Shown here: piece by piece, positions 1 through 64,000 of the stretch | How positions within the stretch are numbered: the stretch's first letter is position 1 | Layout of the letters: the number at the start of each line of letters is the position of its first letter | Assembly: GCF_035582795.1 (NCBI RefSeq) | Contig: NC_134367.1 | Coordinates: 116,522,062 to 116,586,061 of the forward strand | DNA from: Mycteria americana | Lineage: Eukaryota > Chordata > Aves > Ciconiiformes > Ciconiidae | Length of the DNA: 64,000 bases | Direction of reading: 5' to 3' | Translations under genes and position numbers: made by a program | The notes under the pieces: model-generated | The model's database searches: none | What the model was told of the DNA's origin: nothing | Seen by the model: the letters and a program-made list of their open reading frames with translations, nothing else

Positions 1-3000
1 TGTGGCTGAACGTGTAGCCAAAGAAAGAACAGAAAGGATTGGACTCACTGTTGGATATCAGATCCGTCTAGAAAGTGTAAAGGTATATATGCTTTGTTTA
101 TTGGTTTTCGTTTCGTTCTATTAAAATGTGCTTAGTGCTTCTCTAGCGTACAGAATCTCTGCCCTCTATCTGCCATACAGTGAGATAAGCAAGTCTGTAT
201 CACCTATATTTTATATTATATTATGAAATATATTCTATATTTTATTTTATCTCAAGTTGCACAGTCCACTTTACAGAATGAGAGCGCAGTACTATGTCTT
301 GTATTGTTGTTTTGCTTTCTGTTGAGACAGGTGAAGGGGTCTGAGACTATGAGTAATACTTCTGTCCTCTGGAAGGCTACTGACTTCATTTCCACTTGTC
401 TCCATTTCCATTTGTCTCCCAAGTGGGGATTGAAGAGTACAGCTTCAGTCAGCCAGAAGGGGGGGTTGAATTCAAACTGCTGTGAAGTTTGGAAGTAAAA
501 TTTTGTCTATGTTGCAGCTGATTGCTCTTTCCAAGAACTATGTTAAAAAAAAGATTCACTAAATCTTTCTAGCAACAAGAGATCTGAGTTGTTTATCAGA
601 AAGCAACTTCCACAGGAAAAACAGTTCAGATTTTTTGTTTACCCCTTATAGTTAGCAATGTCCCTTGGTAAGAAGCAGATGCTCTTTTATTGCTCTTTAT
701 GCTCTTTAGAAGCAGATGCAAGTTTTAATCAAGAAAGAAAAATCATTCAGCCCATCTCCAGCAGGGATTGCTTGTTCCCTTTCTGTCAAACCTGGCACTC
801 TAGCTGAAACCGAAATACATATTCTCTTTGCGCTATGTTAAGTTGCACAAATTCAACTGAATGCTTTGTCTTACCATTCAAGTCCTCAGCTACCAGACTC
901 TTGTACTGCACTACTGGTGTGCTATTGAGAAGGCTGGAAGGAGATCTGACTTTGCAGGGAATCACACATGTTATTGTTGATGAAGTTCACGAAAGAACAG
1001 AAGAAAGGTAAATAATCTCTTATCCCATAAGCAAAATGAAGAAATATAGTCTGAAGGATAAAGGTGACTAAGGTGCAAGTAACTGAAGACAGACTTGTTG
1101 ATCCTGTGGCAGTAATGTAGGATGGTGGAAGGAGTCTGGTTTTAGGTTCTTGTCTTTGGGCAGTAGGAAGTTGTGTTGCAGCAACTTGCAAAGAAAGCAT
1201 GTCTCTTAAATTTCTATGCCTCCAATCTGCCATCACATTGCAATGGTGTTGAAAAGAGGTTTTGGATGGGGCTAGAGGGTTAAGTAACTTTTTAACCACA
1301 GTTGTCTGGTTCTTATTCTTCCCTTGTTTCAGCTTTTATCAAATACCCTAATTCTTCACATGCCCTTTTGAGAATTATTTCTATTGATGCAGGCTTCAGC
1401 GGAGCACCTGCAAGGGACGAGTGCTCACGTTTTCTTCCAGTCTATAGATTTTACTAGTTCTAGACAGTCTCATCCTACGCTGCTCCAGCCTCCTGCAGTT
1501 TTACCCCACTTACCTGCTGATGCCAGGCAAAAGATAATGTCTTTCAGTATCTCTCTAAACTAAGTGGCAAGGATCCTTTTCTTTGATGTTTTCCGTGTGA
1601 AACACTGCAATGCAGTGGGTTTTGAGGAGACTTTGACCTGTTATTCTACAGCTCAGATTATATTTTAGCCTCATAAAAGGGCTTGTATCTCTCAAGAATT
1701 CTTCTTCCTTCTCATCTAAAATCACTTCAAGCCAGTCCTCTAGGCATGCCACAAAAGCTATAAATATGTAGGGAAGAATACATTGAGCAGGGAAGAGTAG
1801 TTAAGTTCGAATAACTCTTCCAGTGAGGAAGAGGAGCAAAAAGGACTCATCTGTTACTTTGAGTTAATTTGTTATCTAATGTTCTTGTGTTGTCATTAAT
1901 GTAATTAATTTATAAGGTAGCTAGAGCTTTTTGTTGCATAAATGAATTTACCAAGTAATCCTGACACTCTAGTAAGGGACAACCAAAAAGTAAGCAGATT
2001 GCCTTCTGTTAATTTACTGCATTATTAGCCTCCAGCCATTCTGAGAAGCTCAAGTTTCTGTGCTGGTATCACTGTGCTATTGAAAACACCAGGAAGGTGG
2101 ACAGAATGGGGAGGAAAAAAGAGACTCTGGAAGTTAACACTAAAGAAATTCAAATGTCTTTTTGCTTGTTTTCTTCAGTGACTTCTTGCTGCTGGTTTTG
2201 AAGGATATAATGGTTCAGAGGCCAGACCTGCGCATTATACTAATGAGTGCCACCTTGAATGCAGAGCTTTTTTCTCAATATTTTCACTCCTGTCCAATTA
2301 TTAACATACCAGGTGAAAACCGTTCATTTTTATTATCTTGTCACATTCATTGTTTTAGGGGTTTGTTTTCAGTACTTCTGCTTGTGAAATGTTTCTCAAT
2401 TCAAGTGCAAGGGGCTAATTTGCAAAGTGGCAAGATGAGGATTTGTACAAGAACTGTGATTCCAAGGGCTTAGAAGGAAAGACCAATGAGCTTTAGGAGA
2501 GAGAAGACTTGGAAATGGAGCCTTTTTTGTGCTGTGTCTGTACCAGCAGAATTTCCTTCCCCAAAAGACAAAAATGACATGGCGTGCATGGTGTTCCCTG
2601 AGCTAGTTTCACCACAGCTGAAGACTCTTCTCTATCATTGTGAAAAAGAAGCAGTGAGAGGATCCAGGTGGATGTGTACACTTTAGCCAAATGTGCCTTT
2701 TAAATTGCTAAGTTATTACACGGAGCATGACAGAAACACGTAGCCTCATGGATATGTTTCTGTAAATGTATCAGCTCTTCTCTGACTGTGTAAGTGCATG
2801 TTACCAAACCATGCTCGGACAGCATCCACTTTTTGTCCTAGACAGAAATTGTGTTGAAGAGTGCAGTCTGAATGAGAGCTGTGAAGCCAGTGTATGACAT
2901 AATAACCTGTGTGAAATGATAACCATCTTCTTTTTCCTCTTTTCTGTGTGTCGTGTGGCATGCAGATTTATTCTCATGTTTCCTTCTAGGTCGAACATTT

Positions 3001-6000
3001 CCTGTGGATCAGTTTTTTCTGGAAGATGTGATTGCAATGACAAGGTATGAAATTGCCAAACATTCTCAGATGTATTTGGCCTTTGAGGTTGCACTATTGA
3101 CCTTGAGACTGCAATAGTTCTGTGCATAGATTTAAAAATTAAATGCTCTCAAATCTCCCCCATCACATGCAGTCTTGGAGTTCTACTAAAGCACTGACTT
3201 TAAACCATACTTCTTATACTGCAATGGGGTCTAGGATCTCATGCCAAAACAAGCCTTTCTGCATCAGATACCACATAAGCACTCAAGAAAACGTGAGCTT
3301 TGCCATGAAGAGTCTGTCAGTGCTTGTGTTTTACCTGTTTCAGTGGTGGTCAGACATTGGCAAGCAAAATAAATTTGAAGGTAGATTTCAGCACTGAAGG
3401 TGAAAAATGCAGGATACCAAACAATTCCTTTTTGTCAGCCCTACCTTGCAGCTCAGGTACCAGATTCCTGTTACCATTTGTAGTTACTGGAGAGACACAG
3501 CAGCTCAGATATTCCAGATAGTAAATTGATCAGCTATTGTAAATTACTTGCGCATCATTGCTCTGAGCTGCCCACTTAGCTGTCGATCAAGTTTGCAGTC
3601 CTAGTCTTTCGCATCACAGCTTTTAAAAGGCTAACATCCCAATATGCAAGGACACCTTGACCTTGATACTGTCTATGGTTTTGCAACCCACTTATACAAG
3701 TTCCTCTCAGATTTATATATAAATATTTTTGATACCCTATCTCTGTAGCTAATTATTAGAAGGAAACTGTTAGGCTTCTTTCCATGCCACTAAATGTTCT
3801 TCTGCTGTTCAGGTATGTTTTAGAGGACAGTAGTCCCTACAGGCGCAAGACAAAGCAAGAAAACAAACAGAATGGAAGACACAAAAGAACTGCATTTGAA
3901 GAAGTAGAGGAGGACTTGAGACGTGCTGGCATTCTGGAAGGCACTGACACAGTTGTCAGAGATTCAGACCCAGACCAAAAATTAACTCTGAAGCAGCTCC
4001 TTACACGATATAAAGGTGAGCTCCTTCTTAAATCTAATAAATTGGCATATAGCATTTGCCAGCCAACATGGTATGTTAGCATATAATATTGTATATTGAA
4101 TGCATCTATATAATTCAGAGTTTTGTACTTGTGAAGTTAAGCAGGTCACTACTTCTAGATGAGATCAGAAACTTCCTGCCAGCTTAAAAAAAAAAAAAAA
4201 AAAAGAGAACCCATTGTTCTCTTAAACTAGAACAAACATCTTGGCGGAAAACAGTTCTTAGCATCTGAAAATGGACAGTTTTCAGCTACTATCTGTTTCC
4301 ATCCCTTTTCAGATGCCTTGTTAATTCCACTTTCTTCTCTGTATCTGTTCTTGCTGGAGCAGCTTTACTTAAAGCACAGCATGTATCTGCCCATTTCAAG
4401 GAGGTCATTTCAGCATGACAAGCCCACCTCGAGAAATTCAGTCACTCTGAATGGCTTAATAAGAGAGGCAGACCTTTCCGTGAATTTCCCATTCTGTCAT
4501 CATCAAAATCCTCCTTGTGCTTAGTTCTGAAGAGTTTCTCCCCGCATACCCTTATGGTGAGCTCCACAGTGGTATCGAGTGAGAGCCATTGCTTAAAAGC
4601 TTCGGTTTCCTGCTAGGCAGTTACCATCTCAGAAGAGTAAGGGAATCTGGGTGTCTTTTTGAGTTGGTGTAAGAAACATTGGAAGGGAGAAGAGACACCT
4701 TGAGAAGGTTGCCCTGGAGATATCTGTAAGTGGCCATATGAAGGCTTTCAGCTCCTCTTGCCACTAGTATGTGTGCATGTCATTCTGCTAGTAGATGAAT
4801 CCTGGTCTAGGCTGTGCACAGGGCAGATGTCAGCCCCAGTAAGGCATGAGAAAGGAAGGGAAGAGCTGAAACAGAGAAAGGCATGGAAGGGGGAATGTGC
4901 CGCATTGAGTCACTTACGGAGCTACCTCTGTCTGGTTTAAGCCAGATGCTGTTTAAACCGAGGTGGTGTTGGTTGTGCAGCCACACTGGTTCAATGCATC
5001 CAGCAGAAGTTTTTTACAAGAGATGGACTTACTGTGTGTTTTATTTCTTTTTCCCCAGGGGTTAACAAGACAGTGTTGAAAACAATGTCTGTCATGGACT
5101 TGGACAAAGTTAATCTGGAATTGATCGAAGCCTTGTTGGAGTGGATAGTTGGTGGCAGACATTCATACCCCCCAGGTAATCTCATTGTCCTTGAGAGATA
5201 AACAAAAGTAGATTCATGGAGGCTGTGTGCTTATAGACAGCCCAAAGCTAATGTTTCTGTAGTTCATGCAGAGTTTCTGTAGTTACTGACTATTTTTGAA
5301 AAAAATAAAGCTCTAGCTGAGCAACAAAGCCCCTGATGTACATGGGATGGGGAAAGTGAGAATTTTCTACTTTGGAAAGTCTTTGGTGAGGGACTGTTGC
5401 AGCCTGTGTGGTTTTTGTACAATAATTGCAAAACAGAGCTGAAGTTTTGACTTGGGCCTTCTGCACATTGATAAAATATCATGCTGTCCTTTCTGTTGAG
5501 TGATTTTTATTTTTTTTTTTAATTTTTTTTTTTAATCTATGTATATAGGTGCTGTGTTGATATTTTTGCCTGGTCTAGCAGAAATCAAGATGCTTTATGA
5601 GCAGCTCCAGTGTAATGCTCTTTTTAATAACAGGCATAGCAAGAGGTAAGGTGGAAAAGCTCCAAAACTATTGGTCTTTACCCATAAATAAAAGAGCCGT
5701 TTCCTGCACAAAGCCTGACTTTATCCAGGGATAAAGGTTATTAAATGTGTGAGAGAGCTTATGATATGAAGTTCTTGACTCCAGTCAGAGTAATTCCTTT
5801 TCTACTATCTTATTGGCTTGCTCTTTTTGTTTTTTCTCAACTCAGGAAGGTTAGTTATTGAAGTTCTCGGAGACCCTAGTGATGAAGGTTCTCCATTTTG
5901 TGCTCTGCATGATCCAGTGGACTGCTGAAAACTTCACCTCGGCCCTTGTTCTATTTCAGAATGTTTGCTGAGACACATTCAGTTGTGGTTGCATTTGGCC

Positions 6001-9000
6001 TTAGATTGTTACATGGAGATGTAATTGGATCTCCTTGACTAAACAGTTTTTACACAGATGTCTGTGGCAAGGTTAGTTGGAGTGATTTCTTCCAGTCTGG
6101 CATTATAAATGGCAGATTCTAGACTCTTCAAAAGAGGCAGAATTTTTGCTCAACTGTATTCTGAGACCTGTCCCTTCTGTAAACTTCTCCACTTTCCCTT
6201 AGAACATGTATCAGGAGTAGTGTGGCCAGCAGGACTGGGGAAGTGATTGTCCCCCTGTACGCAGCACTGGTGAGGCCGCACCTCAAATACTGTGTTCAGT
6301 TTTGGGCCCCTCACTACAAGAAAGACATTGAGGTGCTGGAGTGTGTCCAAAGAAGAGCAACGAAGCTGGTGAAGGGTCTAGAGCACAAGTCTTATGAGGA
6401 GCAGCTGAGGGAACTGGGGTTGTTTAGTCTGGAGAAAAGGAGGCTGAGGGGAGACCTTATCGCTCTCTACAACTACCTGAAAGGAGGTCGTAGCGAGGTG
6501 GGTGTTGGTCTCTTCTCCCAAGTAACAACGGATAGGACGAGAGGAAACAGCTTCAAGTTGCACCAAGGAAGGTTTAGATTGGATATTAGGAAAAATTTCT
6601 TCACCTAATGGGTTGTCAAGCATTGGAACAGGCTGCCCAGGGAAGTGGTTGAGTCAGCATCCCTGGAGGTATTTAAAAGACACGTAGACGTGGCACTCGG
6701 GGACATCGTTTAGTGGTGGACTTCGCAGTGGTAGGTTAGCAGTTGGACTCGATGATCTTAAGGGTCTTTTCCAATGTAAATGATTCTATGATTCTGTGTC
6801 TTAAAGGTGATATGGCAGAGAGGTTTGCTGGTTTTATATTGTTTTGAATGGCTGTGGGCAGTGTCTGGTACTAGTGAGGCAAAAGTGTGTGCAGACAGAT
6901 TGTTCCCAAGGGGGAAAAGGCTGGAGATGCACTGAGCATGCTGTCATATTGTCCTTCCAGGTGCGTTGTTTATCCACTTCATTCTTCACTGTCTAGTGAA
7001 GAACAACAGTCTGTGTTCCTCAGGCCTCCTGCAGGAGTTACCAAAATCATCATCTCTACAAATATTGCAGAAACATCTGTCACCATTGATGATGTGGTGT
7101 ATGTGATTGATTCTGGAAAAATGAAAGAGAAAAGGTACCGGGATTCATTCCTCAGGGCTTTGTGATCTGGGAAACTGCTCTATGCCTTGAGCTGCATACT
7201 TTAGCTTTCCAAAGAGCTGGGAAAAACTTAAAGGAACTTGATCTGCAGAAAGCTGCTGCAAGGCGGAAGATGCCAGCCTATACTCAGATCCAGCTGCAGG
7301 GGTGGGAATTGTGTCCATACAGAAGTTGGCAGCATCTGCCTGCTTGACCTCCAGCCTGTTCACTCTGCACTCATGAATATAAGCCTATTTCCTGCTCTCC
7401 TGTAGATACGACCCAAGCAAAGGAATGGAAAGTCTGGAAGACACGTTTGTGTCCAAGGCCAATGCTCTGCAAAGGAAAGGGCGAGCAGGCCGTGTAGCCT
7501 CAGGCGTCTGCTTTCATCTTTTCAGTAGCCATCACTATAACCATCAGCTTATAAAACAGCAGTTACCAGAAATACAAAGAGTGCCCTTGGAGCAGCTTTG
7601 TCTAAGGTGAGCTGTTGTTCCTGTATTGCCTGAAAAAGCCAGCATGCAGAATGCCCTTCCTCCACTGCAGGGAGCACCTAGAATGCCATTACCAAGGTCT
7701 TTAGTTTCCTCAGTGTTTTCTCACATTGTGAAACCAAGAAATTTGTTCTGGAGATCTAGGGCTCTGTTGGCTGGTTGCTTTGATCTTACTATCACATTGC
7801 CTCTGCATCCAGAACCCCCCCTAATCACACCCTCCACCAGTTCTCCCTGTCCTTCTTCACATTCCTTAGCTCTCATCTGATCCTAGGAAAAAGATATGGC
7901 TCTCGGATCTCTCATCACCAGAGAAGACAGTTGCATTCCTGTACATTTGTCCCTTTACACTGTAAACTCTCCTGCGGTGTTTCTGTGCAGCATAGTGCAG
8001 TAAAGCCACAACCTGGATCAAGCATGACCTTCATGCAAATACTAAATGAAAAGGCCCTCCTATCCCTGCTGCACACTGTGCGCCCCTTTGTACAAAAAGG
8101 AAGCCAAACAACACAATCATTTTTTTACAGTAAAAACTTTATTTTAAACCCTAGTGTGCTAAATAAGAATCTGTTCTTATGGACTCTCTAAGGTTGGATG
8201 AGGTACGCTGTCCCCCCCGTCGTCCCCCTCCATTATTTCACGTTGCTTCCTGACTTGAAATATGCGTTACAAGCCCTCTTCTAGGGAACATGTTCTTAGA
8301 AGCATGTTTTCTGTTGGTTTTTTGTTTTGGTTTAGTTTTATAAAGCTTGCTTTTTTGTCCTGTGTGTGGAACTAAGCTGCTTTTTTTTTTTTCTTTCTTT
8401 TTTCCTTTTTAATTTTATTTTCCCTCCTTAAGAATTAAGATTCTGGAGATGTTTTCTGCACAGAGTCTTCACTCTGTCTTATCACGACTAATTGAGCCCC
8501 CTAGAACTGAGTCTTTGCGAGCATCAAAGCTGCGACTACAAGACTTGGGAGCATTAACTCCAGATGAAAAGCTCTCCCCTCTGGGATATCACTTGGCTTC
8601 TCTGCCTGTTGATGTCAGGATTGGCAAGCTAATGCTGTTTGGCACCATCTTCCGCTGCCTGGATCCTGCACTAACTATAGCAGCCAGTCTGGCCTTTAAG
8701 TCGCCTTTTGTAAGTATTCTTAACTGTGTATCCCGCTTTGAAAGTGGTATGTTTTCATGAAGCAGCAAAATGCTGTTGTGACTTGCAGCGTACTACAGTT
8801 GAGTATTTTAATTCTCCTTTTTAGCCTACGTTGTTTATATGTTAATGCAGTGCTCATTTAAAAAGTCCAGTTATAAGCAGAAGACCAAAACCATGCAGCA
8901 GCGACAAGAATGTTATTTATATTATGAGTTAACAGTAGAAACAGAGTGGATATTAGTTTTAATTTGAACTAAGAAGTACAGCCAGTCCATTTTGTCCAAA

Positions 9001-12000
9001 TTTGGTGTAAAAATTGAAAATTAATTGTAATATAAGCAGCAGTTAGAAATAATTATGAAACAGTGATAACGATGAAGTTGACATGTCTGAGCTGTGAATG
9101 CAGAGTTCAGTTTGGATCTCAGTTTGTGTGTTTACTTTCACTTTGGCTTTTTGAATCAGCTGCTGTACTTACAGGTGCTCTTACTGTTGTTAATTGCAGT
9201 AGAAACTGCAATGTACAAACTTGCATGAAAAGTCAGACTTTCTTGAAGTTTTGATTGCTATCATTAGCAGTGCAAATAGTTTGTACTGAGGATAGTTGTG
9301 AAAGAATTGGAAATAGACTGTTCTAGTTATTTAATTGCATATCGTTTTCCATATGCTTATTGGGCATTTTCTACAGCATTTTTACTTCAAGTGCTGTAAG
9401 TTTCTATATGCTGGTATAGAATAACTTAAAGTCAGCTTTTTTAATGTCCTGAGTTCCTATCGCCTTCTCTCTCTCTCAGACCCAAGTGAATTTTAGACTT
9501 GCTGTGCTCTTATCTATTTTATTCTCATTTGATGAGCTTCAGCTCTGTTAACTTGGTAAGATTTGTCAGATGGTGTTTTTCATGTGGATCTTGGCATTCT
9601 GCAGCTGCAGAGAGGTTGGCCCAAAAATAAATATTTTCTGTGAGCTGGTCAATCACAAATTTACCTTTGGATCTCTTGTGGTTAGACAGGGCAATTGACT
9701 TAGGGGCTCTGCTGTTGACTAGGCATTTTTGGATGCCTCATATTTTCTGTTATCCATGGAGAAAATTTGCATTCTGACCTGTGAGCTGCTGTGAAAATAC
9801 CAAAGATTATGTGCCATGCAGCTCTCACAATGGCTTGTCTAAGTTGTGAGGGGAAGAACACACTTAATCTGTTACTGCCTGTCTAGGTGTCACCGTGGGA
9901 TAAAAGGGAAGAAGCAAACAAAAAGAAGTTGGAGTTTGCAGTAGGAAACAGCGACTACCTGGCTCTTCTCCAGGCCTATAAGGTGAGCTAAAGTTCAGTA
10001 CACTCTCTCAGAGGTTTGTAATGTGCTTCAAATTCAAGCCGAAATATTTCATTAAAGGTTTCCTCCCATCCTCTCAACTAGGGATGGTGTTTAAGTATCA
10101 AAGAGGGCCCTCAGGCAAGCTACAACTACTGCAGGGAGAACTTTCTGTCAGGAAGAGTTCTTCAGGTAAGTCAGTTTTTGTGGCCTTGCACAGGGCTGAG
10201 ACACTGGCAGAGTCCTAGTGATGAAAATAAGCAACTGGTGAAGACTCTCCTAGCTCTGTGTGGCACCCATCACAGCCCTTTGTCTGTTTGTAGGAAATTG
10301 CCAGTCTGAAACGGCAATTCACAGAATTGCTTTCTGACATTGGGTTTGTGAAGGAGGGATTAAGAGCCAGGGACATTGAGAAGAAGTGGTCCCAAGGAGG
10401 TGATGGCGTGTTGGATGCCACAGGAGAAGAGGTAATTCACAACATTTCAGTGCTCCAAAACGATGCTGCAGTCTTTCATTTGACCTGGGTGCCAGGTGGG
10501 CTCTAGACTGGTGGGCTTCTCACCGCAGCCTGGTGAGAAGCTTTGTAATTTTTAGCACAGGCTTTGTAATCTCACACTGGCAACAGTCACCTCCTACCTG
10601 CTCTATTCTTCTTCCCTGTACATCATACATGCTGATATTAGCCTCAATTGCGTGAGGCCTTATGTGCCCAGGAAGAACAAGCCCAGATGTGGAAGTGAGC
10701 TGAAACCTGCTCCTTTGAGACCGTGAAACAGTGCTGACTTGACACATTAGAAGTCAGCAAGTGGTGGAAAGGCACGGGTCTGACTCATGACCTGGCCTGA
10801 ATGTTGGGATTAGTGCCAACTAAGGTGGGAACAGAAGTACATTAAAGAGCAGGCAGTGAAATATTTCAGCATTGTGGACAATCTTCAGAAAGCAGTACCT
10901 CTGGAGCCAGAGATCTCCTAGGGCTGCATGATGAGGTAATAAGGGTTTGGTAGTTGTGGAGTCTCACTGTGCATTGGGACAACTTCTGCTTGCTTTCTCT
11001 CAGGGGCAAGCCGCTTTGTAGGCAGACATTAGGGAACAATCAGGTTCAGCACTAACTGCATCAAGAAGATAGTTGGTGGCCAGTTTGCTCCATTGAGTGG
11101 GGGGAACACAGCCCAGGTCTAGCCTGAGACCTTAGGAACTGTAACTGGTCCTCCCCTATAAAGCACAGTAGTGCAGCTATAAAAATAAACCAGTTTCAGG
11201 AATTCAATCATTCCAGAAGCAGGGCTTTACCTTTATAGATTTACCTGTAGAATACCTAATGCATGCATTAATTTCACAGGCAAATTCGAATGCAGAGAAC
11301 ATCAAGCTGATCTCAGCTATGTTGTGTGCTGCACTGTATCCCAATGTTGTCCAGGTAAAAGAATGCTTTTTCACTTTCCCTTCTGCTGTGTAGCATATCC
11401 ACACAGCCTGCTTTCAGTCTGGGCTGATTGTCGCAGCCTTGAGCCTGGCTTAGGTTGCCAATGCTTGCCAGGCAGCTGAGCTCCAGTTTGTATTGCTTGA
11501 GACTGCTGCTGTTCCTACAGGCTGATTTTAGTGTCACACAGAGCCAGCAGCAAATGTTCTTAAGAAGCTACTTTAAATTACAGCTTTTTAGAAGGCTGAG
11601 GTTACAAATGAACAGTTAGGGTTACAAATGAACAGACAGCACCTGGAGTGTAGTATCTGTCTCTAGTGACTTGACATGTTACTGTGTTGTAACTCATGCT
11701 ACTACTTGAGAATTTCTGTTTTTGATAAAATTAAAACATAAGTTAAAAAGGTTTTTTGGTATAGCAGATTTTTATAACTTTTTATCTTGCCATACAGGTG
11801 AAAAAGCCAGAGGGCAAATACCAGAAGACCAGTACAGGGGCGGTCAAAATGCAACCAAAAGCAGAAGAGCTGAAGTTTGTTACCAAAAATGATGGTTATG
11901 TTCACATTCATCCTTCATCTGTGAATTATCAGGTCAGGATTCTTTTTTTCTGTGAAGCATGCTCTTTTTCATAAAAGAAATCACCTTTGCTTGAGCAGTT

Positions 12001-13360
12001 GAGATTACAGTGAGGGTCCCTATTGATGTTTAAAAAAAAAATCTTCATGATTTTTAGAATTGTAAATAATGGTGCGTTCCTGAGTTAAGAGTTGGGCACA
12101 CAGTTAAACTGCAGCCTCTGGAATGGAATTAGCAGATGCAGTAACCCCCACAGTTCATGTTTTCTTAAGCTGCATCTGCAAACTTGCACACAAAAATGTT
12201 GCAGTTGCAAAGCTCCCCTGGCTTCTCCTCAGTATTGACTGAGATTGCATGCATGTGTGTAGCACCTTCATACATGTAGGTGACTTCTCCCTACCACCCT
12301 TCCCCAGGCTTTGTCTCTTCAGCTGAAATACTATTTATTGATAAATAATTCAGGGACATGCTCTGGTTTGTTTCTTTGTGGGTCCTCAAACACTGAAGTT
12401 AATTTCCTTTCCAGCTTAATAGCTAATACTTAGATAAAAGCTCCTGTCTCTCTGCCATGATATATGGTAATATTTGTCTCGTGAAGTCTGTCTCCGTATT
12501 TGATGATTCATTGCTTTTCCAGGATATAAATTACTTGCTTTAAAAAAGTGGGGTTTTTAATCATTAACCACATATTGGGGTTACAAAGGCTTTGAACTGT
12601 TCATCACTCTCGCTTTGAAAGAGCATAACAAACGTGCACATGAAAATGTCCTTAGCATGAAATGGAGAACCTGGGGCCTTGAGGCAACATTGATGAATTA
12701 GCTGATTTCTCACATGCTCACTGCAAAGGGGGAAGGAGCAAGGGCCTGGCAGCTCTTACAGGTCAGAGGGAGTCTGTTAGTTAGTCATGCAGGTGCATTT
12801 TAGGCACATTTGCTGTTCTTTGCAGCCGTAGAAGTTGTGTGGAAGAGGCAGGCAGGCCCATATTTGCCTGAGCAGGTAGGAAGAAATGTGGCACTTTAAC
12901 AAGGATGTTGTATACGTATTCCAGACTAGGCACTTTGAGAGCCCCTACCTGGTGTATCATGAGAAAATCAAGACCAGCCGCGTGTTCATTCGAGACTGCA
13001 GTATGGTGTCAGTGTACCCACTGGTCCTGCTTGGAGGTGGGCAGGTTCACATGCAGCTGCAGAAAGGAGAATTCGTCATTTCTCTTGATGATGGGTGGAT
13101 ACGGTTCGTGGCTGCCTCTCACCAGGTAAGGAAAAGGAGGGATGTGCTTGTGTTTAGAATGGAGGAGATGCATTTCATGAGCTTTACACTCACCTCTGTG
13201 TTTTACCATGTGTTAGGTAGCTGAGCTGGTGAAAGAGCTGCGCTGTGAACTAGATCAGCTGCTGCAGGATAAAATCAAGAATCCCAGCATGGATTTATGC
13301 ATGTGCCCCCGTGGATCTCGGATCATCAGTATGATTGTAAAGCTTGTGACCACGCAGTAA
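1..13360 (+). CDS. DHX57: DHX57, putative ATP-dependent RNA helicase, C-terminal 17 exons (5' part outside window)
   Basis: DEAH-family RNA helicase of the DHX29/DHX36/DHX57 group. Exons read from splice sites: 1-82, 883-1007, 2179-2312, 2990-3044, 3813-4015, 5059-5175, 5549-5645, 6961-7134, 7406-7606, 8433-8709, 9887-9982, 10082-10165, 10294-10431, 11280-11354, 11798-11932, 12925-13125 and 13217-13360. All introns are GT-AG and phases join without a break, giving 778 residues and a TAA at 13358. Visible motifs are GYQIRLE (Ib), DEVH (II), SAT (III), TNIAETS (V) and QRKGRAGR (VI), then the winged-helix, ratchet and OB-fold region. The protein ends KLVTTQ, as remembered for human DHX57 (about 1,390 aa). 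The N-terminal UBA and CCCH-finger part and Walker A lie upstream of base 1. No disabling change is seen. Its cellular role is poorly known; helicase activity is inferred from the family. Confidence 0.96.
883..2312 (+). CDS. DHX57: DHX57 exons with helicase motifs II and III (end of RecA1 domain)
   Basis: Two exons, 883-1007 and 2179-2312, joined in phase 2 (AG|T). The first carries DEVH, the Walker B / DEAH-box motif that binds Mg-ATP and drives hydrolysis, at 979-990, followed by ERTEE. The second carries MSAT (motif III), which couples hydrolysis to unwinding. DEVH in place of DEAH is what I recall for DHX57. The intron between them (1008-2178) shows no gene. Exon 2990-3044 continues with [14 protein letters not shown], at the RecA1/RecA2 boundary. 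Confidence 0.93.
5059..7606 (+). CDS. DHX57: DHX57 exons encoding the RecA2 helicase domain
   Basis: Exons 5059-5175, 5549-5645, 6961-7134 and 7406-7606. In order they encode [14 protein letters not shown], the motif IV region [11 protein letters not shown], the strand [10 protein letters not shown], motif V with [20 protein letters not shown] and motif VI with QRKGRAGR, whose arginines contact the ATP gamma-phosphate in DEAH helicases. The third intron (5646-6960) contains a CR1 insertion ending about 160 bp before exon 6961. That exon still has a clean acceptor with a pyrimidine stretch (gtccttccag). Confidence 0.93.
6208..6798 (+). mobile_element. CR1 LINE, 5'-truncated copy (reverse-transcriptase C-terminus plus 3' UTR)
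   Basis: The + strand carries an intact-looking stretch of the CR1 reverse-transcriptase C-terminus at 6222-6608 ([15 protein letters not shown] and [17 protein letters not shown] are characteristic). A 3' UTR follows with 'aggctgcccagggaagtggt' and 'gactcgatgatctta', ending in the CR1 tail tgattctatgattctgtg at 6781-6798. It is truncated at the 5' end, as most CR1 copies are, and lies in the DHX57 intron between exons 5549 and 6961 in the same orientation. CR1 is the dominant LINE of birds, which supports an avian source. The 5' edge is approximate. Confidence 0.95.
8433..13360 (+). CDS. DHX57: DHX57 exons encoding winged-helix, ratchet (HA2) and OB-fold region
   Basis: Nine exons. Exon 8433-8709 encodes the winged helix and the start of the ratchet domain ([28 protein letters not shown]). 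Exons 9887-9982 and 10082-10165 continue with [16 protein letters not shown] and [16 protein letters not shown]. Exons 10294-10431 and 11280-11354 lead to [16 protein letters not shown]. Exons 11798-11932, 12925-13125 and 13217-13360 form the OB-fold and the C-terminus ([40 protein letters not shown]). All junctions keep frame. OB-folds of this family contact the 3' part of the bound RNA; that role is inferred from relatives. Confidence 0.93.
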
Positions 13361-14776
13361 TGTGAGAACAGCTTTCTAAAGACTCACTGTTTGCTACTGC
13401 CTGAGAACAGACCAAGTAACATCAGTGTCTTGGTGTATTTGTTGTCCCAAAACATGGTGCCAATCTCTGGAAGACCAAGTTGGCAACTGTACTATTGACA
13501 GGTTTTGGTGGTTTCTTTTTTTTCCTCCTTTGTTTGCAGAGAGCTCACTTGTTGAAAGTAAGGTGACTTACAGTACACTCTGGGAAATGGGAAAATGGCA
13601 AATCTCCCAGGAGGAATTGAAACCTCCATGTAAGAAAGTGTTTTTTTCATGAGGCTATACACTGGCAATAGTGTTTTCTGGTCACAAAAATACCTGCTAC
13701 CTAGCTGCTGCTTGTAATAGTAATGTCTGGAGATTAGCATGATGTCACATTAGCATGTGACATAAGCTGCTCCCAAATTGGTTTAAGCTCACTTCTTCAT
13801 TTTGGCCAAGACTTCACTGAGGCAGGGTGTCTTGGCTGACCAGGGATCAATTTGTTTACAGTTCAACCCAAAGCCCTTATAAAGTTGATTCATGTCAAGG
13901 GGTTCTGAAATGGATTTAAAGAGCATCCTCTGGTGAGGAGACTGTGCCAGATCAGTTGGAGTAATGTGTTAGATCAGTTGGAGTAATGTGTTAGATCAGT
14001 GCAGACTGTTCTGGTTACAGCGTAAACCTGCAGAAGAGTGTGGATATTTCCCCTGAAAGCCAGGCTTTTCCAGCCCCCTCTGCACTGTGAAAAAGTAAAA
14101 CAGATGAGATGGACTGCTGTAGTACATTAAAAAAGGATCCTTGAGTGGATGGTATTGCTCACTGTTAACCTTCTCTGGTAGGTGGCAGTCCTCCTGCCAC
14201 CCTGCACAGCTGGAAGAAAGTCCCACTTTTGGAAACTTTTAGCCAAACTCCTGCTCTGGGGAGTGGACTGCTACAGGAGTGTGGCAAAATGCCACCATAA
14301 TAATGAACTATTAGTTCTTCCCTTCAACATTGCTTAATTGCAATGCTGAGCATTACTACAGCTGAGCTGCTTGATGTTACTAGCAAGTGCCTTAAGTGAA
14401 ATAACTTTGCTCTCATCTGTAATAGTAAAACCAGAGTAAACATTGAAGGCCTACAACTAGGCCTTTGCTTAGAACTAGGCCTAGGCCTAAAAATAGCCTT
14501 CAGGCTGAGGAATGATGAGCAGAGAGGCATGTTGTTTGGGGACTAGTTCAATTTTTCAAAACACACAGCTGAATGTTTGTAGCAGCAGTTTCACAGCAAC
14601 ACACCCTTGTATGGCAAAGACGACAGAAGTACCAAGACCAACATACCAGTGCAGTAGCATGGTTTCTGCAGGCCAGTAATGGCCTGTTTCTGTTCAGGTT
14701 GGCTTTGGAGTGAAATAGGAACAGATTCCATTTTTCACGTCAGACTTCCATACACTTTCAAAGTGGTATCCTCATG

Positions 14777-14782
14777 AATAAA
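14777..14782 (+). terminator. DHX57: Probable DHX57 polyadenylation signal (AATAAA)
   Basis: This is the first canonical AATAAA I found downstream of the DHX57 stop at 13360. A GT-rich stretch (gtgctgtgtcttgg) follows within 30-40 bp, as expected for a cleavage site. It implies a 3' UTR of about 1.4 kb. An ATTAAA near 14124 is a weaker alternative. Confidence 0.6.
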
Positions 14783-14799
14783 TGACTTCTCAACCATCA

Positions 14800-17390
14800 G
14801 GGAGTGCTGTGTCTTGGATGGAAATTAGTGCTCAAGCAGGGTCTGTATGACTCTTCCCCCCAAGTACACACTGAAGTCCACCTGAGCTATCCCAAAGTGA
14901 AGGCAAGGACAGCCAATTAGGTAGTAGGTGATCATTAGCAGCATCCACCCTGCTGGAAAGAGGACTTGTGAAATGTCCTAGTGCCTTACCTTGGTGGCAG
15001 AATGGGCAAGTCTGGGAAGGGAACAAAGCACAAATCAATAGATACAATCAAAAGATGACAGTGGCTACTGAACTGTGAGCACATTCCTCATGTCTCACCA
15101 CCTGGGCTGCAGTGCCAGCTGTTACTTTCAGAGGGTTTTATGTAATAGTGCCCCATCCACTGCCAAAACAGGCTGACTTCCCAGGAATTCCATATGCACT
15201 AGCCAGGCTCCATGGACTGGGCACAGTGGTTTTATTACTTGCTTCCTTCAGCAGATGTTCAGCCTCTGAAACCAGTGCCAGTCTATGCAACAGCTCCATT
15301 TCCCCTTAAGAGTAAAGGCCTAAAATACTGCAAAATGACTGGAGACAGGATAAGCCAGTCCAAGCCCCCAGGTGAACAGCAGAGGCAGAGCTGGAGCCCA
15401 GCTGCTCTGCTCCCCAGTACCCACTGGAACTGCCTTTGAGACAGCAGTCTCTAACAAGGGGAATGGACCCACATTAAATACTGATGACAAGCAGCAAACA
15501 CAGTTGCAGTGCTATTATTAATGACCATAGGCCTCCCTGTGAGGTATGAAAAGAGCCACCCCCACCAACCAGCAGCTGAAGAGTGGTTCCTTCTCCAACC
15601 TCCTACTGCTGACCAGAGCTTGCCCCTAGTAACCCCCCTTCCAGCCTTCCTTCCTCCTCTACCTCTGAGCACATGGATGCAGTCCCAACCTCCCCCCTTT
15701 CTTATAATACTCTAATGAGTGGAAAGACTGAAAAAGAAAGGTATCACTAGAGGATTTTTAGTCTACAGGTTTATTGTGGAACCAGCTTGCTTCAGCAGTA
15801 CAGAGGGAAAAAAAGAAAAAGCTACCCCTGCTTTAAAAGCACTGTTGCATGGGGTAATTTTACCACTGATGCTGTAAAGTGCAATGGGGCAGGGGGAAGC
15901 AAACCCTGTAAATACTCCCCCCAGCAGTGTTCAGCAATGGCTTAGTTTAACACTGTTGCTTCCAGCTCCCTCTTCTGCAGCATATAACCATAGCCCATTA
16001 TAACAAAATGTTAATTGCCGCATCATCAGCAAGGAAAGTCACTTATCCTACTATGCACCAATGAGCTAAAACATACAAACATGGGGAAGAGAGAAGAGAG
16101 GAGGGACAAGACAAACCCATGCTGTAGTACACAGGAAGAGCCTTTGTGAAGTCATGTATAGGGGTTCATTATCATTCTTTTAATACTTGGACATCTTGTA
16201 AAGCAACAATGACCAAAGTTCATCTGAAAACCTGGGGCTGGGTGCCCATCCACAGCTGCAGTGCTCTACTCTAACAGCAGAATATCAACCCACTGCTGAC
16301 AAATTAGAAGCCCCAAGAGAACTATAAACTCCTCACTGGCCTGTAAGGCACAGCAATATAGGCCAGAACATACTGTAAGGAAGACTTAAGTGAAAATCAT
16401 CTGGCACTCCGATTTCCTTACTAGTCCGATAATAGCCATTATCAGCTGCAAAGACAAAACAAACTGACAAATACATTGCACTAGCTTATCATACTTGCAT
16501 ATTAAATGCTTCAGTAACCTATCTGTGGCAAGATGGGGACCATCTGTATACAGGCAGCTACAGTCCAGTTTCCCAAAGCAACAACTGATCAGAACAGCAG
16601 CAAGCCCCCTGGTTACACTTCACTGCAGAAGGAGATGATGCATGACCAGGCAAATCAGGTCAGATAGGTGTAACATGAGCTCTTGTCTCCCCAAATGTAC
16701 TGCTACTTAAATAAGACCTGCAGGTTCTGCTTGTGACCTTCAATCTGTAAGAAAAACCTTAATTTTCTAAAAAGAGTACCTAAATATACTATCTTCTGCA
16801 CCAGAACTGCCAATTTATCATAAGTATCACAAAGAAGTAGTACTATTTGGACAACCAGGACATAAAACAAGACTTCTAAAAATATTTACTTCAGTAGTTT
16901 ACATTCTAGAAGTATTCCAAATACCTTCAGGTGAGTTCACTGGTCCTTTAATCAACAGGACAGACAGACCAGCATTGACACAGTCCTTGTTTTTCCCATC
17001 TGTTAATGCCCTTTGTAGACATTTTTGTAAGTCAAATCATCAAGTGTACAAGCACCTCCAGACAGGTTTTCAGCTTCACTGAGCTCTGAGGAGGTGCAAA
17101 TAAAAACACAAGACAGATCACCGTAACATTCAAGACCAAACAGTAAGAATGACAGCTGGTACTGGTGAGTTTTCACTCTAATCAGTGCTCTGTAGGAATG
17201 AAGTCCTACAACAGGCACACGCCTGCAGGACAGCCATTCTCTAGCTGCTGCACTACACTCAATTCACAAGTGCCTGTAACAGCCTGCCTCCTGCTTTCAC
17301 CACAGTGGCATGTGACCTGCTTCAGCTACCCAAATATTAACAGAAACAGCAGGGGTTATCACAAAATATTTCTTAGTTAGAAATGCACAG
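14800..17390. other. Intergenic region between convergent DHX57 and SRSF7 copy 1
   Basis: No ORF with recognisable similarity and no mobile element was found. A second minus-strand AATAAA at 15770-15775 could end a longer SRSF7 copy 1 transcript, so 15770-17390 may be an alternative 3' UTR. Otherwise nothing identified. Confidence 0.5.
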
Positions 17391-17396
17391 TTTATT
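17391..17396 (-). terminator. SRSF7: SRSF7 copy 1 polyadenylation signal (AATAAA on minus strand)
   Basis: On the minus strand the context is attggcgcattgaaataaac. The 3' end of copy 2 has attggcacattgaaataaaa at the matching place. The shared flank shows that the duplication includes the 3' UTR and poly(A) signal. The upstream 3' UTR block 'aagggattttgtggtgtctt' is also shared by both copies. Confidence 0.85.
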
Positions 17397-17656
17397 TCAA
17401 TGCGCCAATAAAAAAAGCCCAACGTTTCCAGATCACAGAACATTAACACAACAAAAGAGTTTTGCATTAGTCTACTAATAAGACTTTTAAAAGATCCAGA
17501 TTCATGCCAACTGTTAGTCAATAGAAACAGCCTTCTAGGACTAAGCCCTTACATGTATAAAGACACCACAAAATCCCTTATAATAATGTAAACAAAATAA
17601 ATTTTCTTCTTAAACTTTTTAAATTTGAATCCATTCTTTCAGGACTTGCACTCCCT

Positions 17657-20600
17657 TCAAGGGCTTCCTGATGGTGAGTGACTGAAAGGGAAAGAAAAAG
17701 ATTAAGAGCAACTCCTACAGCAAAACCAACAGAAACTGTGCATACGACCCCAGGTTTCCTCTGCTCAGGAGCCCTCCCCCCTACCTCATAATGCCCCTCC
17801 CCACACTGTTTTCATTTACAGTTCATCAATGAGAAAAGTCTTATATTTTACACCTTTAAGTAACAACTGCTTTAAGCTTGACAAAGGCAGGCAAAATAAG
17901 AGACATAGCTGCAACAGCTAGGTGACACATCCAGCCTGCTCAGAAAGCACCTTGGAGCCTGTGCTCCAGCTGTGCAGAGGAATTCTTAGTCTGCCATAAC
18001 CTACACAGTTCCACCAGTTTAGGGCTAGCCATGAGGCACTATGTCAGACTACGTAAATTCCAGCGCATACATCTCTGGTTACATAGGAAAACTTGCTTCT
18101 TACTTCACAGTGCATAGCAAAACTTGGCAGCTGTGCAACTGAGTGAGAGCCAGCTGTGAGGAGCCACCAGCAGGAATTTAATCCGACTGTGTATTCATGG
18201 TTTGCTCCACACCTTACATTACTCACTTCTTCCCCAGATTCTAAATTCCTCAGAAACTTCAGGATAGTCGATTCTCATTTGCCCACATTTTTCTGTTGTC
18301 CTTTAAAATGTCATTAAAGTAGGTTACCTTAGAGTTATTAACATGAAGTTCTGACTACTAGCAGTAGGAAGTGCCCATAAAACTTCATCTTTTCATAGTA
18401 GGAAATGCCCATAACAATTCATCGTTTCACAGTTCACAAATTAAGACAAGTAAAAAAAAACCACCACAACTTTTAAGCTTTTATCCTTGCACAAGTTAAC
18501 TTCTATAGCAAGAACTCCAGATGCTAATTCTATGTAACTGTATGGCACATTCCAGTTTTAAGATACTCCTACCTTCTCTTTGGAGATGGTGATCTGGACT
18601 TTGAGCGACTGTTAAGAAGAAAAACAAAACAAACAAACAAAAAACAACTGATATGGTAAACTTGTATACACTCAGTAACACTTTTGACCACTTAAAAACA
18701 GTAAGAACAGTTTGATGTTGTTAAATACATTAAAAGACACCACCTTTAATGCTGCTGATAGCAAGTATACCCAATTACTTTAAGCAAGAAGCTGCAGTTG
18801 AGAAGGAAAACTGCTGAAAGCCAGAGCCCTCAGGAAAAGAGCAACACACAGCTTCAAAGCAGCTATAAAATGGTCACAGTAATCCTGCAAAGCAGGAGCA
18901 CTGAATCAAGTAGAGGAGAGTCAGGAAGACTGAGAACTACAAACAGCTGAGAACAAAGGTAGGGAAAAATATGCCCCAAATCCTGTCAAAAATACTTTTT
19001 GTCACAATCATGTGACAAAAACCTGTATCCACAATCCTTCTGGAAGAATTGCCTACTGTCCCACAAAATTCAGCTATATAAAAAAAAAATAATGTATGAA
19101 AAGTATTTTTAAATCAGCTACTAAAAAAACCAAACAAAACACACCACCACGCCCCAAACCCCTCTTCCACATGCAACTGAAATACTGGTCCAAGCAAAGA
19201 TTTTGAATCATGACAAAAAAAAAACCCCAAAAAACAAGAAAAAAACCCCACCAAATAAAACAACCACCCACACAAAACCCAAAAAACCTGAGTGCTACTT
19301 GTATTTATACGCTCACCTTTTAGCAGGTAAGCCAGATTTAGATCTACCATGGGACCCAGACCTACAACAGGAGAAAAATAAAGCTCAGCAAAGCAGCCAG
19401 TGGCATGCACATACAATGAAAGTTATCTAAACCAGCAACAGCAAATTCATACTACATAGTATCACAAACTAGAGAAGAAAGGCTCTGGTGCTGCAGGCTT
19501 TTCTCATGACATTTCAGGAGAATCCTTTAGCTCTTATTCCAGAGACCCCACTTACCAGAAGACAAGAGTACAAGCACAAGAAGCTCCCCAGCAAAGCTTC
19601 AGCTACCACTTTCACAAAACAGAAGACCTTGTACCAGGCTCCCAGACTTTCTCATCACCTGCAATTATTCCTTCCATAAAGGGAAGAATAGTTTCAAGTG
19701 TCATCTTAGAAAATCTTTTAATAGCACATTAAGAGCCTGGAATCAGCCACAGGTAAGCATATGTGCTGAAGAGCTGATGCATTCTTCAGATCAAGTTCCC
19801 AGTGCCACTTTTATTTAAGTATAATACAGCTTTTCCATCAGTTATAGCGAAAACTGAAATGCTGTTTACACATTACTAATGTGTAAACTCTTCCCAGTCC
19901 ATCTTATGAATTAAAATCTACTCAAACAGTGAGACTCTCCTCCCACATTTATCATGTTACTTTACCAACTCAAGTATTTGCTGTTACTTAGACAAATATT
20001 TGTCCTCCTAGAGTGTCATGTGGCATGTGGTATTACTGAACATCAGAAAGCCCAATGTTCAAGATAATCAGTTGTTTAATAGACTTAGCCAAAGAAGTCC
20101 AAAACTTTTATATTATTTCTGCTCAGAATTGTTTTTAAAGGGTAACCAAGATTCACCTTTACCTGGCCTATTAACTTACAGAAATACTACATGGACATTG
20201 TTGGCATAAGTTAAACAAAGAGTTACATGCCACTGCTTTGAAACCTTCCTGGTCACTATGCTGAGCCATCGCCTGTCACACTATAACCAGTAATTTTGTT
20301 ACTGTGTCACAGTTACACAGGATGGAGTTGCCCACATCTACTCAGAACTCATAGTTTTGTCGTACAAGCATGACTTGCTTTGGTAGGAAATACAGGAAGG
20401 CAGCACGCAAGAGCATCATCTTACTACAAGAACTGCTGGCAAATCCTCCTTCCAAGAGACACACCAACAAAGCAGAACTGCAGATCAAAAGCTCTACAAG
20501 CAGCACCAGTTACATACTAGTGTTCTGCTGTATTAGCAGAGGACCAGCACTGGCTGGAGTTTTCACAATGCTTCCCTAACTCCAGTCCTGAACTACCACT

Positions 20601-23600
20601 TCTCACCACTGCAATTGCAGACATATGCAAAGTCAGCATTCCTCAGAAATTTCAGTATGAGTATCAAGTCTTTCATGCAGGAATGTGACTGTCCCAGAAC
20701 TAGAAGTCATCACGCAACATCAGCAGTATCCAGACTATTCCACAGTAGCAGCATGCAATTTGAGCCTGGTTAGTCATGTCCTGCATTACAGGCCTGTATG
20801 AGTAGTAAGTCAGGACAGCTCTAATAATAATAATAATCATCATCCCCTTAAAGGCTCAATGTGCAAGTCCTAAAGTAGCAGGCAGACCCCTAAAAGACAT
20901 TTCTCTTCCCCCGTTCTAATGCAAAACAAAAGGCAACTTCTTCCAACTTATCAGCTCTCATGTCCATCACATTTTTGTCCTACTCTCACCCTTCTTCCAA
21001 CTAAGACTTATCACAAAAGATAAAGGAAAATAATGCAGGAGCATTTACTCTATACTCATTTTCCTCAACTTCCATTTCAGCATGGAAAACATCCAGATCC
21101 ACAAACCAAGGCTATATGTCAGAGAAATCCTTCAAAACACTACCTGTGGCATTAGGACTCATGGTTCTGTTAACTCAGCCCTCCAAACCTCTGAAGTCAA
21201 GCGTCCTACCCCATGTAATGCAGTTCTTAGCACTACAGCAATTTAATTTGATCTCTCAGAGAACTGGAACTGACAAAGCTGAACAGCTGTAAGCAATAGT
21301 TCGCTCAATAGTGGCAACCTTCTCATCCCTTTTTTTCTTCCCCCAGCATTTGGGATTTGCAAAAAAACATGCCAAGAAAAACCTAAGCAGCATTTCCTGC
21401 AGGACACAAGGTCAAGCATTCTATACATGGATAAGCATTAACTAGTTTTCAAAACTTCTCCACAGACCTTAAATCATATGTATGCTTTGTTTATGCCTAC
21501 ATATACATATAGACTATATGTAGTAGCCACAGACCAAAACAAACTCATGTTTATTACAAGAAATCAATCACTACTTTAGTCTGTGAAAAAGCACAAAATT
21601 ATTAACTTCAAGTGCCAATATTGCTATGCTGCACAACCTTCTAACCCCTTCCAGCCAAACTCCCCTGAGGAAGGAAAAAAACAAACAAACAAACCCAAAA
21701 AAGAAACACATCCAAGACTATTATTGGTTTGAATTAAAACAAAGTATCTTACCTGCTTCGAGGCCATACAACAGACCGGGACCTTGAGCGTGATCTGGAC
21801 CTAGATCTAGAAAAAAATAAAAAGGCAGTGAAAGCTCAACTACTACTACATGATTCACACAGCTGAGATACTACTCTTTGACTTTTATGATACCGACCTC
21901 AGAGAATTTTGTTGGAACTATTGGTTTTGCAGAACTTTTATTATTAGAAAGCTGTAATACATTTGGCCAGTGCTACCATACACATAAGAAATCACACTGT
22001 CCTAGTCAACTAAGCATAATTACTCCCTGCATCCTTGAAGCTGAAGTAGAAAACCTTAACCACAGATCAAGGCTGTAACCTTGATACAATATAAAAAAAG
22101 CTCAGAAACAGCAGTTCCAAAATTATATGCTTAAGTTTAACTTCAAAGAAAGTGTTCATATTAGCTCTCAGGGATGTAACACAATGAAGGTTCCTGCAAA
22201 CACACAGACTGCAAAATAGAAGCTTAATGTTAACTCCAACAGTTATGTTCCCTTCAACAATGCTGTGGGCTTAATAGAAAACACATACCTTGATCTCCTT
22301 AAAGAACCAGACCGAGATCTGCGGGGTGAAAATGATCTATACCTACGAGGAGAGATTGACCTGGACCTGCGGTAGGAAGCTGACCTTGATCTACAAAAAC
22401 AAAGGGAAAAAACAATCAAAATTACTGCAAGGTATTTTTCACAAGGATCACAGAAAGGGATGAAGCAGAGGGAGGAGTAAGAAAAAGAATTAAAACACAA
22501 CAGCCAGAACCCTACCTCCTACCACGACTCCGACTGCGTGACCGAGAATACCTTCTTCCTCGGGACCTTGAACGGGATCTAGACCGGGACCTGGTTTTAG
22601 GTTAGAGAAAACAGGTATCAGGAAACAGCTGCAGCAATCAGTGCACGTGAGGCCCTGCTGAAGTCAAAACTGATTTCAGACAACTAAAAAAAAAAAAAAA
22701 AGAAAGAAAAAAACCAAACAAAAAACAAAACAACAAAAACACACCACTAGCATCTGTCAGTTGGAAAAATCTCTGGGCCTACTTGTCTTGAGCATTTTAC
22801 TACCTAGAAAAATGTTAAAAGCTGAATTACATTGCAGAATTACATTAGAATAGAAAACACTGTAATGCATATTTAAAATAAACCTTGCAAGTTTGCAGGT
22901 CGACCCTCTTTGGCCCAAGGTCTAGCAGATCTAGACGATCTAGAAGTATCTATAGCCGATCGCTGCATCTAGGTGTTCTCTTCAATCTAACGACGATCAA
23001 ACTGACAGCCCAATGAGCCAGGGTGAGGCTTGATTGACGCAAGAAGATTTTTCTAGGTGGGAATGTGGTCAATCTGGTGTTCCTCTTTCTAAACCGGAGG
23101 GGGGCCCCAATTGAAAGCCAAATTTACTGTTACGGCGATCACCGTCTCAAATTTTCTGCCCTTAAAGAATAAGGTGAAGCTACGTGTAGATGGCTCGAGG
23201 GGATCTGGCCTCTTATGCTGATCACCTCAAGGTCTAGGAGGATCTTAAGTGTCGGATTTGCAAGGCGCCTCAGCATGAAATCTTAAGGCTCGTGACATTC
23301 TGAATCAAGGCGACTGACTCAAACGAAGAAACCTGAAAGGTTTTGACCAGGTTGATTATTAAGATATTAACATTTTATATGTATTAGCAAAAAAAAAATT
23401 GTGATATACACCTGTTGACTTACAACATTAAGAGTTAAAACTGGCGTAACATTCTGTTCTTTGCTAACAAGAGCTACACAAAAGTGAACCGGTGAAGCAA
23501 CCCAGCCACTCTGGCCCCACACGTACCTGCTCCTCCTTCGGCGACTATAGCGGTGACAATCATAAGCATAGTGGCCTTTCTCACCACACTCATAGCATCT

Positions 23601-24478
23601 GTCGTTAGGGTCAAAGGGGCGCCGTGCAGGAGGCCTGTCATAACGGGAGCGACGAGGCATCCCTGTTGACACTTCCACTCTAACCCTGGAGCCACATATT
23701 ATCCTATAAAATACAGTATGTATTGATCACAGGAATGCTTTTCTCTCCTCTGCTTGTTACACACAGAACAGATATCGATGATTGCTGCTGGCTGAGAAGG
23801 TTCAGAAACTGCAGCCAGAGCAGTCAGGGAGTTTTTAGGCATGCACGTACTTCCCATCGAGGCCGAGCACAGCATCTTCAGCATCCCTCGGGTCTTCAAA
23901 CTCCACGAAAGCAAACCCCGGCGGGTTCCTCGCGATCCACACGGTTCTCAGGGGCCCGTAGTAGCTGAAGGCTCTCTCCAGCTCGCCTTTGCCCGCGCCC
24001 GTGCCCAGGTTCCCCACGTACACCTTGGTCTCTGCCGGTAGAGACGCCATGTCAGGGCCGCCTCCCAGCCCCGCACAGCGGCCGCAGCGCGCAGGCGCGG
24101 CGCTAGATACGAGACCGCGCGCGCGGCGCGACCGCCGCCGCAGCCCCTCCCCCCGCCGCCCGCCGGCGCCGCCATCTTTGACACCGCCTCCATTTTGGTG
24201 CGCTCTCGCCGGTGCTGCACTTTCCCTCCCCCCACCCTCATCAGGGCCCACTCTTCGCCGGGCCCGCGGCCACGGCCCCAGCGGCCCCACAGCGGCGGTC
24301 TGTCCCTAGCGTCCCCCTCCTCGGCCCCTTGGCGCCATCTTCTCTCACAGCCCGCCGCCCGAAGCAACGGCCACCGCCTCCCATCCTCAGCGCGGCACGA
24401 ACGACGCCGTCTGCCCACCCCGCTCCGCACTGCCCCCGGCCCCCCATCCCCCCTACCGTAACGCCCGTAGCGCGACAT
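17657..24478 (-). CDS. SRSF7: SRSF7 copy 1: serine/arginine-rich splicing factor 7, inverted duplicate, 238 aa with shortened C-terminus
   Basis: Nine exons, high to low: 24457-24478, 23851-24031, 23527-23703, 22516-22590, 22289-22390, 21753-21806, 19317-19361, 18573-18608, 17657-17681. All splice sites are GT-AG, and lengths of exons 2-8 equal those of copy 2. SRSF7 (9G8) binds GA-rich RNA, promotes exon inclusion and assists mRNA export. Order: RRM (KVYVGNLG = RNP2, GFAFVEF = RNP1), CCHC zinc knuckle ([14 protein letters not shown]), RS domain. Odd points: the exon-1 donor lies 6 nt early, so MSRYGRY joins ETKV without the Gly-Gly of copy 2. R is replaced by L in VLGLDG. The RS domain has Y, F, V, G and L replacements. 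TGA at 17657-17659 ends the protein at SHSPSGSP, ten residues before copy 2's SASPERMD end, and a 1-nt insertion follows. Introns rule out retroposition. Probably expressed, but this is unproven. Confidence 0.88.
19209..19287 (-). repeat. Low-complexity G/T-rich tract (minus strand) in SRSF7 copy 1 intron 7
   Basis: On the plus strand this is an A/C-rich stretch of aaaccccaaaaaac type. As transcribed (minus strand) it becomes repeated GGG and GGGG runs separated by T runs, starting about 30 bp after the exon 7 donor. Intronic G-runs near donors often act as splicing enhancers; a quadruplex is conceivable. No counterpart was noticed in copy 2. Confidence 0.6.
22747..23375 (-). promoter_or_regulatory. 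SRSF7: Intron-3 ultraconserved block with poison-exon region, SRSF7 copy 1
   Basis: Lies between exon 3 (to 23527) and exon 4 (from 22590). It aligns base for base with 36602-37230 of copy 2 over 629 bp with one difference (22869 against 37108). In mammals SRSF7 intron 3 carries an ultraconserved element containing a poison cassette exon; its inclusion causes nonsense-mediated decay or split ORFs and lets SRSF7 limit its own level. Repeated GA-type sites such as agatctagacgatctaga fit SRSF7 binding. The exact poison-exon edges were not assigned. Confidence 0.8.
23851..24031 (-). CDS. SRSF7: SRSF7 copy 1 exon 2 (most of the RRM)
   Basis: Holds RNP2 and RNP1 of the RNA-recognition motif. From the 5' end, 163 consecutive bases equal copy 2 exon 2 (35942-36104), synonymous positions included. 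The last 18 bases then differ at five sites, changing VRGLDG to VLGLDG. Just upstream, in intron 1, an in-frame ATG at 24052 reads MASLPA directly into ETKV. A transcript starting inside intron 1 could therefore use an alternative N-terminus. Confidence 0.9.
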
Positions 24479-24512
24479 CTCCCCGGCTACAGGCCGAGCC
24501 CCGCGCGCGACC

Positions 24513-24520
24513 CTTATATA
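24513..24520 (-). promoter_or_regulatory. SRSF7: TATA-like box upstream of SRSF7 copy 1
   Basis: The minus strand reads tatataag 35-42 bp before the ATG at 24478. If used, transcription would start near 24490 and leave a 5' UTR of only about 12 nt, unless initiation is further upstream. The region before copy 2's ATG has no such element. Confidence 0.5.
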
Positions 24521-24601
24521 GACGGAGCCGCCGCTGCGACTGCGCGCCGCGCCCCGACCGCCGCACGGGGGGGCGGGGCTCTGGTCGCTTGGCAACGCGG
24601 G

Positions 24602-24659
24602 GCGGGACAATCCCGCTCCTCGAGCGCGGGGCGGGACAATTCCGCTCCTCGAGCGCGGG
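24602..24659. repeat. 29-bp tandem duplication in copy 1 promoter
   Basis: Two adjacent 29-bp units, 24602-24630 and 24631-24659, differ at one base. Each contains gcgggacaat followed by ccgctcctcgagcg. No similar repeat is present at the copy 2 promoter. Confidence 0.9.
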
Positions 24660-24663
24660 CAGG

Positions 24664-24673
24664 TCTCGCGAGA
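24664..24673. promoter_or_regulatory. TCTCGCGAGA promoter element
   Basis: Perfect ten-base palindrome, the 'CGCG element' known from vertebrate CpG-island promoters and bound by BANP when unmethylated. It lies about 190 bp upstream of the copy 1 ATG and directly after the 29-bp repeat. I did not find it at the copy 2 promoter. Confidence 0.7.
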
Positions 24674-24779
24674 ACGGCAATGGGCCGGGGGCGCCTGCGC
24701 ATGGGGGCGCCTGCGCATTGCGGCGCGGGGCCGAGTTAAGGGTACGGGTCGGATGCGTGCCCGGTATGCGGTCTGCGGC

Positions 24780-25440
24780 TCCCCTCACTGGCTCCCGATA
24801 GGAATGCTCCTTTCCCGAGTGGTTTCCACCAAGGTAGCTGGTCATGCCTGCTGTGCAGGCCCCATGTTCGTTGTGGCCATAGCCACATGCCTCCCCTGGG
24901 GCTCATGTCCTCAGTGAGGCTCCTTGTGGGCACAGACACCCGCCACTCGCCCCCAGCGAGAGCTCCCACCCGTAACGCACCTGGTTGCGAGGAAGGCACA
25001 GTGGCACAAAGAGGGAGCAGAGGAGACTGGAACCACTTGTTCCAGTTATCACCCCTCACGTGCGACCTATAACTCTGCTTCTGGCCCTGCTGAGACTGGA
25101 GACGAAGGAGCCTACCAGGCTGCTTATTCCCTGGCGAGGAGGTAGGAGGCGTTACCTTCCTTGTAACAAGGCATTCTCAAGCTGTTCTTAAATCTCTTGA
25201 GCAGAGTTTGACCTGACGCTAGCTCTCGTGCCAAATACATCCCAACTACCCTTGGGTGCCCCTGAGTTCAGGCCCTGGTCCAGACAGGCTGCTAAAGCAT
25301 TCATGCGTTGGCATCTACCAGCCTTTTCAGGGAGACACACACAGGAACATATGTGCAGTACAGGATTTTTAAGAAAAACCACCATGAACCTGAGCTATCC
25401 AAAGTAATTTTAAATAAACCACTGCAGGAATGAGGAAGGC
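24780..25440. other. Intergenic spacer between SRSF7 copy 1 promoter and GEMIN6 3' end
   Basis: Moderately GC-rich and falling towards the GEMIN6 side. No gene, repeat or clear similarity to the region upstream of copy 2 was recognised. It should contain the junction of the inverted duplication. Confidence 0.5.
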
Positions 25441-25442
25441 CT

Positions 25443-25448
25443 TTTATT
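25443..25448 (-). terminator. GEMIN6: Candidate GEMIN6 polyadenylation signal
   Basis: AATAAA on the minus strand about 900 bp beyond the GEMIN6 stop, followed by a GT-containing stretch. ATTAAA variants near 26145 and 26113 are alternatives that would give a much shorter 3' UTR. Confidence 0.4.
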
Positions 25449-26345
25449 AACAAGGGTTAGACAGACTTTTCAAATGCATTTGAACATACTAATGTGTTTT
25501 GGTGCTATCTCATAATAAGACACAACAAATCAATACACTAAGAGATAAATGAGGGCTCTAAAGGCTCCTGACTAGATTAATAATCTCAGGAACAATCACA
25601 TAATAGTTCTTGTATCGTGTGTTGCCATAAGCTAGAAACAAAGCATTAAGAAACACAAACTAATTGAACTGCAAGAAATTATCTTTCTGTAGAACAAAGG
25701 TATTCCAATCACTGCTGCTCTAAAATAACAAATATAGATAGGAAATGTTTCTAAAACCTGCTATTTGCCTACTAACTTTCCCTAATAGTTCTACAAACTT
25801 GGACCTACATTGTAACTCGTGTTCTAAAACCGGAGAACAGTTGAGGGGAAAAAAAACCAAAAAAGCTTCCTGAACAATTTTTTTATCTGGTTTGGGAAGT
25901 CCAAGTGTCACAATTCTCCTTCTGGGGAAGAAAAAAAAAAAATCTGGTAAGCAGTTCAAATAAACATGCCTACACCACTAGATAATTAATTTAAAGGCAG
26001 AGGAAAACACAGTTTAAATTTATCATATATCATCTTTCACAATACTGTTACAAAAAATACTTACTAAACTGATAGATCAGCTTAATACTGATATAGTAAA
26101 CCAATGTATCGGTTTAATACATCATCATCATCCAATGGCTTGCTTTTAATAAAAAATAGTGCACGGAAAAGGCTTCGTGCTTTTAGTTTATACTGCTTGT
26201 TTTATCCCTTTCTTAACATAGAAAAATCAGACAAAACTACCTAAACCCAGCATTTTTCCAAAGAGTGAATACTGATACCCAGGACAGTTCCTAAAATAGG
26301 GTGGGTGGACCCATTCCTAAAGACAACTGCTTTAAACAGCAGACG

Positions 26346-28474
26346 TCACTGTTGTTTTTCAAGATAGCCCTGTATCAAGCCTTGAACCCGAGACAGAATA
26401 ATCTCATTGGAGCTGCTGCACTCTTCTGGGCCGTATGGTGGGTCAACAGTCAATACCCCCGCCACACATAGTGTTCTTCCCGATTCACCTTGCTCTGTTA
26501 CCGGGATGTGGTTTGTTTCTAGCCAAGTCTTCAAGTCATTCTTCCTCTTTTCAAGTTCCTCTGGGCTGTAGGCTTTGCTTTCTTCAGGCGCAAATATGCA
26601 AGAAAGCCGTTGCTTCATTTCATCATCCCCTTCTTTCAGTATTTCAACCTCCTGGACAGCATGGCCCAAGACAACAGATATGGACACTTTTTCATTCTCC
26701 AGGAATGTTGCAAGGACAATACTGCCAAGGAACGAAGGATGTATGAGTCACTGTACTTAACTGAAGACTGAGAAACACAGGCCAAGATTCTTGGAGATGA
26801 GTGCTCATTAGTGTAACCCAGGTATTTGGGCAATATCAAGTACACAGCATTCTTCTTGAAAAGCATGCTGCTATACCCTTAAAATACCAAAAATGTGGGG
26901 CTTTGCGGGTAACTTCTGGCCTTGAATTTGAAACTACTCTAGATACTATCAAGCAAAACACTACTTTAAAAAAGCAAAGTATACATTAAAATCAGGCCTG
27001 GGAATCTAAATATTTTTGTGCAGCATTCCCAACCTTGCTGAAGAACCTCAAGTCTTCCAGCGTTCAAAAACGATACCTTCATACATTCAGCACTTCGAAT
27101 GCTGAAGGCAATGGTGGCAGCTAACATCAGAACCTTTTAATGACAAATTATTAATATTTAATTATTGATCATTACTAAAAGAATAATATATATTTTTTTT
27201 AAATGAGCCTTGCTAGTTTCTTAACTGAAAACTATAGCTTGAGTATTACAATGGGAACACACCACAGCAGGTTCAGCCTGGTCTTTTCCCAAGGGCACTT
27301 ACATCCCAGAAGTCCTAAAATACAGGTAGGAAGGCAGCTTGTTATATTTCTAGGATCTCTTCCCCATATATCAATGAAGAGGACCAGAAACTATTTTCTT
27401 CCTCTTGAGGGAAGAAAAATTCCAGAATTTGATGCCAGCACTTTGCTAATCTACTGTTGCCGCCATTAGTGGACGTAATGACTTTTTGGGAAATGTGCAA
27501 TGAAATATGCCTTGATTTTAGCCTGGGCCCTCCCCAGAATCACTCACAGCTGCACACACCTTTCCTACCAAAATGATAAGCAACTCCAAGAGAAGATTAG
27601 AGTATCGGGAGCTACTCCAGAGTTGAAGCAACAACCAATTCTTCTGAAACACATCAGAAGATGGATGTTTTAGTTTCTAGCTTCCATCTTGTGCTCATGT
27701 GGGACAAGCTGACAACCAAAAAGGTATGAAAAAGCTCTGGCAGCAAGGAGTCAAATTTCTGTCTATTGCCTGGTGCGTTCTGCTTTTCAAACCGTTTTCA
27801 AGTTACTCGAGATACTAGAGACCTGTGGTACCACTTTCTGTCCAGTGCCCTTGCTGATTTTCCCTGCTTCCTCTCCAAAGCAGCCACTACACCTTTATGG
27901 GTGTCTAGCTGGAGGGGAAAGCAGGGCATTGATGTGAGAACTCTGGACAGAGGATAAGGATTTCAACAACTAAAGCACTAAAAACATTGCTGCATTCCTG
28001 CTGTCTTTGTGAAGAAGGGCTTGGTATATTATTAAAAGTGGTACTAAACACATGGATATTATTTAAAGTACTAACCTCAGGTCCACAATAAAGTCAGCAT
28101 GAATCCAGGTATTATCCATTCCCCAAACTTATCAGTCCTTTGCATGAGATTAAAGTGGATTTAGGTGAACTGGCTTCATCAATTACAATATTGCTTTCTC
28201 TTAGTCCTTGCCAATTAAAAAAACAGGACACAGCCCCAGTATGCAGTTTTTGCTCCAAATAGGTTTGCTTCAGTCTTGGGATCTTTTCTCTTCCTGAAAA
28301 ACTTGTTTTCTCTTAGCTTTACAGAAACAAAAGTTTTGGTACTTACCTGGCAGAAACTGGATCAACTGTTAAGACCCATCCTTCATATTCGTGTCTCTCA
28401 ATTGCAGCAACTTTCACCATTTTGTTCACATACGTCTCCCAGTCTAGAGGGCTTTTCCTCTGCCAGTCATTCAT
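26346..28474 (-). CDS. GEMIN6: GEMIN6, SMN-complex component (gem-associated protein 6), 167 aa
   Basis: Two coding exons: 28347-28474 (ATG at 28474) and 26346-26721 (TGA at 26346-26348), joined in phase 2 (GCC AG|T). The product is 167 residues, the length I recall for human GEMIN6. The N-terminal part (MNDWQRKSPLDWETYVNK, then EYEGWVLTVDPVSASIVLATF) is the Sm-like fold that pairs with GEMIN7. The C-terminal half carries KAYSPEELEKRK, NHIPVTEQGE and VDPPYGPEECSSSNEIILSR. Within the SMN complex GEMIN6 helps load Sm proteins onto snRNAs in the cytoplasm. The coding exon is preceded by an acceptor (ttttctag, exon start 28492) with 18 bases of 5' UTR, so a non-coding first exon lies upstream. 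The protein looks intact despite a retrovirus in its first intron. Copy 1 of SRSF7 lies just beyond its 3' end, copy 2 just beyond its promoter. Confidence 0.95.
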
Positions 28475-28595
28475 ATTTCCTACATCCAGAACCTAGAAAA
28501 TAGCCAGAGCAATTAGCCGAAGCAATGAATCCTTTTGCTTTGCCCTTCACATCAGAACTGAGTTTGTCTCCAGGTAAAGATCTTCCATTCATCTT

Positions 28596-29351
28596 TGTGA
28601 GAGACTGAAAGAGATAATGTCTCAAACATTGTGGCGAGACGCTATTTGCATGGCGATGGCAGGTCGGCAAGCACGGGATGGGGGAGAGTGAGAGCGGGAT
28701 GTGTGGGATGTGGAGAGCGCATCGGAGGATGCGCGGTTCTGGGTTCTGCCGGACCTTACCATCTATGGCCAGAGGTCACACAGAGTTGATCTGAGGAAAG
28801 GGCTTGCGACCACCCGAGAGACCCCTTGCGACCACCCCCCTCCCCCAGCGCCTGCGCAGAAGATTGAGAACTTTCTAGAACAAGAACCATGTAAGTCCTG
28901 AAGGCAGGGATTAGCTTATAAAAGACACGCCCTCCAGGGAACCATGCGCGTGCCCACCACTGGAGGATTCCCATGTCTGTCATCGTGATTGCGGGATCCA
29001 AGGGTGGTGATACTTTCTCTTTCCTCCTCTCTTCTCCTTTCCTTTTCTTGCTTCTCTCTTCCTCCACTCTTCCAATATATGCAAGTTTGGGATAAATTGT
29101 GACGGGTTGCCCGGAAAATAGCTCCATTGCCAAATTGCCTCTGTTCATTTGTTGAGCTCACCAGTTCATTAAGTTTGTCCGTTTGTGGAATTCGCCAGTT
29201 AATAGCTGGCCAGACTGTTCCTCTGAGTCATTGTTGTGACTCTACCGACCACGTGGCTCTGCCAAGCAGAGATCGGCTTTTGTCGGTACACAAACCATTG
29301 GGGAATCAAAAAGATTCACCCATCTCGCAACCCACCGAGTGGGACGAGACA
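28596..29351 (+). repeat. 5' LTR of the endogenous retrovirus
   Basis: 756 bp with TG...CA ends. It contains TATAAAAG at 28917 and a long pyrimidine tract (about 29012-29070). Compared with the 3' LTR it has many substitutions, roughly one in ten over the first 160 bases and often at CpG, plus small indels. One deletion removes the AATAAA that the 3' LTR has. The divergence indicates an old insertion. Confidence 0.93.
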
Positions 29352-29357
29352 TTAATT

Positions 29358-29377
29358 TGGTGTCAGAAGTGGGATTC
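29358..29377 (+). other. Retroviral primer-binding site, complementary to tRNA-Leu
   Basis: tggtgtcagaagtgggattc lies 6 bases after the 5' LTR. It matches what I recall of the 3' end of vertebrate tRNA-Leu(CAA) plus CCA. Leucine priming is the naming feature of ERV-L elements but is also used elsewhere, so it does not fix the class. Confidence 0.8.
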
Positions 29378-29530
29378 CCTGACTTGATCAGTGAGAGGAA
29401 CAGGGAGGGGATATCGACTGAGTCGAGAAGGGAGGATGTAAATCGGCTGAGTCTGAGTCCTCCGGCAGATGATCATGGCTTCCTGGGTTCAGCCTGATCT
29501 GGACTGCTCCCCTTTGTTAAAGCCGTTGTT

Positions 29531-30636
29531 TTGGGTGTTCTAGTAGCTGCGCTGATGGCAGTGCATAAGTATAAGTGCACGGTAAAACGGGCTGAGCGAG
29601 AGGTGAGCGAATCATTACAAGATTTGGTTAAAAGCTTGCAAGTGGAGCTAGAAGCTGAGCGGAAAAAATGGGTGCGAGCGGAAACCGTAGCGAATCGTTT
29701 GCGTGATGCTTTTGTCAGGGAGCGTGGGTTGCGGTCGGCACTAGTGGAGGCAGGATCTGGAGAGCCAGTGTGGGCACTGTGGTCTGTCTAAGGAACGCGA
29801 GCTAGTTGACAAGGGGGGTAGCTGGCCACTACCCCTGGGAGGTAACGGAACAAGCAAAGTGCCAACATGACGAGAGAACTGCTCCCCAACTTCGCCCACT
29901 TATTAAAATGGAATTTCAATATGAAGGGGGTGCTGATACTGCATCGGAAATCATAACAAAAGATATACCCTATAGTGCAACTGAATTGGCGAAATTACAA
30001 GATCGATATAGTAGGCTCCCTAGAGAAACGGAGATGGCATATGTGTGCAGGGTCTCCCTCACGGGGGGGGGGGGGGGGACACGAGGACGACACAGAATTA
30101 AACTTTCTGAGGAGGAGGCTCAGGGATACTGGGGTCCAGGCGTGTTTCTAACTGTCCCCGACACTTGAGGCCCCTAGTCTCTAACTCAAAGGGTGGCATA
30201 CTGGGCTGGAGGGCTAGACCCCTTGGAACGGGGAGATCTGGTGACCATCCCCACTCCGGGACTGGATCAAATTACCGAGAGCGTGCAGAAAGCCGCCTGC
30301 CTCCAGCTCATGCATGACAGGCAGTTAATACACCATCCGCCCTCCCCGATGTTGCTAAAAGCCGACCCCAATCAAATGAAACCCCTGATAAAAGGCCTTC
30401 CTGATCCCCTGAAGCTACATGCCATACAAATCCAGGACTGCCTAAGGGCAGCGCTCCCAATTCAGGAGTGTTTAACAGAAATGCTAACACCAGGGAGAAG
30501 CCAAATGCAGTCCGCTCCGGCGGAATTCCCCCTCACCTGGGGAGGGGTTGTGCAGGAGCTGATCAATTTAGGCACAATGTGGGAATCTCCGGAGGGGAAC
30601 AAAGGGGTAAAGCCACGGCTAGGAGAACCAGATTAG
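29531..30636 (+). pseudogene. gag-like remnant of the endogenous retrovirus
   Basis: Three successive open stretches lie in different frames, 29531-29791, 29806-30168 and 30193-30636. The first is charged and heptad-like (coiled coil probable) after a short hydrophobic start. The second and third read like retroviral matrix/capsid sequence (for example GYWGPGVFLT, YWAGGLDPLERGD). Stops and frame changes separate them. A run of 16 G at 30063-30078 lies in the second stretch and is a likely site of length error. No intact gag protein is encoded. Confidence 0.7.
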
Positions 30637-30847
30637 ACAATCGGCTTTTAAAAGGCCTGCCCCTAGGAAGACCTCCTGATAATCCGTTGCTTTTAAAACC
30701 GGTCCAAAAAGGGACCAAGTTTTCCTTTTCTTTTGCAGGGGGAGAACCAGACCGTTGCCTGCTAAAACATAGTGATCTCGTCGGAGGAGTGCTGGACCTC
30801 CATGAGTACTGCCAATGTTGTAATAATAACCCTAATATGTATCTACT

Positions 30848-31040
30848 ATTTCTCACATGGATGGTGGTCCTCCTCTCCGCGAGGAAAGGAGGACACAGGG
30901 GGGAGTGGAAACCATATTCCTTCAAACCTTGTGTGGGAACTATGATTTCTCACGTGGATGGTGGTCCTCCTCTCCTCTGGGAAAGGAGGACATGGGGGAA
31001 GTGGAAACCATATTCCTTAGAAGCTTGTGTGGGAACTAAT
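30848..31040 (+). repeat. Tandem duplication of about 97 bp inside the retrovirus
   Basis: Unit 1 is 30848-30944 and unit 2 is 30945-31040. Both begin atttctcac and contain tggatggtggtcctcctctc, accatattcctt and gtgtgggaact. They differ at a modest number of bases, so the duplication is not very recent. No coding role is seen. Confidence 0.85.
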
Positions 31041-31738
31041 TCATGTGTTTACTAGAATCTGGAATAGAACCAACCAAGGGATATGTGTTGCCCTTCCCCA
31101 GTCAACTGAACAAGGATTGAGATTTGTTGTTGTTGGTGGTGGTTTTTGTTGCATTACCCAATATTATGTATAACTTGGAAAAGTTCTTAACTATAACACT
31201 GGTCCTGGGGACCCCCCCAAAACCTGGCTCTTGGAGAGAGTAAGGGTTCTGATAAGGGACGTGTATTTGTTGGGTTTGTCCTTCCCACAGATATAGAAAC
31301 CGGGATCTTCTGTGCATCAAGACTTACGGTAGAGTCAAGTATTGCAGCATACCCTGTACACGCTATGCTTTGCGGAGCCTGCCACTCACTGCAAAACCTG
31401 ACATACCTGTAAAATTAGCATATACCCGGCGCCCTTGGGACTCATTTGGGGATGTTCTAATGGGAAATTTTATTCCTGCTTAACATTGAAGTATCATGCT
31501 GGTCTGAAATGTGGATTAGTCATCCCATCCTTATGCCCATCTCATGTTTTCAGTTTCACCGCCCTTCCCTGGCGAGTGCGCTGGGAAGTGGCAGAAGCCC
31601 CCAAAAACTCCATGTTGAATTAAAGTGCTGGGCGATGTTGTATAACATTGTCCATCTCACAACTCCAGTACTACTGCACTCTACTACTACTACTACACTC
31701 ACAACATCAGTACTACTATAGAGGCAGCATGGACCAAA

Positions 31739-31942
31739 ATGAAAGAAATTGCTGACCAAGCTGCTGAACTATTTAGATCACTCCAACCGAAAGACTGTTT
31801 CAATGGGCATGCACCTGGATCTTGGATCGCTTCCCTCCTACAATCCTGGGGACTCACAGGGTGGGGGAAATGGTTAATGAAAATTGGAATAACCCTGTTG
31901 GCTGGATTTCTGTTCATTATGACTGGCATAGCTATTGTTTAA
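31739..31942 (+). pseudogene. Envelope-like C-terminal remnant with membrane segment
   Basis: A 67-codon open stretch ends in a strongly hydrophobic segment of about 20 residues (roughly 31871-31939). It is preceded by tryptophan- and glycine-rich sequence (SWGLTGWGKWL), resembling the membrane-anchor end of a retroviral transmembrane subunit. No upstream surface subunit is intact. The assignment is tentative and rests on position before the 3' LTR and composition. Confidence 0.45.
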
Positions 31943-32153
31943 TGTATGATTACCCATGTGCTTGCTTGTGCTTTCATTCTTTTCTCCTGCTGTTCACTAT
32001 GTACATATCACCAGCCTGGAAGACAAAATCAAGGACCCTCTGCCAACTCTCATTGAAAATATACGATTTTGCGAACTATGTCTTCTCGATCTTCTCTATG
32101 TGAAAATCGTCGCCCTAGATGAAGATTATATAAACATTTGAGCCACGGGGTGG

Positions 32154-32927
32154 TGTGAGAGACTGAAAGAGTTAATGTCTCAAACATTGTGGCGAGGCAC
32201 TATTTGCATGGTGATGGCAGGTTAAGGAGCACAGGGTGGGGGAGAGCGGGAGAGGGACATGCAGGATGTGGAGAGCGCATCAGAGGATGCACGGTTCTGG
32301 ATTCTGACGGACCTTACCATCTATGGCCAGAGGTCACACAGAGTTGATCTGAGGAAAGGGCTTGCGACCACCCGAGAGACCCCTCGCGACTACCCCCCTC
32401 CCCCAGTGCCTGCACAGAAGATTGAAGACTTTCTAGAACAAGAACCATGTAAATCCTGAAGGGGCATACCTGGATTAGGGATTAGTTTATAAAAGACACG
32501 CCCTCCAGGGAACCATGCGTGCGCCCACCACTGGAGGACTGCCGTGTCTGTCATCGCGGGATCTAAGGGTGGTGATACTTTTTCTTTCTCTTTCCTCCTC
32601 TCTTCTCCTTTCCTTTTCTCGCTTCTCTCTTCCTCCACTCTTCCAATATGTGTAAGTTTGGGATAAATTGTGACAGGTTGCCCGGAAAATAGCTCCATTG
32701 CCAAATTGCCTCTGTTCATTTGTTGAGCTCGCCAGTTCATTAAGTTTGTCTGTTTGTTGAATTCGCCAGTTAATAAAGTTGCTGGCCAGACTGTTCCTCT
32801 GAGTCATTGTCATGACTCTACCAACCACACGGCTCTGCTGAGCAGAGATCGGCTTTTGTCGGTACACCAACCATCAGGGAATCAAAGAGATTCACCCATC
32901 TCGCAACCCACCGAGTGGGACAAGACA
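32154..32927 (+). repeat. 3' LTR of the endogenous retrovirus
   Basis: 774 bp, TG...CA ends. TATAAAAG lies at 32488 and AATAAA at 32772-32777, in the spacing expected for U3-R-U5. It has about 14 extra bases just before the TATA box relative to the 5' LTR. Its promoter, if active, would point towards GEMIN6 exon 1 and SRSF7 copy 2. Confidence 0.93.
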
Positions 32928-33479
32928 GTCTTAAGCACAATTTGCTTTTTTTAAAAGCAAACATTCACACAAGTGGTTTTCATATTGCTGCAGTTCTGTA
33001 ATTTCCCACCCAGTTCACGTGTTTTTAAAGGCACAAAGCGAAGCCTCAAAAATCACTGTTCTGCTAACTTAACACTTTCCCATTGCATTAAACATTCCAT
33101 TTATTGCTCTGCTCTCTTACAAAACCTTCGGGATCCCTGTCCCTTGAGGGCAGCAGTTTACCGCCTTTGCTCTGTGTACTGGCACATCTCTTGAGTCCAA
33201 GCCCTTCCACTGGCTGTGGATGAGCGTTATCCACCTGCATCCAGGCTCTATCCTCATCCCCTACGGTAGGACGAGCAGCAAGTGCTGTTCCACTCTTTTC
33301 CCTGTACCAGTTGCACTACTGGTAATGACAGCAAAGCCACACCTGTCTCAGCTTGCGGCCACACAAGCATTTGTCCCCATCCCAGTATCCCTCCGCCAAA
33401 GGGGCTGGAGAGAGATGGGGACAGCGCAGTGGAGAGAGGACAAAGGGCTGGAGGAAGCTCCCTCCTTCGTTCTCTCCAG

Positions 33480-33800
33480 GTTCCGTGGCGCTGCCATCCC
33501 GCCTGCCTGCTCCCAGCTGAAGCAGCACGCGGCGGGACGGGCAGCGCAGGCAGCGACCTGGACCAGGCAAGGCGAGCCGCCCGGCTCCCGCCGCTGCAGC
33601 AGCCAGGCTCCACGGGGGCAGGAGGGGGGAGCACCCCGGGTCCACCCCGCCCCTGCACCCGCATCCCCACTCACCGACTACGATGGCCGCCGGCCGCTCG
33701 GTTCCCGACCCTGCCCAGGGCGCCTGGGAGCCTGCCCCGGCCCGGCCCCCTGCGCTCCCTGGCGGGACCGCCGCTTCCTGCTGCAACCGAACACCCTCCC
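33480..33800 (-). promoter_or_regulatory. GEMIN6: Probable GEMIN6 CpG-island promoter and non-coding exon 1
   Basis: A CpG-rich block on the expected side of GEMIN6. On the minus strand a perfect donor (tcg|gtgagtgg) ends an exon at 33675; the intron would run to 28493 (5.2 kb, of which 4.3 kb is retrovirus). The transcription start is not defined. The + strand ORFs crossing this block look compositional. SRSF7 copy 2 starts 1.9 kb away in the opposite direction, so the two promoters are divergent. Confidence 0.6.
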
Positions 33801-35140
33801 CCACCACAGTTTAGGGTTTTTTTTAAGCACGAAATTTAAGGCTCCTGAGGCAGGGAAATGCTCAGATCTGGAGTGTTCTATAAATATGGGTGTGCACATA
33901 AATGATATATAGGTTTATATAGATGAGGCCAGATTGCAAAACAAGGAGGCAGGGCGCGTAGCACTTAAATACACCTGGTGTTCTGCCTTAATTAAGTTGG
34001 GTTTGCCGATGCTCCTGCTACTGCTTGTGAATTTGCTAACTTGAGTACGCAAAACCATGGCTCAAGCTTCTTCAAACAATCTGTGTGCGTAAATAGGTAT
34101 AGATGTATGCTTTGTGTATCTGCTCTTTAAAAATAAGATATTTTTGCTCCCTAGTTTTGAGTTGTCTTTACAAGCTTTCCTGTGCAGCTGTGAGAGCAAG
34201 AAACTTGATTTCCCCCCTCAGAAAGCTGCTCTATTTTACTGCTACTAATGAAAAACTTCGTATGGATGAAGCAAACAAGCTGCCATCATTTCAGTAATTT
34301 AAGTGAAAGCAAGCATGTGATGATTTTGTGAGCATAAGAGAAAAAATATCAAGGGTATAAAATGAGACAGTTTTATTTTGCAGGCTTAAGGAGGTAATTT
34401 CTTTTTTTTTGGTGAAGTTTCAATTCAACTTCCACAGATAATGGGGATTATTTATGAATGGCTTATGTCACTGTATTCAGCTACTGTTTTCTTCCAGAGT
34501 TATAGTTTGTTTATTAGAAAGCAGGGATTAGCAAATCTAATTGTTTTCACTACAAGAGCACGCAACACAATGGGAAATCTTAGCTTCCGTTTGAAAGAAA
34601 AGCGCTGGAAAGAAGGAATGTGGTTTGTTTTTACCTATTTATATGCGTAACGCATTTTAGTTGTTTTCGGTCTAAATAGCTTCCTAACTGGTCTCCTTCT
34701 GGATGACAGACTGGAGGGCAGCTTGTTCACAGTCCCTTTTGAGCAAAATACTCCAAACATCTTCGGTTTTAGTTCTTGCTAGGCTCAGTCCCTACTGATT
34801 TTTTTTTCTCCATTGTTGCCAGTGTAGTTAATTGTTCTGAATCACGAAGCCCTTAAGTATTTTTTTATCCTGTCATCTAAGCCATATCTTATAGATACAG
34901 GTCACTATCGTGGGCAGTTACTACAGCTTTCCCACCGTAAATTTAACCTTAATCACGGTCACAAAGAGGTGCAACTCTCCCAAATCAAGTAACTGTACTA
35001 GTGGAAGCTCCTGGCGCAGATCAAGTCGTAAATACGCAATTCGGGAGACAAAAGCCGCTTTTCTGGTGAGAACAGCTCTGCTGGTATTGCTGCACCGCCT
35101 TCCTAAGCCTACAGCGCCCTTTCGAAAGGATCGGCACAGG
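33800..35140. other. Spacer between divergent GEMIN6 and SRSF7 copy 2 promoters
   Basis: AT-rich single-copy DNA with no recognised gene or transposon. Confidence 0.5.
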
Positions 35141-35935
35141 CCTGAAGCGCTTCCCTCCACCCCGGGGAACGGTGCTTCTCAGGCGCTGCTGGCTTCCGCT
35201 CCGGAGTCGGCTTCCCGCTGCGGTCCCGTTCGCTCACCACGGGAATCCACCGCTGCCGGAACCTCCCCCCGGTGGCGCAGCGGTTACCGGGCGACCCCCG
35301 AGGCCGCCTCCCGCGCCGGCCCTGGCGCTTCCCGCCCTCCGTCCCCCTCAGGCGCCATCAGCCGCACCCCGCCGTCGCCGTAGCAACCGGCGCCCCACTG
35401 CCCGCCCTGCCCCCTGGCGCGCACCACCCCCCACGCGCATGCGCACCGCCTCACGCCGCAGCCCCGCGCCGCCTGGGGGAGGAGGGAGAGGAAGGCAGGG
35501 GGCAGGCGCGGGCGGCGGCGCGTGCGCGCGGAGAGGCGGTTGGCGGAGCCGTTAGGATGTCGCGTTACGGCCGCTATGGAGGCGGTGAGTTCCCGGGGCG
35601 TCGCAAGTGGCGGGCGGCTGCGCGGAGGGGAGGGTGAGGGAGATGCGCGGAAGGTGCGATTACCGCGGGCAGGGGAGCGGCCGGCGGTCGGTGAGGGGGA
35701 AGGAAGGCGAGGCGGCCGTTGCTGCCGTTGCCGCCGCCGCCATTTTGCGTCAGCGGCCGTGGGGGAGGGGGTGCGCCCGCGCGTGCCGCTGCTCGTGGTG
35801 AAGGCGGGAGCGGGCCGCGCAAACAAGATGGCGGCGCCCGGGGTGGGGGGGGCGGGGCCGAGCCGGGCCGCGCCGCGCCGCTGTTTCGGGGGCGCTGCGT
35901 GAGCCCGCCTCTTACTCTGACGCCGGCTTTGCTCC
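35140..35935 (+). promoter_or_regulatory. SRSF7: CpG-island promoter and intron 1 of SRSF7 copy 2
   Basis: Dense CpG from about 35140 through intron 1. It contains a perfect NRF1 palindrome gcgcatgcgc (35435-35444), an X-box matching the RFX consensus (gtcgccgtagcaac, 35374-35387) and, in intron 1, a YY1 site aagatggcggc (35825-35835). No TATA box precedes the ATG at 35557. Site calls are by consensus only. Confidence 0.7.
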
Positions 35936-38900
35936 CAGCAGAGACCAAGGTGTACGTGGGGAACCTGGGCACGGGCGCGGGCAAAGGCGAGCTGGAGAGA
36001 GCCTTCAGCTACTACGGGCCCCTGAGAACCGTGTGGATCGCGAGGAACCCGCCGGGGTTTGCTTTCGTGGAGTTTGAAGACCCGAGGGATGCTGAAGATG
36101 CTGTCCGTGGACTTGATGGGAAGTACGTGTGCATTTCAGATGTTTGCAGGAGCTACAGCCGTTTTTAAAACCAGAGAGAGAATCGGGGTTTTCTCTCTTG
36201 TTTCTTCTCCTTTTTGTAGTTCTGCCATAAACAATAACGATTAACTTAGAGCCATCATGGACTTGTTGCAGGGTGATATGTGGCTCCAGGGTTAGAGTGG
36301 AAGTGTCAACAGGGATGCCTCGTCGCTCCCGTTATGACAGGCCTCCTGCACGGCGCCCCTTTGACCCTAATGACAGATGCTATGAGTGTGGTGAGAAAGG
36401 CCACTATGCTTATGATTGTCACCGCTATAGTCGCCGAAGGAGGAGCAGGTACGTGTGGGGCCAGAGTGGCTGGGTTGCTTCACCGGTTCACTTTTGTGTA
36501 GCTCTTGTTAGCAAAGAACAGAATGTTACGCCAGTTTTCTTTAAACTTTAACGCTAGAATAAATGTATAGGTATATATTACAATTTGTTGCTATTTCTAT
36601 CAAATGTTAATATCTTAATAATCAACCTGGTCAAAACCTTTCAGGTTTCTTCGTTTGAGTCAGTCGCCTTGATTCAGAATGTCACGAGCCTTAAGATTTC
36701 ATGCTGAGGCGCCTTGCAAATCCGACACTTAAGATCCTCCTAGACCTTGAGGTGATCAGCATAAGAGGCCAGATCCCCTCGAGCCATCTACACGTAGCTT
36801 CACCTTATTCTTTAAGGGCAGAAAATTTGAGACGGTGATCGCCGTAACAGTAAATTTGGCTTTCAATTGGGGCCCCCCTCCGGTTTAGAAAGAGGAACAC
36901 CAGATTGACCACATTCCCACCTAGAAAAATCTTCTTGCGTCAATCAAGCCTCACCCTGGCTCATTGGGCTGTCAGTTTGATCGTCGTTAGATTGAAGAGA
37001 ACACCTAGATGCAGCGATCGGCTATAGATACTTCTAGATCGTCTAGATCTGCTAGACCTTGGGCCAAAGAGGGTCGACCTGCAAACTTGCAAGGTTTATT
37101 TTAAATACGCATTACAGTGTTTTCTATTCTAATGTAATTCTGCAATGTAATTCAGCTTTTAACATTTTTCTAGGTAGTAAAATGCTCAAGACAAGTAGGC
37201 CCAGAGATTTTTCCAACTGACAGATGCTAGTTCTTTAGTTGTCTGAAATCAGTTTTGACTTCAGCAGGGCCTCACGTGCACCGATTGCTGCAGCTGTTTC
37301 CTGATACCTGTTTTCTCTAACCTAAAACCAGGTCCCGGTCTAGATCCCGTTCAAGGTCCCGAGGAAGAAGGTATTCTCGGTCACGCAGTCGGAGTCGTGG
37401 TAGGAGGTGTGCTTAAGTTCGTCTTTTGTTCCTATTTGCTTCTTTTGCTTAGAAAAAGCTACACTTGTACAACTCTTTAATTCACTTCTTTGCAGGTCCA
37501 GGTCAGCTTCCTATCGTAGGTCCCGGTCTGTTTCTCCTCGTAGGTCTAGGTCTGTGTCCCCCCGCCGGTCCCGATCGGGTTCCTTGAAGAGATCAAGGTA
37601 ATTAGTAGTAATTTTTAATAGGTTGTGTGTTTTGTTTTTGTTGTTGTTTTTTGTTTTAGTTAAGGGATTCAAAAAGGTATTGGATAGCAGACTCTGAAAG
37701 GTGTTCACCTCTAGAAATCAGACTTTATCATACTTTAAAATGTTTCTGATTATCCTAGTTGAATTTACAGGCATGGTAATACAATTAGCCATGAGACCCT
37801 ATACAGCTGCATATCTCATGATGAATTTTGATGTCTAAAACGCCCAATGATCACGTAGGTTTTAAGTTCAACGTGTAGACATTAATCTAAGTAGTGCTGT
37901 AATTGTCATCACTTCTGGTTGAGTTGACTTCTTTGATTTTGTTTTAATTTGTCTTAATTCTTTATTTCAGGTCTAGATCAAGATCCAGGTCTAGATCCAG
38001 ATCTGTTACATGGCCCCGAAGCAGGTAAGATCTCTTCTGTGACTACACATACTTAGTAAAAGTTGCTTAAAAGTCTGTTTAGGCTTTCTAACAGCTGTTA
38101 ACATTTTCAGAAAAAGCTGTGTTTTCTCTCCACTAACTTAGGGGTCTGTAGTTTTAAAAAGCAGTGCAGAAGATTGTTCTTTCTCTTTTTATTGTTTTAC
38201 ATATCACTGATATCAGGTCCTGATAGTCATCAGAAGTACTGTTTTGATCAGGTTGCATTAACAGCTAACATAGCAAACAAATTTAGAATTAATCTGAAAA
38301 GTTTTTTTCTTTTTCTTTGTGTAGCACACACAAGATTGTGGATTCTTCTCATTATTTGTCAGAGAAATCAGGATGCCCTTCCGGTAGTGTGTTAAAGCAT
38401 TAATGCATATAGCCAGGCAAGTTGTAAAGGGCTTGCTAGTGCCATGAGTGTTACAGATGTTTCCAGCTCTGTTGAATAACAAAGTGGCAGTCTGGAGGAG
38501 CGGAATTAAATTTGAGATAAACACCTGTCAGAGTTACTTTGTACCAACAAATGTGCTATAAGAGTGATGATCAAATTTTAAAGGAACACAGGATGTCATT
38601 CATTCTCTTAAGTTGTAGTTTAATCCTTCCATAGTAAGTGAATGCAGCTTGTGCCTTGTGCAACCTTGTCCAGGCAGCGTGGCTGACATAGGCTGATTGG
38701 ATGTCCTCGGCAAGCTGTCATAGGAGAACAAGAGTAAATTGAAGTTCTGCTCTGAAGGAGATGGTACTGCTCTTGCCCCAGCCCGTTCCCAGGCCTACTG
38801 TTCTGGTTTGATGGCTGCTCTCTGAAATAAATAACACAATAGTCAACCACGAAGAAACACGAAAAAATAAAGGGAAGCTTTAGCTGAAGGGAGTAAGGTG

Positions 38901-41900
38901 GAAAAATCTACAGCTGAAGATGGGAGATTCACTGCTGAAAGGTGGTGGTGGCATTTTCTGAGAGTGGAACAGCAAGCAATGACAGGAGTTTTTAGGGAAT
39001 GGAGAGATGAAAACCAGAAGATGTTTTGACAATTAAGAGCAGAAACTCACACATAACAGTCCAGAAGCTAGTAAAAACAGAAGGGAAATTCCCTGGGGCA
39101 GTAGAGCAATGCCTTTCACTGATCAGGTACACTTTCTCTACCTGTTGCTAAGATATGGTGAAACTTAATACCAGTTGTTCCAGTGTGACTTAATCATGGC
39201 TCATCACTTTGCTGTCATTGATGAGCAGAAAATGGCTACAGCCAACAGGCTCTCAAAGAGAAAAACATCTTGATTTTACCACCATTGTTTTCTTTTTTTT
39301 AGTACCAGGATGGTTTTCTGCAGTGTAAAGGATGCTTTTAGTGAAATTTCTAGACTATTGTGTGACACCTTTCATTGAAAATAGAGATTAAGTGACTGAG
39401 GCAGAGGAAATTACAGGCATACAAGTACAGAGAAGTGGCAAAATATTGGTGTTTAACTCTTAATGAAGTCACTGTTAAACTTCCACATGAGGCAATTGAA
39501 AGATAGTTTCTTTACAGAAGAATCAAAGGAATGCATAGCACCCAGAGACACGCTCTTGATTTATAAGGAAGACAGACTGAATAAGTATTACACGATGTTT
39601 CTGGTTTGACAGCGTCAAAGTGTACATCTGGAAGTTGTGGAAAGCCTTGGATGTGGAAAGTAGAACAGTTCCTTTGGGAACCTAAACATTTCAGTTATTC
39701 TTTTAGGCAGTATTAGTGTTCTTATGGTGCAGCAGTCTTATCTCAAAGACTGACATTTTTGACAGTCTTTTCACAAGGGTTAAGTTCAGACAGATTTAAA
39801 AAAATATTTTGAGCAAGTGCATATATAAGATGAAGTGCACTGAGGAGATGTTTGTAGGAGTGTGCTGCCTGCAGCCATTTTCAACTATAGTGGTAGATGT
39901 CAGTCAAGCCTAATAAAACTTGCAAGTTTAGAGCATGGTTTTTTTATTAGCTTTGTGAAAATACTGGTCAGGATTTGGGTTGTTCATGTATTCCTGCCAC
40001 CTGCATCAGCAAACACCAGTCAGCCAGGGACCAAAGTACAGAGCAACATGTGCACCATCCATTTAAAAAGCTTTCTTCTGAAACTTAGCAGGAAAAGCCC
40101 TGGAAGCTCACAGGATTCTATCTGTTCAGCATGACAGTTCTTGCACATTTACTGTGAATCTTGGTGTCTCAAATGTGGGAACATGCCTGCTACCAGCTTC
40201 CCTGCTGAGCTGTGTTTTTTCTTCTTTTTGTAGGTCTAGGTCTCATGGCAGATCAAAGTCTGGCTCGCCGGCTAAGAGGTAAGCATACAGAGATAAAGCC
40301 CGCAGTAGTATCTAGAATTCAGTATTAGGTTTGCATGATTAACAGAGCCTGGTCCTTTAGAAAAGAATCCTGCATACATGGGTGACCAGCTAATCTGTTT
40401 GCAATATGACTGAGATTATAACATTTCCTTTGCAGCTATTTGGAATATATTCCTTACCCATCTCTTTGTTTTCATTAACTCTTTGTAGTTTCCAACATAG
40501 TACTGATTTTTTTGTGTCTTTGTGCTCAGTTCTGTTAAATTTTTCTATCCATCAGATAACGGGCTTCAGCTTTATTAATGCTGTTGATAAAACAGCAGGA
40601 GCCTGTGATGATGATGTTTCTTTTCTCAAAGCTTCACCTCAGTACCACCCCTTTTTTTCCTGTTTTCTTTACTGAAGACAGTTCCTTAAAATTAATCTCC
40701 ATGCTAAATGAATTGAGAATCCCTGTCAGAGTAAAAGTTGATTTGAAAACTTTGCCATTTTGAAGAGCTTCTGGCTAGATTCCCATAATAATTCTATTGC
40801 CGTCTAAGATGCGTATTTTTTTGAATATAAAAGTTCCATTTGCCCTTTAAGCTGCATTGATGATATTCTGTTTTGACAGTCGGTCAAAGTCCCGATCACC
40901 ATCTCCAAAGAGAAGGTATGTTGATCTCCCTACTAATAACGTAGACTCCGTAGAGCTGGCATTTTAGTATCTGCAGTGATCTCTGCTGAGGAGTTTGACT
41001 GCTGCTTGTAGGAAAATACTGGAAAGGTATTTTGCCAAGATCTCTTCGACAGAAATAATGTTGTGATTGTGGTTTTATATATGGTACTACATATGTGGTA
41101 ATAATTCCTTGGGATACTGGTTACGTAGCAGTGTTACGTCACACCTTTGTCTGCTCCTGTATTCATTTCAGTTCACTAACAGTTTTATTGCACAGTGACT
41201 TCCTACTGGTGAAAGCACAGAATAAAGCTTTGAGTCTCATTAAAAGCTGCAGTGAGGTTGGGGAAGATAGGGTGGAGTAACCTGACGTAGTAGTCGGGAA
41301 TGGAAGATCGAGTCTGTTATTTTTACTGCTGTTACTCAGATTATTTTTTTTCCCAATAAGTTGGTAAATAATTATCTGTGTGTGTGTGTGCATATATGTG
41401 TAGTGACAGAATCAGCAGCATTTTTTTCCCTAGTTTGAATTCTTTAATAGTTCGTTTTTACAACTTCAGTGTTCAGAATTTGCAGGGAGGGGCTATATCC
41501 TGGTAAGAATAGCTGTAGACCTGCCATGATGTGTCCCTTGCCTTGGTGATCCTTCTGCCCTGCAAGTTGTTTCTTTTTTTGTTTGTTTGTTTGGGGTTGT
41601 TTTGTTTTTTTTTTTAAACATACTTACAGAACATCTACACTTAGGTTTGCTTTGTTTAAAAACGTGGCTGTATGTAGTCTAACCTCAAAAACAATCACAA
41701 GGGACTGGAATAAATGCTCATAAATGCTGAGTGATCGCCATAATAGGTTTTGACAAGCTGCTGTATCAGAACAGTGAAGAAATATCCTGCCTCCATGAAG
41801 GTTGCTATTAGTAGTACCCTTTAGATGACTTTACAAAGATACATTTAAATTGTATTACAAAAATAACAGCAGAGAAATTAAAAAATGTGAAAGTAAAAAA

Positions 41901-42146
41901 AAAAATAGATGTATTATCTCTAACATTAAATCATCAACACATTGACTTTGTCAATAGCGATTGGTTATTTTATTAAAAAACAGTGCTGACAGGGTGCCGG
42001 AGTAGTGTAGGTATCCTCCTGTTGCTTTTTCCTGTATTTATGAATCCCAAATGACTACTGAAATGTTAACTGTGGATTCTTTTCCTTTCAGTCGTTCACC
42101 ATCAGGAAGCCCTCAAAGAAGTGCAAGTCCTGAAAGAATGGATTAA
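35557..42146 (+). CDS. SRSF7: SRSF7 copy 2: serine/arginine-rich splicing factor 7, 250 aa, at the ancestral position
   Basis: Nine coding exons: 35557-35584, 35942-36122, 36272-36448, 37332-37406, 37496-37597, 37971-38024, 40234-40278, 40880-40915 and 42092-42146 (TAA 42144-42146). All introns are GT-AG, and every junction from exon 2 on is phase 2. The protein starts [18 protein letters not shown]. It has an RRM (RNP1 GFAFVEF), the CCHC knuckle [14 protein letters not shown] that distinguishes SRSF7 from SRSF3, and an RS domain of RS dipeptides ([12 protein letters not shown]) ending SASPERMD, as in mammals. It is a nuclear splicing and mRNA-export adaptor whose RS domain is phosphorylated by SR-protein kinases. 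The mammalian gene order places SRSF7 exactly here, between GEMIN6 and GALM, so this is taken as the parent of copy 1. The exon 2 acceptor is a cagcag tandem. Confidence 0.96.
36272..36448 (+). CDS. SRSF7: SRSF7 copy 2 exon 3 (end of RRM and CCHC zinc knuckle)
   Basis: Encodes [34 protein letters not shown], the zinc knuckle [14 protein letters not shown] and the start of the RS domain. From 36276 into the intron to about 36537 only one base differs from copy 1 (36371 against 23604, synonymous). At the exon start copy 1 reads KIICGS where copy 2 reads KVICGS. Confidence 0.94.
36602..37230 (+). promoter_or_regulatory. SRSF7: Intron-3 ultraconserved block with poison-exon region, SRSF7 copy 2
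   Basis: Counterpart of 22747-23375. The 629-bp block lies between exons 3 and 4 and differs from copy 1 at one base. Multiple stops occur in all frames. In mammals this intron contains the NMD-inducing exon used for SRSF7 autoregulation; identity of the region is inferred from position and extreme conservation between the copies. Confidence 0.82.
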
Positions 42147-42379
42147 AGTTATGAAGTTAATCTTTTAGGAAGAAAGTTATTTTGCTTACATTATTATAAG
42201 GGATTTTGTGGTGTCTTTGTAAATGTAAGAATGTAGATAGAAGAGTATATCAACTAAAATTTGGCATGATCTGGGTCTTCTGAGTTAGTCACACCAATAG
42301 ACTAGCACAGGTCTCTTTTTATTGTATGAATTAACTTCCTGTGATATGAAAATGTGGGACTTTTTTATTGGCACATTGA

Positions 42380-42385
42380 AATAAA
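42380..42385 (+). terminator. SRSF7: SRSF7 copy 2 polyadenylation signal (AATAAA)
   Basis: AATAAA 234 bp after the stop, in a context shared with copy 1 (cattgaaataaa). It defines a short 3' UTR. Confidence 0.85.
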
Positions 42386-42399
42386 ATGTGTATTTTTAA

Positions 42400-45300
42400 C
42401 TAAAACTTCTCTGTAGTAACCCTGCTGCTTCTGTTAACATTTGGGTAATTTTAGCTGTGTGCCATGTAATGTGGATGAAAAATACCTAAAATGGGAATGA
42501 CTAAAATCGGTGTCTTCTCAAACTAGTCACTTTTCACATTTATTGTTGAATGGTCTTTGGTGAAAGGATCAGTTTCTGCTTTCTTTGAAATTGAATTTAA
42601 AATCCATCTCTGTCTGCAGATGGATAAAAATTTGCATATGCCCTTTTTATTCCTTTATGATATTTAGTGGGCATTCATTCTTCTCCCTGATACAATTATT
42701 CTGCAAAGCTTACTCTCTGGTGCTTGACTAGTTGTGATACCAGATGCCCAGAAACTTAAGGATGAGCTTTTATTCAAAACACTGACATCTTTTAAATGAA
42801 TAACATCTGCAGAAACCTCTAAACGTAATAGAAATGAATAACTTGACAATTGCTACTTTTGCTTGTTGCATTTTTTAGTTCTTTAGGCTATTAATATAAA
42901 GAAAACTTCTTAAAATGTCTCAAGGCATGTTTTCCTTTTTTGAGGGAAGACGTAAGGTCTTCTGACCTAATTTCTGAAGGACCTTAGGAGAATGTGTTTG
43001 AGAGGCAGAAGAAAGCTCTTAGTCTTTCTGCAGCTCGCTCAAACTTTCCTCCTCAAAGTGAAAGATTCTGAAGCTGACCTCAGGAATTCTAACCTGCTTC
43101 ACAGAAATTGGTACGGTTTTAAAGCAGTCCAGATCCTGGAGATGACTTTGTTGAATTAAGCTAATTTCTTACAGCAAATACACACCTGCAGGATTAATTA
43201 TTTGTGTATAGGTATGTCACACTGTTTGTCCTCATTGTGTAGTCAAGAATTGCATGATAAGGCACTTTATTGACACAGATCACAGCAGAAGACTGGAAAC
43301 AACGTTAGACTGTGAACAAACAAACTGGTAGGCAGAGGGGGAAAATAGCAGACTTTTTTAACTGCGATGGGATATCTAGCAGAAATAAAGGCCAGTTTCG
43401 GCAGTAAACAAGCACTGAAGTGGAAAGTGAGGCCTGTTTGGGCTTCTTACGAAATCTGTCGTGGCGGTTTGCTTCCAATGTGTAAACCACAGCAGAGCAT
43501 CTTAAATGAAAAAAAAATACAAGATTAACTTCAGTCACAGCTTGGGTAACCCGTGATTTTCAAAAAACAGGTTTCCCGTTAACAATGACTTCATGGAGCT
43601 TTTTCAGTGTATGAGTAAATAGTCCAGATTCTGAACATACTGTCATGTTGCAGCATTGTCTGGCCTTTATGCCGAGTCCTAACTGTTGTGGTGCTTGGTG
43701 TCTGCCTGGACACTCCCGCGGTGCTCAGCGATGGGGATTAGTGTTTCGTTTGCCAGGTGCAATGATCAATATTCTGGCAATATCCATTAAATTACACTGT
43801 CGCTGCAGTGGGAGGGCGGGGGGTGACACAAATGTTGCCCTGCAGTGATTTACCAGAAATGCCCAAAGCCTGTGACTTGTGTTTGGAATATTTATTGGTT
43901 GTGCATTGCCTGCCCGGTTTATAGTGTACCTGGTGAGAGGCACATGTACGCTGCTGCTCTGGAATTTGATCAGCTTTTTTCTCTTATGTACTCTTAAGGC
44001 AAACCTACTCCACAATAAACCTGCAGACTAATACAACAGCTGTGCTGGTACCTGTTTTTCAGTACCCAGAGGCACTGTGGAAGACGGAGCAGAGGAGCCT
44101 GGGCTTCTGTAGGGGACTGGGGTTCCTCTAAACCCAGGCTTAGCAGTAAGAACCTGAGCAAAGGGGCAGGGCTGTGCCGGCAGGGGCGGCCCTGCCTGTG
44201 GCTGTGGCCAGTATGAAGGACAGCCAGCACTTCTGAGGTGCAGAGAGGGAGCAGTGGCAAATCTGGTGTCTGCGCTTCTGTGCAGCTGTAGTGACCAAAA
44301 TTGAGGGTGGCTGTGCTGCTTCCCTCAGCTCCAGTTGTCATCCTTGGAGCAGGCTGCGCAGCTCCAGCTCTCACCTGAGTTTGGTAGCATTTCACCAAAA
44401 ATTCCATACAGTGTTTGTGAACTCTTGGAAGAGATGCCTGGACAGGGCTGTGTTTATGTGACCACTGCTGCTGTGACCCTGGGCCCTGCTCCTCGGAGCG
44501 GGGTGTGCATGCCCTGCGCAGCCTGGTTGGGGGTGGGGGGCAAGGGGGCGTGTACCCGAGGTTTCCAGTGTGGTGGGCAAACCCCACTCTCATAGGGGTG
44601 ATGGTGCTTCTGCCCCTGGTTTGCAACCTAGCATTTCCTGAGCTTGGATCAGTTGGGCTTCATTCTCCAAATTATACCAGCCCTTAACTGCAGCCATGTA
44701 ACGTGACCACTGTGCGTGTCCGTGCACTCGGGGCATCGCAGGAGAGCAGCGGGGTGCTCGTTTTGGGGGTCAGGGTGGCAGAACTGACCGTGACAGGTCT
44801 GCCACGTTTGCAAGTCCAATGGCCAGGCACTTCCACTGGGGACAAGATCATTCCCGCAGCTCTGCAGCCGAGGAAGCATGCTGGAGTGCTGTGGGCCCTG
44901 ACCACAATCTGGCAGTGGGAGCCCAGCCCGGGGCTTGTGCAGTCCCTTTGGCAGCAGCATGGCAGGAGAAGGTGGGAGTCAGGCTGTGGTGCCTCGCACA
45001 GGGTGCCTGGCTCAAGGGCTAGCTACCCCCATGTCTCTGGGGAGAAGGGTGCTAGCTCCCTAATATGATGGCACTGCTTGTGCCAATTTTTTAATGAAAC
45101 CTCAGAAACATGGAGGTTTTCATCAGACAGGCCCCTGTTAACAGGGTTTTAGGGATGATACATATTTCACGTGGAAACACAACATTAAGATGATGGTTTT
45201 CCTCCTGCAGTTGTATATTCAGGACTACAGATGGATGCACCCACTTCACTTCAGCAGCCAAGGCATAGTGCGGGAGATGCCCTTGTGCAGCTGTTGCTGC

Positions 45301-46400
45301 TGGCTTTGAAATAGGAGTTAAGCCAGAGGAGCTAGGGCAGCCAGCTGGGATAATCCCAGCACACGGTCCTCTGCAAAGCTATTCTGCGCAACCACTGCAT
45401 ACCCATGTCATCGCAATGCTGCTGTCAGACCTGGTGGCTCTGGCCACGAGGTCTGCTCTGTTGCCCGGCGTGGGAAGGGTAGGGCAGCCTTTGATGAGCT
45501 GACACCGAGCTGTGGGGCAGGTCAGTTGTGGGGAGAGAGCAGCAGGCAGCACAGCTCAGGGCACTTTGCTGGGAATAGCTGATGTTGTAACAAACAATCA
45601 CAACTTTATCAGCCTTCCCACATGCTCCACATGAATATTGCGAGATATTCCCCTGCAATATGTTTGAGCTGCAACATGCCATGTCCCTAAACAAGGTGTT
45701 TTCAGTGCATTTTTTTTACTGTGAAACAAAACCTAATGCCCAGGGTGAGGCTGGACAGAGGGTAAGAGCTTTGCACAGACCAGATAGAGGCAGAGGTCGT
45801 GACAGGAGTTAAAGCCAGCAGAAACCATGGGTGAAAACCACAGAGGAGGAAAAAAGTTCTCAAATGGAATGTATCACCCAGGGTAGTTTGAAAGCACCAT
45901 TTGGCACCTGGCAGGATTTCTGGCTAACCTGCTAGAGGCACTTACCCCTCTTGGTGGCAGGAGTCAGCATCCCCTTTCCTTAAGCGGTGTTGAACACGAG
46001 CCATGTGGTGTGGTTGTATTCCTCACCCGGTCGGAGTAGGGCATTGGGGAAGTGGGGCTGGGAAGAGGCAGCAGCACGTCAATGATTGTGAGCACACATC
46101 ACGGGACCAGAAAGGGTCACGAGGGCACGGCCACATCTGCTCGGCCTTCCTGGGGCAGCGTCCCACAGCTCCTGCCTGGCATTTCCAGCAGCAGTGTTTA
46201 ACTGCCCGTTACTTGCCGGCTGGCTGAGTGGGTGAGTCCTCCCCCTGGTTGAATTCAGGCCCTGTGGGGAGGACGTGGCAAGGCCCTGGTGGGGTCTTCT
46301 GCTCAGTCACTGGCCAACCCCTGCCTAACGCTGCAGGATGCTGTGACCTGTGCCTACCTCAGTTCTGGTGTCTACAAAGCGTCCCCTCACCAAACGGACT
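42400..46400. other. Region between the convergent 3' ends of SRSF7 copy 2 and GALM
   Basis: No gene recognised. Minus-strand AATAAA at 43891-43896 and 43266-43271 could end GALM transcripts (3' UTR of about 2.5 or 3.1 kb). An ATTAAA overlaps the GALM stop itself. ORFs of 100-210 codons in 43994-45068 lack similarity and are GC-driven. Confidence 0.4.
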
Positions 46401-46404
46401 CCGT

Positions 46405-46672
46405 TCATATATTTAATGCCCCAGAGACATGGGTGGTGGTGGTATGGTCCTCTGCCACGGGACCTGAGCAGCTCCCAGGAGTGGGGAAATGGTTCACCTT
46501 GTTGATGGCGTCGGGCCAGTTCTGGGTTTCCAGGCAGAAAGCTGAGTGCTTGGGGTACGCGATGGCGCCTTTGCCCTTCAGGGAGCTGTCCAGGTTGTTC
46601 CCAGTGTAAAACTGGACGCCAGGCTGGGTGGTGTGAACTTCCATGGCCCTGCCGGTGGGTGGGTGGTGAACC
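46405..46672 (-). CDS. GALM: GALM last exon with altered C-terminus
   Basis: Begins [20 protein letters not shown] and keeps [14 protein letters not shown] and the catalytic ETQNWPD. The following 35 codons (to ...VSGALNI) only partly match the family. DHTT re-emerges in the original frame, which suggests a local frameshift followed by a compensating one, then loss of the usual stop. Whether this is real biology or consensus error cannot be told here. Confidence 0.85.
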
Positions 46673-49600
46673 CTGGGGAGATGCCAGTGGAGGATGACAA
46701 GGGGCTGGCCGAATGGGCGCCCCATGGCTCCAGAAGTGGGGGACCCCTGCTGGGGTCCCAGCCTACCTGGCCGCGAGGTGTCGAGCCTGCGCCTGCTGCA
46801 GGCAGAAGTTGTGGTCAAAGCCATCCAGGCGAAACTTCTCTAAGTGCTTCCCCAGCTCCACAGGCTGCCGGAGATCGAAGCTGGTGCCCAGCACAGAAGC
46901 CACCTCCCCTGGGCAAAGACAACAGCAGTGTCAGCCGCTCACCCACATGCCAGCAAACAGCCATGGCACTGGCCCCTGCGCAGGGTTGAGAACCCTCGCT
47001 TTGGTGAGCTGAGGGTTTTAAGCTGTTTGTGATCCTTGTCTCATTGTGGTGCCCTGCTTCAAGCAAGCTTGCCTTGTGGCCACTGTGACTCAAGCTGGGA
47101 CATCACCACCTTGTCCCCCAGCAGAGCTGGCAGCCTCTGGGGACACTGCTGTGCTTAGCTGGGACAAGGCAAAGCCAAGGAGCCAGAAAACAAGAGGGGG
47201 GGGGGCTTGTGTATGTAACTATACAAGCTAATTAATATGAACCCAAAACTTATTAGCTATTAATATTTATATATGCATAAGATTTATATACATATACTCT
47301 CTCTATAAGTAAATAAATAAATTAATCCTCCCAGATCTCTGTACAAACATCCATGAGATGGCCATGAAGGTGGCCTACCTGCCGGGATGGTGAATATGGG
47401 CTGTACATTGGGACCAGCCCTGCCTCAGGGCATTGTTTCAGGAAAAAAAGGTTTAAGACCGTAAAAACAGCATTTTCTCTCAAGTCTTTTTTTAAGGCCT
47501 GATGTGGGGATGCAGCATCCTGTGATAAAGCTCTTGCAGTGAGAACAACCCTAAGACATACTAAACACAGTGCAAAACACAGCCATCCTAACCCAAAGGC
47601 AAGGGGTTTTGCATGGGGGAGGTGAGGGAGGAAGGGCAGGGGAGGGGATTTTCCCCTAACATCACATTTTTCTACCCCTCTCTAAAGGAAGAGGTTTCCA
47701 AGGGTCAGCAGGCAGCTGCCACTGTTGGGGACGACGGCATGCGGGCATCCCCACCCCACTGGTGGCCCCATGCGCTGTGCTCTGCTCGCTGCAGTCATGC
47801 ACCCAGCTCGGCTGCAGCTCTGCACCAGTCCTGCTCTGCAAACTTTGAGAAACATCAGTCTCCACCTGACAAACAGCACATTTCTGTGGCTTCTGATCCT
47901 ATCTAAAAGGAGTGCATTTACTGTATTCAGCTGTGGGGTGGAAAAACACCTTGAAAAAAAAAAAACATTTTGATTTAGGCACTCACGTAAAATTCAGCAC
48001 CCATTGCACGCGAGGGCTGTCTTTAATAGTTGCACAAATCTCGTCTTCACCCCAGGGCTAAGACTATACACAGTTTTATCAGCTTCAAAGGCTACATTTA
48101 CCCAAAACAACAAGAGGGAACTGCAAAAAGCAGGGGCAGCAAGCTGGCCACAATTAAGATGTGAAACAGCTCCATGGTGAAAGCAGTGGGGAGAAGCAGG
48201 GCAGTGGGTTTGGTACAGCCTTAAGCTCTTCCCTGCCTTGAGCCCAGGCATGACACACCACGCTGAGCAAAAGTTGCCTGGACTGGGAGACCCACTCCTC
48301 CAGGTGCAAGCCGATGCATGCATGAACAGTGGTTTTTGTTCATGAACACAGACGTAACTCTGGTTTTAGCAGATACTTGAGCTAAAAAGCTTTCTTTTTT
48401 TTGCTTTTTAAAGCCTCTCTTCCTCTCCCTCCTGAAGTCAGAAGGTGCATTCAGCAAAGCAGCCCTTCAAGAGCATCAGGGAAACAAGCCCTGCCATTTC
48501 CAGCAGAGCCTACGCTTACCAGAAACTGCCCTGCGGGCTCATGCAGCCCTCGGGCACACATCCCCACCGACACCCAGTTTCTCTTCTGTTGATGCTAGCT
48601 GAGTTCAGGAGCACAGCCTTTCCCGGCATTTATGCCCCAGACTAGGTGCTTGGTGCTCCTGTTACTACTCTGTCCTCCAGAGACCTCTGGCATGGTATGG
48701 CACCCTCGCCTGCCATGGCTCAGCATCTGCACTCTGTAGGCCTCCATTCCTCTAAGCCAGTCAGGCTGGATGAAAAGCCATCATTTAGGAGCAAATCTAG
48801 AAGTCTGCTTTTTTGATTATTTTAATCTATTTCACATTTTTCAAAAATTAAGCCAAATGCAGCTTTTTTTTTTTTAAATAATGTTTTTCATTCTTAAAAA
48901 CAATAAAACTTGGTATCAGATTAATTTAGCAATTAGATCAACTCTTACTGCAACTCAGCACAGTCACTTACACTAAATGAAAAGGGGGTGTTGGAGCAGC
49001 ACGGTGGGAGGGTTGGAGTCAAGCCACCCAGAGCAAGATGCCCCCTTGTTAGCAGTGGGACCACTGCTGAGTGCATGTGTTTGGTGCTGGCTCTCCTGTG
49101 GGTACGGGGAATGTGTTCCCTGTCCCAGCTTGTTCAGATTATTTAACTTGGCAGCTTGATTGTTTATGGGGATGAACAGAGTGGAAGTGGTGGGGAAAAA
49201 AAAAAGAAAACTAGAAAGCCCTGTTTTCTCCTTTTCACCCCCTGAATCAAGACCAGGTGCAAGAGGCTGCCAGCTCACTTCTCCGTGCTGAGGCTGGAGA
49301 CAGCAGCAATACCACCTTTGTTTAATTAACCTGCTTAGCATGCAAAACATGCTGTTTTCCTTAACTGGCTTTCCTCTTTTAGCCATGCAGGACATTAAAG
49401 ACAGGAAAGAAAAGTGTTGGTTTTGTGTCTTCAGCCTCCCAGCCAGTAGCACCAGCTCTCCTGTCCCGAAGAGGGGACTTATGGCTCAGCTCTTGCAGAG
49501 GACGATGCTGGGGTCCCAAGCACCAGAGATCCCAGCAGCTCTAGAGCTCAGTGCTGGGCCTGGGAGCTGCCCTCCATATCAGGGAGTCTTACCATATCCT

Positions 49601-52600
49601 GGTGTGCCATTGCATTTATCAACAGCAGCCCTGTGCCTGGAGCATGCTGCTTGCATCTCCCACATTTTACTGAGGCTTAAGAAATGAATTCTCCTGCTTT
49701 CTGTGGACTTTGAGCATGGGCTGATCTTTTGGAAATAAGATCTATGGAAGTAAGACCTTGACATCACATGGAAAATCCTGGTAGAGAAGTATGATAAAGC
49801 CGAACACTGCTGGAGGAAGCAAAGCAGGCAAACCCCAAGCCAATCCCAGCTCCCAAAGTGCTGAGTGACCCTCTCTGGTGGCTCCACTGGCCTTGAGAAC
49901 AATGGATTGGCCTGCAGGGAAATGCTGGCCAAACAGGTCTGGAGGGACATGCTTTGGTCCTGTATCATAGGTAGCTTGCCTCCTGAATGGGCCCCTTGGA
50001 CCCATGTTGCAGCCTTGGATTCCACTTGCCTCTGGCCCCATGTCCTGCTGCTCCTGCCTGCACCCCCTGGATGGACCCTGGTCCGCCCCCTCTCCAGGTC
50101 TGTGGCTGGTGATGGACCCTGTTACCAGCATCTGGTTCTGCCCACTCTGTTCAGGTGCTGTGGGACTGTGCCCATGGGTGAGGGTCTTGCTGTGCCTGGG
50201 GTCCCCTGGGTCCTGGTGTGTCCCCCCTTGCCGGGCAGTGCTGTTCCCCGATACCCACAAACACTCATCTGTAAAACCGCCTCCACCATGTGCCATGGAT
50301 GTCACACCACTCACCAGTAGGGATCTTGGTGTCGTCCACAGGCAGGTAGGAATCTGCTTCAATAGAAATCTCGTGGTCATAGATATCCGGTGAGCCCTGC
50401 AGGAGGATGGGAAATACTGGGATTCCTGCTGCGGCCCTTCCACCATTTGAGCAGCCCTAAGCACACCTGGGAAGTGACTGCCCACGGTGGTGCTACAGCT
50501 GATCTGGTAGTGCCTGGAGGACCTCCTGGCCATCATCCCACCTTGACCCTGGGCACAGGACAAAGGTACCAGCACAGGCAAAAACCTGCATGGGACCAAG
50601 GAGCTGTAAATCCTGCAGGGCTGAGACTATCAGTCTGAACTTGTACCTCACCAAGCACTACCACCCTGCAGATCGACTAGGTAAAACATGCTGGTTGCTG
50701 AGCACACAGCAGCAAAAGGGGAAGGAAGCAAGCAAGCGTGGGGAAGCGGAACCCATCCTCCTGTCTCATCTCCTGCAGCACAGGCGGTTGCGCTCCTCTT
50801 CCTCTCCCGCAGCCTCGGGGATGCTAGCAGAGAACCTGCTGGGCTGGAAGGGGAGCGGTATCAAAGCTGAGCCTGCACATTACTGTCTAATCTGAGCAGC
50901 AATTTCATGCCCAAAGGTCTCTCGTTCCTCTGGAAACACACCTGAGTTGCATGCTGTAGGTGTTGATATTACTGTACCGCTGGCAGGACAAACAGAGGGT
51001 AAACTAACTGCACAGCCATTATTAGGGCAGTAGCCTGAGCAGACCTCCTGCATGGAGGGGCTGGGATGTCTCTCACTAACACTTTTAAGGGTCTTTGTCT
51101 CATGTCCAAGTGTGACTGCACTGTCCCATCCTATTGCTCTGCCCAGCAACATTTTATTTCCCAGATCCTTTTTCTCCAAGCCTAGTTATTAACAGGGTGA
51201 GACTAAAATGCACGTGCAATACTGTGCCCGTCTAGTTGGCAGGACCCTGTGTGGGAGCACTCTGCACCCTGCTACGGCCCCACTCTGCAAACTTGGCCCC
51301 CTCACATTCCCTTTTCATGATGTTTCTCCTCTTTGACCTGGGTATTTTGGTGCTGCACTGACTCTGGCTGGCACTACAGGCCCTGATCTCAGCTGCACCA
51401 TCCATGCAAGGGTTCAGTATGCTGTCTCAGAAGCGCCAACAAAGGACAGCTAAGAAATGCCAGTCTATCACTAGGGCATGCCAGTTCTGCACCTCCTTTG
51501 TAATCCTTCTGAGGGACCAGGAGAGACTGAAACTCCCCAATTACACAAAAAAGGAAAGTTAATATTCATGATGGGATGTCTCTGTTCATGACACACTGGA
51601 ATAATGCGTCGTCAGTTGAGGTCTATGTCATTCAGTTCTGTCCCAGCTTGTTGGCTGCATGCAGCCTGTGATGCATAGAGACAACCCCCATCACTGTGTC
51701 CCCAGAAGCATGCTGTGTCCCCAGACCAGCATGTTAGTCCCAATGATCCCATGGGAAGCCCATGGATCATCCCGTGGGTCCCCAGGCTTTCTTCCCCTGC
51801 ACAGTGTCCCTCCACAGGATTCATCTCACCATGGTTACCTGCCCTGCGAGGTTGAAGTATGCATGGTTTGTCAGGTTGATGGGTGTTGTCTTGCTGGTCT
51901 GGGCTCGATAGTTGATGGCCAGCTCCCCACCGCTGAGTGTGTAGGTCACCCAGACTTTCAGGTCACCGGGGTAGCCTTCCTCACCATCGGGGCTGAGCCG
52001 GAAGAAGCAGATGCCATTCTGGAGGACCCGGGGGCTCCAGAGAACCTGTAAGGAGTGTGCTGTTGATGGGGTAGTCATGGGAAACATGTTGCCCTTCTCT
52101 CCTGCCCCAGGCTGGGCTGAACCCAGGAACAAAAGGTACTCAAGGAATGATGCACTGAAAAAAAGGTTTTTTCAATCATCTTTCCTGCTCTTACTCCTAG
52201 AAGAAGAAGAAAAAAAAAGCCCAAACAATATTTTTCTCCCTATGAAGGACTAAAAAACAATATCCCCTTGTTGAAAAAGAAAAAGGGAAGTGGGAGAAAA
52301 CACAAGCAGCAACCTGCTCTTGGTCAGCCAGGGCCAGGAGCGGGGAACAAGTTTTCCAATGAGCAGCCAGACAAATGAGGCAGTTTGCTTTGGTGAGTGT
52401 CTGTCCCAGCCTGTGTTACTCCATGCCTAAGAGGGTCCACGTGTTTGACTTTTGCCCTGCAGCTGGACTTATTCCTCCTCCCATGGATCTCCTGGTGTGC
52501 CACATCACCTCAACAAGCTGTCGCCCTTCCGTCAGCTAACTGGGGGCTGGCTTCTAGGACACACTGGGAGCTCCTGCTTAGGGGCTGGGGTTGGGTTAAA

Positions 52601-55600
52601 TAGTACCAGATGTATTGCCAGAAACATCCACACATCAGTGCTGATCCAGAGAACTGGGACCTCTCTGTTTCTTGCCCCTGCCAGAGACCAGGGCTCTGCT
52701 TGGAGTCGAACCTGCTGGTGAGTGAAGCAAGCCAGCACACTGTAAATTTAGCTGCCCAGACAGCCTGTTTGACCCTGGCCATGGACCTGATGCTAAGCAG
52801 ATATCTCAGCGCCTTGCAGGACGGATGTGCAACAAGAGGTGAGGTGCCCAGTTTCTGGAGCTTTGCATCTACCTGAGGAATAGTTACTGTCTAATCAAAG
52901 AGGACAGATCTAGGGGCAGGGGCCAGATAATGCTTTTGAGATGACCCCTTTCATGTCCTATGCAAAGATCACTAACTCGGGGCACTTGTGAGAAGCCAAC
53001 ATTTTCACGAAACACGGGAAGTGAGAGTGCCGAATAAGATAACCAGGCTGCAGAGCAGGTCCTCCTGCATCAAATGCAGTTTGACTGCAACTCCCACTGC
53101 TGTGGCATGCTGTGGTTTTATATATGAGTTTCTATTTAAGCTCTTTGAAGAAAAAGCTATTAAAGGCCAGTAAGCATACAGATATCACTATTTTTTAAAG
53201 CTAAGAGGGTTATTTTCTAAAGTCCCCCAGTAGCATGGTCAGATATTGCTGCCACGTAAGTGTGGCTGCAAGCTTCCTTGTCGTCTAACCACGTGCTGAC
53301 CACAGCACCGAGATCTGCATGATAAGGAAAAAATGACAAGATGGCCAAGAGGCTGACCACAGGTCTCTGCACAGTGACTGTTACCTGGCTGGAGGGGGTC
53401 TTGAGCAGGTGCTTGAGTGTGTCCCATGGGCCAGAGGACACAAAGCCCTGGCTGGGAGGTGTCACTGCCTTGTCCCCACCAAGCTGGCATGCCTTCAGCA
53501 AACAGGGGGAAGAAGCAGGAGAAGAGACCACATCCCCCGTCTGCAGAAGACAGCCTGGAAGCCCTGGGTGCAAAGGAGTTCATGTTTTCAGCCCCAGCTC
53601 ACAGGGGGTCAGGGTGTATAAACCAAATTGTCCTCTTTGTGGTTACAACAGCAAAGTCACCCCAGTGCTCCCTTTTTTCTAAGGCTGCTGAGGAGCATTT
53701 GATCCTGATCTGATGCCAGTTCACACTGCGCTTCCCAGAAGTGAGCTTTTTTCCAGACACTCTGACTTTTGCCCCATCAGCCTGGGTATCCTTTCATGAA
53801 ACAAAACATTAACCCAGGAAAGCAGCTGCACCAGCGCATTCACATGTGTTCCTCTGGGGAAATGGTGGATCAGCTACTTGGTGGTTACAAATGCATCTGA
53901 TCCAACAAACCCCAAGGCTTCAGGAAAGCAGAGATTTCTGAGCCTGCTATGCAATCAGAAGGGTTACCAGCAAGGCTTTCAAGAGAGGAGATGCTCCGCT
54001 GCTCCTACCACTTGTAGCACACGGATGGTATCTGGACTTCAGCAGCAACTCTTGGGAAAGATAGGAAAGGTTGAGTGCCCTGAAGCCAGGGTAAAGCTAT
54101 TTTATCTCAGATCACAGGGAGATCACAAGGAAGGCCTAGGGAGGGGACACAGAGATGCTGGGGCATTTTACAGGCCTGATCTAGTCACCCACTGCTGTGA
54201 GTCAGAGTGAGAGCCCAGGGTATGCTGTCACTGGGATGAAAGCAGCACCAAAGGGGGTAATGCAATAACCACACTGAACCCACAGAACCGTCCTGCTCTC
54301 CCCATACTTGGGAGTGCTATCAAAAGCAAGCAGCAATGATATTCAGTTTCTGCAAACCCAGAACCTTCTGACTCTGGGAGGAGCTATGGGTGGGTAACAA
54401 CCTTGAAGCCGCAGGTGCAAATGAGTCTGCATGGATCACTGTTCCCGAGGAAACTTCCTTTGGGCACTGGGACAACTACAGCACCCACTCCGGGCGGTGC
54501 GGCTGGCGCCTCAGGAGCCTCCATCGTGCATGAGACTGGGTCCTCACTGTCATGTCCCAACCCAGGATCTGCAGGAGCAGCACCTCGCCCCCATCAGACA
54601 ACCCCGTCAGAACTGGGCTCATGAGGCCTCAGGGCTGCAGTAATGCAGAGGAAGCACAGCAACCCTCTGCATGGCATCCAAGGATGACATAACTGAGCCT
54701 TGCTAAGCCACCTGGGCAAAGACAAGCCAACCCAGCAGCTCACAGGGTCTCACTTCCCCCCATTCCTGCACTCACAGCACCTTTTGGGAGCTGATTCAAC
54801 TCAATAACCACCAGAAAACCCTACAGGGTCAGGAGTGAAGACATCTTATCCTCTTGCCACAACTCCACAGGCTGTGTGCCAGAGGACACTGGGACCCGCC
54901 AGCCTGATTTTCACCTTGTCAAATCCCCTGGCTCCTCCGTGCAGGCTGTTGGGCCCATTGTTGAGGAACAGCTGATACTCCTTCCCATCTACAGTGAACC
55001 TCCCCTTTGCAATCCTGTTGGCAACACGCCCCACGATGGTGCCGAAGAAGGGATGCTTCCTTGTGTAACCTGCCCAGAAAAACAACGCACGGTTAAACGG
55101 AAGGATTGGGAGAGGATGGGTGGTCTCCAGGTATGCTTATGGACTCAGATGTGTCTCCCTCTGCTTCCCCCCAGTACTAAATAGGTGACTGCAGTCCTGG
55201 TGTTTCACACGACACACAGCTCGCTAGTCATGCATATCTTTGATTAAAATAGCCTGATGGGATCTTGTATTCTTTGCAAATTTGCAGAAAAGGCCTCTGT
55301 CACTGCTGGTCAAACTGTGACACAGAGCCACCCCGTTAAGAGGGGCACACTACAACCTGGAGCCACCAGTGTCCTTGTTCCCTGTCCAACACTGAGCCCA
55401 GGACAGGCAGCAGGAGTTGTATTTATTCAGCCTGCGGTTTGGAGGGGACCCTTAGAAGCAGATCATGCAGTGTCGCAATAAACAAGAAAATGCCGGTTAA
55501 GTTGCCCAATTGTTTTTTTTAAAATTTTTTTTTAAAAGAAACAGATTTAGACCCACCTTCCAAAGTGTCAAAGCCTAGGACAACATCTGAAAACTCCCCA

Positions 55601-55752
55601 TCCCTGCCTTTCATCTCCAGAGCGGCGATTATGCACCCTAAGGACAGGATCTCCACTTTCACGCTGTCTGACTTTAAGACGAACTTTTCCACCACTCCTC
55701 CTCCTTCCTCCTGGGGCATCTGCCCGAACACCTCTCTCTTCACTTCTGTCAT
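46405..55752 (-). CDS. GALM: GALM, galactose mutarotase (aldose 1-epimerase), 349 aa
   Basis: Six exons: 55557-55752 (ATG at 55752), 54915-55069, 51839-52045, 50315-50396, 46767-46908 and 46405-46672 (TGA 46405-46407). GT-AG junctions and phases are consistent; the total of 1,050 nt gives 349 residues against 342 remembered for human. The cytosolic enzyme interconverts alpha- and beta-D-galactose (and glucose) at the entry to the Leloir pathway. Active-site positions are kept: H in NSLHGG, H in [10 protein letters not shown] in GFDHNFCL and the catalytic-base E in [10 protein letters not shown]. The oddity is the C-terminus. After NWPDAINKV the reading departs from the usual PPVLLRPGEEYDHTTWFKFSVA type, and the usual stop position reads TTA, adding a few codons. 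Paired indels are the likely cause. The rest of the enzyme looks functional. Confidence 0.93.
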
Positions 55753-56200
55753 TGCTCCCCAAAACCTCGCCCCGGCACTGCTGGCAGGAGCTGCGGCCCC
55801 ACCAGGGAAGGACGCTCAGCAGGAAGCAATGGTGGCCGGGAGCAGAGCAAATACTGTTCTAGAGAGCAGTCATAAAAATCACATGATTGCCTTTCAGCAT
55901 TGGGAGGAGTTACACTGTGCATCGGCTACTCCCCACCACCCCGGCTTGGCGGACGGCAGGCCAGCAAGCAGCCGCGCAGCCGCGGAGCCGCGGAGGGATG
56001 TGGTGGAGCGTGGAGAGGTGCTGGGGGCTTTCACCTGAGGGCAGCAGCCCTCTGGGCTCTGGTTGGCTGGAGGTGGCGGAGGAAAGAGGGAAGGATGCCG
56101 AAAAGAGGGAGCAAGGCTGCGAGTGCTCAGGCTTGTGCTGCTGGGGCCAGGCAGTGCAGCTGCCAGCCTGCACGTTTGGGTTTTCGGAGGATAGAGCATC
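55753..56200 (-). promoter_or_regulatory. GALM: Probable GALM promoter region
   Basis: A moderately CpG-rich, GC-rich block directly upstream of the GALM start codon. The ATG has a purine (g) at -3. No TATA box was noticed. The four overlapping ORFs here are not convincing genes. Confidence 0.45.
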
Positions 56201-59200
56201 ACTGCCACCAGCTCTTCTCCCCCACTTTCATTACCCTGCCACAGCTTTCATGGCCCTTGCAAAGTACGACATGACAAAATGCTGTTTTCTCCCTTTACGC
56301 CCCTCCCTTAGCCCCTCCACAAGAGGCACAAGGCAGCTCCAACAGCGCCTGCTGATGGACCTGTAAATTGGGCTCAGGGCGTTTGCTGGCCAGGTGTTAT
56401 TCTCAAAGTCATGTTCACGTGGCCCTGACCCGGACTCCATTAAAAATCATCATATTTTGAAATACTGACTTCTCCTGTCTGTCTCAGGTCTTTGCAGGCA
56501 ATTTCAGTCTGTGGGAATACCCTAGCAACATTTAAGTAACGTGTGTGCACATTTTGACATCTCTTGGTAAGGCTCAAGTGCAAGGCGAAAGAACTTAGCT
56601 ACAATTTGATATTGTTACATTTTTAGGGGGCCCGTTTTCGGAAATTGTTCAAAGAACCAATAATTCCAAGAAGTGCCACCAAAAACCCTCAATCAATCAA
56701 CCAGTGGTTGCTAAATATTAATTTCCAACACAGCAATCACCTTTAGACAAGACAAACTGCGGATTTCAAGCCAACAGAGAAACAAAACCTCCTGCCCGGG
56801 GCTGAGCAAAGTGGTTTTGAAACCTGCGCTTCTTTGTTAACAGTGGCCTCGTGTTTGCAGTGTAACACAAACGGCTGTTCCTGTGTTTCCTTCTGCACAT
56901 TCACAACTAGTGCTCTCTATCTGCAAACAATATTGCAAGTAAACGTGCTTTTTACTGCCCATCAGTACCACCTCCCATTTGAAATAGGCCGGGGAGCAGT
57001 ACAAACTTGGTTTGGAGCAAGGAAGGCTTCTGGCATGTGGAAGAGAGGGCAGCCGCATTTATAACTTATTCATGAAGTGTTTTCATGTGCAAAGCATTCC
57101 AAGAAGCTCACTCCTTAGCACCTTGGCTCCCTCAACACCTCTCTCTTAACGTGCTTCTCCAGCCATAGGAAGCATTTCTGGTTTGCAAAGACAGGTTTTC
57201 AGTAAGGTGTGGTTTTTTAACACAACAGGAGCTGCCATTTTGATTTACTTCTCTAATTCATACCAGAGAAGGTTCAGATCCAACTGTTTGTCTGATATAA
57301 TAGTCGTCATGCACACTCTTTCATTTTCCCACATACCTTCACAGATGCAAGATCATTGAAACCCCAGTGACATCTAAGACTGTGCAGGTGCAAAAGCAAT
57401 ACCACAGACAAATCTGTTCATGCACCATCCACCCAATTTTCAAGCTGACAGATAAACCAGAAAAGAAACCAACTTGCACAAGACTGAATCTTGCCAAAAC
57501 AGTAAGGGCAGTAATGTCAGCTTCAGGATTTGAGCAAGGTATTTCAAGAGTCCTGCTTCATTACCCAGAGGATTTCTCATAGTTCGCCTTTGCATGTGTC
57601 CTACCGGTGCCCTCTGGCGAATGGGGGAGGCAGACAAGGGGAAGAGGCAGGATACAAAGGAGTTGTGTTCAGCATCTCACTACACTGGCTTTTCTTTTTG
57701 GTTATTCCTGGTCATTTGGTCATTTTTAAGAGAGAGTTTGTTTCAGGCCTTATTCACTGTGGCACTGAGTTTTGCTTACAGTGAGGATCAAATGCAAGCT
57801 CCTTGCATTTTTCTCTTCTTTTTTCCCAGAAGAAAACCACAGTACCGGGCCTGAACATGCTTGACATTGGCAGCAGGGCACTACCACAGCTGGTGAGTAT
57901 TCAGAAAAGCTTGCTGCACATCTCCAAGACTTTGGTTTCACTTCTCTGCCTTGTGGCTCTGCACAAGTAGCTGGGCAGTGCACTAACTCCCTTCTCCGTA
58001 TCTCCTCTCACTCTCACCAAAAAGGTACTGCAGCAGCCTTTTGCAACCCAAACCCCAAAATGTTTGTGAGGAACAAGGATTTATCCACTCTGTCACAGCC
58101 AGTGACCCTGCAGATATAGCAGAGGCATGGCATGGAGGCAAGTTACGTGCTGGCCAGAAGCCTGGCCCCAGCTCCAGGTGGGGGGCAACCAGGCAAACAA
58201 ATTTCTGTTTTACTAAACAAAGGCAAACTGGGAAGTCAGCCTGTGAGTGAATGGTCCTGTCTTTCCCCTACCAAACTGCTAATAAAAAGGCACACTGTGA
58301 AAAAGAACAGTTTGGGGCTTTTTTTTGAGAGGGAGCCCTTTAATGCACTGTCAACTACTGTCAGAAAATAAACTTGTTACGAGAAGAATTACAGAGGAGA
58401 ATTTATCTCCCTGTGATCAGCAGCTTGGAAATTCCAGGTGCCTGTGGGGCAGCTACTGTTTTACAAGGCAGAAGTGAGGCATCAGATTTTACACATGCTT
58501 GTGCTATTTTCTTACGGTTACTTCATTTTTGTGCTTTTTTCAGATGTTTTTCTTTAATCCAAAATAAAGTGACTTTGGTTAAAAGGCTACAGTCAGCCAA
58601 AACTCTCTGTTGTGCAGTACCTGCTATCACAAGATCCTTTTTTGGTTGGTCCTAAGGCACTTCTGTAATAAATTACATCACTACACTTCCTTCCTTAATT
58701 TTGTCTTTATTTTAAATCCAGCTGTGATTTTCAGTTTATTCTGGACCCAGAGCAAGACTTTAGGACTCAACTGATGAAAAAAAATCTTAAAAGGCAATTC
58801 AGGTTTGTGAAGGGACATGTTGTGCTCACCTACAGGATCCAACTCTGTTCTGAGTTACCCAGATTCACAACCCCCATTTTCGTCAGAGCTGCCTTGTGTA
58901 ATGGAGGAAGAGTGTGATGTTAATGCCACTCACCATCCTTGAGATAGGTGACATGTCTATATCTGCTCTGTGGGGAATCTTTGGACAGTATTCCTGGGCC
59001 AGGTTGCTTGGACGAGATCTCCTGTTTTGGGGAACCTAGGCTATTTGTTTCAGCACCATGAAGTGGTGCAGCTTTGCACACAGAGCCCAGAAACAATCAA
59101 ACTGTTATTACACCAGTGGCATTTTGATTTGAAGGTGACAGAGACACTCCAAATGCTGTAATACTTAAGCAATGGCCAATGATTACAGTTTGCTGTTGCC

Positions 59201-62200
59201 CAAGAAGCTTCCTTGTTCACTGATAGCAACAGTAATGTACTCAGCACTGCAGGTAGAGATGGGGTCTGTTGGGGCTGGTTGCTGCACAGACACAGAAAAG
59301 AATGCAGACATCACTTGTTACACCCTCCAGCATTACAAGGCTGTAATTAAATCCCCTTTTTCCAACAAACTTTGCGTAAGCCCGAGGGGACGAGCTGGCA
59401 CTGAAGCCTACAGGGAGTTTGCATTGGTACACAGAACAAAAGGGGAGACATTCCCCCCACCATTTTACTGTCTGTTTATCGAACGTATCTTCAGCTCTGC
59501 TGGCTGCTTCCCAGCACACAGGCTTAAAATGGAGCCTGCACTTTTTTTGCTTCATCTCTTGAGGGGCAAATATACCGAGCCATTGATTAGGTTATTTTAG
59601 GATCACGGCACGGTACAATTGCTTGCTATCATTCTGGCAGTCATTTATCAGGAGCCAGTTATGCACATTTTATAAAGCTCTTCAAAAAACACAGCTACCC
59701 GAGAACACTTTACACAGCATGTTTCAGATATGCCTTTGTGCGCAAGTTGTTTGTGTCTCAGCAGCAGCCAAAGAGCCATTCGGATGTGTTGGTTGCTATA
59801 GTAATTACTTTCCTTTGGAGCTAAAATAATAGTTTACAGCTCCTGCAGCTCGCTGTTGTGCAGGCTGCCTTGAACCAGTGATGCTTGCATTTTGTTTTGG
59901 AGGGGGCTGGGGACTATACTGTAATATACACTGAGAGACAGACTTTCCTTTCTATGCTCATGCAGCTAATTTTGAATTTAACCTTTGTAGAGGATGTGTC
60001 ACAGGTCTAAAGGTTCAAAAATAAAAGCAGCACATGAGAAGGTAGGACAGCCTTGCGGCTGGGGTTTCTGATGGGGGTGAAGATTTGGATTTGGTTTCCA
60101 TTTCTGTTACTGAAAACTGGTAGGAAAGGGACTGAGGGTCGTGCTGAGACTGTTTTTCAGTGCTGAGGGCCCTACAAAGCAATGGGTGGGGGGCTCACAG
60201 GGGTTTCAAAAGCACCTAAGCAAGTCAAGCAGGAACGTGACAAGGAGGACAGCTCTGTATCATTCAACATTTTTTTTCACTGGTGGCAGCACTGGTGAAG
60301 TAACTGCTGTATGGACCTGCAGCTCTGGAGAGGGTAAGGGGTCTCACTGCAGACAAAACAGCCTTTCAGAGCAATCCCACAGCTGGCAGACGCCAGCTCC
60401 CCCCTCCATCTGCAGGCACAGAACGTTTCTGAGCGACATTTTAAATTGCAGTCCTGTGGACTGTGGGACTTTTGCTTGAAAGGGCACTGTGCAGAAGCAT
60501 TTCTCAGCAGCAGGACAAGCCCCATGCTCATGGCTCTGCGTGGTCATGGAGGCACCGAACAGGAAGGTCTGTAAGTCATTTTGAGCTCCTGGCCTGACGA
60601 GCCAGGGATTTTTGTGCAGCTTGCAGCCAGGTGGGCTGGCACTGCATGGCACTTCTGCCAAGGAAGCAGAAGAGAGGCAGGGGCAAGTGGTACAGGAAAT
60701 GATCAGACCCATTACCCTTCTGCATCAAGAAGCAGCTGCAGGGTCACTGCAGCTCAGATTCATGACTCACAGGGGTTGATCTACATAGGCTCCCAGCACC
60801 AGCAACAGGTACCAGTTTGGTTTTGCAGACAGAGGCCAGCAAAAGGGGAGTAGGATATAAAAAAGGGCTCAGAGAAGGGGGCAGGAGGAGCTAGGATGAA
60901 AGGAGAAAGAAAACAAATAGGGAAAGTGTTTTGCCTCACAGTGCTGTCCTAGAAAATTTGCTCTCAGATGTGTACGTGGCTGCATTGGCAACTGGCAGGG
61001 AGATGCCAAAGGGAGATAAAAGAACTGCATCATCTGCTAAAGGCTGTGAACACAAACAGTTCCTGTTTGAGTAACAGCAACATACAAAGATGCAGGGAGG
61101 GAGGGTGTTTGGGGAAACCACAGGACAAAACTGGGCCTTCGGATGTGAGAGGGGTGTGCTTGGTTTGCAGGCAGCAGGTGATAACTTATTTCACACATGT
61201 AGATGTGCAGATCCTGCCCCCCTCCCCCCCCCCAAATTTAGGCATAGCATACACACAAGTTTTGTGCCTACACAGCTTTGCTGCTGAAGTGTAATGTTTA
61301 CCAACAGAGTTAAAGCAGCCTAGCAGGGACTTATATGAGCATCCCCCTTCTCCCCAGGCAATGCTGGATAAAGCACCCGTTGGCATGCCCGCATGTTTCT
61401 AGATAAGGCTTGTATCTAATGACACTGGTACAACTAAAGCCAAGTGACTTTTTTATGGAGGGGCAGCCCTGGAAAACCAAGGATGATGCTGACCTTGAAG
61501 TGAATGGCAGTCCAGGACTGCTCTGACGACCAAGCCACGGCCCCTGTGCTTGCATGTATGCCCCGGAGCCCTGTGGAGGCAGGGAGAGCCTGTGCACGCT
61601 GCGCATGGGGGGCTCAGCCTGCCTGCCTATCCCTCCAGCCTGGGGCAGACAGGTTGTGCCCAGCCTGCAGCTGACACCAGGCTGGTTGGAAGTCAACCAG
61701 CTCGTTGGAGGGCTGGTGTTCCCAGGCCTTCTTCCCCTCACAGTGTGGATGTAGCCAACATTACTTGTGTAGTGCCTCTAAGGATAATGCCTAAAGATCA
61801 CAGAAATCCCAGGGTAAGACAGAATAATAGACTTCGTCAAGGAAACCCCTGAAAAAAATTATACTGGAAATCTGGAAATGCTTAATTGAAGGACTCACAG
61901 CTCTTTATTTTCTTTTTCTTTTTTTTTTTTTAATGATTAGAGAGCCAAACTTTTAATTCACAACAGTCCGATTGTGCAGGCTTCAGCTATGAGAACATTT
62001 AAAGTGTCTGTTCTGTATTAAACTGGCTGTGATGTTTCAATATTTTATCTGAGAATTTCCTATGGCCTTTTATAAAGCTCTTGGGCTACGTTTTCTGCTA
62101 TTGTATCAGAAAATTTGGCTGCATTTTTAGCCCTGGTGGATTGTGGTGTACCAAAATCTTAAAACTGTCACTGAAACACTCCAGTAGAAACAATATTTAA

Positions 62201-64000
62201 GATGCAAAATCCTCAATGCAAGGGGGAAAAAAGTATTTCTCTGGCAAGAAGCTTTAAGAAACAAGAAAGTAAATCAAAAGGCATATGAAGATAAAATTTC
62301 ACAATCAATCCAATATATTACCTGATTCTATAGATTATCGGCTGTCTGAAATATACCACCTGTATTCACTGTGGCCAACACCTGCAGTTTTAGCAGAGTA
62401 ACAAAATTTGTTTCTTTACCCAAAATGGAGTCAGGTGTGGGAGAATCTTGGCTTTCCTTAAACAGGAAATCTGCAGCCGTCATGGGGCCTTAAAATCATA
62501 ATTAAAAACATGATCCAAGAATGAGATACAGTCTCAAGTTACCACAAGGCAAATAAAATAATTCAGACTGTTTTAACCACAAAAAAATTACTTTTGGTTT
62601 TTAAGCCATGGTTTGGAGGGAGCAAGACAGGACTAATTCATGACTTTTGATTTCTAGGATGGGCAGTACTGGTCTAAAGAATGATTAACAACAGTATTTC
62701 TGGACCACTAGACTTTTCTTTGGGTTAATTTGAGAGTAAATTTTGTTATTGATTATTTGATATTTGACATTTGTAATGAGCTGCTAATGACTCAGAACAT
62801 GCACTTTAGGAAGCCTGGTTATATTAAAAGCAAAAGCTGCAGCTACGTTAAAAACTCGGGGGAGGCTGCAAAAAACTTCCTCTACTGGAGAACTAGTTTG
62901 TGCTAGATAAGTATTCTTGCTGGCATGATTATGATTTCTTCTCAGCAGCAACTCTTCTTCAGCACAGACATCATAAGATGAAAAAAAGAATCTTGAAAGT
63001 TTGCTCACATATCATGAAAATGACTTATCTTACATCAATGTATGGTAGGTAGCCTGTCTAAATGTGTGGCTCAGCTGGACAATGCATGAATGCTCCTGTG
63101 AAGTGGAGTGTGAAAAGATGAAGTGTGTCACCCAAGAAGGTGTATTACGGACACCCTAAGGACATGCTTCATCAAGTGCAACTTCCTAGCCAAATCACTG
63201 GAGTTCTTAAAGAGTCAGCAACGGTGCACTACAGACCTTATTTGTAGAAACAGCATTTCCTCAGGCAGGGGGAGTGTGCCAGCCAAAGGAGTAGTCATGG
63301 AGTAGCTCAGATGGCAAATTGTATTGCAATTGCATAAGAGAAATCTGACTGCCTATAGATACCTACCATGCATTCACTGAGCCTGATTCCTCCACCCCCA
63401 CCACAATGTTGTCATCTTTGGCTGCCAGCAGCAGGAGTCACCATTTAATAGACACAGGTTTAGATGCTGTCAGTTAGGGCAAAGTGAAAGTGGGATTTAT
63501 TATTTTTTTTTCCTTTTCCTCCTTGTGAAAGCAATTGAAGCAATATTTGGGAACTCACCCCCTTTGTTGCAGTCAAAATCCTTGTGCTAGTGCCCTCCTT
63601 GTTCTGTCTGGGAAGGTGGCAAAAGTTATGCTATAGGGAAATCACAAAGGATTTACATCAGGCTATTGCAGCTAACTTGGTGAAATGGTACAAAACATTT
63701 TATTTGGCTTTAGCCAGCAGAACATTCTTTGTAATGGGCAAAAATAAGTGGAGACAACATTTTAATGATAATCAATAAAACTAATCCTCATGTACCACAT
63801 ACAGCACAAAGACATTAGTAAGCAGAACTGCTTTGAGCTTACAAAGTGTTTGTGCTGTACAATGTATGTTAAACCATTCTGGGAGCCCAAGCAAAGATAC
63901 CTGTAAGATGTTGGTTCATGCTCTGGGGAGGTAGAATCTCCAGCCAGCATGAGGGTGGAGAAACCTCTGCACTGCACCCAGTCTCACCCTGTAGACATTC
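56200..64000. other. Intergenic DNA upstream of GALM, no gene recognised
   Basis: By mammalian synteny HNRNPLL should follow on the plus strand, but no exon of it (four RRMs) was recognised before the window end. No transposon with a diagnostic end was seen. The stretch 59580-59860 has balanced, low-repeat sequence with homeodomain-like TAATTA/ATTA sites and might be a conserved non-coding element. Confidence 0.5.

Follow-up and report, generated by a model that had tools for sequence, protein, structure and literature searches.

In mammals there is a single SRSF7 gene, located between GEMIN6 and GALM, and its product is separated from SRSF3 by a CCHC zinc knuckle lying between the RRM and the RS domain. 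Two SRSF7 genes in one vertebrate are also found in the teleosts (srsf7a and srsf7b, known here by name alone), where they derive from a fish duplication. The mammalian protein, SRSF7 or 9G8, consists of an RRM, a CCHC knuckle and an RS tail, and the human gene contains a 449-nt poison exon (PMC6547761). In the text of that article used here, human SRSF7 possesses two poison exons, 4a and 4b, the inclusion of both being promoted by SRSF7 itself; the exon at chr2:38976040-38976488, whose coordinates span 449 nt and which increases on depletion of NMD factors, is not assigned to either of them in that text. Mammalian SRSF3 also promotes inclusion of SRSF7 poison exons (PMC3439968), and PTBP1/PTBP2 form a further pair in which one protein drives poison-exon inclusion in the RNA of its paralogue (excerpts of PMC11062102 and PMC3439968). 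Gene conversion between inverted copies that lie a few kilobases apart and share near-identical stretches is described from palindromes such as those of Y and W chromosomes (PMC3403216, in part).

The locus described here lies in a 64,000-nt stretch of DNA from the bird Mycteria americana (the window; contig NC_134367.1). SRSF7 again lies beside GEMIN6 and GALM, and the RRM, knuckle, RS tail and 449-nt exon recur. Unlike mammals, the bird has two copies, one of them inverted and shortened at its C-terminus, with exons 2–4 and intron 3 apparently homogenised. In contrast to the Y and W palindromes, this pair is situated on a chromosome-sized contig of more than 116 Mb, only about 1.2 of its approximately 7 kb appears homogenised, and its flanks are old and diverged. 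The poison cassettes of the bird pair are identical; the likeness to PTBP1/PTBP2 and SRSF3/SRSF7 concerns the regulation proposed for the pair. With a probability of roughly 0.8, we regard the pair as an ancient inverted duplication which was partly homogenised by ectopic gene conversion, the predicted poison exon included. Among the titles and abstract openings of the SRSF7 papers retrieved no duplicate of the gene in birds was described, and those of the gene-conversion papers retrieved did not mention SRSF7; bird genome annotations may already include the second copy.

Gene models and organization of the locus

The original prediction placed two complete SRSF7 genes in inverted orientation around GEMIN6, and the gene models and Pfam matches bear this out (Table 1). 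The copies are oppositely oriented, pointing away from each other, with GEMIN6 in between. They have the same nine-exon structure, exons 2–8 measuring 181, 177, 75, 102, 54, 45 and 36 nt in both, as had been predicted, and all 16 introns (eight per copy) are of the GT-AG type. The anticipated poly(A) context was also present, with AATAAA at 17391–17396 (minus) and 42380–42385 (plus). Pfam analysis gave a gene order of a helicase gene with HA2 domains, copy 1, GEMIN6 (minus strand), copy 2 and an aldose-epimerase gene. The names DHX57 and GALM for the outer two genes are those of the original prediction, and the Pfam domains of the helicase do not single out DHX57. No Rfam family matched the window at gathering thresholds.

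Two stretches look, on inspection by eye, like mobile elements. One, resembling an endogenous retrovirus, occupies 28596–32927, upstream of the coding exons of GEMIN6. It is framed by direct repeats (28596–29351, 756 nt; 32154–32927, 774 nt), the 89% identity of which suggests an old insertion, and it contains two adjacent direct copies of approximately 95 nt, also 89% identical (30848–31038). The other is an open frame at 6183–6605 that resembles the part of a CR1 retroposon at its reverse-transcriptase end.

Table 1. Coordinates of the features of the SRSF7 locus (positions of the window, plus-strand numbering)
Feature	Position	Strand	Details
SRSF7 copy 1, from its start codon through the poly(A) signal	17391..24478	-	coding 24478 down to 17657; 238 aa
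Copy 1 exons 1-5	24457-24478, 23851-24031, 23527-23703, 22516-22590, 22289-22390	-	
Copy 1 exons 6-9	21753-21806, 19317-19361, 18573-18608, last coding from 17681	-	stop at 17659-17657
SRSF7 copy 2, from its start codon through the poly(A) signal	35557..42385	+	coding 35557-42146; 250 aa
Copy 2 exons 1-5	35557-35584, 35942-36122, 36272-36448, 37332-37406, 37496-37597	+	
Copy 2 exons 6-9	37971-38024, 40234-40278, 40880-40915, 42092 onwards	+	stop at 42146
Open frames with GEMIN6 coding exons, between the copies	26349..28492	-	Pfam Gemin6 and Gemin6_C
Last exon and 3' UTR of copy 1	17295..17696	-	alignable with copy 2 42077-42480; 76% over 418 aligned positions
Downstream block of copy 1	15727..15815	-	matches copy 2 43974-44063; 71%, E 7e-8
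TATA-box-like TATATA	24515..24520	-	42 nt upstream of copy 1 start codon
Apparently homogenised tract 1: exon 2 minus its last 18 bases	35938..36104	+	partner 24035-23869 (copy 1); 167 identical bases
Apparently homogenised tract 2: exon 3, continuing into the 5' part of intron 3	36276..36535	+	partner 23699-23440; 1 difference in 260
Apparently homogenised tract 3: from within intron 3 (predicted poison exon included) to exon 4	36602..37407	+	partner 23375-22515; 2 substitutions in 803 bases, omitting 37231-37233 beside the copy 1 insertion (one further C/T mismatch there)
Predicted poison exon, copy 2	36645..37093	+	449 nt; in-frame TGA at exon bases 26-28
Predicted poison exon, copy 1	22884..23332	-	449 nt; every letter as in copy 2
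T-rich insertion in copy 1 intron 3	22690..22746	-	~55 nt; none in copy 2

Identity of the proteins

Both copies are complete SRSF7 genes with an RRM, zinc knuckle and RS tail. With residues 1–127 of copy 1 as the query, the best match in the PDB was the human SRSF7 structure (2hvz; 186.9 bits), SRSF3 scoring 123 bits, and the N-terminal RRM of copy 1 is thus closest to SRSF7. The zf-CCHC domain scored weakly in the two copies (E=7.7e-4, 19.9 bits and E=8.2e-4, 19.8 bits), approximately 1 bit below the Pfam cutoff of 20.8; a 14-residue stretch present in both matches the CCHC knuckle motif exactly. The translations of both end in an RS-rich tail, that of copy 1 stopping ten residues early at a TGA. 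In the last exon of copy 1 (17657–17681) this TGA replaces a glutamine codon of copy 2; a one-base length difference follows directly, and the DNA beyond it still resembles copy 2.

The assembly (1.35 Gb, 279 contigs) was searched with protein and DNA queries. With the protein query, 33 candidates were scored and 11 matches obtained; the top four were exons 2 and 3 of copies 1 and 2, the fifth (79%) reads as SRSF3, and the remaining six were weaker. A 634-base block of intron 3 had two matches at the DNA level, the copy 1 and copy 2 loci, the part matched being its final 123 bases, just past the predicted poison exon. A single mismatch across these 634 bases within one assembly is what a false duplication might produce, yet the flanks and most introns differ between the copies and the near-identical tracts carry three substitutions and an insertion, so that an assembly artefact is scarcely credible.

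Extent and age of the duplication

It had been proposed that the entire gene was duplicated at the DNA level, and this agrees with the alignments, in which introns are present and homology continues some 1.6 kb beyond the poly(A) signal of each copy. Since the introns are in place, the duplication was genomic and not a retro-duplication. The predicted sharing of 3' UTR blocks was also found, and a further block lies downstream, at a distance from the poly(A) signal of 1576 nt in copy 1 and 1589 nt in copy 2; among 100 random pairs of 2-kb windows none gave a match at E <1e-6. On the promoter side, the interval from copy 1 to GEMIN6 (1.8 kb) matched nothing in 26341–35524 at E 0.05.

The similarity of the two copies is extremely uneven along the gene, a point absent from the original prediction. 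Exons 2, 3 and 4 are 97, 98 and 100% identical and intron 3 is 91% identical; the values are 68% for exon 1, 78, 76 and 80% for exons 5, 6 and 7, 94% for exon 8 (36 nt) and 85% for exon 9 (56–60 nt). The other seven of the eight introns (1, 2 and 4–8) show 47.5–55% identity, compared with means of 44–52% when copy 2 introns were shuffled, the real pairs lying 1–7 points above the shuffled alignments.

Across exons 5–8 Ks is 0.93 (35.5 of 66.7 synonymous sites), Ka is 0.058 and Ka/Ks approximately 0.06; exon 5 alone has a Ks of 1.1, while exons 8 and 9 taken singly give 0.24 and 0.19 from 9.8 and 6.0 synonymous sites. Because Ka/Ks is 0.06, both copies would have been constrained for most of the time since the duplication. 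Judged by Ks, the duplication dates far back. If silent sites in birds change at about 2e-9 per site per year, a Ks of 0.93 would correspond roughly to 200 million years or more, with a large error; the living bird groups split later than about 200 million years ago. An alternative in which the near-identical part shows the true age, a recent duplication having been followed by unusually fast change elsewhere, would accommodate the count of just three substitutions over the 1,230 bases of the tracts. It is very improbable, given that seven introns are near the shuffled background, that exons 5–7 have fallen to 76–80%, and that a silent divergence of approximately 0.9 with a conserved protein is not that of a young pair.

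Copy 2 looks ancestral and copy 1 derived, in support of the original prediction that copy 1 is the inverted newcomer. Two RRM residues differ between the copies, and at both human SRSF7 (2hvz) matches copy 2 (Arg65 and Val71, copy 2 numbering), the corresponding residues of copy 1 being Leu and Ile. Copy 1 is also without two N-terminal glycines and the last ten residues of copy 2, at both of which human SRSF7 presumably agrees with copy 2. The residues, the termini and the position beside the aldose-epimerase gene all favour copy 2. In exon 3 the Val and Tyr common to both copies are Leu and Phe in human (2hvz alignment), which fits common descent and conversion alike.

Near-identical tracts

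The three tracts together comprise 1,230 bases with 3 substitutions, all of them CpG/TpG, in DNA of which CpGs make up 8.5% of the bases; substitutions of this type only are expected of a young homogenisation. Tract 1 includes four intron bases. Between the tracts, intron 2 and a 66-nt patch of intron 3 (36536–36601) are diverged. The copies differ at 3 of 73 four-fold sites in exons 2–4 and at 18 of 49 in exons 5–9 (Fisher p=3.8e-6); inside the tracts the count is 0 of 69 (p=1.5e-8), the tract edges being set by identity itself. Ks in exons 2–4 is 0.06. The three longest runs of identical codons measure 54, 50 and 31, lengths reached in 1, 0 and 0 of 20,000 permutations. The edge is abrupt, exon 4 (100%) and exon 5 (78%) being separated by intron 4, just 89 or 125 nt in the two copies. 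The T-rich insertion in intron 3 of copy 1 ends in a long T run followed by AG and might serve as an extra 3' splice site between the poison exon and exon 4.

Purifying selection acting on the cassette and neighbouring exons since the old duplication could in principle give this picture with no conversion at all. Ultraconservation is ascribed to SR-gene poison exons (PMC3439968), a length of 449 nt is common to the human (PMC6547761) and the predicted bird poison exons, and exon 8, outside the tracts, is also highly identical. Exon 2 argues otherwise. Human SRSF7 primer sequences located in this exon (PMC4901428, in part) differ from both bird copies at 9 of 40 bases, a small sample in which every change is synonymous, yet the bird copies are identical over 167 bases, with all changes of the exon confined to codons 64–67 and no silent difference outside them. 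Of the 21 four-fold sites that copy 2 shares with the SRSF3-like exon of this assembly, 18 differ. Since both comparisons show silent change there, constraint alone probably does not explain exon 2. Furthermore, exons 4 and 5, approximately 100 nt apart, both encode RS repeats, yet the copies agree throughout exon 4, and in exon 5 they have reached the Ks given above. We therefore consider ultraconservation by itself improbable. Conversion is well supported in exon 2 and plausible in intron 3, where strong constraint is expected because the predicted poison exon, 449 nt as in human, lies there, and could give the same picture. The case for conversion is drawn from one genome and 40 human bases.

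Three observations stand against conversion. The 66-nt diverged patch demands two tracts or selection; the outer edges lie where exon 2 begins and exon 4 ends, which is unusual unless the introns had already lost homology; and low silent divergence is seen in exons 8 and 9, outside the tracts. The coincidence of the tract ends with the exon 2 and exon 4 borders, introns 1, 2 and 4 being left unhomogenised, could also point to an RNA donor, namely a partly spliced SRSF7 RNA with those three introns removed and intron 3 retained. We give this little credence: exon 2 was left uncovered over its final 18 bases and exon 3 over its first 4, and the intron 3 patch was skipped, which is unexpected from one continuous template, and ordinary conversion likewise stops where homology ends.

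The favoured history, ectopic conversion between old copies, would run as follows. An old segmental duplication would have given rise to a second, inverted SRSF7 (copy 1) across GEMIN6, and purifying selection would have kept acting on both genes. Conversion between the inverted copies, apparently recent, would then have overwritten exon 2 (RRM) and the unit of exon 3, intron 3 and exon 4, which holds the remaining RRM, the zinc knuckle, the poison-exon cassette and the start of the RS domain. Exon 1, exons 5–7, the other introns and the promoters would have continued to diverge.

Predicted poison exon and regulation

In both copies the predicted poison exon of intron 3 has splice-site dinucleotides and an in-frame premature stop. 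The starts of both genes are CpG-rich; the TATATA pattern ahead of copy 1 was not found in the 400 nt upstream of copy 2. A simple form of the split-ORF idea, with a second, RS-coding open reading frame arising from the poison exon, was unsupported, the RS frame of either copy having no ATG after its last stop in the 449-nt exon. An exact 20-mer of the poison exon gave 0 matches to viral contigs and one match in a contig titled Zarconia navalis, which was treated as chance.

Because the cassettes are identical, either protein should act on both transcripts. Copy 1 being presumably expressed, SRSF7 (and SRSF3) protein from any source would act on the same poison exon in each RNA, the pair would be regulated as one pool, and a single loop likely holds total SRSF7 despite two genes. 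A stronger version, concerted evolution of a poison exon, is tentative and rather doubtful. In it, repeated conversion would reset only the autoregulatory cassette and the RRM and would be favoured by selection for shared dosage control, so that one feedback loop serves a pair of genes unlike in their promoters (TATA-like in copy 1) and RS tails.

Significance of the second SRSF7

The original prediction spoke of a retained second copy, a notable one in view of the tight control of SR protein dosage. The DNA-level duplicate stands, and the description was incomplete: the pair is old by Ks, yet its RRM and zinc-knuckle exons and the intron with the poison exon are nearly identical. The argument from dosage gains force because the apparently homogenised part holds the counterpart of the self-limiting element of human SRSF7 (PMC6547761, text used here). 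Trees built from SRSF7 exons 2–4 or intron 3 would misdate the duplication. With the copies inverted, a crossover between them would reverse the interval holding GEMIN6 and would not delete a copy.

The second SRSF7 is genuine and old, and it holds more of interest than an ordinary duplicate would. The low tolerance of SR poison exons for change is, in our view, a puzzle, and an old, apparently converted copy offers a natural experiment on whether the cassette must match between paralogues for dosage to be balanced.
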